The notes under the pieces were generated by a model, which worked only from the letters and a program-made list of their open reading frames with translations, made no database searches and was not told the DNA's origin. A DNA stretch of 64,000 nt from Bifidobacterium crudilactis (GTDB lineage: Bacteria > Actinomycetota > Actinomycetes > Actinomycetales > Bifidobacteriaceae), in assembly GCF_000738005.1 (NCBI RefSeq), contig NZ_JHAL01000002.1:1362634-1426633 (forward strand). The letters are read 5' to 3'. The translations under genes and the position numbers were made by a program. Shown piece after piece: positions 1 through 64,000 of the stretch (positions are counted from its first letter, which is position 1; each line of letters opens with the position of its first letter).

Positions 1-556
1 GGTTTCCGGCGATGTCGTCGACCGTCGGATTGGCCGCCGAACTGTCTTTGAGGGTAATCAGACCTGCGGAGTCCAGTACTTTCAGTGCCCTGCCGAGATT
101 CGTCGCATTGTTCGGAATCGCGACCTTGTCCCCAGACTTGAATTCGCTGACATTCTTGTATTTGTCCGAGTAGAGGTTGAACGGGGATATGTAGCTGTCC
201 CCTATCACGGTGAACTTGTAGCCCTTGTCCTTGATTTCCTGGTTCAGGAAGGCGTAGTGCTGGAATGCGGTGATGTCGAGCTCGTTGTTGGATAGCGCCT
301 GATTGGTGTATATGCCGTCCTGGAAGGTCTTGTATTCGAGTTTGATATTCGCGTTGTCCTTGTCGAGCTGGGCTTGGACGGCTTTCCAGACGTTGTCGTC
401 GGAGTTGCCGACCAGACCTACCTTCACCACCGTTTCACCGGCTGACTGGGCGTTCTGCCTGATGACGAAGCCAGCGATGACGACGATGACGACCGCAATC
501 GCCGCCAGTAGGATGATGAGGGTTCGCTTGGCCTTCGCCCTGTTTGTTGTTGCCAT
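1..556 (-). CDS. metQ: MetQ-type methionine-binding protein, 3' end outside window
   Basis: Substrate-binding protein of the NlpA/MetQ family, which delivers methionine to the MetNI transporter on the outer face of the membrane. About 185 N-terminal residues are visible. After a hydrophobic segment (roughly residues 13-28) the mature part begins VKVGLVGNSDDNVWK and contains ELDITAFQHYAFLN, the conserved region that follows the first strand in this family. It is last in the metN-metI-metQ order. Start chosen at the ATG at 556. Oddity: the hydrophobic N-terminus has no lipobox cysteine, so it reads as an uncleaved membrane anchor rather than the usual lipoprotein signal. The C-terminal half lies outside the window. 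Confidence 0.92.
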   Translation of the reverse strand, partial: MATTNRAKAKRTLIILLAAIAVVIVVIAGFVIRQNAQSAGETVVKVGLVGNSDDNVWKAVQAQLDKDNANIKLEYKTFQDGIYTNQALSNNELDITAFQHYAFLNQEIKDKGYKFTVIGDSYISPFNLYSDKYKNVSEFKSGDKVAIPNNATNLGRALKVLDSAGLITLKDSSAANPTVDDIAGN

Positions 557-729
557 GGTTCTTACTCTTTCTCTTCATTGCATATTGCGTATTGCGTATT
601 GGGATGTTCGGTTGGGAAAATACGGTTCGGAAGATCCGGTTGGGAAGTTCGATTTGGGACGCAGCATCGCGAACGATGCAGGCCGTTAGGGAACGCTACG
701 CGCCGATATCATGCAGCGCCCCGTCACAA
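557..729. repeat. metI-metQ spacer with short degenerate tandem repeats
   Basis: The 173-bp gap between metI and metQ is unusually long for this operon. At 579-600 TATTGCG is iterated, and at 605-660 the motif CGGTTGGGAA recurs with variants (GGTTCGGAAG, ATTTGGGAC). No gene or clear hairpin is seen. It may be an expanding repeat or a spacer that tunes metQ expression. Confidence 0.5.
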
Positions 730-1410
730 TCAGTGTTCGGTGATCTCCACCAGCAGCCTGCCGATGAATTCGATCAGTCCGATCAGCAACACCAGCACGA
801 TGATGGTCGCATAGGTGGCATCCGGCATGAATCGCTGATACCCGTAGCGGATGGCGAAATCACCCAGCCCTCCGCCTCCGACGATGCCGACGATGGCGGT
901 CAGACCTATCAGACTGACAAGAGTGATGATGGTGACCCTGATGATCGAAGGAATCGCCTCACGAAGATAGATGCGGAATATGATCTCCCCGTTGCCCATG
1001 CCCATCGCCTCCGCTGCTTCGATGAAGCCTGGGTCCAGACCAGCCAGCGACGATTCGATCTGCCTGGTGAAGAAAGGCGTGATACCGACGATCAGGGGGA
1101 AAATCGCACCCTTGGTGCCGATGGCGGTACCCACCAGTGCCCTCGTCACCGAAACCAGGGCGGCGGCCAGGATGATGAAGGGTATCGAACGAAAGAGGTT
1201 GATGATCTTGTCGATGATGTTGAAAACGATGGGATTGGGGGCAAGACCTCCCGTTTTGGTGACGGTCAGCACCACCGCCAGGAATGTGGCCAGCACGAAA
1301 GAGGCCAAGCCCGAAATGCCGACCATGATGAGCGTTTGCACGAAACTGTCGAAGAATTCCGGGAATCGCGCCACGACATTGGGAAACCACAACTGCAAAA
1401 TATCAGGCAT
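730..1410 (-). CDS. metI: Methionine ABC transporter permease MetI
   Basis: Integral membrane subunit of the D/L-methionine importer. The 226-aa protein has five hydrophobic segments and the binding-protein-dependent permease EAA region (GFIEAAEAMGMGNGEI, about residues 135-150), which contacts the MetN ATPase. It ends SAIVGIVGGGGLGDFAI followed by the family's typical last helix. Start chosen at the ATG at 1410, which overlaps the metN stop by 8 bp (ATGCCTGA), the usual translational-coupling arrangement; an upstream in-frame start at 1425 would lengthen the overlap without reason. Confidence 0.95.
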   Translation of the reverse strand: MPDILQLWFPNVVARFPEFFDSFVQTLIMVGISGLASFVLATFLAVVLTVTKTGGLAPNPIVFNIIDKIINLFRSIPFIILAAALVSVTRALVGTAIGTKGAIFPLIVGITPFFTRQIESSLAGLDPGFIEAAEAMGMGNGEIIFRIYLREAIPSIIRVTIITLVSLIGLTAIVGIVGGGGLGDFAIRYGYQRFMPDATYATIIVLVLLIGLIEFIGRLLVEITEH

Positions 1411-2443
1411 GCTTAAGCACCTCAATTCCTATATGACGGTTGCGCAGATAGTCGATGGCACCCGCGATGTTGGATTCGCCGCCCTTGAGAACCACCACAA
1501 GGCCACCGAGAGGGGCGTTCTCAATGAGGTCGATATCTCCGAAGATGATGTTGGCATCGATATCGAAGTCGCGCGAGATTCTGGATATCAGGGCTTCGGA
1601 GGCCTCTTTCGACACATACTGCATGCGCAGCAGCACCTCCCCATCGTCCAGAGCGACGAGCGGCGAATCACTCTCGAGCAGGTCATGAATCTTGTCGAGA
1701 TTCGAGGTCGTGGCCACGAAGGACCTGGTCAACTCGGCCTGAGGGTTGACGAAAATATCGAACACCTTGCCTTCCTCGACTATCGAACCCTGATCGATCA
1801 CCGCAACCTTGTTGCATATCTGCTTGATGACGGCCATCTGATGCGTGATGATGACGATGGTCAGTCCCAGGGTGTCGTGCAGATTCCGCAGCAGCGCGAG
1901 GATGGACTTGGTGGTGTTCGGATCAAGCGCGCTGGTGGCCTCATCGCTGAGCAGGATGCTTGGCCGATTCACCAGTGCACGGGCGATGGCCACGCGCTGC
2001 TTCTGCCCGCCGGACAGCTCGCTCGGATAGTCGTCGGCCTTATCGGTCAATCCCACCAGCTCAAGCAGTTCAGCGACCCGCGCTTTTCGAGCGGCCTTGT
2101 CAGCGGGGTCACGAAAGGCGAGCTCGACGTTCCCTGCGACGGTTCGTGACGGCATGAGGTTGAAGGACTGGAAAATCATCCCGACACCACGCCTGAGCAG
2201 ACGCAGATTCTTTCGCGACAAACTGCCGACTTCCTGACCGTGAACGCTGAGAGAGCCCTCGTTGTATCGTTCAAGCCCGTTGATGCACCTCACCAGCGTG
2301 CTTTTGCCGGCACCCGAAAGACCGATGATGCCGTAGATATCGCCATCCTCTATGGAGAGATTCACATCGTGCAGCGCCGTGGTATCGACGTCATCGCCGT
2401 GGTATCGCTTGGTGAGTTGTTTCACCGCTATGGCCTGTGCCAT
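1403..2443 (-). CDS. metN: Methionine ABC transporter ATP-binding protein MetN
   Basis: ATPase subunit of the MetNIQ importer, cytoplasmic. Visible motifs are Walker A GLSGAGKST, the signature LSGGQKQRVAIARAL and Walker B SILLSDEATSALD. After residue ~250 comes a C-terminal ACT-like NIL domain (residues ~265-345, EASEALISRISRDFDIDANI), the site of methionine feedback inhibition in the family. Length 346 aa is normal. Start at 2443 is supported by AGGAAGGGG just upstream. Transcribed between the alcohol dehydrogenase and metI, 28 bp after the former, so all four genes probably share a transcript. Confidence 0.96.
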   Translation of the reverse strand: MAQAIAVKQLTKRYHGDDVDTTALHDVNLSIEDGDIYGIIGLSGAGKSTLVRCINGLERYNEGSLSVHGQEVGSLSRKNLRLLRRGVGMIFQSFNLMPSRTVAGNVELAFRDPADKAARKARVAELLELVGLTDKADDYPSELSGGQKQRVAIARALVNRPSILLSDEATSALDPNTTKSILALLRNLHDTLGLTIVIITHQMAVIKQICNKVAVIDQGSIVEEGKVFDIFVNPQAELTRSFVATTSNLDKIHDLLESDSPLVALDDGEVLLRMQYVSKEASEALISRISRDFDIDANIIFGDIDLIENAPLGGLVVVLKGGESNIAGAIDYLRNRHIGIEVLKHA

Positions 2444-2471
2444 GCCGACCCCTTCCTGGTATATCCCCTGT

Positions 2472-3638
2472 TCACAGCGCGAGCTCCAGTACCGCGAGCA
2501 CATCCGCTTTGTTCAACGGCGAATAGTTGCCGACCGTCTGCGTATCCCCGTGGGTAAGCTCCTCCGCGATATCCTCGAAATCCTCATCGGTGATGTCGAG
2601 GTCGCGGAGCCTGGTGGCCAGGTCCAATTCGCTGAAATACGCTTCCAGCCTGTCCGCCAGCAGATTCGCCGCATGTTCGGGTGTCAGATCGTAGGGGTCC
2701 GCGCCCAGGGTCCTGACGGCAAGTTGCGCATAACGTTCAGGTTGCCTCCCGGCTACGTACCGGATGATTGAGGGCAATATCGCGGCGATGCCTTCGCCAT
2801 GAATCAGATCGAAGCGACCGCCCAGGGCATGTTCCAGGCGATGCGTCGTCCAGTCGTTCGTGGAACCGGTCGCCAGGAAACAATGATTGAACATCGTGGC
2901 GGAAAGCCAGTGCAGTTCCGTCCGGGTCTTGATATCGGCGGGATCGTGTGCAAAACGTTCGCCCTGGGTCAGCGCGGCTATGAATCCCCCCTCCAGCAGA
3001 CGGTCGGCGGCTTCCAGATGGTCTTCGGCGGTGAAATACGGTTCGAGAAATCCCACGGCCAGATCGGCAACCGCCGCCGCCTGATAGTGGTATGGTGCGG
3101 TTCGCGAGTACTCCGGGTTGACTATGGCGAATTTCGGGATGACGACGCGTGTTTCCAGGGCGCGCTTGTCCTGCCCCTGTTGCAGGACCGCGCAATCGGA
3201 AAGCTCCGACCCGCTACCCGGTATGGTCGAAATCACACCGACAGGCAGCGTGGTTTCCGGAAGGGCGCTGCCGTCGAACAGCTCCCAGACATCGCCGTGA
3301 TAGGGCACGCCCACGCCGACCGCCTTGGCCGTGTCGAAGGCGCTTGCACCGCCTGCCGCAAGCACGAAATCCACTTGATGCTCTCGTGCACGTTCAATCA
3401 GCGAACGGACCAGGTCTATGCGGGGATTGGGCTCCACATCACCGTTCTCTATGAGATGGGCATGCACGGATGCGGCGGCGGCCTGCACGACGTCATGGAT
3501 GCCGAGGTCGAAGACGTAATCACCGCTGTATATCAGCAGAATCGAAGTGGCATGGCGCTCTTTGAGCAATCGTTCGAGCTGCCGTTCGGCACCGACGCCG
3601 AATACCAATTCGCTCGGTGAATAGTAGGTGAAAGTCAT
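2472..3638 (-). CDS. Iron-containing alcohol dehydrogenase family protein (one metal ligand absent)
   Basis: A 388-aa group III (Fe-dependent) alcohol dehydrogenase, closest in layout to the YqhD/BDH branch, which reduces aldehydes with NAD(P)H. The dinucleotide region AAGGASAFDTAKA (~95-106) and GSGSELSDCAVL (~141-152) are present. The family binds iron with D, H(+4), H and H(+14). Here D192, H266 and H280 align, but the position four after D192 is Gly196 (ADLAVGFLEPYF) where a His is expected. Metal use or activity may therefore be altered. First gene of the metNIQ transcript. Start at 3638 preceded by AAGGAT; an upstream start at 3695 lacks a ribosome site. Confidence 0.85.
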   Translation of the reverse strand: MTFTYYSPSELVFGVGAERQLERLLKERHATSILLIYSGDYVFDLGIHDVVQAAAASVHAHLIENGDVEPNPRIDLVRSLIERAREHQVDFVLAAGGASAFDTAKAVGVGVPYHGDVWELFDGSALPETTLPVGVISTIPGSGSELSDCAVLQQGQDKRALETRVVIPKFAIVNPEYSRTAPYHYQAAAVADLAVGFLEPYFTAEDHLEAADRLLEGGFIAALTQGERFAHDPADIKTRTELHWLSATMFNHCFLATGSTNDWTTHRLEHALGGRFDLIHGEGIAAILPSIIRYVAGRQPERYAQLAVRTLGADPYDLTPEHAANLLADRLEAYFSELDLATRLRDLDITDEDFEDIAEELTHGDTQTVGNYSPLNKADVLAVLELAL

Positions 3639-3760
3639 GTGGGTATCCTTGCATTCCGCTGGATTTCTGTGTTGGTCGCCCAGTGTATTGACCACGAGAC
3701 ACCGCCAGCAAGGCGGAAGCTATACCCATAATTGATAGGCGATTATCACTGCCATTGTCG
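3639..3760 (-). promoter_or_regulatory. Probable promoter region of the adh-metNIQ operon
   Basis: On the minus strand TATCAATTATGGGTATAGCT offers candidate -10 sequences near 3720-3740. Downstream TGGTC...GACCA forms a short dyad in the leader. I looked for a SAM riboswitch and saw none of its conserved core. Weak call. Confidence 0.3.
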
Positions 3761-3907
3761 AGTGCGTGGGCGGCTTCCTCTGTCTAAGCTCCGTCATCCA
3801 AATTCAAGACCTGGAGTCTCAGAATATGGAATCGTCAGATGTCTGGAATGGATGCCTGATTTACCGTGCTCCATCCGGAGAATCACAAACACCCATGACC
3901 AAGGTAA

Positions 3908-4351
3908 CGAATTCGGCGCAATCTTCGAAGACGTGTGCAACACATGCTGTTCACATCGAAACGAAGCAAGTCGGGAATCATCTCACCGGCCACATTCCAA
4001 CAGCAATTCAGGAAAGCACGACACCATATAGGCAGAGACGACATCGTTTTCCATTCCCTCCGAGCAACACACGCTACAAAACTCATCCTTAACGGCGGCA
4101 CACTTCGCGAGGTCATGAACAGCCTTGGCCATAACTCTGTGACAGTGGCGGTCAAACATTACCAGCGCGTTGTCCCCGATCATCAGAAACGCGTAGCCAA
4201 TCTGCTCGCCTTCGAGTACATCCCATCAATGGGCGACCCGGAACTCCTGAAAACAGTGGTACGCGAAACCGAAGAAGAAATACTCAAAATGCAAGACTTC
4301 GTCGATGGATTACACGAACATCTAGCGACAATCGAAAACACACGCCATTAG
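3908..4351 (+). pseudogene. Tyrosine recombinase (phage-type integrase), C-terminal remnant
   Basis: About 140 residues matching only the C-terminal half of a tyrosine recombinase catalytic domain: the box HSLRATHATKLIL (the H-x-x-R pair) and LGHNSVTVAVKHYQRV (the His and the catalytic Tyr). The N-terminal DNA-binding domain and the first catalytic Arg are absent. The reading frame is closed by a stop at 3905-3907, and no upstream part was found in other frames. The best internal start is GTG at 3935. It lies at the left edge of an AT-richer island that ends at a tRNA gene, so it is probably the decayed integrase of that island. Confidence 0.8.
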
Positions 4352-4480
4352 ACGCACGGCATATTATTGCGAGACACACACGAATACAATTAGATAGCTG
4401 TGCATGAAATCTCTCGAAAACGCTGGAGGATACTCAGATTCGGGTTCCTCCGCAAATGCTTAGCGAAGTCAGAACACGCT
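4352..4480. other. Spacer between integrase remnant and kinase
   Basis: 129 bp between the convergent ends of the integrase remnant and the kinase. No gene, strong hairpin or tRNA-derived repeat was seen. Confidence 0.3.
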
Positions 4481-5677
4481 CTACTCAACATGCAACTGTT
4501 GCACAGCTTGAAAAATCGGAATCAAGGAATCGTAACGCTCATCCAAATTCTGAGTAGTTGCTCTCCTGATAATTGGAGACGCGGGATTGGCATTATCTTG
4601 TGAATTTTTTCCAGTAAATATCTTATTCATGATCATACCAATGGAATAAATTTCATTCACTAAACTGTAATCCTTATATGCACTTAGAGCAGGATCGAGC
4701 AATGACCCTTTCATGGATTCCATTGTTCTGGTTAAGTTCAAATCACTGTTTTTAACCAATCCAAAATCACTGATCTTTATCTGTCGAACCCCGTCCCCAA
4801 ACTCCTTTATCAGCACATTGGTATAACTGAGATCTCTGTGTAATAAGTGTTTTGAATGTATGTAATGCAGTGCACGAAGGAACTGAAGAACCAGTTTTTT
4901 CCGGTCATTGAACTTGAGTTGCGCATTTTTTCTGCGCATGAAATCGGAGAGTGTCTGAGGAATGAATTCCATGAGATATTCATTCCGAGCCTCGTAATAC
5001 CTGTAGACGCTGGTAATAAATGGCGAATCTAGCGCTCTCATAGTCTTATACTCGTTTTTGAATCTCACAAGGTCCTCTTCAGAAATATCCGGCTTCGCTC
5101 TCTTCAATGCAAATGGCATCGCGTCGCCTTCGAATCGAACCTCGAATACTGTTGCGTATGCACCCGCACCAATGTTGTCAAGGTGCATATCCTCACGCTT
5201 CAGCAGATCGAAATCTTGAGAATCACCGATTCCATCTACATAAAATGCCATGCTCGATTCCAGAATCAGAGCATTCAACCGTGGAGTTTCATTCGGAATC
5301 TCGCTACCACCGCTAGATTCAAGAAATTGCAAATACGAACTGAGTTGAGCACGCAATGTTGCAGGTTGAGAACGGAGTGTCAGAGCAGAGGCACCCAGTG
5401 CTTCAGAAAAGTCGTTCAAGATTGTGATAGTGCGAATCATCTGGCGACTGTCATCGGCCCAATAATGGGCACCAATTCGTGAGTTAAATCCCTCAGTGAG
5501 CAGCGACAACGTTGCCTGACAAGTTGCCAGCAGTTCTGAAACGGGGAGCTGGTCAGGGAAAGAGCCAAGTATATTTGATACCAATATCGCTGATGAACCT
5601 TGCCCATCATCGCGCTCCAGTAGCACGGATCGAGCCTGTTCAAGGTAGTACTTTGCTGCCGAAGCTGGTGAAATCAT
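4481..5677 (-). CDS. Soluble serine/threonine protein kinase with novel N-terminal helical domain
   Basis: A 398-aa protein. Residues 1-160 are mostly helical and match no family I recognise. Residues ~162-395 form a Hanks-type kinase: glycine loop IGAGAYATVFEV (169-180), catalytic Lys192 (FALKRAKP), HRDLSYTNVLI (280-290) with the catalytic Asp and Asn, and ISDFGLV (302-308) for Mg binding. No transmembrane segment or PASTA repeats, so it is not the housekeeping PknB/PknA type. The gene is visibly richer in A+T than its flanks and lies in an island with an integrase remnant. Kinases in such places often belong to phage-defence or stress modules; that role is an inference from context only. 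Confidence 0.88.
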   Translation of the reverse strand: MISPASAAKYYLEQARSVLLERDDGQGSSAILVSNILGSFPDQLPVSELLATCQATLSLLTEGFNSRIGAHYWADDSRQMIRTITILNDFSEALGASALTLRSQPATLRAQLSSYLQFLESSGGSEIPNETPRLNALILESSMAFYVDGIGDSQDFDLLKREDMHLDNIGAGAYATVFEVRFEGDAMPFALKRAKPDISEEDLVRFKNEYKTMRALDSPFITSVYRYYEARNEYLMEFIPQTLSDFMRRKNAQLKFNDRKKLVLQFLRALHYIHSKHLLHRDLSYTNVLIKEFGDGVRQIKISDFGLVKNSDLNLTRTMESMKGSLLDPALSAYKDYSLVNEIYSIGMIMNKIFTGKNSQDNANPASPIIRRATTQNLDERYDSLIPIFQAVQQLHVE

Positions 5678-6169
5678 GACCTTCCGATTCTTAAAACCCT
5701 ACATGCTAGTCAATACACTAGTCCTTCGTCTTATTGATCAAGCGCAATACAATGTCAGAACAGATGGTTCGTCATATTCAATATTTCTTAAAGAGACAAA
5801 ATCCAATAACCTTTCAGACCTCCAGCTATCTGCGCTCACCACGAGGTTGAGATGCGCAAGGAATTTGTCTGCTGTCATCGAACTTAGCTAATGCCCGCTC
5901 ATCCAAGATTTTCGATAATTAAGAGCGCGTGTTACGCACATTGGTACTGCGCCGTTTGATCACGGAGATGGTACCCATACCAATGTCGTCCACTTCATAA
6001 CTTTGAGATATTTATGTCGTATGGCTCAATCTCTTTGCGAGCCAGCACTTGACACGCAAAAGCACATCGTAAAATATGTCCCGGTCGAATCCTTGATTGG
6101 ACCGTTCAGCCAGATCAATGGGTTCGCGGTGGTGGTTGACTTTGTTGCCATAGTTGTTATTGATGATTG
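5678..6169. other. Non-coding stretch upstream of the kinase
   Basis: About 490 bp of AT-rich sequence between the kinase start and the preceding gene on the same strand. It should hold the kinase promoter. Short open frames exist on both strands, but none has a ribosome site or recognisable product. I see no tRNA, hairpin or repeat of note. Confidence 0.35.
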
Positions 6170-6520
6170 CTACACGCGTCGTAGTTGTGGGAAGCGTGAT
6201 TCCCACAACTCACGAACACATGGGTCCAAGTTCAGAGCGGGCCAAGTTTCAATTAAGCGACGCGGATTGATGCTAGCCACTTGGTCGCTGACCTGACCTT
6301 CGGCAAGCAGTGCCTGATATGCCATCAGCCTGCCGCCGAGAGTATCGAGGTCGGCAACTCGGTTACCTGGTGTCCAACGTACTGAATGATCCAGCACAAT
6401 TGTGCCTGAGTACGGGCCGTGCAACTCATCCAATGACTCCGGTGCGTAATATGGTTTCACCTCGCGGAATTTGATTCGCCTCTCTTGCACAATGCGCCTC
6501 TTCTCGTAGCGGCCATACAC
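6170..6520 (-). CDS. Hypothetical protein of the accessory island
   Basis: 116 aa, not recognised. It is soluble and basic at the N-terminus, with a conserved-looking C-terminal half (ALLAEGQVSDQVASINPRRL, then a tail ending WESRFPQLRRV). The frame opens with GTG at 6520; an alternative GTG at 6490 has a better ribosome site (AGAAGAGG seven bases upstream). It begins 31 bp after the frameshifted DUF6036 gene on the same strand, suggesting a three-gene unit with the two genes upstream of it. It could be a partner or antitoxin of the nucleotidyltransferase, but that is only inferred from adjacency. Confidence 0.6.
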   Translation of the reverse strand: MYGRYEKRRIVQERRIKFREVKPYYAPESLDELHGPYSGTIVLDHSVRWTPGNRVADLDTLGGRLMAYQALLAEGQVSDQVASINPRRLIETWPALNLDPCVRELWESRFPQLRRV

Positions 6521-6551
6521 AAATAATCAACTAGGCGTTGCTGTCTCTTTG

Positions 6552-7309
6552 TTACAACGAATGTCGCGGTCTGCTCGCCTTGTTCTTGTTTTCTGTTGTT
6601 GATGCCTGCTTACTTGTGGCGTCAGGTGTCGCAGCATCCAATCGTGAACGGAAGGCAGCTTTTACAGATTCGGGAGCAATCTTCGCAGACGCATTAATTG
6701 TCTTGGTGTCGAATGCATCGAGGAAGTCTTTTGCTTGTATTCTGATTCCGTCGCTCATTCTGGGATCACGTACCTCGTTCAAACGGTTGGCAAGAATGTT
6801 GACGCTAATATCACCCGAATCTATCAACGAGGAAATGTAGCTTCGATCATTAGGAGCCAGACGGGCGAGCTTGGCCGCACACAAATCATACGGATCCAAG
6901 CACAGAACCACAGAACGAATCTGATGCTCAGTCGCGTGTACCTCGATCAGACGAGACTGCCACCCGTCAGGAAGCACAGCCGTGTGCTCTTCCACTCCTT
7001 GCGCATACACGTCGAAAGCATCCTGGAACGCGGTATCCTCTCCGATACTAGCGTCAATAAGATCGGCGAACTCCTCGGCTGGATTATCAGCACATCCTCT
7101 CGGGTAGGCATCACCGCAAGGTCAATCTCAGCGGAATACGTGGTCTCCTCAGGAAGATACTCCTCGTGCATCGAACCCAGGATGGACTGCGATCCAAGCA
7201 CAAGAATCCGTGCAGGCGACCGAACGGTATCTATACCGTGTCGCGCACGCTCATCTTCAATGATGCTCGATGACGCTCTGAGCAGATGATAGAACTCTTC
7301 TCTGTTCAT
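6552..7309 (-). pseudogene. DUF6036-type nucleotidyltransferase, frameshifted
   Basis: Two overlapping frames join into one DUF6036-like nucleotidyltransferase. The first part (7309 to ~7085) starts MNREEFYHLLRASSSIIEDE and holds ILVLGSQSILGS (the G-S pair of the nucleotidyltransferase fold) and AEIDLAVMPTRED (the acidic residues). The second part continues in the other frame as NPAEEFADLIDASIGED then YAQGVEEHTAVLPDGW and the helical C-terminus. The switch falls at about 7083-7092 and is explained by one missing base; no slippery heptamer is visible, so a mutation or sequencing error is likelier than programmed frameshifting. The family is commonly found in toxin-antitoxin-like pairs. The start at 7309 overlaps the upstream gene by 53 bp. 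Confidence 0.75.
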
Positions 7310-7634
7310 CCCGCGAATCCTTAATCACTCGTCGCACATCCTCGGGCTTCATAATCCCATACAAAGGATTAATCTGACGCATGGTCACACCATACTGCGA
7401 AGTGTCCAACGCAATCTCACACAAGCGTGTGGAATCGGGATCAAGCAACGCCTGATGCCACTGCTCTACCTGCTGCCGGTAGTACGAGCCGCTGACTTTG
7501 CTCATCACACGGGGAATTCGTTCAAGTCCCTTTTGCCGTATCACGTCCAAGGGGTAATCGTCGAACAAGCGGCGCATACGCAACCACTGCCGATACTCTT
7601 CCAAGCTACGAAAATCTCTGACACCAGTCACCAT
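7257..7634 (-). CDS. Hypothetical protein upstream of the DUF6036 gene
   Basis: 125 aa, unrecognised, rich in Arg and acidic residues and predicted helical (SLEEYRQWLRMRRLFDDYP, then a helix ending KPEDVRRVIKDSRDE). No membrane segment. It starts at the ATG at 7634 and its 3' end overlaps the DUF6036 start by 53 bp in another frame, so the two are probably co-translated. It may be a DNA-binding or antitoxin partner, but no helix-turn-helix could be assigned with confidence. Confidence 0.6.
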   Translation of the reverse strand: MVTGVRDFRSLEEYRQWLRMRRLFDDYPLDVIRQKGLERIPRVMSKVSGSYYRQQVEQWHQALLDPDSTRLCEIALDTSQYGVTMRQINPLYGIMKPEDVRRVIKDSRDEQRRVLSSAQSVIEHH

Positions 7635-7848
7635 GCACCACCTCCCCGCACTTCAGTACTTCCGAACCTCAATACTCCTCATCATAAAACACACAGGCGA
7701 AGGAGTCTCCCATATCTTCTGACGGCAAGTGACGAGTTTGGTAAGGCTCTTCCACTGAGTGCGTCACGTTGTGCAGTCGTGTGTAATCAATCCGACCCCG
7801 TGCTGTTACCCTCTGACAATCTTGAATATTGGCTTGATATAAGCCTTT

Positions 7849-7866
7849 CGGGGTCATGAAGCCCCG
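7849..7866 (-). terminator. Possible stem-loop after tRNA-Arg
   Basis: CGGGG at 7849-7853 pairs with CCCCG at 7862-7866 around an 8-nt loop, 7 bp past the tRNA 3' end. There is no U-run, so this is a weak terminator candidate. Confidence 0.3.
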
Positions 7867-7872
7867 TGATTG

Positions 7873-7945
7873 TGCCCCGGATGCGATTCGAACGCACGAC
7901 ACCTTCTTTAGGAGAGAAGTGCTCTATCCCCTGAGCTACCGGGGC
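7873..7945 (-). tRNA. tRNA-Arg (anticodon CCU)
   Basis: A 73-nt cloverleaf on the minus strand. Acceptor GCCCCGG pairs with CCGGGGC, the D arm is GCTC...GAGC, the anticodon stem CTTCT/AGAAG encloses loop CTCCTAA with anticodon CCT (reads AGG), and the T arm carries GTTCGAAT. CCA is not encoded. Its 3' end faces the accessory island, the usual geometry for integrase targets, but I found no copy of its 3' end near the integrase remnant at the other side. Confidence 0.93.
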
Positions 7946-8219
7946 AACGATGTTCTATCGTACACGCATTCGGAGAAAACGCCTGCCGGTTGTGGCACAC
8001 ACCATTGATGCCGGAACGGATACGTGAATGCACAGGGCATGTTGATGGACGAACATGCAGTCGGCCCGCGGTCTTCGTCCACAGTCATGAAGCATCCCTA
8101 CGCTGAGTGAATGTCCACGACCACCGAAACAATGCACTTCATCGGACTCCCGGTCTCTCTGACAGCCGACACCGTGCCTCAGCCACTACCCTAGTGAATG
8201 CATGGAAAGGAAATCGTTT

Positions 8220-9254
8220 ATGACCGCACAGCGAGGCTCCCACTCATCGTTAATCAGAATGGCAGTAACGGTACCGGCACGGCTGCTGATGCTCGTCGCA
8301 TTGTTGGGCACACTCGCACGTTTGATCCCTGCGCAGTTCTCGGATATTCCCTACCTGCCGGTCGTGGTGTCGCTCACGCCGTGGTTCGGGCTCGCAGCAG
8401 CCTTGGCGCTCGTACTGGGATTGCTTTCGCGCAGATGGACGACCGCACTTATCGCCTTGCTGTGCCTTTGCGCTCAGGTGTGGTGGCAGTACCCCTTCTT
8501 CACCTCATCGGAGGGAACGAACAGCACATCGAGTTCGGCGACTTCGAGTGCCCCCAACACTGCGGACAACGCCGCCCGAGTCATGACCTTCAATGTGTAC
8601 AAGGGCAGGGCGGATGCTCAGAGCATCGTGAATACCGTGAGGGACGAGCGCGTTGAGGTGCTTGCTCTGCAGGAGACCACTGATGATTTCGTCCGCAGTC
8701 TGGAACAGGCGGGCATCTCTGATTATCTGCCCTTTTCCAAGGTCTCGTCATCCGATAATCATTACGGCAACGGCATCTGGTCGGCGACGCAGCTGACGAG
8801 CGCGGTCAAGGACCAGGTCAATTCCAGCTCTTCCTACATGCCCGCAGGTAGTGTGGCGTTCTCTGGCGGAGCTGCCTCGATACGCTTCGTTTCGGTCCAC
8901 ACCACGTCACCCACCGCAGGGACCTGGACGGCATGGAAGCGCAGCCTCACCGAACTTCAGCAGTTTGCGCAAACGGCAGACACGAACACCAAGTACGTAT
9001 TTATGGGTGATTTCAATGCCACATACGACCATGCGCCGTTCCGGAATTTTCTCGGCAGCAGGTTCAGCGACGCCGCCAGGATATCCGGCGACGGGCTCAC
9101 CTTGACATGGCCTGCAAACCGGAACCATATTCCCCGCCTGGTGTCCATAGACCATATCGTGCTTGACCGAGGCATCTCAGCAGGCGATACGGAGGTCATC
9201 AAGCTTCCCGGCTCCGACCACGCGGCATTGCTGTCGACCATTGCCATCAAGTAA
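8220..9254 (+). CDS. Membrane-anchored endonuclease/exonuclease/phosphatase family protein
   Basis: 344 aa. Three hydrophobic segments (residues ~15-95) are followed by a Ser/Thr-rich linker and a C-terminal EEP domain (~120-344), probably outside the cell. EEP motifs are visible: VMTFNVYKG (Asn), LALQETTDD (metal-binding Glu), VHTTSPTAG, FMGDFNATYDH (Asp/Asn) and SIDHIVLD...GSDHAALL (Asp-His pair). The substrate may be a phosphodiester or phospholipid; not predictable. Start at the ATG at 8220 is favoured by AAAGGAA upstream; an in-frame ATG at 8202 would add six residues. Confidence 0.85.
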   Translation: MTAQRGSHSSLIRMAVTVPARLLMLVALLGTLARLIPAQFSDIPYLPVVVSLTPWFGLAAALALVLGLLSRRWTTALIALLCLCAQVWWQYPFFTSSEGTNSTSSSATSSAPNTADNAARVMTFNVYKGRADAQSIVNTVRDERVEVLALQETTDDFVRSLEQAGISDYLPFSKVSSSDNHYGNGIWSATQLTSAVKDQVNSSSSYMPAGSVAFSGGAASIRFVSVHTTSPTAGTWTAWKRSLTELQQFAQTADTNTKYVFMGDFNATYDHAPFRNFLGSRFSDAARISGDGLTLTWPANRNHIPRLVSIDHIVLDRGISAGDTEVIKLPGSDHAALLSTIAIK

Positions 9255-9308
9255 CGCAGCACAGCACCCGGAATCCTTCCTTTTCCAGCTCCTTTCCCAC
9301 ATGATATA

Positions 9309-9332
9309 TAGTAATGATAATTGTTATTACTA
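9309..9332. promoter_or_regulatory. Zur/Fur-type operator upstream of zur
   Basis: A 24-bp dyad from TAGTAAT to ATTACTA, symmetric at 10 of 12 base pairs, with AATGATAATTGTTATTA as its core. It fits the AT-rich metalloregulator boxes of the Fur superfamily and lies 74 bp before zur, so autoregulation is likely. A related core (AATGATAAT) lies upstream of the ABC pair at 53745-53760. Confidence 0.65.
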
Positions 9333-9405
9333 TTAGAAGGGACCGGTCCACGGTCTGACGCGCATCACACCATGCGGATGGCTTGCGGACTGTGGGAAGT
9401 TGACC

Positions 9406-9828
9406 ATGCCGACCGCCAGAAGAGTGACACGTCCACGGACGCTGATTACCGAAGAGCTCAAACGCTCGGACGCCTTCTCGACGGCACAAACGATTTTCAC
9501 CAACCTGAGCAAGCGCGGGAAGAGAGTCGGCATCGCCACCGTCTACCGCAATCTCCAAAGCATGGCCGAGCACCATGAAGTCGACACCGTCCAGGACCAT
9601 GGTGAGACCTTCTACAGGCTGTGCAAAGACCGCCATCACCACCATCATCTGGTCTGTCGTCAATGCGGAAGAGCCGTCGAACTGGAGATTCCAGGCCTGG
9701 AATCCTGGATTCAGGCACGGGCGGAATCACTCGGTTTCAGCGAAGTCAGCCATTCCCTGGAGATTTTCGGCATCTGCGCCCGATGCAGGCGGTCACATGA
9801 ATCCACTCACCACCAGCTATCGGATTGA
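9406..9828 (+). CDS. zur: Zinc uptake regulator Zur (Fur family)
   Basis: 140-aa metalloregulator. A winged helix (residues ~10-80, with VGIATVYRNLQSMAE as the recognition region) precedes a dimerisation domain with HHHHHLVCRQCGRAVEL and a final ICARC, the two CxxC pairs that hold structural zinc. The run FSTAQTIF and the segment SHSLEIFGICARC match actinobacterial Zur better than FurA. It represses zinc acquisition genes when zinc is bound. ATG at 9406 has GGGAAG upstream; the TTG at 9400 is a poorer start. A palindromic operator precedes it and a cysteine-rich gene follows at about 100 bp. Confidence 0.88.
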   Translation: MPTARRVTRPRTLITEELKRSDAFSTAQTIFTNLSKRGKRVGIATVYRNLQSMAEHHEVDTVQDHGETFYRLCKDRHHHHHLVCRQCGRAVELEIPGLESWIQARAESLGFSEVSHSLEIFGICARCRRSHESTHHQLSD

Positions 9829-9931
9829 TACTCACTCTCAGCAGTTTTCCATCTTCTCGAGCTCTGCCTTATGGTCATGAAGCATAAGCGCGGCATATGC
9901 CGCATGGACCATGACGAGGAGCTGTCACACG

Positions 9932-10279
9932 ATGACCGACATCAAACAGTACGACGAGCACGCATACGAAATCGACACCGAATCTGCAGGCAAGCTTGCG
10001 GTCGACATGGAGACCCTGAAGCACTTCGACCTTTCCGACCACCAGCACGGAACAGCTGCGTGCGGATGCTGCGGATGCTGCTTCACCGGCGACTGCTGCG
10101 GTGACGAGGACTGTGTGAAAGGCAAGGAATGCGGAGCCAAGGATTGCCACGAGGCATGCCGCGAGAACAACGAGCACCATGATTGCGCATTCTGCCATCT
10201 GGCTTTCGACAGCGACGAGGCATCGCACCAGGAGATCCTCAACGACCTCAAGGAACTGTCGCAGGCTCTGGCCGCCTGA
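9932..10279 (+). CDS. Cysteine-rich probable metal-binding protein
   Basis: 115 aa; not a family I recognise. Residues ~43-88 hold 13 cysteines in clusters (CGCCGCC, CC, CHEAC, CAFC) mixed with His (NEHHDC) and acidic residues, flanked by cysteine-free acidic ends. This resembles a metallothionein-like or metal-buffering protein. It follows zur on the same strand, which suggests a zinc role. Start at 9932 is preceded by GAGGAG; an earlier in-frame ATG at 9911 has no ribosome site. No signal peptide, so cytoplasmic. It ends just before a perfect palindrome that can act as a terminator. The function is inferred from composition and position. Confidence 0.75.
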   Translation: MTDIKQYDEHAYEIDTESAGKLAVDMETLKHFDLSDHQHGTAACGCCGCCFTGDCCGDEDCVKGKECGAKDCHEACRENNEHHDCAFCHLAFDSDEASHQEILNDLKELSQALAA

Positions 10280-10295
10280 TTCCGGCATGATACCG

Positions 10296-10367
10296 AGATA
10301 ATTGCATCACCAGGACGGCTCTGCGACGAGATTATCGTCGTTTGCCGTCCTGGTGATGCAATTATCT
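10296..10367. repeat. Family 1 palindromic element, copy 1
   Basis: Perfect 24-bp inverted arms (10296-10319 and 10344-10367), outer end AGATAATTGCATCACC, around a 24-nt spacer that itself folds (GACGA/TCGTC). It sits between convergent genes (cysteine-rich protein and acetyltransferase) and would form a strong hairpin in either transcript. Confidence 0.9.
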
Positions 10368-10385
10368 GTTTGCGATGTGCACGCA

Positions 10386-11033
10386 TCACGACACGGCGGG
10401 CAATTCCAGACGGTCGGCCTCGGTGATGTCACGAATCACCCTGCACGGCACCCCTGCGGCCAGAACATTGGCCGGAATATCATGCGTCACCACGGCACCG
10501 GCTCCGATAACCGACCCCTCGCCAATGGTCACTCCGCCCGTCACCGTGACATTGCCGGCCAGCCAGCAGTTCGAACCGATGGTTATCGGAGCGCCGTATT
10601 CAAAGTCGAACATGCTGCCGTCACGGTGAGGACGAAGATTCCGTTCCTGCCATCTCAGCGGATGCAAGGGTGTGAGCAGCGATACATTCGGCCCGAACAT
10701 CACGTTGTCGCCCACTGTCACGGGGCAGACATCCAGGACCGTGATGTTGAAATTCGCGTAGACATTGTCTCCGAGAGTGGTGAATGCTCCGTAATCAAAG
10801 AATATCGGGCCGGTCAGCCAGACACCCTTGCCCCGATGCGGGAGCAGTCTGCTGAGGATCTCGTTTCTGCGTTCGCCCTCGGACTCGGCGCAAGCGTTGT
10901 AATCACGGCTCAGCTGATGGGCTTTCGCCAGCATACCGGCCACCTCGGGGTCGGACGGGTCGTATACCTCCCCCGCAATCATGCGTTCAAGCTGACTGCG
11001 CTCTGCAGTATCCGACCCTTGTCTATCTTCCAT
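10386..11033 (-). CDS. Hexapeptide-repeat sugar O-acetyltransferase (maltose/galactoside type)
   Basis: 215 aa. An N-terminal Mac domain (RMIAGEVYDPSDPEVAGML, ~15-60) is followed by a left-handed beta-helix of hexapeptide repeats (VTVGDNVMFGPNV, ITIGSNCWLAGNVTVTG, VTIGEGSVIGAGAVV). This is the Maa/LacA pattern, which transfers acetyl from acetyl-CoA to a sugar hydroxyl; the catalytic His lies in LLTPLHPL. Start at 11033 is chosen for AAGGAC a few bases upstream; an ATG at 11060 is also in frame. It is the paralogue of the next gene upstream, likely a tandem duplication that has diverged. Confidence 0.88.
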   Translation of the reverse strand: MEDRQGSDTAERSQLERMIAGEVYDPSDPEVAGMLAKAHQLSRDYNACAESEGERRNEILSRLLPHRGKGVWLTGPIFFDYGAFTTLGDNVYANFNITVLDVCPVTVGDNVMFGPNVSLLTPLHPLRWQERNLRPHRDGSMFDFEYGAPITIGSNCWLAGNVTVTGGVTIGEGSVIGAGAVVTHDIPANVLAAGVPCRVIRDITEADRLELPAVS

Positions 11034-11127
11034 CTGCCGTCCTTCTTTCATCTCGTTCAAATTCCTGACTCATTTAGCGCATTCGCACATCTTCGAAAAC
11101 ACCCATCGCTGTTGTGTATGCGCCCTC

Positions 11128-11769
11128 TCATGCAGTGGCATCGCGAGCGCCGATGCGCTCCAGGTAACCGGTCTTCTCCGACTCATCAATCCGTTTGATC
11201 ACGCGGGCCGGGTTGCCCACCGCAACGGCGTTTTCCGGAATATCCCTGGTCACCACCGACCCCGCTCCCACAACCGAACCGCTGCCGATACGCACTCCTT
11301 CGAGCACGATCACATGTCCGCCCAGCCATACGCCATCGCCGATTTCGATTGGTTGTGCACGGCATGCGCCATTGATGCGTTCTTTCATGTCAAGCGCATG
11401 GTTGGTGGCGAACAGACCGACCTTCGGCTCAATCCAGACGTTGTCGCCGAGGGTTACCGGTGCGTTGTCAAGAATCGCGCAATCGTAGTTGATATGCACA
11501 TTGGACCCGATGGAGATGTTGCAGCCCAGCTCGCACCGGAAATTCGGCTTGATGACGACACCGTCACCGACATGCTGCAGCAGTTCTCTGAGAATCCGCT
11601 GCTGCTGTTCGGGGTGATCGTAGCCGAGCCGATTGTATTCGGTGAACAGTCGCTCCGAACGCAACCTTGCCGCATCGATGTCCGGGTGCGTGTCCTGATA
11701 GACCTCCCCCGCAATCATGCGAGCCCACTCTTCTTTCCCGGTTGCCGTCATGTCGTCGGTGATGTCCAT
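11128..11769 (-). CDS. Second hexapeptide-repeat sugar O-acetyltransferase
   Basis: 213 aa, same architecture as its downstream neighbour: Mac domain (RMIAGEVYQDTHPDIDAARL) and beta-helix (GCNISIGSNVHINYD, VTLGDNVWIEPKVG, IEIGDGVWLGGHVIV), with catalytic His in FATNHALD. The C-terminus VAVGNPARVIKRID is the standard acetyl-CoA-binding end. GGGAGGACC lies directly before the ATG. The two genes are on one strand with 94 bp between, so they may be co-transcribed. The sugar substrate is unknown. Confidence 0.88.
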   Translation of the reverse strand: MDITDDMTATGKEEWARMIAGEVYQDTHPDIDAARLRSERLFTEYNRLGYDHPEQQQRILRELLQHVGDGVVIKPNFRCELGCNISIGSNVHINYDCAILDNAPVTLGDNVWIEPKVGLFATNHALDMKERINGACRAQPIEIGDGVWLGGHVIVLEGVRIGSGSVVGAGSVVTRDIPENAVAVGNPARVIKRIDESEKTGYLERIGARDATA

Positions 11770-11820
11770 GGTCCTCCCGTGAAGCTTCGATGCTCGGCAC
11801 GAAAACCGAGGCGTCAGTTA

Positions 11821-11836
11821 TTGTACATCCGTACAA
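11821..11836 (-). promoter_or_regulatory. Palindromic operator candidate before the acetyltransferase
   Basis: TTGTACATCCGTACAA is a 6-bp dyad with a 4-nt spacer, overlapping AT-rich promoter-like sequence (TATATTGTAC on the minus strand), about 52 bp before the start. TetR-type repressors often use such sites, but no regulator gene adjoins. Confidence 0.4.
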
Positions 11837-11937
11837 TATACAACACCGTCGCCTCGAAAGGAACCCGGAAACGGCAGTGTCGGTAAGTACCCTCTCGACG
11901 AAGCGCCGGGGCCTGCCCCCCCCCACACATACACGAA

Positions 11938-11972
11938 TGCCACCATCCACATTGAAATCCGGGATGGTGGCA
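11938..11972 (-). terminator. Hairpin downstream of the DUF4854 lipoprotein gene
   Basis: TGCCACCATCC (11938-11948) pairs perfectly with GGATGGTGGCA (11962-11972), 20 bp past the lipoprotein stop. No strong U-run follows; a run of nine C lies at 11916-11924. Confidence 0.6.
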
Positions 11973-11992
11973 CAGAAAAGGGCACCGACAGC

Positions 11993-12520
11993 TCACTGCG
12001 AGGCGAAGTCCCTGCTGGTGATGGTGGTGCCTGCGGAATCACGGTAAATCACGCGAACCACGGGATTGTCGACCTCCACAGCGCTTTTCATCATGGTGGC
12101 AATCGACTGGAAGGTGGATGCCTGTCCATCCAGACCTGAATTCAGCTTGTCCGCAAGCCCTGCAGTCGAAGCCGACATGCCGGCAGGGAGCGTGAAGTCA
12201 TACACCAAGGCATTATCCTCGCCTCTGACATCCAGAGTCATGCCGCCGGATTCCGCCTGGGACTTGACGCTGGCGAGCTGACTCTGCACTTCGCTCGACT
12301 GCACGTACTCATCAATCGACGCATATTTGCCGCTCGAAGCGGTCGAGCTCTTCTTGTCGCTCGAACTGGTCTGCGGAGTGGCGGTCTTTGTGGTCTGTGA
12401 CGAGCTCTGCTTCGGCGTGCTCTCCTCCGCGCTGTTCGACGACCCGCAAGCCGCCAGCGACAGCGTCAGGCACAATGACAGCACACCTGCCCCAACCATG
12501 CTAATGACATTTTTCTTCAC
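11993..12520 (-). CDS. DUF4854 family lipoprotein
   Basis: 175-aa predicted lipoprotein. The signal peptide ends in the lipobox LAAC (Cys at ~25), followed by a Ser/Thr/Lys-rich linker (~30-65) and a DUF4854 domain (~65-175, starting YASIDEYVQSSEVQSQL and ending VVRVIYRDSAGTT). Proteins of this type are common, uncharacterised surface lipoproteins of bifidobacteria and other Gram-positives. It is monocistronic with a hairpin behind it. No function can be assigned. Confidence 0.82.
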   Translation of the reverse strand: MKKNVISMVGAGVLSLCLTLSLAACGSSNSAEESTPKQSSSQTTKTATPQTSSSDKKSSTASSGKYASIDEYVQSSEVQSQLASVKSQAESGGMTLDVRGEDNALVYDFTLPAGMSASTAGLADKLNSGLDGQASTFQSIATMMKSAVEVDNPVVRVIYRDSAGTTITSRDFASQ

Positions 12521-12699
12521 GTTCTTCTCCTTGTTTTCCCCAACTACGTTCAGGCAACTTTACACAACGCAATCTCAAAATCCAAAAGCTTACTAGATTT
12601 TCATAGCCCGAGGAGACCTTCAAGAAGCCCCTTTGCCGTCCGCAAACGCAGTCCTTTCCGGCGGCCTGGCATCGAGCCGGAGCTCTCGCCCGCTAACAC
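12521..12699. other. Non-coding stretch upstream of the lipoprotein gene
   Basis: About 180 bp that should hold the lipoprotein promoter. It ends in a segment at about 12676-12700 (GAGCTCTCGCCCGCTAACAC) that is repeated before family 1 copy 3 at 22151-22166. No gene was seen. Confidence 0.4.
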
Positions 12700-12772
12700 A
12701 GATAGCTACTTCACCAGGACGGCAATTCCGGCCAATACGATATGAAAAGCTGTACTTGTGATGCAGTTATCT
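12700..12772. repeat. Family 1 palindromic element, copy 2 (degenerate)
   Basis: Arms 12700-12723 and 12749-12772 have the family pattern (AGATAGCTACTTCACC and the end GTGATGCAGTTATCT) but with several mismatches. It abuts the stop codon of the metal ATPase, so it lies at that gene's 3' end. Confidence 0.75.
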
Positions 12773-14781
12773 CACTTTCGAGGATGATTCAACCGTTTCT
12801 CTCGTCCGGGTATGAGTCGCGCGGAGTTCAGTATGAAGGCAGACTCGCTCCCGACATGCACGATTGCGGAAAGCAACGGCGTCAGAATACCGAATGCCGC
12901 CAATATCATGCCAAGCACGTCGACGATGATGGTGCCGGCGAAGTTGAACATGATGATTCCACGAGCCCGACGTGCAGTGAACAGCAGCGAGGTCACGTCG
13001 TTGATGTCGGAGCTTATGAGAATCACATCGGCACTCTCCCGGGCTATGTCGGTACCGCTGCCCATAGCTATACCCACGTCGGCGAGCGCAAGAACCGGGG
13101 CGTCATTAACCCCATCCCCGACCATTGCCACGCGATGACCGGCCCCCTTCTCCTGTTTCAGCAAAGCCGCCTTGTCTTCAGGCAGCAGCTCCGCGTGGGC
13201 ATGCCGGATGCCCAGCTGCCGGGCCGCGGCAACCGCGACCTCCTCACGGTCCCCGGTCAGCATGATGACTCGAACACCGTGGCTGTGCAGCGAAGCAATC
13301 GCATCGGCCGCATGCTCTCGTAGAGCGTCAGCCAACAGGATGCGACCTATGTATCGTCCGTTCCGGGAAATATAGACGCTGCTCTGCGCGTCAAGAGCAT
13401 CGCTCATTGAATCGCTTGACCAGGCCGAGGGGTTTTGCATATCCGATACGGTCGCCGCGCCACCAACCCCTTCCTCATCAATTTGCGGCATGAAGCTTCT
13501 CGTCCCCGCAACGATTGCCATCCCTTCGACCGTGCAGCGAACTCCACGTCCGGCAACGCTCTCGAAGTGCTCCACTGCATGGATGCCGACCTTGTGCGCA
13601 GCCGCGTACCGAACGATGGCCTTGCCCAGAGGATGTTCGGAGTAGGACTCCGCCGATGCAGCCACCGCGAGCAGCTCAGACTCATCGACACCTGTTGCAG
13701 CGATAACCCGCGTGACCTCGGGTGCGCCGGATGTGAGCGTCCCCGTTTTATCGAAGATCACCGTATCAACCTTGGACAGGCTTTCCATATGCAGACCGTC
13801 TTTGACGAATGCGCCTCTTCTCGCCACACGTGCCATGGATGCCAGCATCGCCAAAGGAGTGCCCGCTACCACTCCGCACGATCCGGCGACGATGATGACC
13901 GATATGGCGCTACGCACATCACCGGTCAAGAACCATGTGACGACAGCTCCGACGACGGCGATGAGCACCAATGCCGTTGCCAGCGTGTCTGCAAGTCTCT
14001 GCACGGGAGCCGACGAGGATTGCGCATCGGCTAGCGCTCGGACGATACGACCGTATGAGGAATCCTCACCGACTTGCAAAACCTCTATTTCGAGCGCTCC
14101 GTCCTGATTGACAGACCCGGAATACACCGCACTGCCCACATCATGGTAGACCGGCATGGACTCACCGGTGATTCTCGACTCGTCCACATTGGATGCGCCT
14201 GCAATGACGATGCCGTCGACAGGAATCCGCCCACCTGGCGCCACAACGACGACTTGACCGGGATGTATCCGGGAAAGCGGCACGTTTCCGGTCTTCGATT
14301 CGTCAATCCTCACCCGTACCCGATCAGGGAGGAATGACATCAAATCGGACAATGCGTCCTTGCCTTGCCACATACACAGATCTTCGAGTATCTCTGCCAG
14401 CAGCACGAACACCACGATCACCAGGGATGTCAGCCACTGACCAATCGCCGCGGCCGCAACGATGGCGATGAGCATCGAGAGGTCCATGCTCATTTTTCTG
14501 GCACGAAGATCCTCCCAGGACCCCTTCACGATCGGCCAGCATCCAATGACCAAGCCGACGACCGTGCACGACACCGTCAAACGCAATGTCCATGTCGGGT
14601 TCGCCACGGCGAGCTGAATGATGGCGACCGTCACGGTCAGCGCCAGGACCGCCGCCACGCGAAACAGGTCAGCGCGTTCTATACGCCGAAACAGTGTGGA
14701 CGCGGCGAAGGCGGAATCAGCATCCCCCGAAGCCGTGGAATGCGCCGCTGCGCTATTTGCCGTCTGCGCATGCTCAGTCAT
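12772..14781 (-). CDS. Heavy-metal P1B-type ATPase with unusual metal-site motifs
   Basis: 669-aa efflux pump. Present: actuator motif RITGESMP, phosphorylation site DKTGTLT, SEHPLGKAIV (the P1B His-Pro), and GDGVNDAPVLALADVGIAMG. No N-terminal HMA domain. The transmembrane metal site normally carries CPC, CPH or SPC; here the aligned residues are GSC (AGSCGVVAGTP), with Ser in place of the invariant Pro. The last helix pair reads HVGSESAFILNSARL, resembling the HEG-type motif of the P1B-4 (Co/Zn/Fe) branch. Start at 14781 overlaps the arsR-type gene by 8 bp, so both form one operon. Confidence 0.88.
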   Translation of the reverse strand: MTEHAQTANSAAAHSTASGDADSAFAASTLFRRIERADLFRVAAVLALTVTVAIIQLAVANPTWTLRLTVSCTVVGLVIGCWPIVKGSWEDLRARKMSMDLSMLIAIVAAAAIGQWLTSLVIVVFVLLAEILEDLCMWQGKDALSDLMSFLPDRVRVRIDESKTGNVPLSRIHPGQVVVVAPGGRIPVDGIVIAGASNVDESRITGESMPVYHDVGSAVYSGSVNQDGALEIEVLQVGEDSSYGRIVRALADAQSSSAPVQRLADTLATALVLIAVVGAVVTWFLTGDVRSAISVIIVAGSCGVVAGTPLAMLASMARVARRGAFVKDGLHMESLSKVDTVIFDKTGTLTSGAPEVTRVIAATGVDESELLAVAASAESYSEHPLGKAIVRYAAAHKVGIHAVEHFESVAGRGVRCTVEGMAIVAGTRSFMPQIDEEGVGGAATVSDMQNPSAWSSDSMSDALDAQSSVYISRNGRYIGRILLADALREHAADAIASLHSHGVRVIMLTGDREEVAVAAARQLGIRHAHAELLPEDKAALLKQEKGAGHRVAMVGDGVNDAPVLALADVGIAMGSGTDIARESADVILISSDINDVTSLLFTARRARGIIMFNFAGTIIVDVLGMILAAFGILTPLLSAIVHVGSESAFILNSARLIPGREKRLNHPRK

Positions 14782-15238
14782 GATGGTCCTCGCTGTCAGG
14801 TGTGTCGGAGGCCTTAAGCGTCTGAGACGGAGCACCAGATGGAGCGGCGTCATCACGGCCATCCGCCGCACCACCGTTCCCCGCCGGGGCGCGATGATGC
14901 TCAGGGAAGGCATCGACAATGTGCTCCGCTTGGTAGATTGCCTGATCCACCAAGGCACTCACATGCTCATCGGCCAGACGGTAGAACACCCGTGTGCCCT
15001 CATGCCTTGTCGTCACGAGTTGTCCGGTCCGCATTTTCGCCAGATGTTGCGATATCACGGTCAGTCGTCTGCACAGACGGTCGGCGATTTGCCCGACGGG
15101 GAGCTCTCCATCCTTGAGGGCGAGGACGATTCTCAGTCTGGTCGGATCTGACAGCAGAGAGAAGATGGTGGCGGCAAGATCGACATAACCGTTGTCCTCC
15201 CCGTAATCGACTATATGCATATCTGCGAACATACGCAT
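14774..15238 (-). CDS. ArsR/SmtB-family metal-responsive repressor
   Basis: 154 aa. Winged helix at residues ~20-85 (ATIFSLLSDPTRLRIVLALK, recognition helix around RRLTVISQHLAKM) followed by a helix ending DEHVSALVDQAIYQAEH and a His/Asp-rich tail (SEDHHD) that could bind metal. Proteins of this sort (CzrA, NmtR, CmtR) repress adjacent P1B ATPases until metal binds. Translationally coupled to the ATPase. Start is uncertain: ATG at 15238 lies inside the operator-like dyad, ATG at 15220 just after its centre; neither has a clear ribosome site. Confidence 0.88.
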   Translation of the reverse strand: MRMFADMHIVDYGEDNGYVDLAATIFSLLSDPTRLRIVLALKDGELPVGQIADRLCRRLTVISQHLAKMRTGQLVTTRHEGTRVFYRLADEHVSALVDQAIYQAEHIVDAFPEHHRAPAGNGGAADGRDDAAPSGAPSQTLKASDTPDSEDHHD

Positions 15239-15240
15239 AT
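15213..15240. promoter_or_regulatory. Likely ArsR operator
   Basis: ATATGCATAT (15213-15222) and ATACGCATAT (15231-15240) form a 10-bp dyad with one mismatch and an 8-nt spacer, matching the imperfect inverted repeats bound by SmtB/ArsR proteins. It overlaps the gene's 5' end. Confidence 0.6.
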
Positions 15241-15284
15241 ATTACGCAGCATTTCTCATTGTTGTCCAGCAACAACTCGGAAAA

Positions 15285-15400
15285 CGGTTGTGCAGGAATC
15301 ACGGCGCGAGTGTCACTGTGCCGAAAACACGGTGCACGACCACGGTACGGAAACCACCGGGTGAAGGCTACCGCGAAAAATCACCCTGCCTGAATCGCAT
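15285..15400. repeat. Possible decayed family 2 repeat
   Basis: CGGTTGTGCAGGAAT at 15285-15299 and GGAAACCACCGGG near 15346-15358 resemble parts of the family 2 element at 61709-61822. The far inverted end is not clear. The rest of the 15241-15498 gap shows no gene. Confidence 0.35.
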
Positions 15401-15498
15401 CTGTTCGACTCCGACAAATCCGACACCAGTCGCCACAGAGGGACAAGGCGACCGCCGTAACGTGCAGTCCCCACAGAGGAACAACGGACAATCTCGCA

Positions 15499-16554
15499 TT
15501 AAGCGGCTTTTGCTTCACCGGCTTCATGACAACCGCAGGATTGGCGAATCACAAAGCCGAATGGAGCAATCTGCGCATCGTCACAGTCGTCAGGATGCAG
15601 CGCGGCGGCCACTGCAAGCTTGGCTATCATCACCGGGTCCTGTTGAATCGTCGTAATCTGCGGCCACGCATAGAGCGTGTCCACCGTTCCGTCGAAAGAG
15701 ATCAGCGCCATGTCATCGGGAACGCACAATCCACGCTCATGCAAAGCGCGGAGCGCCCCTACCGCTTCCAGATCGGAGCCAGCAAACAGGGCGGTGGGTC
15801 GTTGGTCATCCGGCAAGTCAAGCAACCGGAGCGTTTGTTCATATCCGCCACTTCTGGTGAATGAGGTCTGATATATCGGTCCCGTAGCCAGCCCGGCACG
15901 TTGATGGGCCGTCGACCAACCCTGTATTCGAGCGTCTCCGTACTGAGAACCGTCACCTCCGAACAGCATCGCCATTCGCCGATGGCCGTGTGCGATCAGA
16001 TGTTCGGTAGCCATCTGCGCCGCCGCCTCAAAATCAGAACCCACGGATTTGAAACCCGGAACAGGCTCCGGATGGTCAAGAAACACGAAATTGACGCTTG
16101 GCCTCCTCATCGTCGCCAAATCAATGGCCTTCATGGCAAATGAGGCGAGAATGGCATCCACATCCCTGGACACGAGTTTTGCTATGCATTCCTTTTCCTT
16201 GTCGGGGTCGCCGTGGGAACAGAGGAATATCGTCGAATACCCCTCACCCGAGGCTTCATCCTCCAGGGCATCGGCCATCGCCGCAAAATAGGTGTTGGAA
16301 AAATCCGGAATAATGATGCCGAGCATTCTCGGCGATCCGCGTTTCAGCGCTCTCCCAAGTGAACTGGGGCGGTAATTGAGCTTTTCCACGGCATCATAGA
16401 TGCGTTGTGCGGTCGACTCCGAGACTTTGTTGGGCACATGGTTCAGAACGTAGCTCACGGATGCCGTGGAAACATTCGCCAATCGCGCGACATCTTCGCG
16501 CGTGACACGTCCGCTTTTAGCACTTCCTGCCGGACGCCCTCCCTCAGCACTCAT
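15499..16554 (-). CDS. LacI-family transcriptional regulator of the alpha-galactoside locus
   Basis: 351 aa. LacI helix-turn-helix at residues ~17-60 (TREDVARLANVSTASVSYVL with hinge RPSSLGRALKR), then a periplasmic-binding-like sugar sensor (~70-345: LGIIIPDFSNTYFAAM, ATEHLIAHGHRRMAML). It probably binds a galactoside effector and controls the divergent transporter and alpha-galactosidase genes. Start at 16554 has GGAAGGCGG upstream. The C-terminal end has two near-adjacent cysteines (SCGC). Confidence 0.92.
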   Translation of the reverse strand: MSAEGGRPAGSAKSGRVTREDVARLANVSTASVSYVLNHVPNKVSESTAQRIYDAVEKLNYRPSSLGRALKRGSPRMLGIIIPDFSNTYFAAMADALEDEASGEGYSTIFLCSHGDPDKEKECIAKLVSRDVDAILASFAMKAIDLATMRRPSVNFVFLDHPEPVPGFKSVGSDFEAAAQMATEHLIAHGHRRMAMLFGGDGSQYGDARIQGWSTAHQRAGLATGPIYQTSFTRSGGYEQTLRLLDLPDDQRPTALFAGSDLEAVGALRALHERGLCVPDDMALISFDGTVDTLYAWPQITTIQQDPVMIAKLAVAAALHPDDCDDAQIAPFGFVIRQSCGCHEAGEAKAA

Positions 16555-16634
16555 ACCGTATCCGCCTTCCCGCAGCATTCCAATCACCCAAGGATATAAC
16601 TCCAGTCTTTTACTTTTACGTATAACCATAGGGG

Positions 16635-16659
16635 AAATGAACAATTAAAGTGTTCATTT
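16635..16659. promoter_or_regulatory. Operator candidate between lacI-type gene and sugar ABC operon
   Basis: AAATGAACA and TGTTCATTT are perfect 9-bp arms with a 7-nt spacer, in the divergent promoter region. The plus-strand promoter may be TTGCAG...TAAGCT at about 16695-16725. The dyad lacks the central CG typical of many LacI sites. Confidence 0.45.
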
Positions 16660-16803
16660 ATTGGTATTTCAACAAATTCATCCTCCCTCATTGCAATTTG
16701 CAGCATATTGGTTACTCGTGTAAGCTATGGCTATCGGATGCAGAAGGAACTTCATCCGCGTCAGGGGACACAGTCCCCGGAGCATCTTCGCAAAGGAGCA
16801 TAG

Positions 16804-18057
16804 ATGAACAAGGTAGGGAAGATTATCAGTGCCGCATGCTGCGCATCCATGTTGTTCGGCATGGCCGCCTGTGGCGGAAGCGACAGCTCGTCCGGAGAGG
16901 TAAAACTGGAATTTCTGACCGGCATGGCGACGGGTTCCGCACAGCTCAAGGCGATGACCACAGTGGTCAACGCCTTCGAAAAGGAGAACCCGACGGTCAA
17001 AGTCACACTGGTGCCAGGCACCAGTTCATATGAATCGGATCTCAAGGTCCGCCTCGCTGGCAGGAACGCCCCCGACCTGTGGAACACCCACGGATGGAGC
17101 CGCGACCGGTATGCCGACTTCCTCGAGCCGCTGCAGGGTCGTTCATGGGCCAAGAACATGAGCAGCGTCATCGACACCGCCATCCGCAAGGACGACAAAT
17201 CCTTCTACGCACTCCCGCTCGACGTGGCCGTCACCGGCATCATCTACAACACCACCGTCCTCGACAAAGCAGGCGTCGACCCGAAAACCATCACCTCGTG
17301 GGATGATTTCGATGCCGCCTGCCAGAAGGTCGTCGCCACAGGAGCGAACTGTCTCGCAGCCTCGGGCAAGGACAACTGGACCGTGGGCAATATCGCCGAC
17401 TACACCGCTTCGGGCATGTACACCGAAGCACAGCTCAAGGAACTCAAGAGCGGGAGCTTTGATTCCGCCGCCTATGAGAAAGCCGTAACCCCGATCTATC
17501 AGTGGGCGAGAAACAAGTACTTCAACGTCGACTACACCTCCGCCACCGCCGATGACGTCGCCAAGCTCGCCGCAACAGACAAAGTCGGCTTCGTCATCCA
17601 GCCCAACAGCTTCGTGCAAAGCGTGGAATCATACAGCGCCGATGCCAAGCTGGGTGTGATGCCGATTCCTTCAGCTGTCGGAGATCCGTATCTGGTCACA
17701 GGCGAGGATTATGCCATCGGAGCCTCCAAAACAGGGAAGAACAAGGAGACAGCCCTCAAACTCATCGATTTCATGGCCGAGCCCGAGAACATGAAGACGC
17801 TTTCGGATACCACCGGCAACGCTCCTGCAATATCCGGGGTGGAAGCCAACATCGGACAGTTGGCGGACACCTACAACTACTGGGTCGAAGAGAAGAAGAC
17901 CCAAACCTACCCGATCTTCGACCGCGTATATCTGCCGAATGGCATGTGGAACACCCTGTGCACCACCACGGACGGACTCCTGACAGGCCAGAGCGACCCC
18001 GGCAATGCGGCAGCGCAAATGAAGACATCCTTCGAGAGCTTGTACGGCCAGTCCTGA
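16804..18057 (+). CDS. Sugar ABC transporter substrate-binding lipoprotein
   Basis: 417-aa family 1 extracellular solute-binding protein. A signal peptide with lipobox MAAC (Cys at ~23) anchors it outside the cell. The mature protein has the usual VKLEFLTGMATGSAQLKAM start, PDLWNTHGW early and a hinge around FYALPLDVAVTGIIYN. With the two permeases and alpha-galactosidase, its ligand is most likely raffinose-type alpha-galactosides or melibiose. AAAGGAG lies before the ATG. No ATPase gene is present, so a shared MsmK-type ATPase encoded elsewhere is expected. Confidence 0.92.
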   Translation: MNKVGKIISAACCASMLFGMAACGGSDSSSGEVKLEFLTGMATGSAQLKAMTTVVNAFEKENPTVKVTLVPGTSSYESDLKVRLAGRNAPDLWNTHGWSRDRYADFLEPLQGRSWAKNMSSVIDTAIRKDDKSFYALPLDVAVTGIIYNTTVLDKAGVDPKTITSWDDFDAACQKVVATGANCLAASGKDNWTVGNIADYTASGMYTEAQLKELKSGSFDSAAYEKAVTPIYQWARNKYFNVDYTSATADDVAKLAATDKVGFVIQPNSFVQSVESYSADAKLGVMPIPSAVGDPYLVTGEDYAIGASKTGKNKETALKLIDFMAEPENMKTLSDTTGNAPAISGVEANIGQLADTYNYWVEEKKTQTYPIFDRVYLPNGMWNTLCTTTDGLLTGQSDPGNAAAQMKTSFESLYGQS

Positions 18058-18093
18058 TGACGACGCCGACAATGCACAGCGGAAGACCCAACA

Positions 18094-19005
18094 ATGAATA
18101 GCACACGCAACCCCGCCGCCCGTAAATCCGGGCGGCGGCCCCTTCATGGGGCAGGTATCAACCTCTTCTATGTACCGGCACTACTGATTCTGATTCTGTT
18201 CACGGTATGGCCGTTACTGTCCGGAATCCAGCTGTCCTTCACCAACTGGGACGGGTACTCACCGACCAAGCTCTTCGTCGGACTCAGCAACTACGTGACG
18301 ATGTTCAAGGACCATAACTTCGCCACCGTACTGGTGAACACCCTGATCTACGGCGTGGGCAGCACCATCGTCCAGCAGGTGATCGGTCTCGCGTTGGCGT
18401 TGCTGCTCAATACCAAGATCAAGGGCCGCAACATCATGAGGGCCGTCATCTACCTCCCCGCACTTGTTTCCGCGGTCATCATGGGCACCATGTACTACTT
18501 CGTGTTCCAATACCAGCAAGGTGCGCTCAATACCATGATGGTCGCCCTGGGACTCCCCCGCGTCGTATGGTTCGACAAGCCTGCTGTTTCCGTGGCAATC
18601 ATCGTCATCGTCAATTCCCTGCAATATGTGGGTGTCTCCATGATCATCTATCTTGCGGGACTTCAGGGTATGGATCAATCGGTGGTCGAAGCGGCCGACC
18701 TTGATGGCGCCTACGGGTGGAAGAAATTCAAGAGCATCACCCTGCCCCTGCTGATGCCGGCATTCTCGACCAGCGTGGTTCTCAACCTCATCGGCGGTCT
18801 CAAACTCTTCGATGTGATTCAGGTGCTGACCGGCGGCGGTCCAGGCTACTCGACCAATTCGGTATCCACATACATCGGACTGACATATTTCAGCAATCAG
18901 AACGCCGGTTATGCCTCGGCGATGGGAGTCGTCCTCTTCATCATCATCGCCATCGCGACGACACTGCTCAACAAAGGCCTTGACCGCCTTGGATGGGAGT
19001 CATGA
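18094..19005 (+). CDS. Sugar ABC transporter permease 1 (MalF/UgpA type)
   Basis: 303 aa with six predicted membrane helices. The CUT1 permease EAA loop is seen as EAADLDGAYGWKKFKSITLP (about residues 205-225), which docks onto the ATPase. The N-terminus LLILILFTVWPLLSGIQLSF is typical for this family. It follows the binding protein by 36 bp and precedes the second permease by one base. Confidence 0.93.
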   Translation: MNSTRNPAARKSGRRPLHGAGINLFYVPALLILILFTVWPLLSGIQLSFTNWDGYSPTKLFVGLSNYVTMFKDHNFATVLVNTLIYGVGSTIVQQVIGLALALLLNTKIKGRNIMRAVIYLPALVSAVIMGTMYYFVFQYQQGALNTMMVALGLPRVVWFDKPAVSVAIIVIVNSLQYVGVSMIIYLAGLQGMDQSVVEAADLDGAYGWKKFKSITLPLLMPAFSTSVVLNLIGGLKLFDVIQVLTGGGPGYSTNSVSTYIGLTYFSNQNAGYASAMGVVLFIIIAIATTLLNKGLDRLGWES

Positions 19006-19006
19006 C

Positions 19007-19876
19007 ATGACATCGTCAACATCGAGCGCTTCTGGACCACGTGCACGAGGTGCGGCAGGTCGCCGAGTAGGACGGACGCTCACCTACATCTTCCTCGGCA
19101 TCATGATTCTGGTGCAGTTGCTGCCATTCTGGCTCGCCTTGTGCGCAGCCAGCAAACCATCGACCGATATGTCATCGACGTTGGTGCCGCGCCTGCATGA
19201 CATCGCCTGGGACAACTTCGCCACGGCCATCACCCAGGGAGGGATTCTCTCTGCCGTAGGCAACAGCGCCATCGTGACCCTGTGCTCGACCATACTGGTA
19301 TGTATTTGCGGCGCCGCCGCGGCGTATCCTCTGGCGCGGCGCAAAACGCGCGGCAACAAGCTGGTGTCGGCCGGAATCATGTCGCTGATGATGGTTCCGC
19401 CACTCAGCATCCTCGTTCCGCTGTACACGCTGATGGTCAATACCGGCGGGGTCAACACCAGATGGGGTGTGGTCCTGGTCACCGTTGCGGGGAATCTTCC
19501 CCTGGCGATCTTCCTCTACACGGCATTCATCAAAGCCGTTCCCGAATCCATCGACGAGGCAGGCATGATCGACGGGGCGAACAGGCTGACGATCTTCTTC
19601 AAACTCATCCTGCCCATGCTCAAACCCGTGACCGCCACGGTCGTCATCATGACCAGCGTGGGCGTCTGGAATGAATACGCGCTTTCGAACTACCTGATCA
19701 GCGATCCAAGCAAACAGCTGGTCGCGCCCCGCGTCGCATCGTTCTTTGCCATGCAAAGCAGCAATCTCGGCGTGGGCGCGGCGTCCGCGCTTATTGCGGC
19801 GCTGCCGATTGTGATTGTGTACCTGTTCCTCCAGCGATACTTCATCGCAGGAATGGCCGCAGGAGCCGAGAAATAA
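19007..19876 (+). CDS. Sugar ABC transporter permease 2 (MalG/UgpE type)
   Basis: 289 aa, six membrane helices, EAA loop IDEAGMIDGANRLTIFFKLI (~180-200). The start at 19007 lies one base after the upstream stop, indicating coupling; a longer frame beginning at 18911 would overlap the first permease and is discarded. It pairs with the preceding permease to form the membrane channel. Confidence 0.93.
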   Translation: MTSSTSSASGPRARGAAGRRVGRTLTYIFLGIMILVQLLPFWLALCAASKPSTDMSSTLVPRLHDIAWDNFATAITQGGILSAVGNSAIVTLCSTILVCICGAAAAYPLARRKTRGNKLVSAGIMSLMMVPPLSILVPLYTLMVNTGGVNTRWGVVLVTVAGNLPLAIFLYTAFIKAVPESIDEAGMIDGANRLTIFFKLILPMLKPVTATVVIMTSVGVWNEYALSNYLISDPSKQLVAPRVASFFAMQSSNLGVGAASALIAALPIVIVYLFLQRYFIAGMAAGAEK

Positions 19877-19895
19877 CCACAGCTCTCACCACACC

Positions 19896-19930
19896 GCGCG
19901 GGTCGTCCAAGAACGCTGGCCGACCCGCGC
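19896..19930 (+). promoter_or_regulatory. Intercistronic stem-loop between permease and alpha-galactosidase
   Basis: GCGCGGGTCG (19896-19905) pairs perfectly with CGACCCGCGC (19921-19930). It lacks a U-run and lies within the operon, so it could partly terminate or protect the upstream transporter mRNA. Confidence 0.6.
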
Positions 19931-19954
19931 ATCAATTCTCAAAGGAAACACCAC

Positions 19955-22114
19955 GTGCTATTCCCAAACACCGAAGACAACACAGAAACAACCCGAATCA
20001 TTCTGGCAGACGCACACCAAGGGGACCTGCTCCCCGAGATCATCGCCGTCCTGCCCGCAAGCTCACCGGAGGCGTTCAGACATGTCTCCTCTGCCAAGCC
20101 GCTCTCACTAACCTCGGCATCACCATCGTTGAGAGTCCCGCGCCTGCTCAACGAGGAATCGGACGGCTCACTGGCCCGCCCCAGCATCCGCGGCCATCGC
20201 ATCGTCACCACGTCAAGCGCAAACGGTGAAACCGTTACGGCAAGCAGCTGTTGGAGTCCGCATTTCATTCTCAACAAGGATATCCGGGAGCAGGGCGGAC
20301 GACTGTCCATCGAGGCCACCGACACCGAATCCGGTTTGCGGTTGAAGACCGAAATCGAAGGGCTGCCGGGTGGTTCGTTGCGCATGCGCCACATCCTGAC
20401 GAATGAACAACCGGGGATATACGCTCTTGAATCATTGGAGATCCGCATTCCCCTAAGTGACGCTCAGACCGAATGCATGGATTTTACAGGTCGACACGAA
20501 AAGGAACGCAGCCCGCAACGTCACGACATCAAGGATGGCACGTGGCTGCGTGAGCAACGCAGAGGAAAACCCGGATACGAAGGCAATATGCTGATCGCCG
20601 GAACACCCGGATTCGATTTCTCAAGCGGACAGGTCGTTGCCATGCAACCTGCATGGAGCGGCAACTCCATCCTCGCCGTCGATCGCTCGAGTGAAGACGT
20701 CGCCAGTCTGAACGCCGGAGAGCTGCTTCTTCCCGGTGAAATGCAATTGGCCGAAGGTGAGAGCTATACCACCCCGTGGGTCATCGTCACGGCCTCCGAC
20801 CATGGATTGGACGGCATCGCCCAATCGTTGCACACATGGCAACGCAGTCTGCCCTTGCACCCCCAGCAACAGCCGGTAACCCTGAACGTCTGGGAAGCCG
20901 TGTACTTCGACCATGACTTCGATCACTTGGCAAGCCTGGCGAAGAAAGCGTCGTGCATTGGTGTCGAACGATTTGTGCTGGATGATGGATGGTTCCATTC
21001 CAGGCGTGATGATCACGCTGGTCTAGGTGACTGGTGGGTCGATCCGGCGGTCTGGCCGGATGGGCTGCGCCCCCTTATCGATCTTGTGCATGGATACGGC
21101 ATGCAGTTCGGCCTGTGGTTTGAACCGGAAATGGTCAATCCTGATTCGGACCTGTACCGTGCTCACCCTGATTGGGTGATGAAAGCCGCCAACAGAGAGC
21201 CGATGCTGCACCGACATCAGTTCGTACTCGATCTGAGCAATCCTCAAGCCTACGAGCACATTCTCACGCAAATCAGCAGAGTACTCGAGGAGAACCCCGT
21301 CGACTATGTGAAATGGGATCACAACCGGGATCTGCTCGAAGGAGGCTCACCCTCAGCCGGATTCCGCCCGGCGGTCCATGACCAGACACTCGCCTATTGG
21401 AAGCTGCTGGAGGACCTGCATCAGCGCTTCCCCGATATCGCATGGGAGTCCTGTGCAAGCGGAGGCGGGCGCATAGACCTGGGAGTCATCGAACGCGTGT
21501 CGCGTTTCTGGTCTTCGGACATGACCGATGCCCTCAGCAGACAGCAAATCCAGGAGTGGCTGGTCCAGAATGTCGCGCCGGAGTATTTGGGGGCGCACAT
21601 CTCCGCACCGACCTCGCATCAGAGCGGACGAAGCTACAGCCTCGCTTTCCGTGCCGCGACCGCGGTATTCTACGGTTTCGGCATCGAGTGGAATCTCGGC
21701 GAGGCCTCATCGGACGATCTCGACGAACTCGCCAAGTGGATCGACTGGTACAAGACTCATCGCACAGCTTTGCACAGCGGCCGTCATGTACGTATCGATG
21801 TGGCCGATCCGTCGGTTCTCGCATACGGTTCGGTTGCCACCAATGGAAAGGGCGCCCTGATCGCCCATGTGCAATACGAGGAATCGGCATCCAATCGCGG
21901 CATGTGGCTTCGTATACCGGGTCTGGACCCAGTGGGTACCTTCGCGTTGAACTGGACCGGGCCCGAACCGGCATCAGCTTCGTTGGAGGAGCTCAACCCA
22001 GCCGGACCCACCAACGGGCAGCCGGTAAGCGGAGCGTTCCTGTCAAGGATAGGCGTATGGATTCCACGCTGCCGGCCGGAAACAGCACGCGTGATTGAAA
22101 TCACCCGTATCTGA
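19955..22114 (+). CDS. GH36 alpha-galactosidase
   Basis: 719 aa, a standard length for GH36. N-terminal beta-sandwich (1-~310), central TIM barrel (~320-640) and C-terminal beta domain. Catalytic features: DYVKWDHNRD contains the nucleophile Asp, and RFWSSDMTDALSR the acid/base Asp; VERFVLDDGWFHSRRDD and ESCASGGGRID are further family blocks. It hydrolyses terminal alpha-1,6 galactose of raffinose, stachyose or melibiose, in the cytoplasm (no signal peptide). Start is GTG at 19955 with AAAGGAA upstream. It completes the uptake operon. Confidence 0.95.
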   Translation: MLFPNTEDNTETTRIILADAHQGDLLPEIIAVLPASSPEAFRHVSSAKPLSLTSASPSLRVPRLLNEESDGSLARPSIRGHRIVTTSSANGETVTASSCWSPHFILNKDIREQGGRLSIEATDTESGLRLKTEIEGLPGGSLRMRHILTNEQPGIYALESLEIRIPLSDAQTECMDFTGRHEKERSPQRHDIKDGTWLREQRRGKPGYEGNMLIAGTPGFDFSSGQVVAMQPAWSGNSILAVDRSSEDVASLNAGELLLPGEMQLAEGESYTTPWVIVTASDHGLDGIAQSLHTWQRSLPLHPQQQPVTLNVWEAVYFDHDFDHLASLAKKASCIGVERFVLDDGWFHSRRDDHAGLGDWWVDPAVWPDGLRPLIDLVHGYGMQFGLWFEPEMVNPDSDLYRAHPDWVMKAANREPMLHRHQFVLDLSNPQAYEHILTQISRVLEENPVDYVKWDHNRDLLEGGSPSAGFRPAVHDQTLAYWKLLEDLHQRFPDIAWESCASGGGRIDLGVIERVSRFWSSDMTDALSRQQIQEWLVQNVAPEYLGAHISAPTSHQSGRSYSLAFRAATAVFYGFGIEWNLGEASSDDLDELAKWIDWYKTHRTALHSGRHVRIDVADPSVLAYGSVATNGKGALIAHVQYEESASNRGMWLRIPGLDPVGTFALNWTGPEPASASLEELNPAGPTNGQPVSGAFLSRIGVWIPRCRPETARVIEITRI

Positions 22115-22162
22115 CATCGCTGCGACCTGTTGCAGCGGAAGGTGCCGGGCTCTCGCCAGCTA

Positions 22163-22243
22163 ACACAGATAACTGCATCACCGGGACGGCAATTCCGGCC
22201 AAAGTGGCACAAGAACCCGTCCTGGTGATGCAGTTATCTGTGT
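22163..22243. repeat. Family 1 palindromic element, copy 3
   Basis: Arms begin ACACAGATAACTGC and end GCAGTTATCTGTGT, with CACCGGGACGG against CCGTCCTGGTG inside, so the dyad is about 28 bp. It lies between the convergent alpha-galactosidase and MHS transporter genes. Its left flank and the internal GGCAATTCCGGCCAA are shared with copy 2. Confidence 0.9.
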
Positions 22244-22255
22244 TCAGTCGGAGAG

Positions 22256-23668
22256 TCAGGCGACCGCGTCGTTCTCCACGCCGGCAACGCCGGTATAGTC
22301 CACGCCCTTGGTCTCCTTCATCAGCAGCAGGGAAATCAGGGTCAGTACCGACGCCACCGCCAGGTACACGCCCACGAGCCAGGTGCTGCCGCCCGCAAGG
22401 CTCCAGAGTGCCGTGGCGATGATAGGCGCCAGAGCGGCCCCGAGTATCGAACTGACATTGTAGGCGATGGCCGAACCGGTGTAGCGCACATTGGTGGGGA
22501 ACATTTCGGGAAGCAACGCCCCCATGGGACCGAAGGTAACGCCCATCAGCGAGAAGCCGATGATGAGGAACACTTCGACCAACACGGTGTTGACCGGCGT
22601 GCCGCTCTTATGATCGAGGAACAGCGGGAAGGCCAGCGCAAAGACGATGATGATGCTGGTGATGATCAGCAGCAGCTTCCTGCGCCCCATCGAATCGGCC
22701 ATCGGACCCGACAGCAAGGTGAACACGCCGAAGAACACCACGCCGATGATCTGCATGATGACGAAATCGGTATAGGTGATGCCCAGACCCGCAGGGGTGG
22801 CGGTGGTCGGTTTCGTTCCATACGACAGGCTGAAGGTCGTCATCAGATAGAAGAGCACATAGGTGGCGAGCATGGCGAAGGTGCCGAGCACCACAGCCTT
22901 GAAATGATGCTTCATGGTATCCACGAAGGGTACCTTGACGATGGCGCCCTGCTTCTGCGCCTTTTTGAAGGCGTCGGACTCGACAAGCTTGAATCGCACC
23001 CACAGGCCGATGGCGACCATCACCGAGGAGAATATGAAGGGAATGCGCCAACCCCAGGACAGGAAAGCCTCGGACTGCATCAGGCTACTGGTGGGATGCG
23101 GGAGCAGGAAATTGATAATCAGGAACAGACCGTTGGCAATGATGAAACCGATCGGAGCGCCGAGCTGCGGGAAGGTGCCATACCAGGCACGCTTGTCTGC
23201 GGGAGCGTTCTCCGTGGCTACCAGAGCAGCTCCGGACCATTCGCCACCGATGGCGAAACCTTGCGTCAAACGAAGCAGAAGCAGCAGAATCGGTGCGATG
23301 ATGCCGATATGGTTGTATGTCGGCAAGAGTCCGATCACGAATGTCGCAATGCCCATCGTCAGCAAGGAAGCAACCAGAGTGGCTTTACGTCCGCGCTTGT
23401 CCCCCATGTGACCGTAGAAGACCGCACCGATCGGGCGTGCGACCATCGCAGCGCCGAAGACGGCGAAGGAGGCCAGCAGCGAGGCCGTGTCATTGGCGAC
23501 AGGGAAGAACAGCTTGGGGAAAACCAGCACGGCTGCGGTGGCATAGACGTAGAAGTCATAGAACTCCACGGTGGTGCCGACCAGGCTCGCTGCAATCACC
23601 CTTGCGGGAGAATTCAATGGTTTGGACACGGATGCAGACTCACTGGCCTGCGAGGACGATGAAGACAC
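22256..23668 (-). CDS. MHS-family major facilitator (metabolite:proton symporter)
   Basis: 470 aa with 12 predicted helices. Signatures of the metabolite:H+ symporter branch include TTVEFYDFYVYATAA at the first helix, the loop GHMGDKRGRKATL, and RLTQGFAIGGEWSGAAL in helix 4-5. Relatives import shikimate, proline/betaine, citrate or similar; the substrate here is unknown. Start is GTG at 23668 with AGAAGGG upstream. It lies convergent to alpha-galactosidase and divergent from the LysE gene. Confidence 0.9.
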   Translation of the reverse strand: MSSSSSQASESASVSKPLNSPARVIAASLVGTTVEFYDFYVYATAAVLVFPKLFFPVANDTASLLASFAVFGAAMVARPIGAVFYGHMGDKRGRKATLVASLLTMGIATFVIGLLPTYNHIGIIAPILLLLLRLTQGFAIGGEWSGAALVATENAPADKRAWYGTFPQLGAPIGFIIANGLFLIINFLLPHPTSSLMQSEAFLSWGWRIPFIFSSVMVAIGLWVRFKLVESDAFKKAQKQGAIVKVPFVDTMKHHFKAVVLGTFAMLATYVLFYLMTTFSLSYGTKPTTATPAGLGITYTDFVIMQIIGVVFFGVFTLLSGPMADSMGRRKLLLIITSIIIVFALAFPLFLDHKSGTPVNTVLVEVFLIIGFSLMGVTFGPMGALLPEMFPTNVRYTGSAIAYNVSSILGAALAPIIATALWSLAGGSTWLVGVYLAVASVLTLISLLLMKETKGVDYTGVAGVENDAVA

Positions 23669-23700
23669 GATAACCCTTCTGCTCGTGTAAAAACAAGAAC

Positions 23701-23718
23701 CATGACCCAACTGTCATG
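23701..23718. promoter_or_regulatory. Small dyad upstream of the MHS transporter
   Basis: CATGAC, six bases, GTCATG: a perfect inverted repeat 33 bp before the MHS start. Possible operator. The remaining 23719-23983 gap holds the divergent promoters; no further gene was seen. Confidence 0.3.
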
Positions 23719-23983
23719 ATGTACTCTCTGCTCAGGCGCTTCGTCCTTGTGGGAACCCGCTGGAGAGCGATACTACCACCACGCTGCCATATACTGAACG
23801 GCTTTCCACCATTCGAGCAAATATCTGAATTCCATATGTTTGCCGGTCACCGGCAGGACGCAAGAATTGCGTGAGAAGCACCGACACCACCGGCAAGACC
23901 TCAGAGGAGCTGCCGCGGACATCGGAAACATCGTCAGGACATTGCCGAACGCTTCGGAAACACAGCCATGTTTCAATATCGAC

Positions 23984-24622
23984 ATGCTGACGTTCTTCTT
24001 ACAAGGTGCCATCGCTGGACTGGCCATCGCCATACCTGTCGGTTCGAGCTCCGCGCTGACCATGACCATCGGGGCACGCTACGGCTGGAAATCAGGACTG
24101 GCGGCAGGAGCAGGGTCGGGCCTGGTGCTGGGTGTCTTCGCATTCCTGGCTGTATTCCTGGGCAAACTGGTGTCACCTGTCATTCAGCGGATAGCACCCG
24201 TCCTGCAGTGGGTGAGCTTCGCTATCCTGCTGACTATGGGCGTCTTCATGCTGTTGGGCGCCATCAAAGCACTGAAGACCGCGAACAGCGGCGCGGAGGT
24301 CGAGTCCGACGATACGTCCGGCGGAGCCTTGAACAATCCATGGAAGGCCTTCGCGGTTCTGGTCACCGCGACTCTGGCCAATCCCGTCGCCATCGTGTAC
24401 TTCGCCACGCTGGTGCTTTCCCTGCCACCGGGTATCAACAACCCGCAGAACGGCGTCATGTTCTGCTTGGGCGTGCTGCTGCCCTCCTTATGCTGGATGC
24501 TGCTGTTGTCACTCGCCGGTGTGGCGATCGGCATGGTGCTGAAGGGACGTTACGCCCAATTCGCCACCGGCGTGTTCGGCGGGTGCGCCATCATTGCACT
24601 GGCGGCGTGGAACGCCTTCTGA
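23984..24622 (+). CDS. LysE-family amino acid exporter
   Basis: 212 aa with about six hydrophobic helices. The N-terminus FFLQGAIAGLAIAIPVGSSSALTMTIGARYGWKSGLAAGAGS matches the LysE/RhtB region (P-G-P-like motif, here PVGSSS). It ends TGVFGGCAIIALAAWNAF. The family exports amino acids or related small molecules. Start at the ATG at 23984 fits the family length, although no ribosome site is clear; upstream codons from 23840 encode a non-hydrophobic extension that looks spurious. Confidence 0.85.
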   Translation: MLTFFLQGAIAGLAIAIPVGSSSALTMTIGARYGWKSGLAAGAGSGLVLGVFAFLAVFLGKLVSPVIQRIAPVLQWVSFAILLTMGVFMLLGAIKALKTANSGAEVESDDTSGGALNNPWKAFAVLVTATLANPVAIVYFATLVLSLPPGINNPQNGVMFCLGVLLPSLCWMLLLSLAGVAIGMVLKGRYAQFATGVFGGCAIIALAAWNAF

Positions 24623-24637
24623 AAACGGTCGTCCAGA

Positions 24638-24710
24638 AGATAACTGCACTAAAAGGACAGCTTTTCAGAAGAATTATTACCGAATTGCTGTCCTTTTAGT
24701 GCAGTTATCT
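24638..24710. repeat. Family 1 palindromic element, copy 4
   Basis: Perfect 24-bp arms (24638-24661, 24687-24710) with ends AGATAACTGCACTAAAAGG and CCTTTTAGTGCAGTTATCT. It lies between convergent LysE and dehydrogenase genes and belongs to the AAAAGGACAGC subtype. Confidence 0.92.
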
Positions 24711-24723
24711 CGATCAAGCTCGA

Positions 24724-25518
24724 TTATTGGCGATAGACCTTCGTATATGAGCCTTCGGCGCGGGGGCGGATGACCAGCGAATCGACATCCACGGTATCCG
24801 GCAGGTCAATCGCCCATCGGATTGACTCGGCGACATCCCCGGCATCCAAGGGGTCGGGCACACCGTCATACACGCCTGCGGCCTTGCTGGCATCCCCGCC
24901 GAAACGTTTGAGCGAGAATTCCTCGGTTTTGACCATGCCCGGCGATACGTCGATGATGCGGACCGGTTCGCCGATCTGTTCAAGCCGCAGCACGCGCGCC
25001 ATCACTCGCTCGGCGAACTTGGATGCGCAGTAGCCTGCGCCCCCTTCGTACGGTTCGATTCCAGCCGTGGAAGAAACGATAAGCACCGTCCCCTCGGACT
25101 CCTTGAGCGTCGGCAGCAGTTTCTGCGTAATCCGCAACGTGCCGATGACATTGAGCTCATACATGCCGCGCCAATCATCGAGATCAGCCGTCGCTACAGG
25201 ATCCTTGCCGATGGCTCCGCCTGCGCAATTGATCAGAGCCTTGACCGGCCCCTCGGCGACGATTGCCGCGACGGCCGCATCGGTCGAGGCTTCATCGGTG
25301 ATGTCGCACACCTGATAGCTGGTGCTGCCACCTGCCGCTTCAATCTCTTTCGCGAGCGCCTGGAGCTTTTCCTCCCGTCGGGCAAGAAGCACGACATGCC
25401 ATCCGTCTTTGGCGAGGACCCTTGCCGTTTCGGCGCCGATGCCGCTCGATGCTCCCGTCACCACCGCACGCTTGACGCTCGATGATGACGACCGTGTTGT
25501 TGCTGACGTCTCAGCCAT
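24724..25518 (-). CDS. Short-chain dehydrogenase/reductase (NADP-preferring type)
   Basis: 264 aa classical SDR. Cofactor loop TGASSGIG (21-28) followed by ARREEK, whose Arg residues suggest NADP(H). NCAGG (~96-100) and the catalytic Ser...Tyr-x-x-x-Lys as IVSSTAGIEPYEGGAGYCASK (about 145-165) are intact. The layout resembles YdfG/serine-3-dehydrogenase-like enzymes that oxidise hydroxy acids. It precedes nothing on its strand beyond the family 1 repeat, and follows the aminotransferase by 62 bp, so the two could form an operon. Confidence 0.92.
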   Translation of the reverse strand: MAETSATTRSSSSSVKRAVVTGASSGIGAETARVLAKDGWHVVLLARREEKLQALAKEIEAAGGSTSYQVCDITDEASTDAAVAAIVAEGPVKALINCAGGAIGKDPVATADLDDWRGMYELNVIGTLRITQKLLPTLKESEGTVLIVSSTAGIEPYEGGAGYCASKFAERVMARVLRLEQIGEPVRIIDVSPGMVKTEEFSLKRFGGDASKAAGVYDGVPDPLDAGDVAESIRWAIDLPDTVDVDSLVIRPRAEGSYTKVYRQ

Positions 25519-25580
25519 ATTGTTTCCTCTCTGTTCACTTCATTGGTACACCGCCGTATGCCGTCACGGGCACCCTACTG

Positions 25581-26906
25581 CTATAAGCCCAATTCCGAAA
25601 GCACGCCGTCGAGGATATCAATGCCCCTCTTGGCTTCCTCCGGGGTAATCACGCAAGGCGGCACCACATGGATGCGATTGTCATGCACATCGACCAGCAG
25701 ACCGGCATCCATCGCCTTGCTGTGAATCGCCGACATCGTCTCACCGTCAAGCATGTCCTTGCTTTTACGGTCAGCGACCATTTCAGCCACCCACATCACG
25801 CCCTTGCCTCGGACGTCACCGATATGCTCGTGCTTGCTTTTGAGGTCGTTGAGTCCGGCGGAAATGACGTCCTCTCCGACGCGATGAGCATTGCCGACGA
25901 TATCTTCCGCCTCCATCGCCTCCTGCGCCGCGACGATGGAAGCCATGGCCAGAGGATGGCCCGAGTAGGTGAGACCACCGGGGAACACCCGTTCATCGAA
26001 GCTGTGGGCAATCTCGTCGGAGAAAATCACTCCGCCTGCGGGCACGTATCCGGAGTTGCATCCCTTGGCGAAGGAGATGAGGTCGGGAACATAATCGAAG
26101 GCATCCAGTGCGAACCATTCACCGGTGCGCCCGAAACCTGCCATAACCTCGTCGGTAATCATCAGGATGCCGTATTTCCTGGTAATCTCACGAATACCCT
26201 TGAAATAGTCCTTTGGCGGCACCATGACACCCGCAGTCCCCGGAATGGATTCCAGCAGCACAGCGGCGATGGTGTCGGGACCTTCGAAACGAACCACCTG
26301 CTCGAAATGCTCCAAGGCGCGGGCGCATTCCTCATCTTCGGTCTGCGCGAAGAACGGGGAGCGATACAGATACGGCGTCATGATGTGCACATGTCCGCGC
26401 GAGAAGTCGTTCGGCTTCCTACGCCAATCGCCGGTGGCGGAGATGGCTGCTCCCGTGTTGCCGTGGTAGCTGCGGTAGGAGGAGATGATTTTGTCTCGGC
26501 CGGTGAACTGCCTGGCCGCCCGTATGGCGTTTTCATTCGCGTCCGCACCTGCGTTGGTGAAGAACACCTTGGAAAAGCCTTCGGGGGCACGCTTGGCCAC
26601 CAGGTTCGCGGCACGGCCACGCGCAAGGTTGGCATACCCCGGCCCCAGGGTGCACATCAGCTGTGACTGCTCAGCGATGCCCGCGAGCACTTTCGGATGC
26701 TGGTAGCCTATGTTCACATTCACCAACTGGCTGGTGAAGTCGAGATATTCCTTGCCTTCAGCATCCACCAGCGTGGACCCGTGGCCCGTCACGATTTCGA
26801 ACGGATGTATCTTCTTCTGCGCGCTCCAGGAATGGAACACATGGGCTCTGTCCAAAGCCACAGCGTCATCCCAAATCGCCGAATCCTCAGGAAATTCATG
26901 TCCCAT
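25581..26906 (-). CDS. Class III pyridoxal-phosphate aminotransferase
   Basis: 441 aa. The PLP-binding Lys lies in DLISFAKGCNSGYVPAGGV (about residue 270), with the Asp of ITDEVMAGFGRTGEWF upstream and SYHGNTGAA in the N-terminal half. The omega-aminotransferase family includes GABA, taurine-pyruvate and beta-alanine enzymes; the active-site phrase here resembles taurine or omega-amino acid:pyruvate types, but substrate is unproven. Its neighbours are an SDR and two amino acid or metabolite transporters, so a shared amino acid pathway is possible. Confidence 0.9.
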   Translation of the reverse strand: MGHEFPEDSAIWDDAVALDRAHVFHSWSAQKKIHPFEIVTGHGSTLVDAEGKEYLDFTSQLVNVNIGYQHPKVLAGIAEQSQLMCTLGPGYANLARGRAANLVAKRAPEGFSKVFFTNAGADANENAIRAARQFTGRDKIISSYRSYHGNTGAAISATGDWRRKPNDFSRGHVHIMTPYLYRSPFFAQTEDEECARALEHFEQVVRFEGPDTIAAVLLESIPGTAGVMVPPKDYFKGIREITRKYGILMITDEVMAGFGRTGEWFALDAFDYVPDLISFAKGCNSGYVPAGGVIFSDEIAHSFDERVFPGGLTYSGHPLAMASIVAAQEAMEAEDIVGNAHRVGEDVISAGLNDLKSKHEHIGDVRGKGVMWVAEMVADRKSKDMLDGETMSAIHSKAMDAGLLVDVHDNRIHVVPPCVITPEEAKRGIDILDGVLSELGL

Positions 26907-27078
26907 TGTGCGCTCCTCACCATCTCAGTCACCGTATGCCGATGTGCATGATTCTTATCGGATGGCTTGATTCTTCGACATGAACATTTCTCGGTCATTT
27001 CACGGTCTGCGAGGAATGATGAGGGCGACACCGGAGACGCTCCTGCGGTGAACGCCACCGGAGCTTCGAGGTGAGTGG

Positions 27079-28044
27079 TCAGAAGCCGAGACGGGTGCGG
27101 CCGAACTGGTCAAGCCAGCGAAGGATCGAACCTTCCCTCAGCGCCCACGGGCATATCTCAACCTGTTCCACATCCAGCATGCACATGATTTCGGAGGCCA
27201 CGATGCCGCCTCCCACGATCTGGACGGTCCGTTCCACCGTGATACCCGGCAACGCCACGCGCTGTTCCGGGGAGATGGCGGCGAGACGGGGAATCCAATC
27301 GTCCAGCTGCGCCCTGGTCATAATCCAGCTGTCACCGGAAGGAGTCTGCACGATATTGCCCGCGAGACGCGCCAATGACCGGAAGGTCTTGGAAGTCGCC
27401 ACGGCGTGATCCGGGCTCTTCTCAGAGTCGAAGGCCTTGGCGATAGGCGCCATGATGTCCCGCACCTTTTCTCGCACCGATTCCAGTTCCTTGGCACTCG
27501 CCATGCCTTCGGGAAGAAGCTCACGCGTGATGCGACCGGCCCCTGCGGGCACGGACAGGGCAAGTGAAGGGTCTTCATCGGCTCCCAACGCGACCTCCAA
27601 CGAGCCTCCGCCGATGTCCAGCACGAGAAGACGCCCCGCATCCCAGCCGTACCAGCGTCTCGCCGCAAGGAAGGTCAGACGGGCCTCGTCATTGCCCGAC
27701 AGCACCACGACACCCTGCCCGATGTGCTGCTCGATCTGCTGCAAGATCTTCGAACCGTTCGGCGCCTCACGGATGGCCGAGGTCGCCATCGGCAGCAATT
27801 GCGTGACATTGTATTCCTCGGCAAGCTTCATCCCCTGGTCGACGCCTGCCAGAATCGCCTCGATACCGGCTTTCTTGATGCAGCCGTCCTCTTTGAGATA
27901 CTGCATCAGCCGCACTGTGGACTTGGTCGAAGCCTCGGGGTCGGGCCTGGAACCGGGTGCCGCATCAACAATGAGCATATGAATCGTATTGGAGCCTATA
28001 TCGAGCACTCCCAAACGGGTGGTATCCGAACGATGTTTAGCCAT
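27079..28044 (-). CDS. ppx: Exopolyphosphatase / guanosine pentaphosphatase (Ppx/GppA)
   Basis: 321 aa of the ASKHA fold. LGVLDIGSNTIHMLIVD near the N-terminus is phosphate motif 1, LLVLDIGGGSLEVALG is motif 2 and VQIVGGGIVASEIM is the adenosine-like motif. This is the short Ppx1 type of actinobacteria. It removes terminal phosphates from polyphosphate. Start at 28044; an in-frame ATG at 28089 adds a poorly conserved stretch. It is first downstream of def and glmM on the same strand (74 bp gap). Confidence 0.92.
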   Translation of the reverse strand: MAKHRSDTTRLGVLDIGSNTIHMLIVDAAPGSRPDPEASTKSTVRLMQYLKEDGCIKKAGIEAILAGVDQGMKLAEEYNVTQLLPMATSAIREAPNGSKILQQIEQHIGQGVVVLSGNDEARLTFLAARRWYGWDAGRLLVLDIGGGSLEVALGADEDPSLALSVPAGAGRITRELLPEGMASAKELESVREKVRDIMAPIAKAFDSEKSPDHAVATSKTFRSLARLAGNIVQTPSGDSWIMTRAQLDDWIPRLAAISPEQRVALPGITVERTVQIVGGGIVASEIMCMLDVEQVEICPWALREGSILRWLDQFGRTRLGF

Positions 28045-28118
28045 GATTCTCGACTGTAGCAAGCACCATCGCCGTAAGGCGGCCTTCATTCCTCAGCCAT
28101 GTGGCGTAATCGTCGAAT

Positions 28119-28820
28119 TCAGAGCACAAAACCCAGTTCCTTCGCGGCATCGCTGGGGGTAGGGTCATACGACCACAGTTCCTCGAGATTCTCGTTGGTC
28201 GTCAGACTGCGAATCTCCGCCTTGTCGATGTAGAGTTCGCCGGAGAGATGGTCGGTCTCGTGCTGGAAAATGCGGGCAGGCCAGCCATGCAGATGCTCTT
28301 CGTGCTGCTTGCCTTTGGCGTCCTCCCACCGTGCGGTGATGTCCAGCCAACGCCGACGGACCGCCTGATAGCCATCGAAGGAGAGACATCCTTCATAGAA
28401 GCTGCGCGTGGCATCGCCTATCGGCTCATAACTGGGATTGATGATCTCGTGGAAGGGCAATTCCGCTATTTCACGCGGATCGTCGTATTCCTCATCCTCT
28501 GCCGTGTCCACGATGCCCGCATCATAATCGTCGCCGCTCTCATCGTCGGCACGCACATGGTCCTCGACGACGGCTATGGCGAGACCCACACCAATCTGAG
28601 GACCCGCAAGCCCCACACCAGGAGCCTCGAGCATCGTGATGCGCATGGCATTGATAAGCCGGGCCAGGGTCCTTCTGGACAGCTGTCCGTCCACGCGTTC
28701 GGTTTGCTGACGCAGCACCACCTCGCCTGCCTGAACAATCGGCAGCAGATGCTTCCTTCCGGCATCGTGCAGCAACTGCTCGACTTCCTGATTCCACGTT
28801 GTGGCGTTTCGCACCGTCAT
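28119..28820 (-). CDS. def: Peptide deformylase
   Basis: 233 aa. The three metal-site motifs are GVGLAGPQIGV, EGCLSF and HETDHL (HExDH), all intact, giving the Fe/Zn site that removes formyl from new N-termini. Between the first and second lies an acidic insert (ADDESGDDYDAGIVDTAEDE) of about 25 residues not seen in typical Def. Start at the ATG at 28820 with AGGAA upstream; a TTG two codons earlier is a lesser choice. It follows glmM by 10 bp. Confidence 0.95.
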   Translation of the reverse strand: MTVRNATTWNQEVEQLLHDAGRKHLLPIVQAGEVVLRQQTERVDGQLSRRTLARLINAMRITMLEAPGVGLAGPQIGVGLAIAVVEDHVRADDESGDDYDAGIVDTAEDEEYDDPREIAELPFHEIINPSYEPIGDATRSFYEGCLSFDGYQAVRRRWLDITARWEDAKGKQHEEHLHGWPARIFQHETDHLSGELYIDKAEIRSLTTNENLEELWSYDPTPSDAAKELGFVL

Positions 28821-28830
28821 CTCCAAATTC

Positions 28831-30204
28831 CTACAGACTCAATTCGTCGGCCACGACCTGCGCCAAACGATGGCAGACCTCGTCAGCCTGCTGCTGGGTC
28901 TCCGCCTCAGCCATAACACGGACCAGTGGCTCGGTGCCGCTCGGACGCAACAGCACCCTGCCGGTCTCGCCCAACAAGGCCTCTTCGCGTTCCACCGCAG
29001 CCTGCACCTTCGCGTTGGTCGGTGCGGCGAGTTTATCGACATTGGGAACGTTGATCAGCTGCTGCGGCAATTGCGGGAAGTCGGCGGCCAATTCCTTGAG
29101 GCTGCGCCCGGTACGAACCACCTCATTGGCGAGTGTCAGCGCGGTCAGAGTACCGTCACCGGTGGTGGCGAACTCGCGGTTGATGACATGGCCGGACTGT
29201 TCACCGCCGAGGGTGAACCCTCCACGCAGCATTTCCTCCAACACATAGCGATCACCCACACCGGTCTGCACCGTGGCGATGCCCATATCCTTCAGCGCGA
29301 GCTTCAACCCGAGATTGCTCATGACGGTGACCACCAAAGTGTTGTTGGCCAGCTTGCCCTCGCGCTGCTTGGCGTGGGCCAGAATCCCCATGATCTGGTC
29401 GCCGTTGACCATTGTGCCATCCTCGTCGACCGCAAGGCACCTGTCGGCATCCCCGTCGAAGGCCACTCCCATCACGGCGTCGGAAGCCTTCACCATGGCC
29501 TGCAGCTGCTCCGGATGCGTGGAACCCGCATGCTTGTTGATGTTGTATCCGTCAGGCGAAGCATTGATGACCACCACATCGGCACCCGCCTGGCGAAGGG
29601 CCTCCGGTGCCACCACCGATGTGGCGCCGTTCGCGCAGTCGGCGACGATGCGAAGGCCCGCCAAAGGCTTCGGTCTGGTCTTATCCGCGCCTGTCGGCGC
29701 AACGGCACTCACCAGGTGGTCGATGTACATATTCGTCGCGGTGACCGTGTCGTGGGACACACGTCCGACGCCCTCGCCGGTCGGCCGTTCCCACTCGGCT
29801 CCGAGAACCTTCTCGATTTCGTCCTCTTTGGTGTCGGCGAGCTTGAACCCGCCCCGGGCGAAGAATTTGATGCCGTTGTCGGGCATGGGATTATGCGATG
29901 CGGAGATAACCGCACCCATCTCGACGTTCAGCACCGACGTCAGATAGGCGATGCCGGGCGTAGGGATGATGCCGACATCGATGACATCGAAGCCGCCCGA
30001 GCTCATGCCCGCAGCAAGGGCGGACGCCAGAAAATCGCCTGAAACACGGGTGTCGCGACCTATCAGCGCACGTCGACGCCCACCGTTCTGGTCGCTGCTC
30101 CCCAACACCCGAACGGCCGCATCACCCAAATCCAAAGCCAACTGCGCCGTCAGCTTCCTATTGGCCAATCCTCGCACGCCGTCAGTTCCAAATAGCCTTG
30201 GCAT
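28831..30204 (-). CDS. glmM: Phosphoglucosamine mutase GlmM
   Basis: 457 aa. Converts glucosamine-6-phosphate to glucosamine-1-phosphate for peptidoglycan precursor synthesis. Starts MPRLFGTDGVRGLAN, contains the phosphoserine loop ISASHNPMPDNGIKFF (about 100-115), metal loop GVAFDGDADRCLAVDEDG and sugar loop EQSGH. The C-terminal phosphate loop RPSGTEPLVRVMAEA is intact. Start at 30204 matches the family; an upstream in-frame start at 30234 is unnecessary. Confidence 0.97.
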   Translation of the reverse strand: MPRLFGTDGVRGLANRKLTAQLALDLGDAAVRVLGSSDQNGGRRRALIGRDTRVSGDFLASALAAGMSSGGFDVIDVGIIPTPGIAYLTSVLNVEMGAVISASHNPMPDNGIKFFARGGFKLADTKEDEIEKVLGAEWERPTGEGVGRVSHDTVTATNMYIDHLVSAVAPTGADKTRPKPLAGLRIVADCANGATSVVAPEALRQAGADVVVINASPDGYNINKHAGSTHPEQLQAMVKASDAVMGVAFDGDADRCLAVDEDGTMVNGDQIMGILAHAKQREGKLANNTLVVTVMSNLGLKLALKDMGIATVQTGVGDRYVLEEMLRGGFTLGGEQSGHVINREFATTGDGTLTALTLANEVVRTGRSLKELAADFPQLPQQLINVPNVDKLAAPTNAKVQAAVEREEALLGETGRVLLRPSGTEPLVRVMAEAETQQQADEVCHRLAQVVADELSL

Positions 30205-30351
30205 CTTGCTCCTCGTCTCTGCGCTTATCACCACGATATATGGTAACCGTCACGATGCATATTGCTGCATGCAGTCGTGCAATCGACCGGAACTCTTCGC
30301 ATTTGGCACGAATCGAACCATCACTGCTTGTAACCGCCGCGAAAAGCTCCG

Positions 30352-30391
30352 AAAAAACGGCACCGCCCTGCAAGGATGAACCATGCAGGGC
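30352..30391 (-). terminator. Rho-independent terminator of pepN
   Basis: GCCCTGCA (30365-30372) pairs with TGCAGGGC (30384-30391); on the minus strand the stem is followed by a six-T run at 30352-30357. It lies 38 bp past the pepN stop and before the glmM promoter. Confidence 0.85.
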
Positions 30392-30428
30392 AGTCCCGTC
30401 AACCGTTCCCGGCCGTCGTCACCGATGC

Positions 30429-33047
30429 TCAGGCGAGCTGCTCGTTGAAGCTGCGGACCTTGAGAGTACGGCGTGATTCCTCGGTGTTCTTGATGATCAT
30501 GCCTCTGAGCGCACGGTCTGCATCCTGGTGGGATTCAAGCCACTGCTCCCCTGCCTTGACCAGCTTGGTCGGGTCGGCGTAACGCGGGTAGAGACCACGT
30601 CCGGAAAGCGGGTCGATGAGGCTTTCGGCGACGTGGAAGGACTTGTTCTTCCAAATCCAGTCGACGCTGTCGAAATAGCGCTGCACGTAATCGACGTACA
30701 AAGCCGGGATCGCGTTATCCGAGAATCCTCCGGCGACCTCCTCGATCTGCGAGTTCGTGAGCTTCTCATCGTGCAGGGCGGCATCCCAAGCCCATGCCTT
30801 CACCTTGTCGGTAGGCACGGAGGCCTTCGCACCGATGGCGAATTCCCTGTTTTCCGTGGTGTCCTTCTTGGACAGTTCGGCATCGATCTCACCGTCAGCC
30901 AGAAGGTCCTGAGCTGCGAGCGCCGTGATAATCGCCCAACGCAGGTTGTTGTCAACAGTCAGACCTTCAAGCTTGAGGTCGCCCGAGAGCAGACCGCGAG
31001 CATGGTCCTCGAAATCAGGGTCAACGCCATATCCGAGGTATGAACGCACCAGCTGGAATTGCTCGTCGGAACCGGCTTCGCTCCGAAGCGCCAGATCCCA
31101 GAGCTGCTGCGCGACGAATGAGAGCACGGTCTCGCGGCGACGTCCGGCCACATAGCTGTGGGCAGCGGTCGACAGCTGTCCGATGGCGTAGCGGAAGGTG
31201 GTCGAATGCTTTTCGGTCGACAGAGCCTTCAAGGACAGCCCGATGAAACGTTCTGCAGGGTATTCGCCGTCACGCGTGACATCCCAGAAGCTCAGCCACA
31301 CCAATGCCCGGGCCAGTGAATCCTCGAAACGGTAGAGGTTTTCTTCGGCGAACTTCACCGACTCCTCATCGAGACGAATCTTCGTGTAGGTCAAGTCGTC
31401 GTCGTTGATTACCACGCAGGCGGGGCGCTTCTTGCCTACGACGGCATCCACCTGAGTGCTTTCACCGTCGACATCCAGCTCGAACCGTTCGGTGCGTACG
31501 ACCGAACCCTCCTCGTTCAGATCGTAGAAGCCTACCGCCAAACGGTGAGGACGCAGCACCGGGTATTCTTCCGGTGCGCTCTGCGTCAAGGTCATCGAGG
31601 TGATGACGCCCTGATCGTCGGTCTGCACATCCGAACTGATCGTGTTGATGCCCGACTGCTCCAGCCAGAGCTTCGACCAGGAATTCAGGTCTCGCCCCGA
31701 AGCCGCGGCGAGTTCGGCCAGCAGGTCGTTCAGCGTCGCGTTCGCGTAGGCGTACTTCTCCAGATAGTTGTGGATGCCCTTGAAGAAATCCTCACGCCCG
31801 ACGTAGGCGACCAGCTGTTTGAGCACGGAAGCGCCCTTGGCGTAGGTGATGCCATCGAAATTGACGTAGGTGTCGTTCAAATCGTTGATCGGCGCGACGA
31901 TGGGGTGCGTCGTCGAGAGCTGGTCCTCGCGCAGGGCCCAGCTTTTCTCGCCGGAGCAGAATGTGGCCCAGTCTCCCGACCATTCGGTGGCCTCTGCGGT
32001 CGCCAAGGTGGACATGAATTCGGCGAAGGACTCGTTGAGCCACAGATCGTTCCACCATTTCATCGTCACATAATCGCCGAACCACATATGCGCCAGCTCA
32101 TGCAGCACGGTTTCGACACGACGGTTTGCCACGGCATCGGTGACCTTCGATTCGAAGATGTACGAATCACGGAAGGTGACCATGCCGATGTTCTCCATCG
32201 CACCCGCGTTGTATTCCGGCACGAAGACCTGGTCGTATTTCGCGTATGGGTACGGCACGCCCCAGATGTTGGCGTAGAAGGCGAAACCCTTCTTGGTGAT
32301 GTCGAAGAGGTACTCGGCATCCTTGTCCATCGCATCCTTGAGCGCCTGACGGCAGTAGAGCGCCATCGGCACGGTGCGACCGTCCTCGTTGGCGTATTCG
32401 CTCGTCCACTTGGCGTACGGCCCTACGGCGAATGAGGTCAGGTATGAGCTCATCCTGGGCGTGGACTCGAACACCCAGCGCCGTATGCCCTCGGCCTGAC
32501 GGCCTTCTCCCAGCGTGCCGTCCTGCGTGAGACGATCGACGTTGTCGACCTTGGCAACCGGCATATTCGACACGACTTCCCAGCTTTGCGGGGCCTGGAC
32601 GGTGAAATCGAACACGGCCTTGAGATCGGGCTGGTCGAATACCGCATAGACACGGCGAGCGTCCGGCACCTCGAATTGGCTGTACAGATAGACGTTGCCA
32701 TCCGACGGGTCGACGCTGCGATGCAGGCCTTCACCCGTATTCGAATACTGGCAGCTGGCCACCACACGCACGGTATTGTGCTCGGCGAGACCGGATAGTT
32801 CGATTCTGCTGTCGACAAACACCTTGGACGCGTCGAGTTCCTCGCCGTTCAGCGTGATCTTCTCGACGGTGTTCGCGATAAGGTCCAAAAAGCTGTTCGA
32901 CCCCTGCTCGGCGTCAAAAGTGACAGTGGTGTCAGAGATGAAGTTCCTGGGGCCGACGGTGAGATCGAGCTCCACCGCATAGTGCGGATCGGACACGACG
33001 GCACTGCGTTCCTGCGCTTCAACTCTGGTGAGATTTGCTCCTGGCAT
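30429..33047 (-). CDS. pepN: Aminopeptidase N (M1 family)
   Basis: 872 aa zinc metallopeptidase that trims N-terminal residues from peptides in the cytoplasm. Exopeptidase motif NAGAMENIG and zinc site VLHELAHMWFG with the downstream ligand Glu (NESFAEFMSTL) are intact. The N-terminal beta domain and the long helical C-terminal ERAP1-like domain are both present, so the gene is full length. ATG at 33047 follows AAAGGAG. Confidence 0.96.
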   Translation of the reverse strand: MPGANLTRVEAQERSAVVSDPHYAVELDLTVGPRNFISDTTVTFDAEQGSNSFLDLIANTVEKITLNGEELDASKVFVDSRIELSGLAEHNTVRVVASCQYSNTGEGLHRSVDPSDGNVYLYSQFEVPDARRVYAVFDQPDLKAVFDFTVQAPQSWEVVSNMPVAKVDNVDRLTQDGTLGEGRQAEGIRRWVFESTPRMSSYLTSFAVGPYAKWTSEYANEDGRTVPMALYCRQALKDAMDKDAEYLFDITKKGFAFYANIWGVPYPYAKYDQVFVPEYNAGAMENIGMVTFRDSYIFESKVTDAVANRRVETVLHELAHMWFGDYVTMKWWNDLWLNESFAEFMSTLATAEATEWSGDWATFCSGEKSWALREDQLSTTHPIVAPINDLNDTYVNFDGITYAKGASVLKQLVAYVGREDFFKGIHNYLEKYAYANATLNDLLAELAAASGRDLNSWSKLWLEQSGINTISSDVQTDDQGVITSMTLTQSAPEEYPVLRPHRLAVGFYDLNEEGSVVRTERFELDVDGESTQVDAVVGKKRPACVVINDDDLTYTKIRLDEESVKFAEENLYRFEDSLARALVWLSFWDVTRDGEYPAERFIGLSLKALSTEKHSTTFRYAIGQLSTAAHSYVAGRRRETVLSFVAQQLWDLALRSEAGSDEQFQLVRSYLGYGVDPDFEDHARGLLSGDLKLEGLTVDNNLRWAIITALAAQDLLADGEIDAELSKKDTTENREFAIGAKASVPTDKVKAWAWDAALHDEKLTNSQIEEVAGGFSDNAIPALYVDYVQRYFDSVDWIWKNKSFHVAESLIDPLSGRGLYPRYADPTKLVKAGEQWLESHQDADRALRGMIIKNTEESRRTLKVRSFNEQLA

Positions 33048-33274
33048 TGCACTCCTTTTGCATACATGTGCGGCTTCTGACCGCTTCCCCCGACTCTGGC
33101 CGGTCAAACATATTCGTCAGCTAGCCTATCGCGTTCTCAAACAAATGTCTGTTCCGACGAATGATCCGATGCGCACTTGCGGCCTTCTCCGTCCCCATCG
33201 GCACAGCTTCGGGTATTCTACGCACCAGGCACAGAGCACCAAGAGCACGCACCGCCCGCCGGCGCATCTGAAGG
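33048..33274. other. Intergenic region before pepN
   Basis: Together with the following terminator this is about 300 bp between pepN and rnj on the same strand. It should hold the pepN promoter. No gene or repeat was seen. Confidence 0.35.
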
Positions 33275-33321
33275 TGTGAAACAACAGGAACGCATGCCCG
33301 AATCAATGGACATGCGTTCCT
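33275..33321 (-). terminator. Terminator downstream of rnj
   Basis: AGGAACGCATG (33286-33296) pairs perfectly with CATGCGTTCCT (33311-33321). On the minus strand it is followed by TGTTGTTTCA, a modest T-rich tail. It is 25 bp past the rnj stop. Confidence 0.75.
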
Positions 33322-33345
33322 GAAAGGACCCGCTATCGGTTATAT

Positions 33346-35181
33346 TCAGTCCTGCTTCTGAACATCCTGAGCGAGATCCGCAACGACCGGCACGATCATC
33401 GGGCGACGGTGCAGCTTGCGCGACACCCATCCACCGAGCGTGCGGCGCATGATCTGCTGCAGCTGATAGGTGCTGCGAGTGCCCTGCATCATCGCATCCT
33501 GCAACTGCTGGGTTATCTGCTCGCGAACCTTGACGAATTCGCTCTCATCCTCGGCGACGGCATTCAGGAAGATCTTCGGCCCGGAAACCACGTCGGAGGA
33601 CTCCGTATCTACCACGGCGAAGGCGGAAACGAAACCTTCGGAACCGAGAATACGACGCTTCTCGAGTTCGTCATCGGTCAGCTCACCGACCGAATCGCCA
33701 TCGACATACACGTATCCACAAGGTACCGAACCCACCACTGCAGCCTGGCCGTGGTACAGATCCACCACATCGCCATCCTCGGCAAGCACCACATTCTGCG
33801 GATCGACTCCCGTCTTGACCGCAATCAGACCATTAGCCACCAGGTGACGGTTCTCGCCGTGGATAGGCATCGCGCACTTAGGCTGAACGATGTTGTAGAA
33901 GTACAGCAGCTCACCCTCGTCGGCATGTCCGGAAACGTGGATGGCGGCATTGTCCTTGTTGATAACGCGGGCGCCCATACGAATGAGCTTGTTGATGACG
34001 CGGTACACGCCATGCTCGTTACCCGGAATCAGCGAGCTGGCCAGCACCACGGTATCGAACTCGTTCACGGTGATGTCACGATGCGTGCCATCCGCGATAC
34101 GACCCAGTGCGGCCATGGGCTCACCCTGCGAACCGGTGCACATATACACGATTTTGTCGTCCTGGATGTCATGCGCCTGCTTGAGGTCCACAACCGTGTT
34201 CTCAGGAAGATGCAAATAACCCAGATCAGAGGCGATGCCCATGTTACGAACCATCGAGCGTCCGACGAAGACCACCTTGCGACCGTTCTTGTGCGCGGCA
34301 TCCACAACCTGCTGCACACGGTGCACGTGGCTGGAGAAGCTGGCGACGATGATCTTGCGCGTGGCCTCGGCAAAGGCACGATCCAGTGCAGGGCCGATCG
34401 TGGTCTCGGGCTTGACGAATCCCGGAACCTCGGCGTTGGTGGAGTCCACCATCAGCAGATCGACACCCTGCTCGCCCAGACGGCTGAACTCGCGAAGATC
34501 GGTGATCTTATGGTCCAAAGGCAGCTGATCCAGCTTCATGTCGCCGGTGTCGATGATATGGCCTGCCGGGGTTTTGACCGACACGGCCAGAGCATCGGGA
34601 ATCGAATGCGTCACGGTGATGAATTCAAGTGTGAAGGGACCGACCTTCAGCTTGTCTCGCCCCTCGACCTCGACCTTGGTCGGGTTCAGACGATGCTCTT
34701 TGCACTTCGCATCGACGAAAGCGAGGGTCAGCTTGGAGCCGATCAGAGGGATATCAGGTCGCAGCTTCAACAGATAGGGCACGCCACCGATGTGGTCCTC
34801 GTGGCCGTGGGTGAGCACCAAGGCATCGACCTCATCGAGCCGATCCTTGATATAGCTGAAATCGGGCAGAATCAGATCGACACCCGGCTGCTCCTCTTCG
34901 GGGAACAGCACACCGCAGTCAATGAGCAGAATATGACCGTTGTATTCGATCACATTCATGTTGCGGCCGATTTCGCCCAGACCACCCAGCGGCACGATGC
35001 GCATGGAGCCCTTGCGATACTTGGGCGGCGGGACCAGCACGACTTCCTGCTGCTCTACCTTGTCTCTCGAATTGCGGGTGTTCCCCTGCCGCGAACGACC
35101 ACGGCCGGCTCCCTTCGAGCGACCCTTCCCCGCGGATTGACGATTGTTGCTACGTGTCTTCGTTTCTTGTTCTTTTGCCAT
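33346..35181 (-). CDS. rnj: Ribonuclease J
   Basis: 611 aa. A basic, disordered N-terminus (TRSNNRQSAGKGRSKGAGRG, about residues 10-45) precedes a metallo-beta-lactamase/beta-CASP core: VLTHGHEDHIGG (motif 2), DTGDMKLDQ, the beta-CASP ASFSSHVHRVQ and HVSGHADEGEL, then a C-terminal domain. RNase J combines 5' exonuclease and endonuclease activity in mRNA decay and rRNA maturation. Start ATG at 35181; a GTG two codons earlier is possible. dapA and dapB lie upstream on the same strand. Confidence 0.95.
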   Translation of the reverse strand: MAKEQETKTRSNNRQSAGKGRSKGAGRGRSRQGNTRNSRDKVEQQEVVLVPPPKYRKGSMRIVPLGGLGEIGRNMNVIEYNGHILLIDCGVLFPEEEQPGVDLILPDFSYIKDRLDEVDALVLTHGHEDHIGGVPYLLKLRPDIPLIGSKLTLAFVDAKCKEHRLNPTKVEVEGRDKLKVGPFTLEFITVTHSIPDALAVSVKTPAGHIIDTGDMKLDQLPLDHKITDLREFSRLGEQGVDLLMVDSTNAEVPGFVKPETTIGPALDRAFAEATRKIIVASFSSHVHRVQQVVDAAHKNGRKVVFVGRSMVRNMGIASDLGYLHLPENTVVDLKQAHDIQDDKIVYMCTGSQGEPMAALGRIADGTHRDITVNEFDTVVLASSLIPGNEHGVYRVINKLIRMGARVINKDNAAIHVSGHADEGELLYFYNIVQPKCAMPIHGENRHLVANGLIAVKTGVDPQNVVLAEDGDVVDLYHGQAAVVGSVPCGYVYVDGDSVGELTDDELEKRRILGSEGFVSAFAVVDTESSDVVSGPKIFLNAVAEDESEFVKVREQITQQLQDAMMQGTRSTYQLQQIMRRTLGGWVSRKLHRRPMIVPVVADLAQDVQKQD

Positions 35182-35269
35182 TCTCACTTGATTTTCTGTT
35201 ATGGTGCCTCCGCCTGTACGGAAGCGACGTTCGACATTCGGCGAACGCGAAGTGCGTCAGAGGTGCCGC

Positions 35270-36175
35270 CTAGAGCAGACCCGCCTGAAGCATGCCTTCC
35301 TCTGCCTTGTCGAGTTCCTTCGGACCCGGCTCGACATTCGGCAAACGCATTGCAGCCGTAGGGATATACCCTTTGATTTTGAGTGCGGCCTTGGCCATAA
35401 CCGCCTGATATCCGTCACCGTTCAACGCCTCGACGATCGGACTGAGGCGTTCGGCCAACTCCTGAGCCTTGCGGATATCGCCACGGTTGAAGGCCTGCAC
35501 CAGCTCTTGCATGGGCTTTGCCGCCACATGCGCCGTAACCGAAATGATGCCTACCGCTCCGATGGACAGGAAGGGCAGGAACAAACCGTCATCACCCGAA
35601 TACCAGGACAGTCCGGTCACCTTCCTTTTCTCGATGGCCGCCGTCAAATTGCCTGTGGCATCCTTGACAGCGCAAACACGCTCCAAGTCGGCCAACCTGC
35701 GATAGGTATCGAGGCTCACGTGCAGACCAGTACGTCCGGGAACGTCGTATATCACGATGGGCTTCTCGGCGACCGCATTGACCTGCTTGTAATGCTCCAC
35801 CACGCCGTTGGCAGAAGGTCGTGAATAGTATGGCATCACGATCAACAGGCCATCGGCACCGGCTTCCTGAGTCATTTCGGCCATGCGCACGGTATGGGCG
35901 GTGTCATTGGAACCCGCGCCTGAAATCACCGGCACATCCACCGCAGCCTTCACGGCCCTGACCAAGTCGACCTTCTCATCAAGATGCGTCACCGGGGACT
36001 CGCCCGTGGTGCCGTTCACCACGATGCCATCGGCCCCGTCGGCGACCAAATGTTGGGCCAGGGATGCCGCGGCATCGAAATCCACCGAGCCGTCGGCCCT
36101 CATCGGAGTAGCCATAGCAGGAAGGACGCGTCCGAAAGGAGCCGCGTCCAGCAGTTGCATCTCACCGTCACTCAT
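35270..36175 (-). CDS. dapA: 4-hydroxy-tetrahydrodipicolinate synthase
   Basis: 301 aa TIM-barrel lyase that condenses pyruvate with aspartate semialdehyde in lysine/diaminopimelate synthesis. NGTTGESPVT (about 50), VPVISGAGSNDT, the catalytic Tyr in VIYDVPGRTG, and the Schiff-base Lys in VCAVKDATGN are all present. Start chosen at the ATG at 36175, giving MSDGEMQLL; the frame continues to 36211 without support. It lies 75 bp after dapB. Confidence 0.95.
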   Translation of the reverse strand: MSDGEMQLLDAAPFGRVLPAMATPMRADGSVDFDAAASLAQHLVADGADGIVVNGTTGESPVTHLDEKVDLVRAVKAAVDVPVISGAGSNDTAHTVRMAEMTQEAGADGLLIVMPYYSRPSANGVVEHYKQVNAVAEKPIVIYDVPGRTGLHVSLDTYRRLADLERVCAVKDATGNLTAAIEKRKVTGLSWYSGDDGLFLPFLSIGAVGIISVTAHVAAKPMQELVQAFNRGDIRKAQELAERLSPIVEALNGDGYQAVMAKAALKIKGYIPTAAMRLPNVEPGPKELDKAEEGMLQAGLL

Positions 36176-36250
36176 ATATCTCAAGGTACTTCTGGGCTGA
36201 GACCAGAGCAAGTCATCCGAGGATTATTGGACAATCGCCGTATCGGAGCT

Positions 36251-36997
36251 TCATAGATCCAGGAAGGAGTCCAGACCTATCGTCAGACCGGCATGCTTGC
36301 CGGAGGCCACCTCCCGCACGGCCAGCATCACGCCAGGCATGAAGGAGGATCTGTCGAAACTGTCGGCACGGATGACCAGCTGCTCACCGGCATTGCCGAA
36401 CAGCACCTCCTCATGGGCGTTCAATCCGCGCAGCCGCACCGCGTGAACATGCACCCCATCAATGACCTGACCGCGTGAACCCCCGTCGCTTTGCGTGTTG
36501 TCAGGGACTTCGCCGAGCCCAGCTCTGCGACGGGCCGCGGCGATGCCTTCGGCTGTGTGAATGGCGGTTCCTGAAGGAGCGTCGACCTTGTCGGGGTGGT
36601 GCAGTTCGATGACCTCGGCGGATTCAAAATACTTCGCGGCGATACCGGCGAAATGATCGGCAAGCACCGCCGATATGGCGAAGTTCGGTGCGATGAACAC
36701 GCTGACCTCAGGGTGTTCGTCGAGCGCCCTGCGTACCTTGTCGAGTTTGTCGTCCGTCCAACCAGTGGTCCCGACCACGGTATTGACGCCTTGGCTTATC
36801 AACGCCAGCACATTATCTAAGGTCACCGAGGGAACGGTGAAATCGACCGCGACATCGGTGTTCTCCGGAGTGATAGCCGCCAGGTCGTCACCGGCATCCA
36901 CGCCTTTCGCGAATTCCATGCCCTCGGTGCCCTGCACCGTCTTCACCACATTGCCGCCCATACGTCCATGCGCACCGACCACCGACACACGTATCAT
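36251..36997 (-). CDS. dapB: 4-hydroxy-tetrahydrodipicolinate reductase
   Basis: 248 aa. NAD(P) loop VSVVGAHGRMG at the N-terminus, VVGTTGW, the catalytic region ELHHPDKVDAPSGTA with His and Lys, and a final FMPGVMLAVREV. It reduces the DapA product. Adjacent to dapA in the same direction, so lysine and cell-wall diaminopimelate steps are co-located. Start at 36997 (MIRVSVVGA) is the canonical one. Confidence 0.96.
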   Translation of the reverse strand: MIRVSVVGAHGRMGGNVVKTVQGTEGMEFAKGVDAGDDLAAITPENTDVAVDFTVPSVTLDNVLALISQGVNTVVGTTGWTDDKLDKVRRALDEHPEVSVFIAPNFAISAVLADHFAGIAAKYFESAEVIELHHPDKVDAPSGTAIHTAEGIAAARRRAGLGEVPDNTQSDGGSRGQVIDGVHVHAVRLRGLNAHEEVLFGNAGEQLVIRADSFDRSSFMPGVMLAVREVASGKHAGLTIGLDSFLDL

Positions 36998-37057
36998 TCC
37001 AAAGCTCCATCCACTCGACAACCATGACCAAATTCCACCATACAGCCCCCGAAACAG

Positions 37058-37129
37058 AGATAACTGCAATAAAAGGACAGCAATTCGGCATATTGTTGGC
37101 GAAAAAGCTATCCTTTTAGTGCAGTTATC
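37058..37129. repeat. Family 1 palindromic element, copy 5
   Basis: Arms 37058-37081 and 37107-37129 (AGATAACTGCAATAAAAGG and CCTTTTAGTGCAGTTATC) are near-perfect. It lies downstream of the GNAT gene and upstream of dapB, and belongs to the AAAAGGACAGC subtype with copy 4. Confidence 0.9.
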
Positions 37130-37156
37130 GAAACCTCGGCGGGAATGCGGACAAGA

Positions 37157-37864
37157 TCAGGCTGCTCCGAGGTAGATGTAACGGGTGTCGTCAGCAGGCC
37201 AGAAGGGGTTTTCGTCATCGCCTGCGACCACGCAGTCGTCGGAAGCGGGAAGCTCGGCGATACGCTCGAGCTGCTGATGATCGTAGAAGCTGTAGTTGCA
37301 GCTGGTGTCGGTATGCAGGAAGAAATGCTCGACGCCGTAATCGCGAAGGCGCTGTTTCATGCGGCGGAACAGGGTGCCTCCAACACCATGCCCACGGGAT
37401 TGCGATGACACCAGGAACAGCTGCAACTCGGCCTGGCTGCGCTCCTGCACATCGGCATCCTTGTCCATGCATACCTCGATACCATGCCAGTGCATCAGAT
37501 CGGAAAGCGCGCGGCAGCCTTCGGAATTGGCCGACATCTGCGCATCCACGAAGTTGAGCTTCGTAACCGCCTCCTTAAACAGCACCGGACGGCCTTCGAC
37601 CTTAAGCAACACCACACCCGCGATATGCCCGTCCAGCACCGCGACCTCGCCGTCGGTACTTTCGCACATATAGCGAAGCACGCTCCTGCGCGCGCTCAAT
37701 GCAGCGATGGGCGTACCTATATGCGGCTCGATGCGGAACCACATGTCCTCGAAAAGTCCGCAAATCTCATCCAGATCCGACCAGGCAAGCTCACGGTATG
37801 TCACCTGGGCCTGCGCCGATGCCGAGCTGGTCTGCTCAAGTGAAGCGTCCATTGAATCCTGCAT
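37157..37864 (-). CDS. GNAT-family N-acetyltransferase
   Basis: 235 aa. Acetyl-CoA-binding motif A reads LQLFLVSSQSRGHGVGGTLF (Q/R-x-x-G-x-G), followed by FFLHTDTSCNYSFYDHQQL, the usual C-terminal catalytic region. Substrate unknown. Start at 37864 has AAGGAGA upstream; the longer frame to 37969 lacks one. On the minus strand TATACA before the gene is a possible -10. Confidence 0.88.
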   Translation of the reverse strand: MQDSMDASLEQTSSASAQAQVTYRELAWSDLDEICGLFEDMWFRIEPHIGTPIAALSARRSVLRYMCESTDGEVAVLDGHIAGVVLLKVEGRPVLFKEAVTKLNFVDAQMSANSEGCRALSDLMHWHGIEVCMDKDADVQERSQAELQLFLVSSQSRGHGVGGTLFRRMKQRLRDYGVEHFFLHTDTSCNYSFYDHQQLERIAELPASDDCVVAGDDENPFWPADDTRYIYLGAA

Positions 37865-38143
37865 GGTTATCTGAATCTCCTTGTTATGCACTACCTGTAT
37901 ACCGCCACTTCTCATGTCCCTGGCGCTGTTTCCAGGCCAGGCCGAGCATGACGGACGACATTCCCCCACAACGCTTGCATAATCGCTTATGCCATCACCT
38001 TCGCGCCCGCAGGTGCAATCACCTCACCTGTGCAAGCACACGACGCTTCGCGTGTAACGGCTCGGCTCTCGCACTGCCAAAGCCGCACGCCACAGGTTAG
38101 CCCACGCAGCGTGACATGGGAAGCGCACGCCGGAAACGATGAA
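37865..38143. other. Intergenic region between GNAT gene and adnB
   Basis: About 280 bp, should hold the GNAT promoter. A small dyad (ACACG...CGTGT near 38040) is seen, but no terminator with a U-run for adnB. Confidence 0.35.
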
Positions 38144-41100
38144 TCAATCGTTGTCGGATGTCTCGGGGACACCAAGTCTGACGCTGTCCATAATCTCTTT
38201 GCGAGTGTTCCCGTGTACCGGTATTTCAGCGCTGTCCGCTGTTTCCTCACTCAGATAGTAGAGGCAAGCATCAATGCTGTCCAATTCCACGTCTTCGATC
38301 ACGGAGAGCAGAAGACGGTATATTTCGAGCTGCATCAGCTTCCTGTCTCGCTCCGCAGCATTCCTCGGACGATGCCCGGTCTTCCAATCGACAATCGTGA
38401 AAGCCTTGGTGGGATCACTCTCATCGAGGCCTCCTTTGAACACGGCATCCAGTTTGCCGTTGACCACGGAACCCTCCAAATACGCGACAATCGGTCGCTC
38501 CACCCACAACGGCGTTCTTCGAGCCCAAGGCGATGCCGCCAAACGCCGCTTCCACAGCAGGAGCTGCCCTCCAGTGTCGGTCGTCGATGCCTGCCCCTGA
38601 GCCAGAGCCTGAGCCTGAGCCTGAGCCTGAGCATCATCATCATCGAGTTCATGCATCATGTTCTCGCGTACCTGCGCGGTATCCACCAAGGCGAGATGCC
38701 CACCTTGGATATACCCATCCCCAAGCCCCTCGTCCCCTAGGGCCACGGCATCGTCCGCAGAAGGCATCATGAATCTGCTCGCCCACTCGTGGAACACCGT
38801 TCCCGCCTGTGCGGACGGGGAGGACACCCGTGGAATCGGTCTGACTATGCCCTGCCAGTATTCCTGTTCGCGTGCTGATGTGAGCGCACCCGAACGCGCC
38901 TGGATGGCTGTCACGTTCTGTGTGCCATGCCGGAGAATCCTGCTGCCGATTTCGCGAAGTCCCTCGACGTTTCGAGGATCTATCGAAGGGCCGCCGAAAC
39001 GTCCTGCCACAGCCTGCACGACTCGCTCCGCCTGCACGAAAAGCGAAGACTCATCCGCATCCTCGGCATTCGGCAGATCAGGCTCGTCATGAATCAGCCG
39101 AAGCGAATCCTGAAGCACCCGTGATACCGCGGGGCTCAACTCCACCGGCCATATGGCCGACGGGCGTTCGGTGACGCTGATCGACGGCGCCTCACGCTGG
39201 GCGGACAGCACGACAGCCGATTCGTACTCCTGTGCATCAGCTCCGACGAACAGTCCGACCGGTGGCAGGGCCTCGCCTTCAGCCACTGGACGACCACCGC
39301 CCGAAGGCACGCAACCGTCGTGATGCTGGAACAGATCATGCAGCTCCAGCCAGAAATTGGATGCCACATCGGCCATATCGACCTGCTGGTCGTCCAAAGC
39401 CGCCAGCGGATCACCAGGTGTCTGGGCGAAGGTCAGCAGAATGTCGTGCTTCGCACGGGTCAGCGCAACATACGCCAGACGCCGTTCATCGTCGTGCTGC
39501 CTGGCTCCGTATTCCTGCAGCTGCGTGAGGAATGTCGGAGCCGAAGCCTGCAGTCCCTCTTCGATTTCCTGCGCCGATTTGTATTCGCGCAACGCCCCGA
39601 AAGCCTCGTCCACGATGTCTTCGAGTTTCAGGGTCTTGAGACTCTGCACCGGATCGACTTCGAGTGAGACGTCATGGGGGAAGCGCGGCAGAATCAGTGC
39701 GTCGGCACGAACAGGGACCGGCACCGCCGTGGGATCACTGAGCCAGCTGTTCGCCGTCTGCTCGTATCTGGGTGCTGTCAGCCCAACGCCCTGACTTTGC
39801 TCGATACGCGTGATCTTCAGCTGGTCACCTTGTTTGCTGGGGAAGCTCCCCGATTTCAGCCCCACCAAAGCCACCGCGTCCCATTCGAGACCTTTGGCCT
39901 GATGTATGGTCATCAGCACCACATCGGCATGACTCTGCTGTGCCGATGAAGGTTCGTCCGGGCTTTTCCTGATGGAATCCACCCATGACATGAAGCCGTA
40001 CAAGCTGGCGACCCTGTCCGAGGGCAGATCGGCCACGAAGGCGTCCACCAGGCCGTCAAGCGCGCCGAGCGTAGCGGTCGCCTCGCTTGCGTGAAGAGGG
40101 TCGTTCGGCCGTCGAATCATACGAGACAGCACCAGATCGATGTCGAGATCCAAGGCCTGCACTGCGCCACGAACCGCCTGCTTCACCCCCAGCAGACTTT
40201 GCGCCTGCGCCTGGCGCAACACTTTGGATGCCTTGCACAGCATGCGCCATCCCTCGGCGCTGAAACGCTGCCGCACCTTGCCGTTGGATGCAGGTGCGAA
40301 ATACTGCTCATCCATCAGCACATCGATGAGAAACACGCCATCCGGCACCAAATCTCGATGCTGCCTCACCGCCTGAGCCATTTCGGAGCCATGCAGACCG
40401 CCAGGCACTACGCCAGCCTCCACAAGCGCCCTGTACCGGTGCTCGTTGTTGAGATCCTCGCACCAGCGCGCCAAGGCATCGAGATCACGCGGAGCAATCC
40501 GGTACCTTGTCGAGGCGAGCAGACGCATCAGCGATGCGGAGTCCGTATGGTTGCTGATGACGTGGAGCAGCGCCAGCACATCCATGATTTCGGGTTTCTC
40601 CAGCAACGCCGAGTAACCCACCACTTCGCAGCTCAGTCCCGCCGCCTGCATCGCCTCACGATATTGGGGCATGGCGGATTTGGAGCGGAACAGCACTGCC
40701 ACATGCGGTGCGGCAAGGTCGACGTCGCTCCCCTTGCCCGGCTTCTTGCCGAATCGCGATATGGCATGCCTGGCGAAACGAATCACCCCGTCGATCTCCT
40801 GAGCGACGGTTCGATACCCCAGCAGACCCAGCGTGCCTTCGTCCGCATCATCACGAGGCCGAAGTTCGAGTACATCCACCTCACGCATCGTCGCGCTGGA
40901 TGCCGGACCGTCATGTTCACGAAGATTTCGGGTCAGGGCGTTTGCCGCCTCAAGCACGATTCGCGGATTGCGGAAGGTGATGGACAGAGCGTTCGGGCTG
41001 CCCTGAACGCCGAATTGCCGTTGAAAGGTGCGGAAGGCTCCGGGGCTGGCACCTCTCCAGGCATAGATGGATTGGAAGGGGTCGCCGACGGCGGTCACCG

Positions 41101-42187
41101 ACGTGGGCGCGGGGGCGGCTGCGGCATCAGTATGGAACAGGGCCGCCAGCAGCATCGCCTGCGTGGTGGAGGTGTCCTGATACTCGTCCAGAAACACATG
41201 CGAGAAGCGTTTGCGGTATTGGGCCCCTATCGAGGGAAATCTGGTCAGGAGCTGAAATGCGGCCAGGGTGAAATCGCTGAATTCCGCCATGTTCGCCTCG
41301 CGCTTGGCTCGCTGGTATTGCCTTGCAAGACCGAGCAGCAACTCGCGTTGACGGGTGACGCCGAGGAGTTCGTTGGCGTTGAACAAGTTCTGCAGATGAT
41401 GCCGGTAACTCATCTGACGCAGCTTTTCGGCATAATCCGCGTCCGAATCCTTCTTAGCCCTCTTGGGTGCTTTGAGTTTGGCATCCGTCATCGCTTTTTC
41501 GGGGACCGTCTCGCCTGCGAGGCCCCGTTCAAGTGCTTCCAGGAAAGCGGTGTCCCAGGCGCTCACACGATCGGCGGCATCGTCGAAGCTCGGACAATCC
41601 TCGCTGATCATCGCGCTGGTGCACGCATGGGCGAGCGCCAGCACCTGGTCCACAATCGTGCCGAAAGCCAGCGAGGGCACACCCGCCACATCATCTGATG
41701 ACGACTCCGCCTGCTCGACCCGCTCTTGTCTGAATGCCTCGAAAATGGCCTCGCTATGCTCGTGCACCACCGTGGAGGCGAGTTGATAGGCACCGGCATC
41801 ACTCAAAGGCTGCGTCTGCTGGTCCATACCGACCAACAGCCCGTACCTGCGCACAATCGATTGGAAGAAGGCGTCGTAGGTGTAGACCTCCGGTTTCAGG
41901 AAACCACTGTCGGCATCGACCGGCTGGGCGGATGCCTGGGGTACGGAACCCTCAATCGCCTCGTCCCGGGCAAGCACCGCGGCGGAAACACGCGACAGCA
42001 GTTCAGAAGCGGCCTTCCTGGTGAACGTCAGCCCCAGAATTCTCTCCGGCGCGACCCCCTGACGGATGAGATTGATGATGCGCTGCGTCATCGTCATCGT
42101 TTTGCCGGAGCCTGCGCCTGCGACCACAAGCACATCGCCGTTGACCGGCGCTTCGATGACCTCTCGCTGTTCCTTGGTGCCTCTCAT
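38144..42187 (-). CDS. adnB: UvrD/Rep-type helicase-nuclease subunit (AdnB-like)
   Basis: 1347-aa SF1A helicase with a RecB-like nuclease. Walker A VVAGAGSGKTMTMTQ (about 25), Walker B FLDEYQDTSTTQAML, VGDPFQSIYAWRGA, and VVLMTIHQAKGLEWD motifs are intact. The C-terminal nuclease has GKLDAVFKG, FTIVDWKTGHR and LMQLEIYRLLL (the QxxxY motif). With the upstream gene it should form the actinobacterial AdnAB motor that resects double-strand breaks. Its start overlaps the adnA stop by 4 bp (ATGA). Around residue 1180 a hexanucleotide repeat encodes alternating Ala-Gln. Confidence 0.9.
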   Translation of the reverse strand: MRGTKEQREVIEAPVNGDVLVVAGAGSGKTMTMTQRIINLIRQGVAPERILGLTFTRKAASELLSRVSAAVLARDEAIEGSVPQASAQPVDADSGFLKPEVYTYDAFFQSIVRRYGLLVGMDQQTQPLSDAGAYQLASTVVHEHSEAIFEAFRQERVEQAESSSDDVAGVPSLAFGTIVDQVLALAHACTSAMISEDCPSFDDAADRVSAWDTAFLEALERGLAGETVPEKAMTDAKLKAPKRAKKDSDADYAEKLRQMSYRHHLQNLFNANELLGVTRQRELLLGLARQYQRAKREANMAEFSDFTLAAFQLLTRFPSIGAQYRKRFSHVFLDEYQDTSTTQAMLLAALFHTDAAAAPAPTSVTAVGDPFQSIYAWRGASPGAFRTFQRQFGVQGSPNALSITFRNPRIVLEAANALTRNLREHDGPASSATMREVDVLELRPRDDADEGTLGLLGYRTVAQEIDGVIRFARHAISRFGKKPGKGSDVDLAAPHVAVLFRSKSAMPQYREAMQAAGLSCEVVGYSALLEKPEIMDVLALLHVISNHTDSASLMRLLASTRYRIAPRDLDALARWCEDLNNEHRYRALVEAGVVPGGLHGSEMAQAVRQHRDLVPDGVFLIDVLMDEQYFAPASNGKVRQRFSAEGWRMLCKASKVLRQAQAQSLLGVKQAVRGAVQALDLDIDLVLSRMIRRPNDPLHASEATATLGALDGLVDAFVADLPSDRVASLYGFMSWVDSIRKSPDEPSSAQQSHADVVLMTIHQAKGLEWDAVALVGLKSGSFPSKQGDQLKITRIEQSQGVGLTAPRYEQTANSWLSDPTAVPVPVRADALILPRFPHDVSLEVDPVQSLKTLKLEDIVDEAFGALREYKSAQEIEEGLQASAPTFLTQLQEYGARQHDDERRLAYVALTRAKHDILLTFAQTPGDPLAALDDQQVDMADVASNFWLELHDLFQHHDGCVPSGGGRPVAEGEALPPVGLFVGADAQEYESAVVLSAQREAPSISVTERPSAIWPVELSPAVSRVLQDSLRLIHDEPDLPNAEDADESSLFVQAERVVQAVAGRFGGPSIDPRNVEGLREIGSRILRHGTQNVTAIQARSGALTSAREQEYWQGIVRPIPRVSSPSAQAGTVFHEWASRFMMPSADDAVALGDEGLGDGYIQGGHLALVDTAQVRENMMHELDDDDAQAQAQAQALAQGQASTTDTGGQLLLWKRRLAASPWARRTPLWVERPIVAYLEGSVVNGKLDAVFKGGLDESDPTKAFTIVDWKTGHRPRNAAERDRKLMQLEIYRLLLSVIEDVELDSIDACLYYLSEETADSAEIPVHGNTRKEIMDSVRLGVPETSDND
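38597..38643. repeat. GAGCCT and CAT microsatellites inside adnB
   Basis: Four to five near-perfect GAGCCT hexamers followed by four CAT triplets on the plus strand. On the coding strand they specify (Ala-Gln)n after four Asp. Length changes would keep the frame. Confidence 0.85.
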
Positions 42188-45100
42188 CCCTCATCCTCCA
42201 TCACGCTGCCGTGTAAAGCCTTCCACGCAGGGCATCCATCGGCTCCGCCGTTGTGGCATCGGTCGGCATCGAACTGCGACAGTTCACTGCCCAGAGAAAG
42301 CTTGACACCCGCCGCATAGAACACTCGGGAAATCATCGTCATGGCCCAGATACCCTGTTGCCCGGACCGCTGCTTCACGAAATTCCATGTCTCGTCACTG
42401 ACCCCGTGCGGAGTCTTCTCGGATAATCCCGTCGGCAACCCTTCGGGCACATACAGTCTCTCAATCTTCGCAGACGCCGACCTCGGCTCGAACACGGTGT
42501 TGAGCCTCCCATCGAGCAGCAGGGCAGGCTGGTAGCTCGCTTCCTCATATGTTGATGTGGCAGGTGCTTGAGCGACGGCCACATCGAACAGCACCGCTTG
42601 GGAGATGGTGGGTGGCTGATTCTCGACTGCACCGAAATACTGCCCCAACTGGTAGCACGCCAGCTGGAGGTCGGAGAAGACCTCCTTGCGCGGATGCGCC
42701 TTGCTTCCGGTTTTGTAATCCACCAGACGCGTGACCGGACGGCCACCGAGGATGCGATGCTCAAGACGGTCGATTCGTCCGGACAGCTTCACGCTCACCC
42801 CTTCGTCCATTGCAGTGGGAAAACCGCCTACGAGAGCCGACATCACCGCGAAGCATTCGGACAGTCCGAGCGGACATTCGTCGCCATAGCTCGCATTCCA
42901 TATCGGCAGTATGTCCGCGACGGTCAGCTTCGCAGTGAAGGGCAGCTCGCATTCCACACTCTCCAGGCTCCCGACATCGATAGGGTATTTACCTGTTTGG
43001 GCGTACTCCTTGTGCACGCTGCGCACGAAGTATGAGGCGATGTTGCCCATGATTGTTCGGGCGTTGGCTTCGCGGCGCCGCAAATCGTAGCTCTGCTGGT
43101 AGTCGGGCGGACTGCTCAACTCTCCTGAGCACTGCCTGTACAGCTCCATCATGGCATCGGCGGTGGAGACAATCACCGCTTGCTGGCCTTCGCGCCGGAC
43201 CCTCTCCTGAATTGTCTGGGCATCGTCCAGGCCTTGTTCGCTGGCCAACTGAGCCACATGATGCACCAGAGAACCGAAACTCATGTAGATAGACCCCGGC
43301 TGCGGGCCACTGAGCTGTCTGCCGACAACCCATTCGAGCGGGCATTCCCAGATGCTGTCCACCGCCGACGGCGACAGCGTCACCGTGGTCGAGGGAACGG
43401 CCACGGCCGCTTCGGCCTTGCCGTCGACCGTGCCATCGGCATCACCATCGATAAACGCCCACGCCCCGGGGTCGGCCGACTCATATCCCAAGCCCTCCAA
43501 CAAGTGCAGGGTCCTTACGGCGTCCTGCACAGTGGCGTCATGAGCAATGTGGTCATGAGCAATGTTGTCAAGCCGCCCGTTCACGCTTGCAGAGCCGTCG
43601 GAAGCTTCATCGGCTTGTGTCGCAATACGCCGGCTTGATTCCCGAATCAGCACGCCACGGGCCAGAGTAATCAGTCCGCGAGGGCTGAGTTCCAACCCTC
43701 CGAACGCCGAATCCTTCCCGTCAAGTGCGCCCACCGCCGTGAAGCGTGCCTCCATGGGGTCCTTGACACGCGGGCACAGTTCGGGCAGATAGCCGAACAT
43801 GAAGTCGGATGGAACCATATCGTCATTCCACACGGCGCTCCATACCACCCGTTGTGACGCTCTGGTCACCGCCATCAGGAGATTCTTCTTTTCCGCATGC
43901 AAGGTGCTGCGAAGCCGTCGGCCTGTCGATGAGAACGCAAAATCCTTCGACGCATCATGGAATCGCATCACCAGGTCGGCCAGGTCCTCCGTGCTGAACA
44001 GGGTGTCTCGTTGCGTGACGTTCGGCCATACACCTTCCTGCAATGCGGGCAGCCACACCAGAGGCCACCGTCTCGCTTCGGCCGCCGCACCGGCAGGAGT
44101 GGTCAGCGTGACCGCCTGTTCCACCGGACCGATATGGGCCAGCGAGTCCGCTTCTATCTGCATCCCTCGGACCTGCGCGATGAATGCATCGACGTCATCG
44201 AAGCTTTGGCTACCGGAAGCGAATTGGAACAGTCGCATCACCGCATCGAGTCGATCGTTGGCCAGTTCCCCCCTATGGGTGGCGGCCAGCGATTCACGTT
44301 GCCACTGCGAGGCGACACCGCAGGCATCCCAAGCCTGCCACAGCACGTATTGCGGTTCCGGCACATCCAGGGTGGCGAGCCCTCCGTCGATGGTGTTCAG
44401 AATTTCACATAAGCGGCCCAGAGCTGCGACATCCGGGTCATGTCCGGAATTCGACGCTATGGCAGCCATCATGCTCAGCAGACGGCTCTGCACCTCACTA
44501 TTCGAAAGCACCAGCAGAACGTACAGGGATGATCTGCTCATGGCACCAGGCGCATCGCTTCCGGTATGACCGTCTGCCGTCAGTGAATCGTCCACGATGA
44601 TGCCGCTGCCGGCGAAACGCCGTTGTCTGCGTTCGTCGATTGCCTGACACCACGCGTCCCAGGCGTGACGCAGTGCCAGCGCATTCGACGGGTCGGAGGG
44701 CTGAACGTCCTGCAAGGAACGCGGAGTCTCGTACTCTGAGCCTTCCAGTTTGGCCAGCGCCACACAGGAATCCATCAGCATATCCAAACGTTCCAGACGC
44801 ACCGGCCGTTCACCGGAGGCATCGGAGAAATTCGTCGTGATCAGAGGACTGGAGAGCACGGACCTTACCAATGCTCGAATCCGCTGCGCCTGGGTGTCAG
44901 CGTCGGGGACGGGCAAGGTGTTGAAGGAGCCCGTGGTAGTTGCGGACACGGCCCCGAACGTGGACCTCGTGCCGAATTCATTATCAAGCTTGGAGGGGTC
45001 GTGACGACCTTCGGCCAGTTCGATGAGCGCAAACAGTCCTTGGACGGTGGGCTCTTCCTTGAGCGGTTTGGTGACCGAGGAGAACCGGACGGGCACGCCC

Positions 45101-46767
45101 TCTTCGCGCAGCCGTCGCCCGTAGGATTCGATGGTCGCATTGTCGTGGGCGATAACCGCCATATCGTTCCAGTCTCGGCCGTTGGACAGGCATTCGTGTT
45201 TGATTTGCCAGACCACATGCGCGAGTTCTTCCTCAGGACCATGGAAGAGATGCTGTTCGACGCTGCCGTCGCCGAGCAGGGGGTTGTTCGGGTTCAGAGG
45301 ACGAATCGGCAGACTGCCTTCCCACTGCGGCAGTTTGCCCGGCCTCCTCGGTATGCCGACTGATTCTTCCTCCTCGCTCGGTATTCCCAGCGACACTCTC
45401 GCGGCGACCACGTCCAGATAGCTGCCGGCGTTGCGCAGAGCCTCGGGCGGCATCTCCGCCGATACCGGCACCAAAGGTCTGGAGGGCAGCACGACTCTTT
45501 TGGCGTCAAGACGTCCGAGCATGGCCGCATTCGTCAGAAGAGGGCTTTCTCCCGTCAGCCCCGTCAGCCGATCATGATTGACGAAATGCCCACCCGGAAG
45601 GGGTACGCCTGCTGCTCGAATGCCTGTGGTGACCCGCCTATCGAGATATTCGGGATAGGAACCCCTGAAAATCTGCACCGCCTCATCGCTGTTGCCGACC
45701 AGCAGCAGACGGCATTGCATGGCGGACAAGGCCTGCAATAGCGACATTCCCGCCAACGTGACATCCTGCCAGTCATCCATCACCAACAATCGGGGTATGC
45801 GCAGGCGCTCGGCGGTTGACCGCCCATCGCTTCCCTGCGCAGCCCGCCGCACCGCATCCGCGGCTTCCACAAGCAAACGCGACGAATCCAAACGCGCTTC
45901 GCCGCTATAGGCCACCTCGATATGCTCGGCATACTCACGCCAAAGCCGGAATGACAGACGCCACTGCAATTCGAGCGATGCACGCTCCTGGTCGGGCAGG
46001 GCGGTGGATGCCAGGGCCTCCACCACGTCATCCTCGTCGCCGAATTCAAGCCCGAGTTCGTTGACGCGGGCAATCGTGTCCCTGAGCTGCGCCACAAAGT
46101 CGGCTCTGATGGCTTCCGCCAACGTGGCAAGGTCCTCATGCACCAGACCCCTGCGGAACACACCGCCGACATCTTGCCGAGGCTGGTCGTCGCGTGACTC
46201 GTCATCCCGTAGCCTGTCGTGACCTTCACCCTGACGTCGAATCACCGGATTCATATCCCTTCCGGTGAGCATGCTGATCCATGAGGGCAGTCCCCCGTAA
46301 TATCTGCGCAGCAAACCGCAAGTTTCACATGAATCACCCCTGAGCACATGACCGACATGCTCAGCCAACACCTTTCTCAGCAAGGCCTCCTGCTCGGCGC
46401 CGTTGAGCAGCTTGGGCGCAGGCAGATGCCTGGCTCGATGGTCCTCGGACAACAGGCGGAACGCCAGGGCCGACAAGGTACCCACGGGACGCGACTCGTC
46501 GACCACCCCTCGAGCCTCGATTACCTTGCGACTCATGTCTGCGGCGGCCTGACGTCCCAACACGACCATCACGGCGTCTTCGACACCGAATGCCTCGATG
46601 CCATCGAGTAGTGCCGCGAGCGCGAAAGCGGTTTTCCCACTGCACGGCGGGCCGGTAACCACCAAGGTGGACGTGGCTTCATGCTCATCGTTAAGCAGTT
46701 CACCGTTCAGCAGATCACGCACCGCATACCGAGCCTGCTCGCTGCCATCGTCCCCGTAATCAGTCAT
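42184..46767 (-). CDS. adnA: UvrD-like helicase-nuclease subunit (AdnA-like)
   Basis: 1527-aa partner of AdnB. Walker A is VVTGPPCSGKTAFAL; the helicase motif II reads VMDDWQDVTLAG, a DDWQD variant of DExQD typical of the less active AdnA motor. The RecB-like nuclease at the C-terminus has GRIDRLEH, RLVDYKTGS and a QLACYQ motif. Cysteines in WECPLEW and in the last 40 residues hint at an iron-sulfur site of the AddB kind, but I can place only three. Start at 46767 has GAGAGG before it; a longer frame to 47007 encodes an unlikely extension. Probably co-transcribed with adnB. Confidence 0.88.
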   Translation of the reverse strand: MTDYGDDGSEQARYAVRDLLNGELLNDEHEATSTLVVTGPPCSGKTAFALAALLDGIEAFGVEDAVMVVLGRQAAADMSRKVIEARGVVDESRPVGTLSALAFRLLSEDHRARHLPAPKLLNGAEQEALLRKVLAEHVGHVLRGDSCETCGLLRRYYGGLPSWISMLTGRDMNPVIRRQGEGHDRLRDDESRDDQPRQDVGGVFRRGLVHEDLATLAEAIRADFVAQLRDTIARVNELGLEFGDEDDVVEALASTALPDQERASLELQWRLSFRLWREYAEHIEVAYSGEARLDSSRLLVEAADAVRRAAQGSDGRSTAERLRIPRLLVMDDWQDVTLAGMSLLQALSAMQCRLLLVGNSDEAVQIFRGSYPEYLDRRVTTGIRAAGVPLPGGHFVNHDRLTGLTGESPLLTNAAMLGRLDAKRVVLPSRPLVPVSAEMPPEALRNAGSYLDVVAARVSLGIPSEEEESVGIPRRPGKLPQWEGSLPIRPLNPNNPLLGDGSVEQHLFHGPEEELAHVVWQIKHECLSNGRDWNDMAVIAHDNATIESYGRRLREEGVPVRFSSVTKPLKEEPTVQGLFALIELAEGRHDPSKLDNEFGTRSTFGAVSATTTGSFNTLPVPDADTQAQRIRALVRSVLSSPLITTNFSDASGERPVRLERLDMLMDSCVALAKLEGSEYETPRSLQDVQPSDPSNALALRHAWDAWCQAIDERRQRRFAGSGIIVDDSLTADGHTGSDAPGAMSRSSLYVLLVLSNSEVQSRLLSMMAAIASNSGHDPDVAALGRLCEILNTIDGGLATLDVPEPQYVLWQAWDACGVASQWQRESLAATHRGELANDRLDAVMRLFQFASGSQSFDDVDAFIAQVRGMQIEADSLAHIGPVEQAVTLTTPAGAAAEARRWPLVWLPALQEGVWPNVTQRDTLFSTEDLADLVMRFHDASKDFAFSSTGRRLRSTLHAEKKNLLMAVTRASQRVVWSAVWNDDMVPSDFMFGYLPELCPRVKDPMEARFTAVGALDGKDSAFGGLELSPRGLITLARGVLIRESSRRIATQADEASDGSASVNGRLDNIAHDHIAHDATVQDAVRTLHLLEGLGYESADPGAWAFIDGDADGTVDGKAEAAVAVPSTTVTLSPSAVDSIWECPLEWVVGRQLSGPQPGSIYMSFGSLVHHVAQLASEQGLDDAQTIQERVRREGQQAVIVSTADAMMELYRQCSGELSSPPDYQQSYDLRRREANARTIMGNIASYFVRSVHKEYAQTGKYPIDVGSLESVECELPFTAKLTVADILPIWNASYGDECPLGLSECFAVMSALVGGFPTAMDEGVSVKLSGRIDRLEHRILGGRPVTRLVDYKTGSKAHPRKEVFSDLQLACYQLGQYFGAVENQPPTISQAVLFDVAVAQAPATSTYEEASYQPALLLDGRLNTVFEPRSASAKIERLYVPEGLPTGLSEKTPHGVSDETWNFVKQRSGQQGIWAMTMISRVFYAAGVKLSLGSELSQFDADRCHNGGADGCPAWKALHGSVMEDEG

Positions 46768-47186
46768 ACCTCTCAGAATATGACCTGGTCTGGTCGCTCG
46801 TCTTGTCGGCAGCTGCCACGCAGCTGCACTGCCCGTGGAGCGGCAGTGACGTTCACCGACAGCATCGCAAGCAAGGAAGGTCATACGGCAGTGTGCGAAT
46901 CCCATCATGACCTGCCGAGATGACGCCCCAAAACCACACTCCAGGAAGCGGAGTTTGTTGCCGGGAGGATGCACATTCGCAGGCAAGGAAGTCTTAAAAC
47001 GAAGCACTATTCGTTTTGGCGGATAGTGTGTACAACTTTGTCAAAGGCTGTTCTCGACGTCGCGACGCGGCGAGGATGTCTTAGGACGACGGACAGGCTG
47101 AACCTTCCGCTCGCCCCTGCACTATCGGTATTCCTTGCGTACCGCAGATCGGTGTGAGACAACACCCTTGAACGACACGGGAGATT
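46768..47186. other. Divergent intergenic region adnA / MFS transporter
   Basis: About 420 bp with both promoters. AAAACGAA (46996-47003) and TTCGTTTT (47010-47017) form a perfect 8-bp dyad, followed by GGATAGTGTG; this may be an operator or a terminator-like hairpin. No gene was seen. Confidence 0.4.
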
Positions 47187-48371
47187 ATGAAGACATCACA
47201 TTATGGCTGGGCGATGAAGTTCTCTCTTCTTTCGATATCCATGCTGTTGACCTCGTACAATGCCATCGCCGGCGCCATGCCCGCGCTGATCAAGCAATTC
47301 CCCGAACAGTCCCGCACGAACGTCGAGCTGCTCACCACGGCCCCGACATGCGCGATGATCGTCATGATCATCGTCTCGGGACTGCTCGCCAAGTCTGTCA
47401 GCGACCGCACTCTTGTGGTCACCGGCATCTCCATCGCGACGGTGTTCGGCATCATTCCCTTCTTCCTGACCAATAACTTCTGGCTGATCATGGCCTCGCG
47501 CATCGGGCTGGGCATAGGGCTCGGACTCATCAACTCACTGGCCGTCAGCCTTATCGGCAAGTACTTCTCAGGCGAGGAACGTGCCACTCTCATGGGTTTC
47601 CGTTCTGCCTTCGTCGCGCTCGGACAGGCGACGCTGACGCTTATATCCGGTTTCCTGTTGAATTTCGGATGGCACGGGCCCTTCCTGCTCTACATCCTTG
47701 CGATTCCCGTGTTGATACTCTTCGTCGTATTCGTCCCCAAGGAGCCTGTTGAACGGACATCGGACGCGGTTTCGGACCCCGGTGACAAACAGCGCGTCAA
47801 CGCCCCTGTTCTGGCCATCACGGCATTTCTGTTCTTCACCGTCACGATGTACAGCGGCGTCACGGTGCGGCTGTCCTCGGTGATCACCGCCTCCGGATTC
47901 GGCACCATGCAGCAGGCCAGCACTCTGCTCAGCGTGATGGTGTTCTGCGGGATGCTGATGGGCTTCGTATTCGGCAAGGTCCACCGTCTGCTCAAGCGCC
48001 AGACCCTGACGCTCGGCGTGGTCTTCCTCACCGCAGCATGCTTCCTGATCTATTTCGCCCCGAACTTCCCCGTGCTGTGCGTCGGCGCATTGCTGGCAGG
48101 CCTGGCCTACCCGACGATGATTGCCTACTGCTTCAACAAAATCAACGAGGTCTGTCCTCCGCATTCACTGAACCTGTGCACCTCGGTGGTACTGGTCGGC
48201 TGCAACCTCAGCATTTTCACCGCACCGTACATGCTCAAGCTCGCCGCCATGCTCATCTCCTCCGAAGAACTGCAATCACCCTTCCTGGTCTATGGCATCG
48301 CGCTGACCGTACTGGCACTCGGCTGCGGACTCTGGTTCGCGCGCCGGCAACCGCAGGCGTCACGGTCCTGA
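47187..48371 (+). CDS. Major facilitator superfamily transporter
   Basis: 394 aa with 12 predicted helices. Start sequence MKTSHYGWAMKFSLLSISML and the loop RIGLGIGLGLINSLAVSL are MFS-like. It resembles CynX/NimT-type or drug-exporter families but substrate is not predictable. The start at 47187 is an ATG; GGGAG lies nearby upstream. A short stem (CCGGC/GCCGG) follows the stop at 48373-48392. Confidence 0.85.
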   Translation: MKTSHYGWAMKFSLLSISMLLTSYNAIAGAMPALIKQFPEQSRTNVELLTTAPTCAMIVMIIVSGLLAKSVSDRTLVVTGISIATVFGIIPFFLTNNFWLIMASRIGLGIGLGLINSLAVSLIGKYFSGEERATLMGFRSAFVALGQATLTLISGFLLNFGWHGPFLLYILAIPVLILFVVFVPKEPVERTSDAVSDPGDKQRVNAPVLAITAFLFFTVTMYSGVTVRLSSVITASGFGTMQQASTLLSVMVFCGMLMGFVFGKVHRLLKRQTLTLGVVFLTAACFLIYFAPNFPVLCVGALLAGLAYPTMIAYCFNKINEVCPPHSLNLCTSVVLVGCNLSIFTAPYMLKLAAMLISSEELQSPFLVYGIALTVLALGCGLWFARRQPQASRS

Positions 48372-48422
48372 CCGGCGAGCACACTTGCCGGAAGAGGCAA
48401 TCGTTGAGTGATTGGAGGACCT

Positions 48423-48617
48423 ATGTCTTGGGCAACGATCATCACCATCATCGTGATAGCGGTGCTGTGCATAGTCGCATCGGTCTTTTTCAGCGTCAAA
48501 AGACGTTTGGACAAGAAGTCGCGGGATGAGGAGAATCCTGAACTGCGTCAGGCCTATCAGGAGATACGTCGCCAGATAGACCGCGGACACAGTGCCTCAG
48601 GCGGCTTCTTCGTCTGA
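48423..48617 (+). CDS. Small single-span membrane protein
   Basis: 64 aa, hypothetical. One helix (residues ~4-24, ATIITIIVIAVLCIVASVFF), then a basic/acidic cytoplasmic tail (KRRLDKKSRDEENPELRQAY). ATG at 48423 follows GGAGGACCT, a strong ribosome site. It lies 51 bp after the MFS gene on the same strand and may be co-expressed. Confidence 0.65.
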   Translation: MSWATIITIIVIAVLCIVASVFFSVKRRLDKKSRDEENPELRQAYQEIRRQIDRGHSASGGFFV

Positions 48618-48663
48618 TACTCGCCCATATGCGCACCGGTCGCGATCATATGCCATAGCGGTG

Positions 48664-49968
48664 CTATTCAGATACCACGGGCACGGCTTTCGAGAACACA
48701 TCGTTGGGGTCGCATTGCGCCTTGACACGAGCCAAGCGCAGCAGGGCATCTTCCGAATATGCTCTTCTCGAGGCTGTAGCGTCGGCGGAATCAAGCCAGT
48801 TCACGTATGATTCGCCACCGCGGTGTTCTATGCCTTCCCAGCCCGGCATAGGCTGATGTCGGTCGTCGCCAGGTGCGAGCAGCTGCGTCCCGATGACCAT
48901 GACCGCGGCGTTCCTTGCGCTGAAAGCCGTCGCAGACGAAGGCACATCCGCCATCGCGCCGCCCAGTGCCCGTATGGCCATCATGAGCTGACCGGTCTCG
49001 AAGGCATCGCATACCGCGGATTGCTCGGCCTTCCCGAAGTCCGAGAGCAGAACATTTCGCTGCGCTGCCGCAGGCGCGGGGAAGGGGTCGTCCTGCACCA
49101 GAATCGACGCATAAGGCCTGTATTGAATATCCTTGTGCATCACCGTTCCCAAAGCCGACAGAGCTTCGACGTGCGGGGCGGCCTCATCTTCGTCCCCATC
49201 GAAACAGTATTGAAGCATCGCCATCGCCGGACTGTCCTGCATCGCGGGCATCAATGCGAGCACGCTCGTCAGACGCCGGTCGGCATCGCGCTGGCATCGT
49301 TCCCAGTCGCTCACCACAGGGCGGGCCTCGGCGAGCGAATCCAAAGCAAACAGCACCGTGCCGAACACCACCTTGTCAACGGGATGGGCTTCGAATTCCA
49401 AGCGTGTCAGCACGCCGAAATTTCCGCCTCCGCCGCGCACTGCCCAGAAGAGGTCAGGATGCTCGCTGTCCGACACTTCAAGCACCTCGCCATCGGCGGT
49501 GACCAGCTCCACGGACACCAGACTGTCGATGGACAGGCCGTATTCGCGTACCATCCAGCCGATGCCTCCACCGAGCGTAAGACCTACAACACCCACATCC
49601 GCCGTATCACCGGCAGTGAGAGCCAGGCCCTCGGATGACAGGGCCTTGGCAACCTCTCCCCAGGTCGCTCCGCCTCCGATACGCACACGCGACGAAACAC
49701 CAACACGCTCAACCGCATTCATTCTCCGCATGTCGATGAGCATGCCATCCGATACCTGCGTCAGCCCCGCGAGGTTATGGCCTCCGCTTCTGACGGTCAA
49801 CGGCATATGCTTCTGCCTGGCGTAGCGCAGCGCATCAACCACATCGGCAGTGGTGCGGGGACGGACGACAATATCGGGGGTCCCCACCCCGGTCACCGTG
49901 GTCACCGCGTCCTGATAGCCATCGTCCCCTGCGTGCAACACCATATCCTCACGTAATGCAACAGTCAT
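48664..49968 (-). CDS. FAD-binding PCMH-type oxidoreductase with BBE domain
   Basis: 434 aa, berberine-bridge-like oxidase. The FAD domain contains TVRSGGHNLAG, whose His carries 8-alpha linkage in the family, and VGLTLGGGIGWMVREYGL. The second linkage Cys (C-x-x-V-G-V-x-G) is replaced: the aligned phrase is GDTADVGVVG, so a mono-covalent flavin is expected. The C-terminal BBE segment SYVNWLD...YSEDALLRLARVKAQCDPNDVF is intact. Start at 49968. Substrate unknown. Confidence 0.9.
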   Translation of the reverse strand: MTVALREDMVLHAGDDGYQDAVTTVTGVGTPDIVVRPRTTADVVDALRYARQKHMPLTVRSGGHNLAGLTQVSDGMLIDMRRMNAVERVGVSSRVRIGGGATWGEVAKALSSEGLALTAGDTADVGVVGLTLGGGIGWMVREYGLSIDSLVSVELVTADGEVLEVSDSEHPDLFWAVRGGGGNFGVLTRLEFEAHPVDKVVFGTVLFALDSLAEARPVVSDWERCQRDADRRLTSVLALMPAMQDSPAMAMLQYCFDGDEDEAAPHVEALSALGTVMHKDIQYRPYASILVQDDPFPAPAAAQRNVLLSDFGKAEQSAVCDAFETGQLMMAIRALGGAMADVPSSATAFSARNAAVMVIGTQLLAPGDDRHQPMPGWEGIEHRGGESYVNWLDSADATASRRAYSEDALLRLARVKAQCDPNDVFSKAVPVVSE

Positions 49969-50098
49969 CTCTGCGCTCCCCCTCACGTTTGTTCCCGTCC
50001 TGCGTAATCCCATAGATTGTATAGTCGTTTTCCTTTACCGCCAGCAGCTGATTCACACACGAAGTCGGACGAAATATGGCCTCACACGCCTATGCCCG

Positions 50099-51799
50099 TC
50101 ATTCCGGGTCAACGGCGTCTGAGATGTCAACTGACCTCACACTCCCCGATTCGACGTGGAGCACCTTCGAAGCCGCGGCGATGGCCTTGGTCCTATGAGC
50201 GATCATGATGACCGTCTTGTCTTGAGCGTATTGCCGGAGCACCGAGAGAATCGCCGCCTCATTGGTATTGTCAAGCGCGGAGGTCACCTCATCGAGCACA
50301 AGTATCGGCGCATCCTTGAGCAACGCCCGCGCAATGGCCACCCGCTGTCGCTCTCCGCCTGACAACAGCGCGCCTCGCGGTCCCACCGGGCTGTCCCACC
50401 CGAGAGGGAGACGCTCGATCACCTCGTCGAGTCTGGCCGAGTGAGCGGCGTCAAGAATTTCCTGCCTGGTGGCGTCGGGGCGTCCGATACGAATGTTTTC
50501 CAGCACCGTCGTGTCGAAGAGGAACACATCCTGGAATACGAAGGAACTCATTGCCATAACCGCAGTACTGCCGATATCGCGAACATCCACACCACCGATG
50601 TTCACGCGACCGGTGTCGACATCCCAGAATCTCGACATCAGTCTGGCGAGCGTGGATTTGCCCGCACCGGAGGGACCTTCCAGCACGGTGATTCCACCGG
50701 GACTGATAACCGCATCGACATGGGAGAGAATCGCTTCGTTCCTGCGGTATCCGAAACCGACGTCCTGCAGTTCGATGTCATAGGATTCCGGGAGTTGAGG
50801 ACTGTCTGGTTCCGGAAGTTCCGGAACCTCGAGAATCTGCTGGACCGCGTCGATGGCGGCATTGTCACGGTAGAGCTCGTCCGAATACTGCACGGCCAGG
50901 GTCAGCGGCTCCACGCAGCGAATGGCCAGCAAACACAGGACGGCGAACAACGCGGCGTCCACACTCTGCCCGTAAGCCGCAACGGTGGTGACGATGAGGG
51001 CTCCGGCAAAACAGAGCTGGGTGCCCAGTTGGAAGAACATGCTTGGCCGCCCTTCCGCCTTCAGCCGCGAAATGCCCATCCTCGTGTCGTCATCGACCGC
51101 CTGACGCATGTGCTCCCATGCCATGCCGGATTGCCCCGATGATCGCAGCACCGGCTGGAGGGCGGCATCCTCCAGCACCGCCTGGGAGAAGCGCAGGTCT
51201 GCGGCGCGCTCCAAGGGGTGCACCCTCTGCAGCACACGAACCGACCAGTACATACAGATCGCGGCAAGCGGCACCACGATCAGCAGCAGGACTCCCACCA
51301 GCGGTTGTATGAACAGCACCGCCACCGCTACCGTGAGCGGTGTGACGATGCCCGAAATCAAGCCGGGCAGCACCACAGGCCCCAGATGCGACAAGGTCTG
51401 CACATCCTCGCTCATCGCATTGGAGACCTTGGATGCGCTGGTCGAATCGAACCATCCCAACGGCAGACGAGTGACCTTGCTACCGATGCGACGCACGATA
51501 CGGTCGCACATCGCATACACCGAGATTCTGGATGATCTGAGCAGACCGGTCATATGGGCCGCAAATGCCAGAACGATGCTGGCGACGAACAGCATCACCT
51601 GCCAGGCGTCGATGCTCCGGCCTTCGAGGATGAAGCGGAAAATCGGTATGGACAGCACGAATGCCATCCCCTGCAGCACCGCCGATGCCAGATAGAGCGC
51701 AACCAGGCCCGTGATGCCGGTGCTCGTCCCGGCAGCCTTCTCGATACCTCTCAACACATTCCCGCGATGCCGGGTTCCCGTCTGAGTATCCGTAATCAT
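50099..51799 (-). CDS. ABC exporter-fold ATPase/permease, second subunit (YbtQ/IrtB-like)
   Basis: 566 aa. A six-helix membrane domain (about 20-310) and an ATPase domain: Walker A LEGPSGAGKSTLARLM, signature LLSGGERQRVAIARAL, Walker B ILVLDEVTSALD. Short loops match the half-transporters YbtPQ/IrtAB that import ferric siderophores though built as exporters; that match is by overall pattern only. Start ATG at 51799 shares its A with the stop of the preceding subunit, a strict coupling. A metal-regulator box lies before the first gene. Confidence 0.85.
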   Translation of the reverse strand: MITDTQTGTRHRGNVLRGIEKAAGTSTGITGLVALYLASAVLQGMAFVLSIPIFRFILEGRSIDAWQVMLFVASIVLAFAAHMTGLLRSSRISVYAMCDRIVRRIGSKVTRLPLGWFDSTSASKVSNAMSEDVQTLSHLGPVVLPGLISGIVTPLTVAVAVLFIQPLVGVLLLIVVPLAAICMYWSVRVLQRVHPLERAADLRFSQAVLEDAALQPVLRSSGQSGMAWEHMRQAVDDDTRMGISRLKAEGRPSMFFQLGTQLCFAGALIVTTVAAYGQSVDAALFAVLCLLAIRCVEPLTLAVQYSDELYRDNAAIDAVQQILEVPELPEPDSPQLPESYDIELQDVGFGYRRNEAILSHVDAVISPGGITVLEGPSGAGKSTLARLMSRFWDVDTGRVNIGGVDVRDIGSTAVMAMSSFVFQDVFLFDTTVLENIRIGRPDATRQEILDAAHSARLDEVIERLPLGWDSPVGPRGALLSGGERQRVAIARALLKDAPILVLDEVTSALDNTNEAAILSVLRQYAQDKTVIMIAHRTKAIAAASKVLHVESGSVRSVDISDAVDPE

Positions 51800-53661
51800 C
51801 AGCGCACCTCCTTGACCATCTGCGCCTGCCACAAGGACCGATATTCTCCGACCTGGGAGACCAGCTCCTGGTGGCTTCCCTGCTGAGTCACCTTCCCGTC
51901 GCAGAGCACGACGATAAGGTCCGAATCGACAATCGTGGAGAGTCTGTGCGCCACCGTGATGGTGGTCCGCTGCCACGAGAACTCGGTGAATGACTCGTCG
52001 AGCAGGGCCTCGTTTTCGGCATCCAGCGATGCGGTCGGTTCGTCCATCACCAGAATCGGCGCATTCTGCAGAAAGACCCTGGCTATGCACAGACGTTGAC
52101 GCTCGCCTCCCGACAGCTGAGCTTCGGGAGAACCGATGATGGTGTCGTATCCGTGAGCCAGAGACATGATGCGCTGGTGGATATGGGCCTTTTTGGCCGC
52201 CTCCACAACTGCCTCATCGCTGGCTTCCGGGCAGGCAAAGCGAATGTTCTCACGTATGGAGACACTGGCGAGCATCATATCCTGGAACACGAATCCGACC
52301 TGAGCCAGCAGGTCCTTGCTGGAAATCGTTGAGATATCGCGTGAGCCGATACGGATATGCCCTCTCTGCACCTCCCAGAATCTGGCGAGCAGCCGCGTGA
52401 CGGTGGTCTTTCCGGAACCGGAAGGCCCTACCAGGGCGGTTCTGCTTCCAGCCGGCACACGTAGCGACACATCGTGCAACACGTCGTGCGAGCGATCATA
52501 TCCGAAACTCACATGGTCGAAGATGATGTCGGACCTGGCATCCGATGCGCCGAACGGGCTTGCATTCGCAGGTTCGCGCAATGCGTCTTCGTCGAGGAAG
52601 GCTACGATTCGTCCGGCGGCCTCCATGCCAAGCGTGACGTTCTGGACGAGACTGAGCGAACCGAAGAAGGTCTGCGGGACTCCAAGACCCACGAACAGGA
52701 ACACGGCAATCCCGAAGATGGACGACCATTGCATGGTAAAGGAGCACCAGCACAGCAGCAGCATCGGCCCGAGCAGTATTCCCGGCAGCACCACCGTCGT
52801 CAGCAGGGACATGGGTCGTGCGACCGCGACCGTACCACGGTAGCTGGCATCCGAGAATCGGTCCAGACTTCTATGGAATCTCTGCATGAAACCGCCGGTC
52901 ATCCCGTATCCCTTGAGCTCCGCTATGCCCTCGGTCAGTTCGACAGCATCGGCGGCGAGCTCCGACTGTGCGTGGGCGTAGTCCTCGCGAGTATGGGCAT
53001 CATGGCGCGGAGCCAGCAATTTGGATATGGCAGCCACCAGCAGGAACATGAGCGCATAGCCGACCGCCAGTTGCCAGCTTGCGACGAAGAGCAACACCGT
53101 TGATGCGACGATGCCGCTGATGGCGCTCGATCCTTCGGCGACGACATGGGCGACGATGGTATGTATCGCCGCCGCATCGTCGACGACCAAGTGCCGAAGC
53201 TCGCCACTGCTGCGCGACACGATGTTTCCCAAAGGCACTTCGCCCATATGGTCCAATATGCGCTGTCTGACGGATCGGCGAAGCTTGGCGTCGACGATGT
53301 GGGCATATCCGAGACTGCCCATGTACATCAGCTGCCTGAGCACCAGGGAAATCAGAATCGAGGCGACCGCGACGATCATGGCGTCTCTGTGCAACGTGCC
53401 GTCAAGCAATCGTTGCACCAGCCAGGCCACGGCGACGTATGGCACCAGGGCGATCAATGCGGAGAACACATTGATTAGCCCCACCACCACCAAAGGTCCT
53501 CGAACCGGGTGCATGAGCATGCCCAGGTCGCGGAGTCTGGTGCTTCCTTTCTCTTCCGTCGTTCTCCCCTCATCCCGGGGTATTGCGTTTTCAACGTCGC
53601 TGCCGCCTTCATCGGTCAGAGACCTTGCGTTCTTCACTGTTGATGCATCACCTGATGCCAT
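51799..53661 (-). CDS. ABC exporter-fold ATPase/permease, first subunit (YbtP/IrtA-like)
   Basis: About 620 aa. Membrane domain ~45-350, ATPase domain with LVGPSGSGKTTVTRLLARF, signature LSGGERQRLCIARVF and ILVMDEPTASLD. The frame can begin at 53733, but ATG at 53661 has AGAGGATGAGG upstream and removes an unlikely leader. A heterodimer with the next gene is likely. A Fur/Zur-like box lies upstream (53745-53760), which suggests control by metal and a role in metallophore traffic, in or out; this is inferred. Confidence 0.85.
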   Translation of the reverse strand: MASGDASTVKNARSLTDEGGSDVENAIPRDEGRTTEEKGSTRLRDLGMLMHPVRGPLVVVGLINVFSALIALVPYVAVAWLVQRLLDGTLHRDAMIVAVASILISLVLRQLMYMGSLGYAHIVDAKLRRSVRQRILDHMGEVPLGNIVSRSSGELRHLVVDDAAAIHTIVAHVVAEGSSAISGIVASTVLLFVASWQLAVGYALMFLLVAAISKLLAPRHDAHTREDYAHAQSELAADAVELTEGIAELKGYGMTGGFMQRFHRSLDRFSDASYRGTVAVARPMSLLTTVVLPGILLGPMLLLCWCSFTMQWSSIFGIAVFLFVGLGVPQTFFGSLSLVQNVTLGMEAAGRIVAFLDEDALREPANASPFGASDARSDIIFDHVSFGYDRSHDVLHDVSLRVPAGSRTALVGPSGSGKTTVTRLLARFWEVQRGHIRIGSRDISTISSKDLLAQVGFVFQDMMLASVSIRENIRFACPEASDEAVVEAAKKAHIHQRIMSLAHGYDTIIGSPEAQLSGGERQRLCIARVFLQNAPILVMDEPTASLDAENEALLDESFTEFSWQRTTITVAHRLSTIVDSDLIVVLCDGKVTQQGSHQELVSQVGEYRSLWQAQMVKEVR

Positions 53662-53744
53662 AACCTCATCCTCTGCTATATCAACATGTCGGCATTCCAA
53701 GCTCAGAGGGGCTTGATTCACCACAGTCGACATATCTTTAAACG

Positions 53745-53760
53745 GTAATCATTATCATTG
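53745..53760. promoter_or_regulatory. Fur/Zur-like box upstream of the ABC pair
   Basis: GTAATCATTATCATTG on the plus strand (CAATGATAATGATTAC on the other) matches the classic Fur/Zur box layout (GATAATGATAATCATTATC family) over 14-15 bases and shares AATGATAAT with the operator of zur. Confidence 0.65.
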
Positions 53761-53911
53761 TTTTCGACGCTAACGCCGCTCCCAGACAAGCCTGACGGGC
53801 ACTGTCGCAACAAGAAATCGTTATCCCCTGCGATACCGGCATCCACGCCCCACGAATTGCGGCGACGCGGCGACATCCGTCATGGCGTGTCGCCGCACGT
53901 TGAGCAAAGCG

Positions 53912-54619
53912 CTATTCCCCGCCTCTCCACACGGCCTCAGACGTATCGGGCGGAGTGCCGATTTCGGCTATGTCATGGTCCCGAGAGGCCTGTGCAGTGA
54001 GGTATGCTCCATCGATCCTGTCGAGACGGAACCATCTGATGCCCTCGCGCATATGGCAGTAAGCCACGAGATACCATGCGCCCGATGTTCTGGCCAGCAG
54101 CTGCGGGTCCACGCGACGCTGCGTGGCATTGCCATCCCTATCCACATACCGCACGGATAGCGTGCGCCGCTGCGACAGGGCCTCCTCCAGCGTCCGCTGC
54201 ACCCGCTCATCGGCCCCCGGGACTTCCTCGGCGTGATTCACCCACACCCTTCCGGCCACACGTTGCGCGTGACGACGCACTTCGGGTGTGGCCACGGCCA
54301 GGATTTTACTCAGCGCAGCTCGAGCGTCCATGGCGAAGGGCTGTCCGCCCAGAAGAGCGATCGCCGCGCAAAGACCCGCCACTTCCGTCGCATTGAGATT
54401 GACCGGTGGAAGCGTGGCCTGTGCATCAACGACATAACCTCCCCCGGGCCCCGGAACGGCCCATACGGGAAAGCCACCGAGCTGCAGTGACCGAATATCC
54501 CGTTTGACGGTGCGGACACTGACCCCGAAGGTGTCGGATAGCTGCTCCGCCGTGCGTCCGCGCTCGCCAGCAAGCCGAAGCTCCTCACGAATGGCATAGA
54601 TGCGATCTGTACGATTCAT
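53912..54619 (-). CDS. YafY/DeoR-type transcriptional regulator with WYL domain
   Basis: 235 aa. HTH_11 at residues ~5-60 (LSDTFGVSVRTVKRDIRSLQ), a middle region and the WYL domain ending in GAWYLVAYCHMREGIRWFRLDRIDGAYLT. WYL proteins sense ligands or nucleic acids and control nearby genes. Divergent from the alpha/beta hydrolase with 50 bp between; the direct repeats in that gap may be its site. Confidence 0.9.
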   Translation of the reverse strand: MNRTDRIYAIREELRLAGERGRTAEQLSDTFGVSVRTVKRDIRSLQLGGFPVWAVPGPGGGYVVDAQATLPPVNLNATEVAGLCAAIALLGGQPFAMDARAALSKILAVATPEVRRHAQRVAGRVWVNHAEEVPGADERVQRTLEEALSQRRTLSVRYVDRDGNATQRRVDPQLLARTSGAWYLVAYCHMREGIRWFRLDRIDGAYLTAQASRDHDIAEIGTPPDTSEAVWRGGE

Positions 54620-54629
54620 ACGGTAAATA

Positions 54630-54647
54630 GTGACATAACGGTGACAT
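54630..54647. promoter_or_regulatory. Phased GTGACAT direct repeats in the divergent promoter
   Basis: GTGACAT at 54630-54636 and again at 54641-54647, exactly 11 bp apart (one helical turn), in the 50-bp yafY-type/hydrolase gap. Candidate operator for the WYL regulator. Confidence 0.5.
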
Positions 54648-54669
54648 TCTTGCTTGATAGCGTGGCAGT

Positions 54670-55404
54670 ATGACTATTTCACCAACACATGGCAACATCC
54701 CGATTCTGCTGATACCCGGTTATTGGCTGGGCTCATGGGCATGGGATGACGTTACCCGGAAACTCGGAGCGAAAGGCCTTCAGGCGCAGGGAGTCACCCT
54801 GCCCGGCCTGGCTTCGCAACATACCCCCAGGGAATTGATACGATTCGCGGACCATGTGACTTACGTGACCGAGCTGCTGCGGAACAGTTCCACACAGGCG
54901 ATTGTGGTGGCGCATAGCGGAGCCGGTGCCATAGCCTCGGCGGTGGCAGACACCATGCCGGAAGCGCTCAGACGCATCATCTACGTCGATTCGGGGCCCG
55001 TATCGAATCGCACGATTCCCCGACCGGACCTGTCATTGACAGATGTCGAACTGCCCTTTCCCGGATTCGAGACGTTGACGACCATGGGAGCCAGCTCTCG
55101 GGGGCTGAGCCTGGAAGACAAGCAGCACATCGCCAAGCGTGCAGTGCCTCATCCCGTCGGAGCCATATGCGAAGCAATCGAACTGCGTAACCCACAGCGC
55201 AATAGCGTCCCGGCCACGATGATTTGCTGCTCGGCCTCCAGCCAGACCGTGCGCAGCCTGGCCACTGAAGGAAATCCGATGTTTGCGCCCATCAACGATC
55301 TGAGCGATGTGACCTTCGTGGACTTGCCCACAGGTCACTGGCCGATGTTCTCCGAGTCAGACGCACTGGCGGAACTCATCGCACGGGCAGTCGAGGGCGA
55401 CTGA
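54670..55404 (+). CDS. Alpha/beta-hydrolase
   Basis: 244 aa. Nucleophile elbow VAHSGAGAIA (about 78-87) carries the catalytic Ser, LIPGYWLGSWAWDDV resembles the oxyanion region of the family, and TGHWPMFSESD carries the catalytic His. Substrate unknown. Divergent regulator of the YafY type probably controls it. Possible -10 GATAGC only about 15 bp before the ATG, so the mRNA may be nearly leaderless. Confidence 0.88.
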   Translation: MTISPTHGNIPILLIPGYWLGSWAWDDVTRKLGAKGLQAQGVTLPGLASQHTPRELIRFADHVTYVTELLRNSSTQAIVVAHSGAGAIASAVADTMPEALRRIIYVDSGPVSNRTIPRPDLSLTDVELPFPGFETLTTMGASSRGLSLEDKQHIAKRAVPHPVGAICEAIELRNPQRNSVPATMICCSASSQTVRSLATEGNPMFAPINDLSDVTFVDLPTGHWPMFSESDALAELIARAVEGD

Positions 55405-55484
55405 GCACAGGAACGCGTCTTTTACGGCGATACGCTACCTGAGCTTGAGTACTTGCTGCCCATGAGGCAACATCCGAGTAGCGG

Positions 55485-57122
55485 TCAATCGGGGATGCGC
55501 ATCGCCCACTCCTGCAATTGCGCAGCCCGATCCTCGCGTATCGCCGAGAATCGCAGCTCGGACTCACCCGCGAATACGAACAAGGGCATGGTCATCCCTT
55601 CCACTCCCCTGCGCTGGCGAAGAACGGTGGTCCGACGTTCCACACTTTGAATTCTCGAACGTCGGGTAACCACCCAGAAGAGAGCGAACCCACGGGCACC
55701 CGACACGATGATTCTCTGTTCGTCCAGCAGTTGGAAGCCCTCGTTGCGGCCCTTCATCCAACGGAAGAAGCACCAGAGCAAGCCCGCGGCCAACGGCAGG
55801 AGCATCCACAGCAACATCATGCGTTCACGGGTGACTATGGCGACGGCCGATGTCGCAAGCGTGCCTATGACCGTGCACGAGACCGGCACGACGAGCAGAA
55901 ATCGCATCAACCCCCGTCCCGTCCGTTCGACCTCTGCTTCGGGAATGTCCCATTGCGGCAGAATCCCGGCCAGTGCGGCAATCACCGCCCGCTGTTTGAT
56001 AACCGGCAGCAGATTGATACTGGTGTTATCACCGTCATCATCTTCGCCGTGCGACGCGCTCAACGACAGGGTGACCGAACTCAGATGCAATATTCTCCGC
56101 ATCACGGATTGATGAATGCCGACACTCTGGATTCTGCCCATCGGAATGGTGACCTTCCGTCTGGTGAGCAGACCTCGCTCTATCACCAGGTCATCCTGCC
56201 GACGCCACACCTCAAAGCCGTAAAACTGCATCATGCTGTTGACCACACTCGCCAGCATGAGCGCAAGCACCAGCAACAACCCGAGCACGATGACCACAAA
56301 CGCTCCGCCGCTGAGGAAGCCGGTCACTTTGCTAGCCGCCTCATCGAACAGTCGGTCCGAAAGCAGGTCCCTGACTCTGTCCAGCAGACCGAGCAGGGCA
56401 AGAACGGCGGCAAGAAAACGCAGATCGGTGAGGGCATACAACAGGATGTCCGATGTCGAGGCCCTGTACAGTCTCGTTCCCTGCTCCCATGCAGGTTCAA
56501 CCGTTCCTGCGCCTTCGTGTGAAGCCGTATCTAGAGCGCTTGCACCTTCACCGGCAGGACGCCCTTGCGCCGTTGCGGGTCCCGGTCCAGACGGCCCCGG
56601 GATGCTCCTCAAACGTTCCAACTCATATTGCACATCCGACGGCACGGCTTTGAGCACCATATCGGCGGCGACATTCCCCGCACTGGCGACGGTAAGTTTC
56701 ACCACGGAAAAAGGCTTGTAGTAGAAGGGCTCGTCACTGCTGACGGTATGAATATGCGAGTAGGCGATGATGTTGCGCTTGCGCACGAGGATGCCGGTAT
56801 GATATTCCACCGATTCGCCGGTAAGCCGGTATCTGGTGCTGAAATACCCCAGCAAAGGCGCGATGACGCAGGCACAGACCACTATGGCGACGCCAAGAGC
56901 CCATATGGCCCAGCTCGGCAAATCGAAGCGAAACACCACCACCCCTGCAGCGATAATCAACGATACGCTGCTCTTGACGCCACTTATCGCGTCTTCCACC
57001 AGCACCAAGGGGTGCAGCAGTCGCCACTGCACCTGAGATTGATGTTCCCGACTGTCCTCATCAGCCGGATTGCCCTGGCCTGACTGCTCGCTGTGTGTAA
57101 ATTGCATGGTGGGAGCGGTCAC
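55485..57122 (-). CDS. PH-domain membrane protein (YdbT-like)
   Basis: 545 aa with three bacterial PH (DUF304) domains separated by helix pairs: LVEDAISGVKSSVSL... then YRLTGESVEYHTGILVRKRNIIAYSHIHTVSSDE, FEVWRRQDDLVIERGLLTRRKVTIPMGRIQSVGIHQS, and FQLLDEQRIIVSGARGF. It pairs with the small PH protein upstream (4-bp overlap). Their homologues YdbS/YdbT protect some bacteria against membrane-acting bacteriocins; the role here is unproven. Confidence 0.85.
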   Translation of the reverse strand: MTAPTMQFTHSEQSGQGNPADEDSREHQSQVQWRLLHPLVLVEDAISGVKSSVSLIIAAGVVVFRFDLPSWAIWALGVAIVVCACVIAPLLGYFSTRYRLTGESVEYHTGILVRKRNIIAYSHIHTVSSDEPFYYKPFSVVKLTVASAGNVAADMVLKAVPSDVQYELERLRSIPGPSGPGPATAQGRPAGEGASALDTASHEGAGTVEPAWEQGTRLYRASTSDILLYALTDLRFLAAVLALLGLLDRVRDLLSDRLFDEAASKVTGFLSGGAFVVIVLGLLLVLALMLASVVNSMMQFYGFEVWRRQDDLVIERGLLTRRKVTIPMGRIQSVGIHQSVMRRILHLSSVTLSLSASHGEDDDGDNTSINLLPVIKQRAVIAALAGILPQWDIPEAEVERTGRGLMRFLLVVPVSCTVIGTLATSAVAIVTRERMMLLWMLLPLAAGLLWCFFRWMKGRNEGFQLLDEQRIIVSGARGFALFWVVTRRSRIQSVERRTTVLRQRRGVEGMTMPLFVFAGESELRFSAIREDRAAQLQEWAMRIPD

Positions 57123-57622
57123 AGGTCTTCCTTCTCCGTGCGGACTTTCGCGGTGATCTGACTCACCACACCCATGGCGTCCTCGACTTCAAGCGCATCT
57201 ATGGTGTGAGCGCCCACGGCCGTGTGAATCTCAACGGACATCAGGGAAAAGGCCCGGAGCAGCGGACCTTGTTCGGTCTCCACATGCTGCACGCGGTTAT
57301 AAGGAATCACCGTCAGTTTGCGCAGGAACCATCCCTTGCGAATCGAGACCTCATGCTGCCCGAGAATGAATCGGTTCACCGCATATTCGTAGCGTGAGAC
57401 CAAGGGTCGCAGCATCAGATCGAGTACGGACAGCACCGCCGCGGTGACCACCACGGCACGCTGCCAGAAACCCCACCATCCCAGATGCATCAGCACCACG
57501 ACGGCCACGGCGCATATCAGCAAAACCGCCACGTCGCCGATAGCCGAGGAAAGATACCAGACACGTTTCACTCTGCCGGGAAGTCTGGTCCATTGTCCTT
57601 CATCACGCCAATCCTGCTGCAC
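57119..57622 (-). CDS. PH-domain membrane protein (YdbS-like)
   Basis: 167 aa: two membrane helices (~25-75), then a bacterial PH domain (YEYAVNRFILGQHEVSIRKGWFLRKLTVIPYNRVQHVETEQGPLLRAF). First gene of the YdbS/YdbT pair, overlapping the next by ATGA. No signal for a promoter beyond the family 2 repeat region downstream of rpoC is seen close by. Confidence 0.87.
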   Translation of the reverse strand: MQQDWRDEGQWTRLPGRVKRVWYLSSAIGDVAVLLICAVAVVVLMHLGWWGFWQRAVVVTAAVLSVLDLMLRPLVSRYEYAVNRFILGQHEVSIRKGWFLRKLTVIPYNRVQHVETEQGPLLRAFSLMSVEIHTAVGAHTIDALEVEDAMGVVSQITAKVRTEKEDL

Positions 57623-57720
57623 TACCCCAACCCTTCGTGCCTGGGCACACGTTTTCGCGTGTTCCGTCGCAATTTCTCCAAAAACCAGCCTATCAGCACC
57701 GATTTTCCACCCTCAAACAC
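57623..57720. other. Promoter region before the PH-domain pair
   Basis: About 100 bp between the ydbS-like start and the family 2 repeat. Should hold the promoter; no distinct motif was recognised. Confidence 0.35.
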
Positions 57721-57833
57721 GGTTGTGTAGGGATTTTCAAGTAGAAGGCACACAGTTACGGACCTTCTTGCTGCAATCACGCCATTCATCTGAGCCGAAT
57801 CAACCCGACTATTTGAGAATCCCTACACAAACG
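57721..57833. repeat. Family 2 repeat, copy A
   Basis: 113 bp bounded by inverted ends GGTTGTGTAGGGATT and AATCCCTACACAA. It contains GCTGCAATCACGCC, also present in copy B at 61709-61822. The two copies are similar along most of their length and in direct orientation. Confidence 0.8.
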
Positions 57834-57954
57834 GAGTTCATGGCAGTTTTCGAAGCAATCGTGGCAACGAATCAGGTGCAGGGCCGTTCAACACTCGATT
57901 CATTGCACACCGCATCCCATAATCCTTCATCGCGGGCCGTCATAGACGGTCGGA
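57834..57954. other. Gap between family 2 copy A and the ABC ATPase
   Basis: About 120 bp; no gene or hairpin of note. Confidence 0.3.
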
Positions 57955-59331
57955 TCACTGCCCGCCCTCGTCCAGGCTGAGGGTGTCATCGTCGGAATCG
58001 TAATCGAAGAGCTCGCCGTACCGTCCCCATTCGACGGCTATGCGGAACTGCTGTTGAGCCACCTCGTCGGTGTGCTTGCCACGCAACAGATCCACGATCA
58101 GGTCTCCTCTGACCTTGCCGTTCTTGGATTGGCGCAGGGTCCTGTCGATGGAACGAACCAGTGGAACATGGCTCATCGCGATTCTGGCGAAAATCGTTTT
58201 ACTGTCGAGGATATCCGCAGCATTCCACTCACGACCGAGCGAAGTGAGCCGGACATGCCCCTCCTTGACGTCCAACATTCCCAGAAGGGCGCCGGCATCG
58301 AGCAGCGGGAACAAATCGTCGACTTCAAAGGTCAGCGCGGACGCCAGATCCGCAAGATCGACGCCATCGGGGTATTCGGCCACAATCTCCAGCAAACCAG
58401 CCAAGCCGCCTGGAGTGGCATCGGGCAGAGTGCGGTTGCCCTGGGAGGAATCCGCGAACATCTGCTGCAATCCCGAAAGCGCCTGCTTCTGCTGCTCACC
58501 CTGCGAGGCACCGGCTTTCCCTGTGAGAATCGCATACAGTGAATCCACTGTGGACTCGAATGCCGCGGCGTGCTTGTCTCTCGGCCTGGGAAGGGTAATC
58601 GGCACATCCGCGATGACATGCCCCGGATGAGAACCGAGGACCACCACACGGTCGGCCATCTGCACGGCCTCTTCGATATTGTGGGTCACAATCAAAATTG
58701 ACCGCAGCGATCCGCTGCCATCGGACCACAGCTTCAGCACCTCCTGACGCAGGTTCTCCGCAGTGAGCACATCCAGGGCGGAGAAGGGCTCGTCCATGAA
58801 GAGCGCATCCGGCTTGAGCACCAAGGCGCGTGCGATGCCGACACGTTGGCGCATACCTCCGGACAGTTCCTTCGGATACGCCGATTCGAAACCGTCCAGA
58901 CCGATGGAATCGATGGCCTGCAATGCGGCTTCCTTACGTGCCTTACGCCCCACTCCCCTGGCCTGCAATCCAAGCTCCACATTGGATTCCACGGTGAGCC
59001 ACGGCATCAGGGCGAATGTCTGGAACACCATCGCCACTCCGGGATTTGGCCCTGAAAGCGGGGTTCCCCGGTATTCGACCTTGCCTTCGCTCGGCGGAAC
59101 CAAACCTGCCAGAATCCGGAGAAATGTTGATTTTCCGGCTCCTGAACGGCCCAGAATCGCCACGATTTCACCTTCGTGCAGCGTCAACGACAGATCCTTC
59201 AGAACGGTGAGGTCTTCGCCGTTGTCGGTCAGATAGTTCTTGCTCACATGCGTTGCGGTGATGACCGGAAGCGCGGCGTTCCCGACAGTGATGTTCTTCT
59301 CCACAGTGTTCTCATTCACAGTGTTCTTCAT
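57955..59331 (-). CDS. NitT/TauT-type ABC transporter ATPase with AAA-associated C-terminal domain
   Basis: 458 aa. Walker A ILGRSGAGKSTFLRILAGL, signature ELSGGMRQRVGIARAL and LFMDEPFSALD. A second domain (~310-450, EIVAEYPDGVDLADLASALTF then VRSIDRTL) is the AAA-associated C-terminal domain found in this subfamily. Start at 59331 follows AAGGAGA; an alternative ATG at 59382 overlaps the permease stop by ATGA. Transports nitrate, sulfonate or bicarbonate in relatives; here substrate unknown, no binding protein adjacent. Confidence 0.88.
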   Translation of the reverse strand: MKNTVNENTVEKNITVGNAALPVITATHVSKNYLTDNGEDLTVLKDLSLTLHEGEIVAILGRSGAGKSTFLRILAGLVPPSEGKVEYRGTPLSGPNPGVAMVFQTFALMPWLTVESNVELGLQARGVGRKARKEAALQAIDSIGLDGFESAYPKELSGGMRQRVGIARALVLKPDALFMDEPFSALDVLTAENLRQEVLKLWSDGSGSLRSILIVTHNIEEAVQMADRVVVLGSHPGHVIADVPITLPRPRDKHAAAFESTVDSLYAILTGKAGASQGEQQKQALSGLQQMFADSSQGNRTLPDATPGGLAGLLEIVAEYPDGVDLADLASALTFEVDDLFPLLDAGALLGMLDVKEGHVRLTSLGREWNAADILDSKTIFARIAMSHVPLVRSIDRTLRQSKNGKVRGDLIVDLLRGKHTDEVAQQQFRIAVEWGRYGELFDYDSDDDTLSLDEGGQ

Positions 59332-59378
59332 AAGTTCTCCTTGGGGCAAATCGGAATGCACGGTTGCGTTGTGCGAAG

Positions 59379-61190
59379 TCATACGGTCAGCGAGAAACGA
59401 CGATCTGCCAGTTTCTCCAGTGGATGCCAGAACACACGGTTGACCACGACGACGAAGAGGCTCATCAGGGTCACCCCAAGCAGCGTGCGCGGCATATTGC
59501 CTTCGGCGGTAGATTGGGCGATGTACGAACCAAGCCCGGTAGCGGTCAATGTGGTGTGGCCGTAGCTCACGGTTTCGGAGACAATCGAGGCGTTCCACGC
59601 CCCTCCTGCAGCAGTGATTCCGCCCGTACACCAGGCTCCGAACACCGCCGGAAGAATCAAGGTCTTCCACCGTTGCCACGTACCCATCCCCAGACTGCGC
59701 GACATTTCCCGCAGATCATCGGGTATGCTGCTGGCTCCAGCGATTACGTTGAACAGGATGTACCACTGCGTACCCAACGACATCAGCAGCATATTGCCCC
59801 AGTTGATGTCGATATGCCAGGCGATGAACCAGAGAGTCACCATGGGGAAGGTGAAGTTCGCCGGAAAGCTGGACAGAATCTGTATCACCGGCTGGAAAAA
59901 CCGTGCCAGCTTGGGATTCATGCCTATCGAGGCCCCGATAGACACCCAGATGATCGAGCAAATCAAGGTGAGCAGCATCACACGCAAGAAAGTCAGAAAA
60001 CCCAGTCCGAATACATGCCAGATCTCTGCGATTCCGGCACCTTCGCGGATGTAGTCGATCCACAGGAACACACCGGCTATCCCTGCGAGCCCTGCGACGA
60101 GAGCAAACAGCACATCACCGATCCTGCTGCCTGCGGTTCTCACATGCCAGCGCGATCCTGTTTTACCGAATGGCATCGTTATCCGGTCCAGGACATCGGC
60201 GATTGGGCGTCCGATGGTTGCCAGCACATCGTTCACATGCGACTGCCTGATGACACTCAGCACCATGCTGCGCTTCTGAGATACGGAGCTGCTCGAGGTG
60301 ATGCGGAATTTCTCGGCCCACGCCGTCAACGGCTTCCACAGGCAGAAGTCGATGAGCACCACCACGACCACCATCGTCAGTATCGCCCAGCCGATGTTGC
60401 CAAGCTGCTGGTGCTTCGATGCCTCGGCGACATAGCTGCCGATGCCCGGCAAGGCGTAGGTGTGGTTATTGACGGAAATCATCTCGGATGCCGTCAGGAA
60501 GAACCAGCCGCCGCCCACACTCATCATGCAGTTCCACAGCAGCGGAATCATCGAGTTGGGAACGTCCAGCTTCCAGAACCTCTGCCAATGACTCAATCCG
60601 AGCAGTCTGGCGGCCTCATCCAATTCACTCGGTTCGCTCATCAGGGAGCGGTGGAATGAGAAGGTCATGTTCCACGCCTGGCTGGTGAAGATGGCGAAAA
60701 TGGACGCCGCCTCCACACCGAGTATGGACCCCGGAAACAGCACCAGCCAGATGGATATCGTGGCGGACAGGAAGCCAAGGACCGGTACCGACTGAAGAAT
60801 ATCCAGCAGCGGTATCAGAATGGCTCCGAGTCTTCTACTTCTTGCCGCCGCCAGACCGTACACGACGGTGAAGAGCAGTGAGAACCCCAGCGCTATGAAC
60901 ATTCTGAACACGGAACGCAAGGCATAATACGGGAGCAAGTGCGGGTCGGTGGAGATGCTTGCCGGTATGCCCTGAGGGCCGATGGCGGCATTCACCTGCG
61001 GCAGCAACGCGGCGACGGCACCGAGTACCGCGAGGATTCCCGCGACAACGATCACATCGGATATGACGGAACGGCGCAGGCGACCCTGAGTGGAAGCGAC
61101 CGGACCGCCCTGGGTCAGCGCTCCGGCATGAGTTGAAACAATGTTGGCATGATGTGCCTCTTCTCGATGGATGACAGCTACCCACTGCAC
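59379..61190 (-). CDS. Fused double ABC permease (NitT/TauT type)
   Basis: 603 aa with two BPD permease domains in one chain (EAA-like loops SELDEAARLLGLSHWQRFW in the first half and DLREMSRSLGMGTWQRWKTL in the second). Fused permeases of this kind accompany the AAA-associated ATPase. The start is unclear: the GTG at 61190 has no ribosome site, and a nearby ATG with a strong ribosome site (61150) is in another frame and stops after 11 codons. Treat the first ~25 residues with caution. Confidence 0.85.
   Translation of the reverse strand: MQWVAVIHREEAHHANIVSTHAGALTQGGPVASTQGRLRRSVISDVIVVAGILAVLGAVAALLPQVNAAIGPQGIPASISTDPHLLPYYALRSVFRMFIALGFSLLFTVVYGLAAARSRRLGAILIPLLDILQSVPVLGFLSATISIWLVLFPGSILGVEAASIFAIFTSQAWNMTFSFHRSLMSEPSELDEAARLLGLSHWQRFWKLDVPNSMIPLLWNCMMSVGGGWFFLTASEMISVNNHTYALPGIGSYVAEASKHQQLGNIGWAILTMVVVVVLIDFCLWKPLTAWAEKFRITSSSSVSQKRSMVLSVIRQSHVNDVLATIGRPIADVLDRITMPFGKTGSRWHVRTAGSRIGDVLFALVAGLAGIAGVFLWIDYIREGAGIAEIWHVFGLGFLTFLRVMLLTLICSIIWVSIGASIGMNPKLARFFQPVIQILSSFPANFTFPMVTLWFIAWHIDINWGNMLLMSLGTQWYILFNVIAGASSIPDDLREMSRSLGMGTWQRWKTLILPAVFGAWCTGGITAAGGAWNASIVSETVSYGHTTLTATGLGSYIAQSTAEGNMPRTLLGVTLMSLFVVVVNRVFWHPLEKLADRRFSLTV
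61115..61150 (-). other. 11-codon frame with strong ribosome site at permease 5' end
   Basis: ATG at 61150 is preceded by GAGAAGAGG and opens an 11-residue frame (MPTLFQLMPER) inside the permease region. It may be a leader peptide or the relic of a lost permease start through a one-base change. Confidence 0.35.
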
Positions 61191-61375
61191 GCGCGCACAT
61201 CAGCGCCATGTCCAAGTCATTGCCATGTCGTTGCCACGTCGTCGAAACCCTTACAGCGGTGTCACATGCCGTGAACATCGCAGCAGACTTGCGGTGCCGC
61301 GATTCTGCGAGACGAGCACTCTTTAAGAACACGGAGAGGCAGACAGCGCCTGATGGAGCGCAGTCGACATATGCT

Positions 61376-61480
61376 TCAACGAATGAAATAGCTTTGACGG
61401 GTGCATGATGCATCGGTGTCGGACGTGAGTGGAATAGGTTGGTGATGGTCGTCTAGTTGTTTCGGACTGTCACTGTCCAT
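61376..61480 (-). CDS. Possible small leader ORF upstream of the ABC operon
   Basis: 34 codons starting at 61480 behind GAGGGAGGTGCACGTC, a good ribosome site, ending 186 bp before the permease start. The peptide (MDSDSPKQLDDHHQPIPLTS then DTDASCTRQSYFIR) contains a single Cys near its end and is polar. It could be a leader peptide for attenuation, or chance. Confidence 0.4.
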   Translation of the reverse strand: MDSDSPKQLDDHHQPIPLTSDTDASCTRQSYFIR

Positions 61481-61708
61481 GACGTGCACCTCCCTCAGAT
61501 TGGTGGTTCGGCGTTCAACCCCCATAACGGTGAGTGCTGTATCCGCCACAATCTGCCGACAATCCCCATGCGCTTCAATCCCCGCGCCCTGTCGACGGCC
61601 TAAACATAGCCATTCCCCGCACTCTTTGTCAACTCACGACATGCATGGAAATCGACCATCGTTGACCCGTCCCGCTACGGCGCCGATCGGCTTGCCGAGG
61701 AATGCGCG
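61481..61708. other. Promoter region of the ABC operon
   Basis: About 230 bp upstream of the small ORF, between it and the family 2 repeat. No other gene seen. Confidence 0.3.
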
Positions 61709-61822
61709 CCGTTGTGCAGGAATTATAGAGAACACGGCGCACCGTTGCGGACCGCCTCGCTGCAATCACGCCGGTCATCCGAGCCGAAACCACCGGGCAC
61801 CTTCAGAATCCCTACACAACCG
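61709..61822. repeat. Family 2 repeat, copy B
   Basis: 114 bp bounded by CCGTTGTGCAGGAATT and AGAATCCCTACACAACCG, containing GCTGCAATCACGCCGG. Same orientation as copy A at 57721-57833. It lies between the ABC operon and the rpoC terminator. Confidence 0.8.
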
Positions 61823-61880
61823 GCTAGCTGTCGATTTCCGACCGAAATTCCTGCAGCAACGTGGCTGCGGACAATACTAA

Positions 61881-61914
61881 GGGGCCTGACCGTGCACATG
61901 CACGGTCAGGCCCC
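61881..61914 (-). terminator. Terminator of rpoC
   Basis: A perfect 16-bp inverted repeat (GGGGCCTGACCGTGCA, 61881-61896; mirrored at 61899-61914) with a 2-nt gap, 60 bp past the rpoC stop. The T-tail is weak (TTAGTATT on the minus strand), but stem strength and position make this the clear candidate. Confidence 0.85.
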
Positions 61915-61975
61915 ATAGCATCACCAAGCCATGGTGGTTCGGCTCGCCTGTCGACGAACCGAATCACACTGTCAC

Positions 61976-64000
61976 TTAGAGAGTGGTATCACTCGGCGCA
62001 GTGTCGTCGCTGCCGCCCAGTCCGCTCTGACCACCCTGATCGTTGAGGAAATCATCAGGGTTGAAATCATCACCGAGCTTGAGATCACCGAAATCGATAT
62101 TCGAGAAATCGACATCGCTGAGATCAGCATCGCTGAGATCGACATCAGTGCCATCCCCACCCAGACCGAAGTTCGGGTAGATGGTGTCGCGGATGGCCTT
62201 GTCCGGCTCCACAACGGCGTTGTGGTAACGGGCAAGTCCGGTTCCGGCCGGGATGAGCTTACCGATGATGACGTTCTCCTTCAGACCCTTCAGGTCATCG
62301 ACCTTCTGGCTCAAGGAAGCCTCTGTGAGCACGCGGGTGGTCTCCTGGAAGGATGCTGCGGACAGCCATGAATCCGTTGCCAAGGAAGCCTTGGTGATGC
62401 CCATCAGCTCCGGACGACCAGCGGCAGGACGTCCGCCGTTCTTCACGGCCTTGATGTTCGCGGCCTTGAAACGAGCCTGATCGGCAAGCTCGCCGGGAAG
62501 CAACTCGGTGTCACCGGAATCGATCACCGTCACGCGACGGAGCATCTGATGGACGATGACCTCGATGTGCTTGTCGTGGATATCCACACCCTGCGAACGG
62601 TACACATTGTGGACTTCCTCCACGATGTTCACCTGTGCTGCACGAGGTCCGAGGATTCTCAGAATCTTCTTCGGGTCCATTGAACCTTCGATCAGCTGGG
62701 TGCCGGCTTCCACATGGTCGCCGTCCTTGATCAGCAGCGGAGCGCGACGAGTGACCGTGTAGGCGATAGGCTCCACGGATGAGTCGTCGGGGCTCAGCGT
62801 GACCTGACGGCCACGGTCGGTGTCCTCGATCTTGATGGTTCCGGGGAACTCGGCGATAGGCGCCTCGCCCTTAGGCGTACGTGCCTCGAAAAGCTCGGTG
62901 ACACGAGGCAGACCCTGGGTGATATCGGAAGCCGAAGCCACACCACCGGAGTGGAAGGAACGCAGAGTCAACTGAGTACCGGGCTCACCGATGGACTGTG
63001 CGGCGACGATACCGACGGCCTCGCCGACGTCCACCAGCTTGTTGGTGGCCAACGACCAGCCGTAGCACTTGGCGCACACGCCGCGCTTCGACTCGCAGGT
63101 CAGCACCGAACGGGCCTTGACTTCTTCGACGCCGTGGGCGACGAGATCGTGAAGCACATCCATCGACAGGGCGTCACCGCTCTTGTACAGTACGGTCTTG
63201 CCGTCCTGAGGATCGATGACATCCGATGACAGCAGACGTGAGTACGGGCCACCGTCGGCGTTCTTGACGAGCACCAGATTGCCTGCCTCATCGCGCTCTG
63301 CGACCTTCATGGGCAGACCACGCTTGGTTCCGCAATCGTCTTCGCGCACGATGACATCCTGCGACACATCGACCAGACGACGAGTCAGGTATCCCGACTC
63401 TGCGGTACGCAATGCGGTATCTGCCAGACCCTTGCGGGCACCGTGCTGGGAGATGAAGTACTCCAGCACCGAAAGGCCGTCGCGATAGTTGGACTTCACA
63501 GGACGAGGAATAATCTCGCCCTTCGGGTTTGCCACAAGTCCACGCATACCGGCGATCTGGCGAATCTGCATCCAGTTTCCACGGGCTCCGGACTGCACCA
63601 TGATGTTCACGTTGTTGTCCGAGGTGAAATGCTCCTGCATCGCGTCCGCAACCTTGTCGGTGCATTCGGTCCACAGATTGATGAGCTCCTGGCGGCGCTC
63701 TTCATCGGTCAGCAGACCCATGTCGAACTGCGCGTTCACCTTGTCGGCCTGCTTCTCGTAGCCCTGCACGATTTCGTCACGCTCGGGAGGAGCGACGATA
63801 TCGGAGAAGGCCATCGTGACGCCGGACCACGGGGCTCGGGTGAATCCGAGATCCTTCAAGGCATCCAGGGTCACGGCAACCTGAGCCGTGGAATAGCGGG
63901 TGGCGATGTCATCGACGATGCCGGCAAGCTTGCCCTTGGCGACCTGCTCGTTGATGAAGGGATAGTCGGTGGGCAGAGTCTCGTTGAAGAGAATGCGGCC
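61976..64000 (-). CDS. rpoC: RNA polymerase beta' subunit, C-terminal part
   Basis: Only the last ~674 residues lie in the window; the start is beyond 64000. Hallmarks include the zinc-site segment [11 protein letters not shown] with C-x6-C-x2-C, the trigger-loop/bridge segment [24 protein letters not shown], and [19 protein letters not shown]. Just before the end (62062-62150) is a five-residue periodic tail ([25 protein letters not shown]) followed by a Gly/Asp-rich end. Core enzyme of transcription; strongly conserved until this tail. Confidence 0.97.

Follow-up and report, generated by a model that had tools for sequence, protein, structure and literature searches.

The five palindromes of the window, a 64,000-nt stretch of the Bifidobacterium crudilactis genome (G000:C2:1362634-1426633), belong to a small non-coding palindromic repeat family, hereafter F1, that is restricted to one lineage, the Bifidobacterium psychraerophilum group. 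We favour, with moderate confidence, the explanation that F1 is a small mobile palindrome whose copies would be kept as two-way transcript-end signals, the arms being homogenised either by copying or by an arm-reading factor. In the proposed mechanism, the hairpin reads alike on both strands and would stop transcription, or protect RNA 3′ ends, from either side. This two-way role may be the reason why copies persist at gene ends. Newer copies would spread and overwrite older ones, thereby keeping the arms alike within a species.

The F1 family and its position at gene ends

F1 copies are present at all five places where the first-pass annotation had put palindromes (Table 1), and their RNA folding z-scores, from -3.2 for the copy at 12700 to -13.0, are far stronger than those of shuffles. 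The common outer motif proposed for them, AGATAACTGCA, occurs far above chance, with 10 window matches at one mismatch or less (9 inside copies), whereas 100 shuffles averaged 0.51, but it is exact in only 6 of the 10 in-register arms. The GGACRGC core was seen in all five left arms. Strong inverted arms were found in four copies (0 to 3 mismatches over 24 bp), whereas the copy at 12700 is degenerate and is absent from the 12 computed inverted repeats. Three copies had been described as convergent. This is so for those at 22167 and 24638; for the copy at 10296 it depends on whether a small ORF without Pfam match is a gene, and the remaining two are tandem.

Table 1. F1 copies of the window, with mismatches between the two arms over 24 bp
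Position	Strand	Arm mismatches	Type and arms	Gene context
10296..10367	.	0	72 bp, perfect 24-bp arms, rarer ATCACC type; both arms read AGATAATTGCA	convergent only if ORF 9932-10279 is a gene
12700..12772	.	6	degenerate, ATCACC type; left arm reads AGATAGCTACT	tandem genes either side; directly 3′ of the P-type ATPase gene, end overlaps its stop codon
22167..22239	.	2	ATCACC type; arm pairing reaches out to 22162-22244	convergent alpha-galactosidase and sugar-transporter genes
24638..24710	.	0	consensus type, perfect arms	convergent LysE and SDR genes
37058..37130	.	3	right arm starts with C	tandem, GNAT/dapB gap, just behind the GNAT gene

An F1 element of 73 bp consists of two 24-bp arms, with consensus AGATAACTGCACTAAAAGGACAGC, and a 25-nt loop. 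The arms hold an A-tract, a GC stem and a T-tract (AAAAGGACAGC...GCTGTCCTTTT), an arrangement that would work on both strands. The inner stem GGACAGC/GCTGTCC is followed by TTTTAG, all within the longer 24-bp stem. The first-pass annotation had named copies confined to the window as the outcome speaking against a dispersed family. The 2.36-Mb genome holds at least 110 copies, namely 105 in the stretches studied and five further places found with a second covariance model (R2). The set of 105, used throughout, was collected at 8 mismatches or less per arm from 822 kb of DNA, comprising the window and other stretches selected around copies already known; 90 of its members are 73 bp long and 15 are 72 bp long. 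A strict two-arm pattern recovered 37 copies in the genome and the reversed pattern none, and a covariance model built from 20 copies (R1) gave at least 150 rows, both strands counted. Beyond the arms, outward extension of the pairing was at chance level over the 105 copies.

The two arms of a copy tend to depart from the consensus together. In B. crudilactis, departures comprised 59 same-change doubles, as compared to 9.2 expected under independent arms, 4 unlike doubles and 71 singles. In 34 copies of a sister genome (G004) there were 74 same-change doubles (29.9 expected), 7 unlike doubles and 39 singles. At the level of sequence, these counts show that each F1 copy keeps near self-complementarity at a length of 72-73 bp. 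Among the mispairs of tandem copies read in transcript orientation, 8 were G-U, 16 A-C and 14 of other kinds in 1288 pairs. There is thus no preference for G-U and, therefore, no pointer to selection on an RNA stem.

The family is narrowly distributed. With R1 and stricter filters, 59 genomes were searched (27 of the genus, 10 of the family and 22 of the order); matches were obtained in B. crudilactis, G004 (79 rows), G011 (2) and G018 (1), and F1 was not found in the other 55. Using R2 at E ≤ 1e-4, G004 gave 86 rows, corresponding to about 43 places with two strands each, G011 gave 3 rows, G018 gave 1 row, and the other 23 genus genomes gave 0. At E ≤ 0.1, weak F1 places numbered four in G011 and one in G018. 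Four of these five lie in neighbourhoods of B. crudilactis copies (L028, L029, L030, L277); L278 was without match in the B. crudilactis stretches compared. DapB identity to B. crudilactis is 91% for G004, 80% for G011 and 73% for G018, its closest named DapB relative being B. psychraerophilum (80%). A 9-base F1 end motif was present in 0 of 70 DapB loci (L143-L212). At Rfam gathering thresholds, tRNA was the only RNA family recovered. The copy at 24638 had no match in phages or plasmids, two F1 patterns found nothing in viral_contigs, and the paired-arm pattern found nothing in genome_contigs, a set from which B. crudilactis and near genomes are possibly left out.

The position of F1 was then related to 645 genes called in the B. 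crudilactis stretches with a simple hexamer gene finder. All 105 copies are intergenic and none lies inside a predicted gene. Their gaps are convergent in 44 cases, tandem in 56 and divergent in 4, one copy at a stretch edge being unplaced, as compared to 38 convergent, 213 tandem and 65 divergent among those gaps of 80 bp or more in these stretches that hold no element (p about 4e-12). The median distance to the nearest stop codon is 25 bp (n=100). Copies in tandem gaps sit at a median of 31.5 bp from the upstream stop, versus about 104 bp if placement were uniform, and 0 of 10000 simulations gave so small a value. The location at gene 3′ ends and the uniformity of the family, both put forward for the window copies, thus extend to the whole genome, with enrichment in convergent gaps.

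The label of putative bidirectional terminator, also put forward earlier, fits this placement. Among convergent gaps, an ordinary T-/A-tract hairpin other than F1 is present in 6 of the 44 that carry F1 and in 14 of the 50 that lack it; the corresponding figures for tandem gaps are 4 of 55 and 25 of 252. Gaps with F1 are therefore poorer in such hairpins, though the difference is small. A terminator scan of 9000-26000 reported no F1 copy, because its loop limit of 3-8 nt shuts out the long F1 loop by design. As far as sequence can tell, three features count against a reading as transcript ends: the T-tract is short and sits inside the stem, ordinary tract hairpins also occur in F1 gaps, and G-U pairs are not preferred.

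Sites shared with the sister species and homogenised arms

B. crudilactis and G004 are colinear around common F1 sites. In the first 315 kb of the G004 stretches, 34 F1-like palindromes were found, of which 23 map to 75 bp or less from a B. crudilactis copy, 2 map elsewhere and 9 lack counterpart DNA in the stretches compared. Because the stretches of both genomes were chosen around copies, the shared-site rate is not unbiased. One of the 23 was dropped as ambiguous, leaving 22 ortholog pairs; L096:3996 likewise has more than one possible counterpart. Arm identity is 0.782 between orthologs and 0.769 between cross-species non-orthologs (permutation p 0.038; 22 pairs), whereas among paralogs it reaches 0.900 in B. 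crudilactis and 0.802 in G004. Loop identity is 0.497 between orthologs versus 0.416 between cross-species non-orthologs (permutation p 0.0001). Therefore, arms follow the species and loops follow the site.

The shared sites show that some F1 copies predate the split of B. crudilactis and its sister. That orthologous sites carry the element, an outcome named earlier as contradicting dispersal, thus holds for one part of the family, two window copies included: the copy at 24638 is matched at the orthologous G004 site by L106:5001-5073, whose loop is unlike its own (40%), and the copy at 37058 by L095:5001-5073, with a loop 88% identical. The identities further show, by comparison of arms with loops, that arms have been homogenised within each species, those of the sister having drifted together to a different sequence. 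In three pairs (L101/L048, L095/window 37058, L107/L065), positions 19-21 differ on both arms while the loops are 80-88% identical. Since arms changed symmetrically there with loops so alike, overwriting by whole elements would be insufficient by itself. Arm-to-arm correction within one palindrome may help homogenisation.

A protein-binding site, as the first-pass annotation suggested, is possible, the protein being putative. In its fuller form, a trans-acting protein, or RNA, would read both arms, and the protein and the arm sequence would change together between species as a dialect. Homogenised arms at shared sites, the three pairs with symmetric arm change, the length of 72-73 bp held by all 105 copies despite loop divergence, and the lack of G-U preference are all consistent with it. 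However, the factor is putative, and copying of whole elements is shown below and could homogenise arms without one. We regard this explanation as unlikely, though it has the most to recommend it among the alternatives. A more specific version, which we hold to be unlikely as well, places a species-specific factor at about a hundred gene ends, where it would read the arms of a fixed-length hairpin; factor and sites would co-change, both arms switching symmetrically with loops kept.

Whole-element copying, the tail and candidate movers

Besides these old sites, F1 has a recent layer. Loops differ at 3 positions or less in 140 pairs of B. crudilactis copies, 19 of them inside a set of seven paralogous genes, and shuffled loops gave 0 such pairs in 20 trials. 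Outside the paralog set, 38 of 98 copies have a near-identical loop elsewhere. The largest loop network comprises 39 copies, including 12 with the tail described below and 7 of the paralog set; only 3 have a G004 partner among the listed pairs, and the G004 loops at these three sites are 33-52% identical. A pair of G004 copies separated by 4.2 kb agrees at 71 of 73 positions, although the B. crudilactis counterparts of the two differ. Near-identical dispersed loops and these twin copies therefore show that F1 is copied as whole elements, part of the B. crudilactis copies having arisen recently in this way. The dispersal proposed earlier is thus upheld for this part of the family and does not extend to the 22 G004 copies at B. 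crudilactis copy sites.

These data bear on a reading of F1 as ordinary intrinsic terminators, alike only by vertical descent and gene duplication. The gene-end position agrees with it, as do seven copies with long shared flanks that lie behind paralogous genes (as examined on the L062 protein). Yet the arms are uniform behind unrelated genes, other hairpins in the same stretches vary in sequence, and near-identical loops at dispersed sites contradict this reading for a large share of F1. We consider it very unlikely.

A tail of roughly 40 nt (GGCTCTTCGCATTTTGGCGTGTAAGG...AATA) adjoins 20 copies. A tail HMM gave 20 matches (E no higher than 0.15), all lying 13 nt or less from a copy, and none elsewhere in 822 kb; one extra match (E 0.2) covers unconserved sequence only. 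The outer 21 bases of the tail agree at 17 of 21 positions with the terminus of the single ISL3-family IS, whereas 10 of 100,000 shuffles reach 16. A promoter reading of the tail was set aside, because spacing differs among tail variants. The loop of the window copy at 37058 is nearly identical to that of the tail-bearing copy L085:14524. Among listed pairs, 0 of 20 tail-bearing copies have a G004 partner as compared to 22 of 85 others (Fisher p=0.011). Among copies with synteny, the G004 site is occupied for 0 of 10 tail-bearing copies and 22 of 41 others, the occupied sites all lying in G004 stretches chosen for holding F1. In G004 stretches taken by predicted position, 0 of 8 tail-bearing copies and 0 of 12 others are occupied; site differences are therefore not confined to tail-bearing copies.

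The ISL3-like end borne by the recent form makes an ISL3-type transposase a possible mover. A transposase that spreads F1, as proposed earlier, was not found; the tail of the 20-copy subset resembles the end of an ISL3-family IS. The ISL3-like end occurs on one side only and no second terminal repeat of tail form was detected, on which ground a two-ended ISL3 MITE was rejected. At both ends of the palindrome, direct repeats of 2-9 bp were at or near the chance level in the 105 copies (2 versus 0.9 at 3 bp). No IS with F1 arms was seen in the B. crudilactis stretches examined. PF01610 matches were obtained in 4 of the 27 genus genomes (G000, G011, G014 and G018), without any in G004, though G004 carries F1. 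The missing second tail end, the lack of target duplication at the palindrome ends and the absence of PF01610 from G004 count against the mobile-element part of our explanation.

REP-type mobility, in which a REP/REPIN family is moved by a RAYT (Y1) transposase, was also considered. F1 resembles REP in being a short intergenic palindrome with about 100 copies. However, PF01797 (Y1_Tnp) matched 0 of 27 genus genomes, B. crudilactis included, as compared to 5 of 14 control genomes, and the arm consensus has no GTAG or CGTC tag. On the PF01797 result this origin was rejected as highly improbable.

F1 is short, non-coding, dispersed and copied to new sites, as MITEs are, and could be a neutral, selfish MITE-like repeat that survives or inserts at gene ends without any transcript-end role. 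Dispersed near-identical loops, the ISL3-like tail and sites specific to B. crudilactis point that way. On the other side, copies are placed close to stop codons inside tandem gaps, few lie in divergent gaps (4/104), and old copies keep near-perfect pairing while their loops diverge. We judge this neutral, selfish reading improbable.

Two further palindrome families were found. F2 (AAACTGTGC...GCACAGTTT) has 9 copies in B. crudilactis and 14 in G004, and F3 (GTGTAGGGATT...AATCCCTACAC) has 40 and 62; each has 0 in the 25 other genus genomes. Twelve clean G004 sites lack F1 where B. crudilactis carries it; 3 of them hold F3 and 1 holds F2. These four suggest that gene-end palindromes are exchangeable in this group.

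Comparison with known systems

Within one family, F1 separates site descent, whole-element copying and arm homogenisation. The question of why short palindromes between genes are retained at gene ends, be it for termination, for a binding protein or by copying, thereby becomes testable. No description of F1, F2 or F3 was found in the literature searched, which covered few subscription papers.

As described in PMC10969869, SPRITE is, like F1, a small dispersed non-coding repeat with a terminator-like hairpin. Unlike SPRITE in that description, F1 shows no target duplication at its palindrome ends and no parent IS with F1 arms was seen in the stretches examined, and its arms are species-homogenised at shared sites. 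REP elements are described as intergenic palindromes of 20-40 bp with around 100 copies per genome (PMC3733652, PMC2817692) and a GTAG or CGTC tag at one end (PMC3733652). F1 shares with them the repeated intergenic palindrome and the copy number; unlike REP so described, it is 73 bp long, untagged, and its genus genomes were searched without a match to the Y1 transposase family.

The bidirectional rho-independent terminators of B. breve UCC2003 have a GC-rich stem-loop followed by poly-T, and act two ways if poly-A precedes the stem (PMC5746004). Like F1, they are hairpins at gene or operon ends; no shared-sequence family is described in the available text of that account, and the A/T tracts of F1 sit inside the 24-bp stem. 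Finally, the DNA uptake sequences of Neisseriaceae form lineage dialects, and their inverted pairs make hairpins at terminators (PMC3630211). Lineage-specific dialects and inverted pairs that form hairpins at terminators, putative ones in the case of F1, are features of both systems. Unlike these sequences, for which many single copies are a trait, F1 has arms of 24 bp at fixed spacing that are almost never single: in 822 kb, 17 unpaired arms at 8 mismatches or less, and 2 at 6 or less, stand against 105 pairs.

Palindromes other than F1

Besides F1, the main 73-bp palindrome family, the window also carries a member of a distinct family, F3 (see table). Strict copies of F3 number 40 in the B. 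crudilactis genome and 62 in that of its sister species (G004), and a search for such copies across 25 other genomes of the genus found none. A target duplication was looked for at F3 and was not found. Most copies of a further family, F2, are 64 bp long; their end motifs and GCACG motifs are constant, and the stretch between them is variable yet self-complementary. At times F2 copies stand in short runs with a spacing of about 93 bp. A fourth palindrome type, of about 100 bp, was seen in G018 and G014, two other genomes of the genus, and in B. aquikefiri; in locus L183 it adjoins dapB. Finally, one palindrome in the window is unlike the families and looks like a lone terminator hairpin.

Positions of the palindromes (L, stretches beyond the window)
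Element	Position	Sequence	Setting or build
F3	window 57720-57833	TTGTGTAGGGATT...AATCCCTACACAA	gap between tandem genes
F2	L062:3075-4950; L032:12556-12720; L105:889-1440; others	AACTGTGC...GCACAGTT	
Fourth type	L258; L260; L183; L139:17406-17509; L142:18306-18404	TTCATTGTGAACTTGTC...GACAAGTTCACAATGAA	
Other palindrome	window 61877-61918	GGGGCCTGACCGTGCA core	20-bp arms, 2-nt loop

Paralogous regions and base composition

A long paralogous region was observed in seven copies (L041, L043, L062, L064, L072, L078, L085), and in every one of them the gene is followed by an F1 copy; the region in L062 encodes a 1014-aa surface protein, predicted to be cell-wall-anchored. The stretches L095-L122 of the colinear sister genome G004 have a G+C content of 49%, as compared to 58% in the window, which is a large shift given that DapB is 91% identical between the two genomes.
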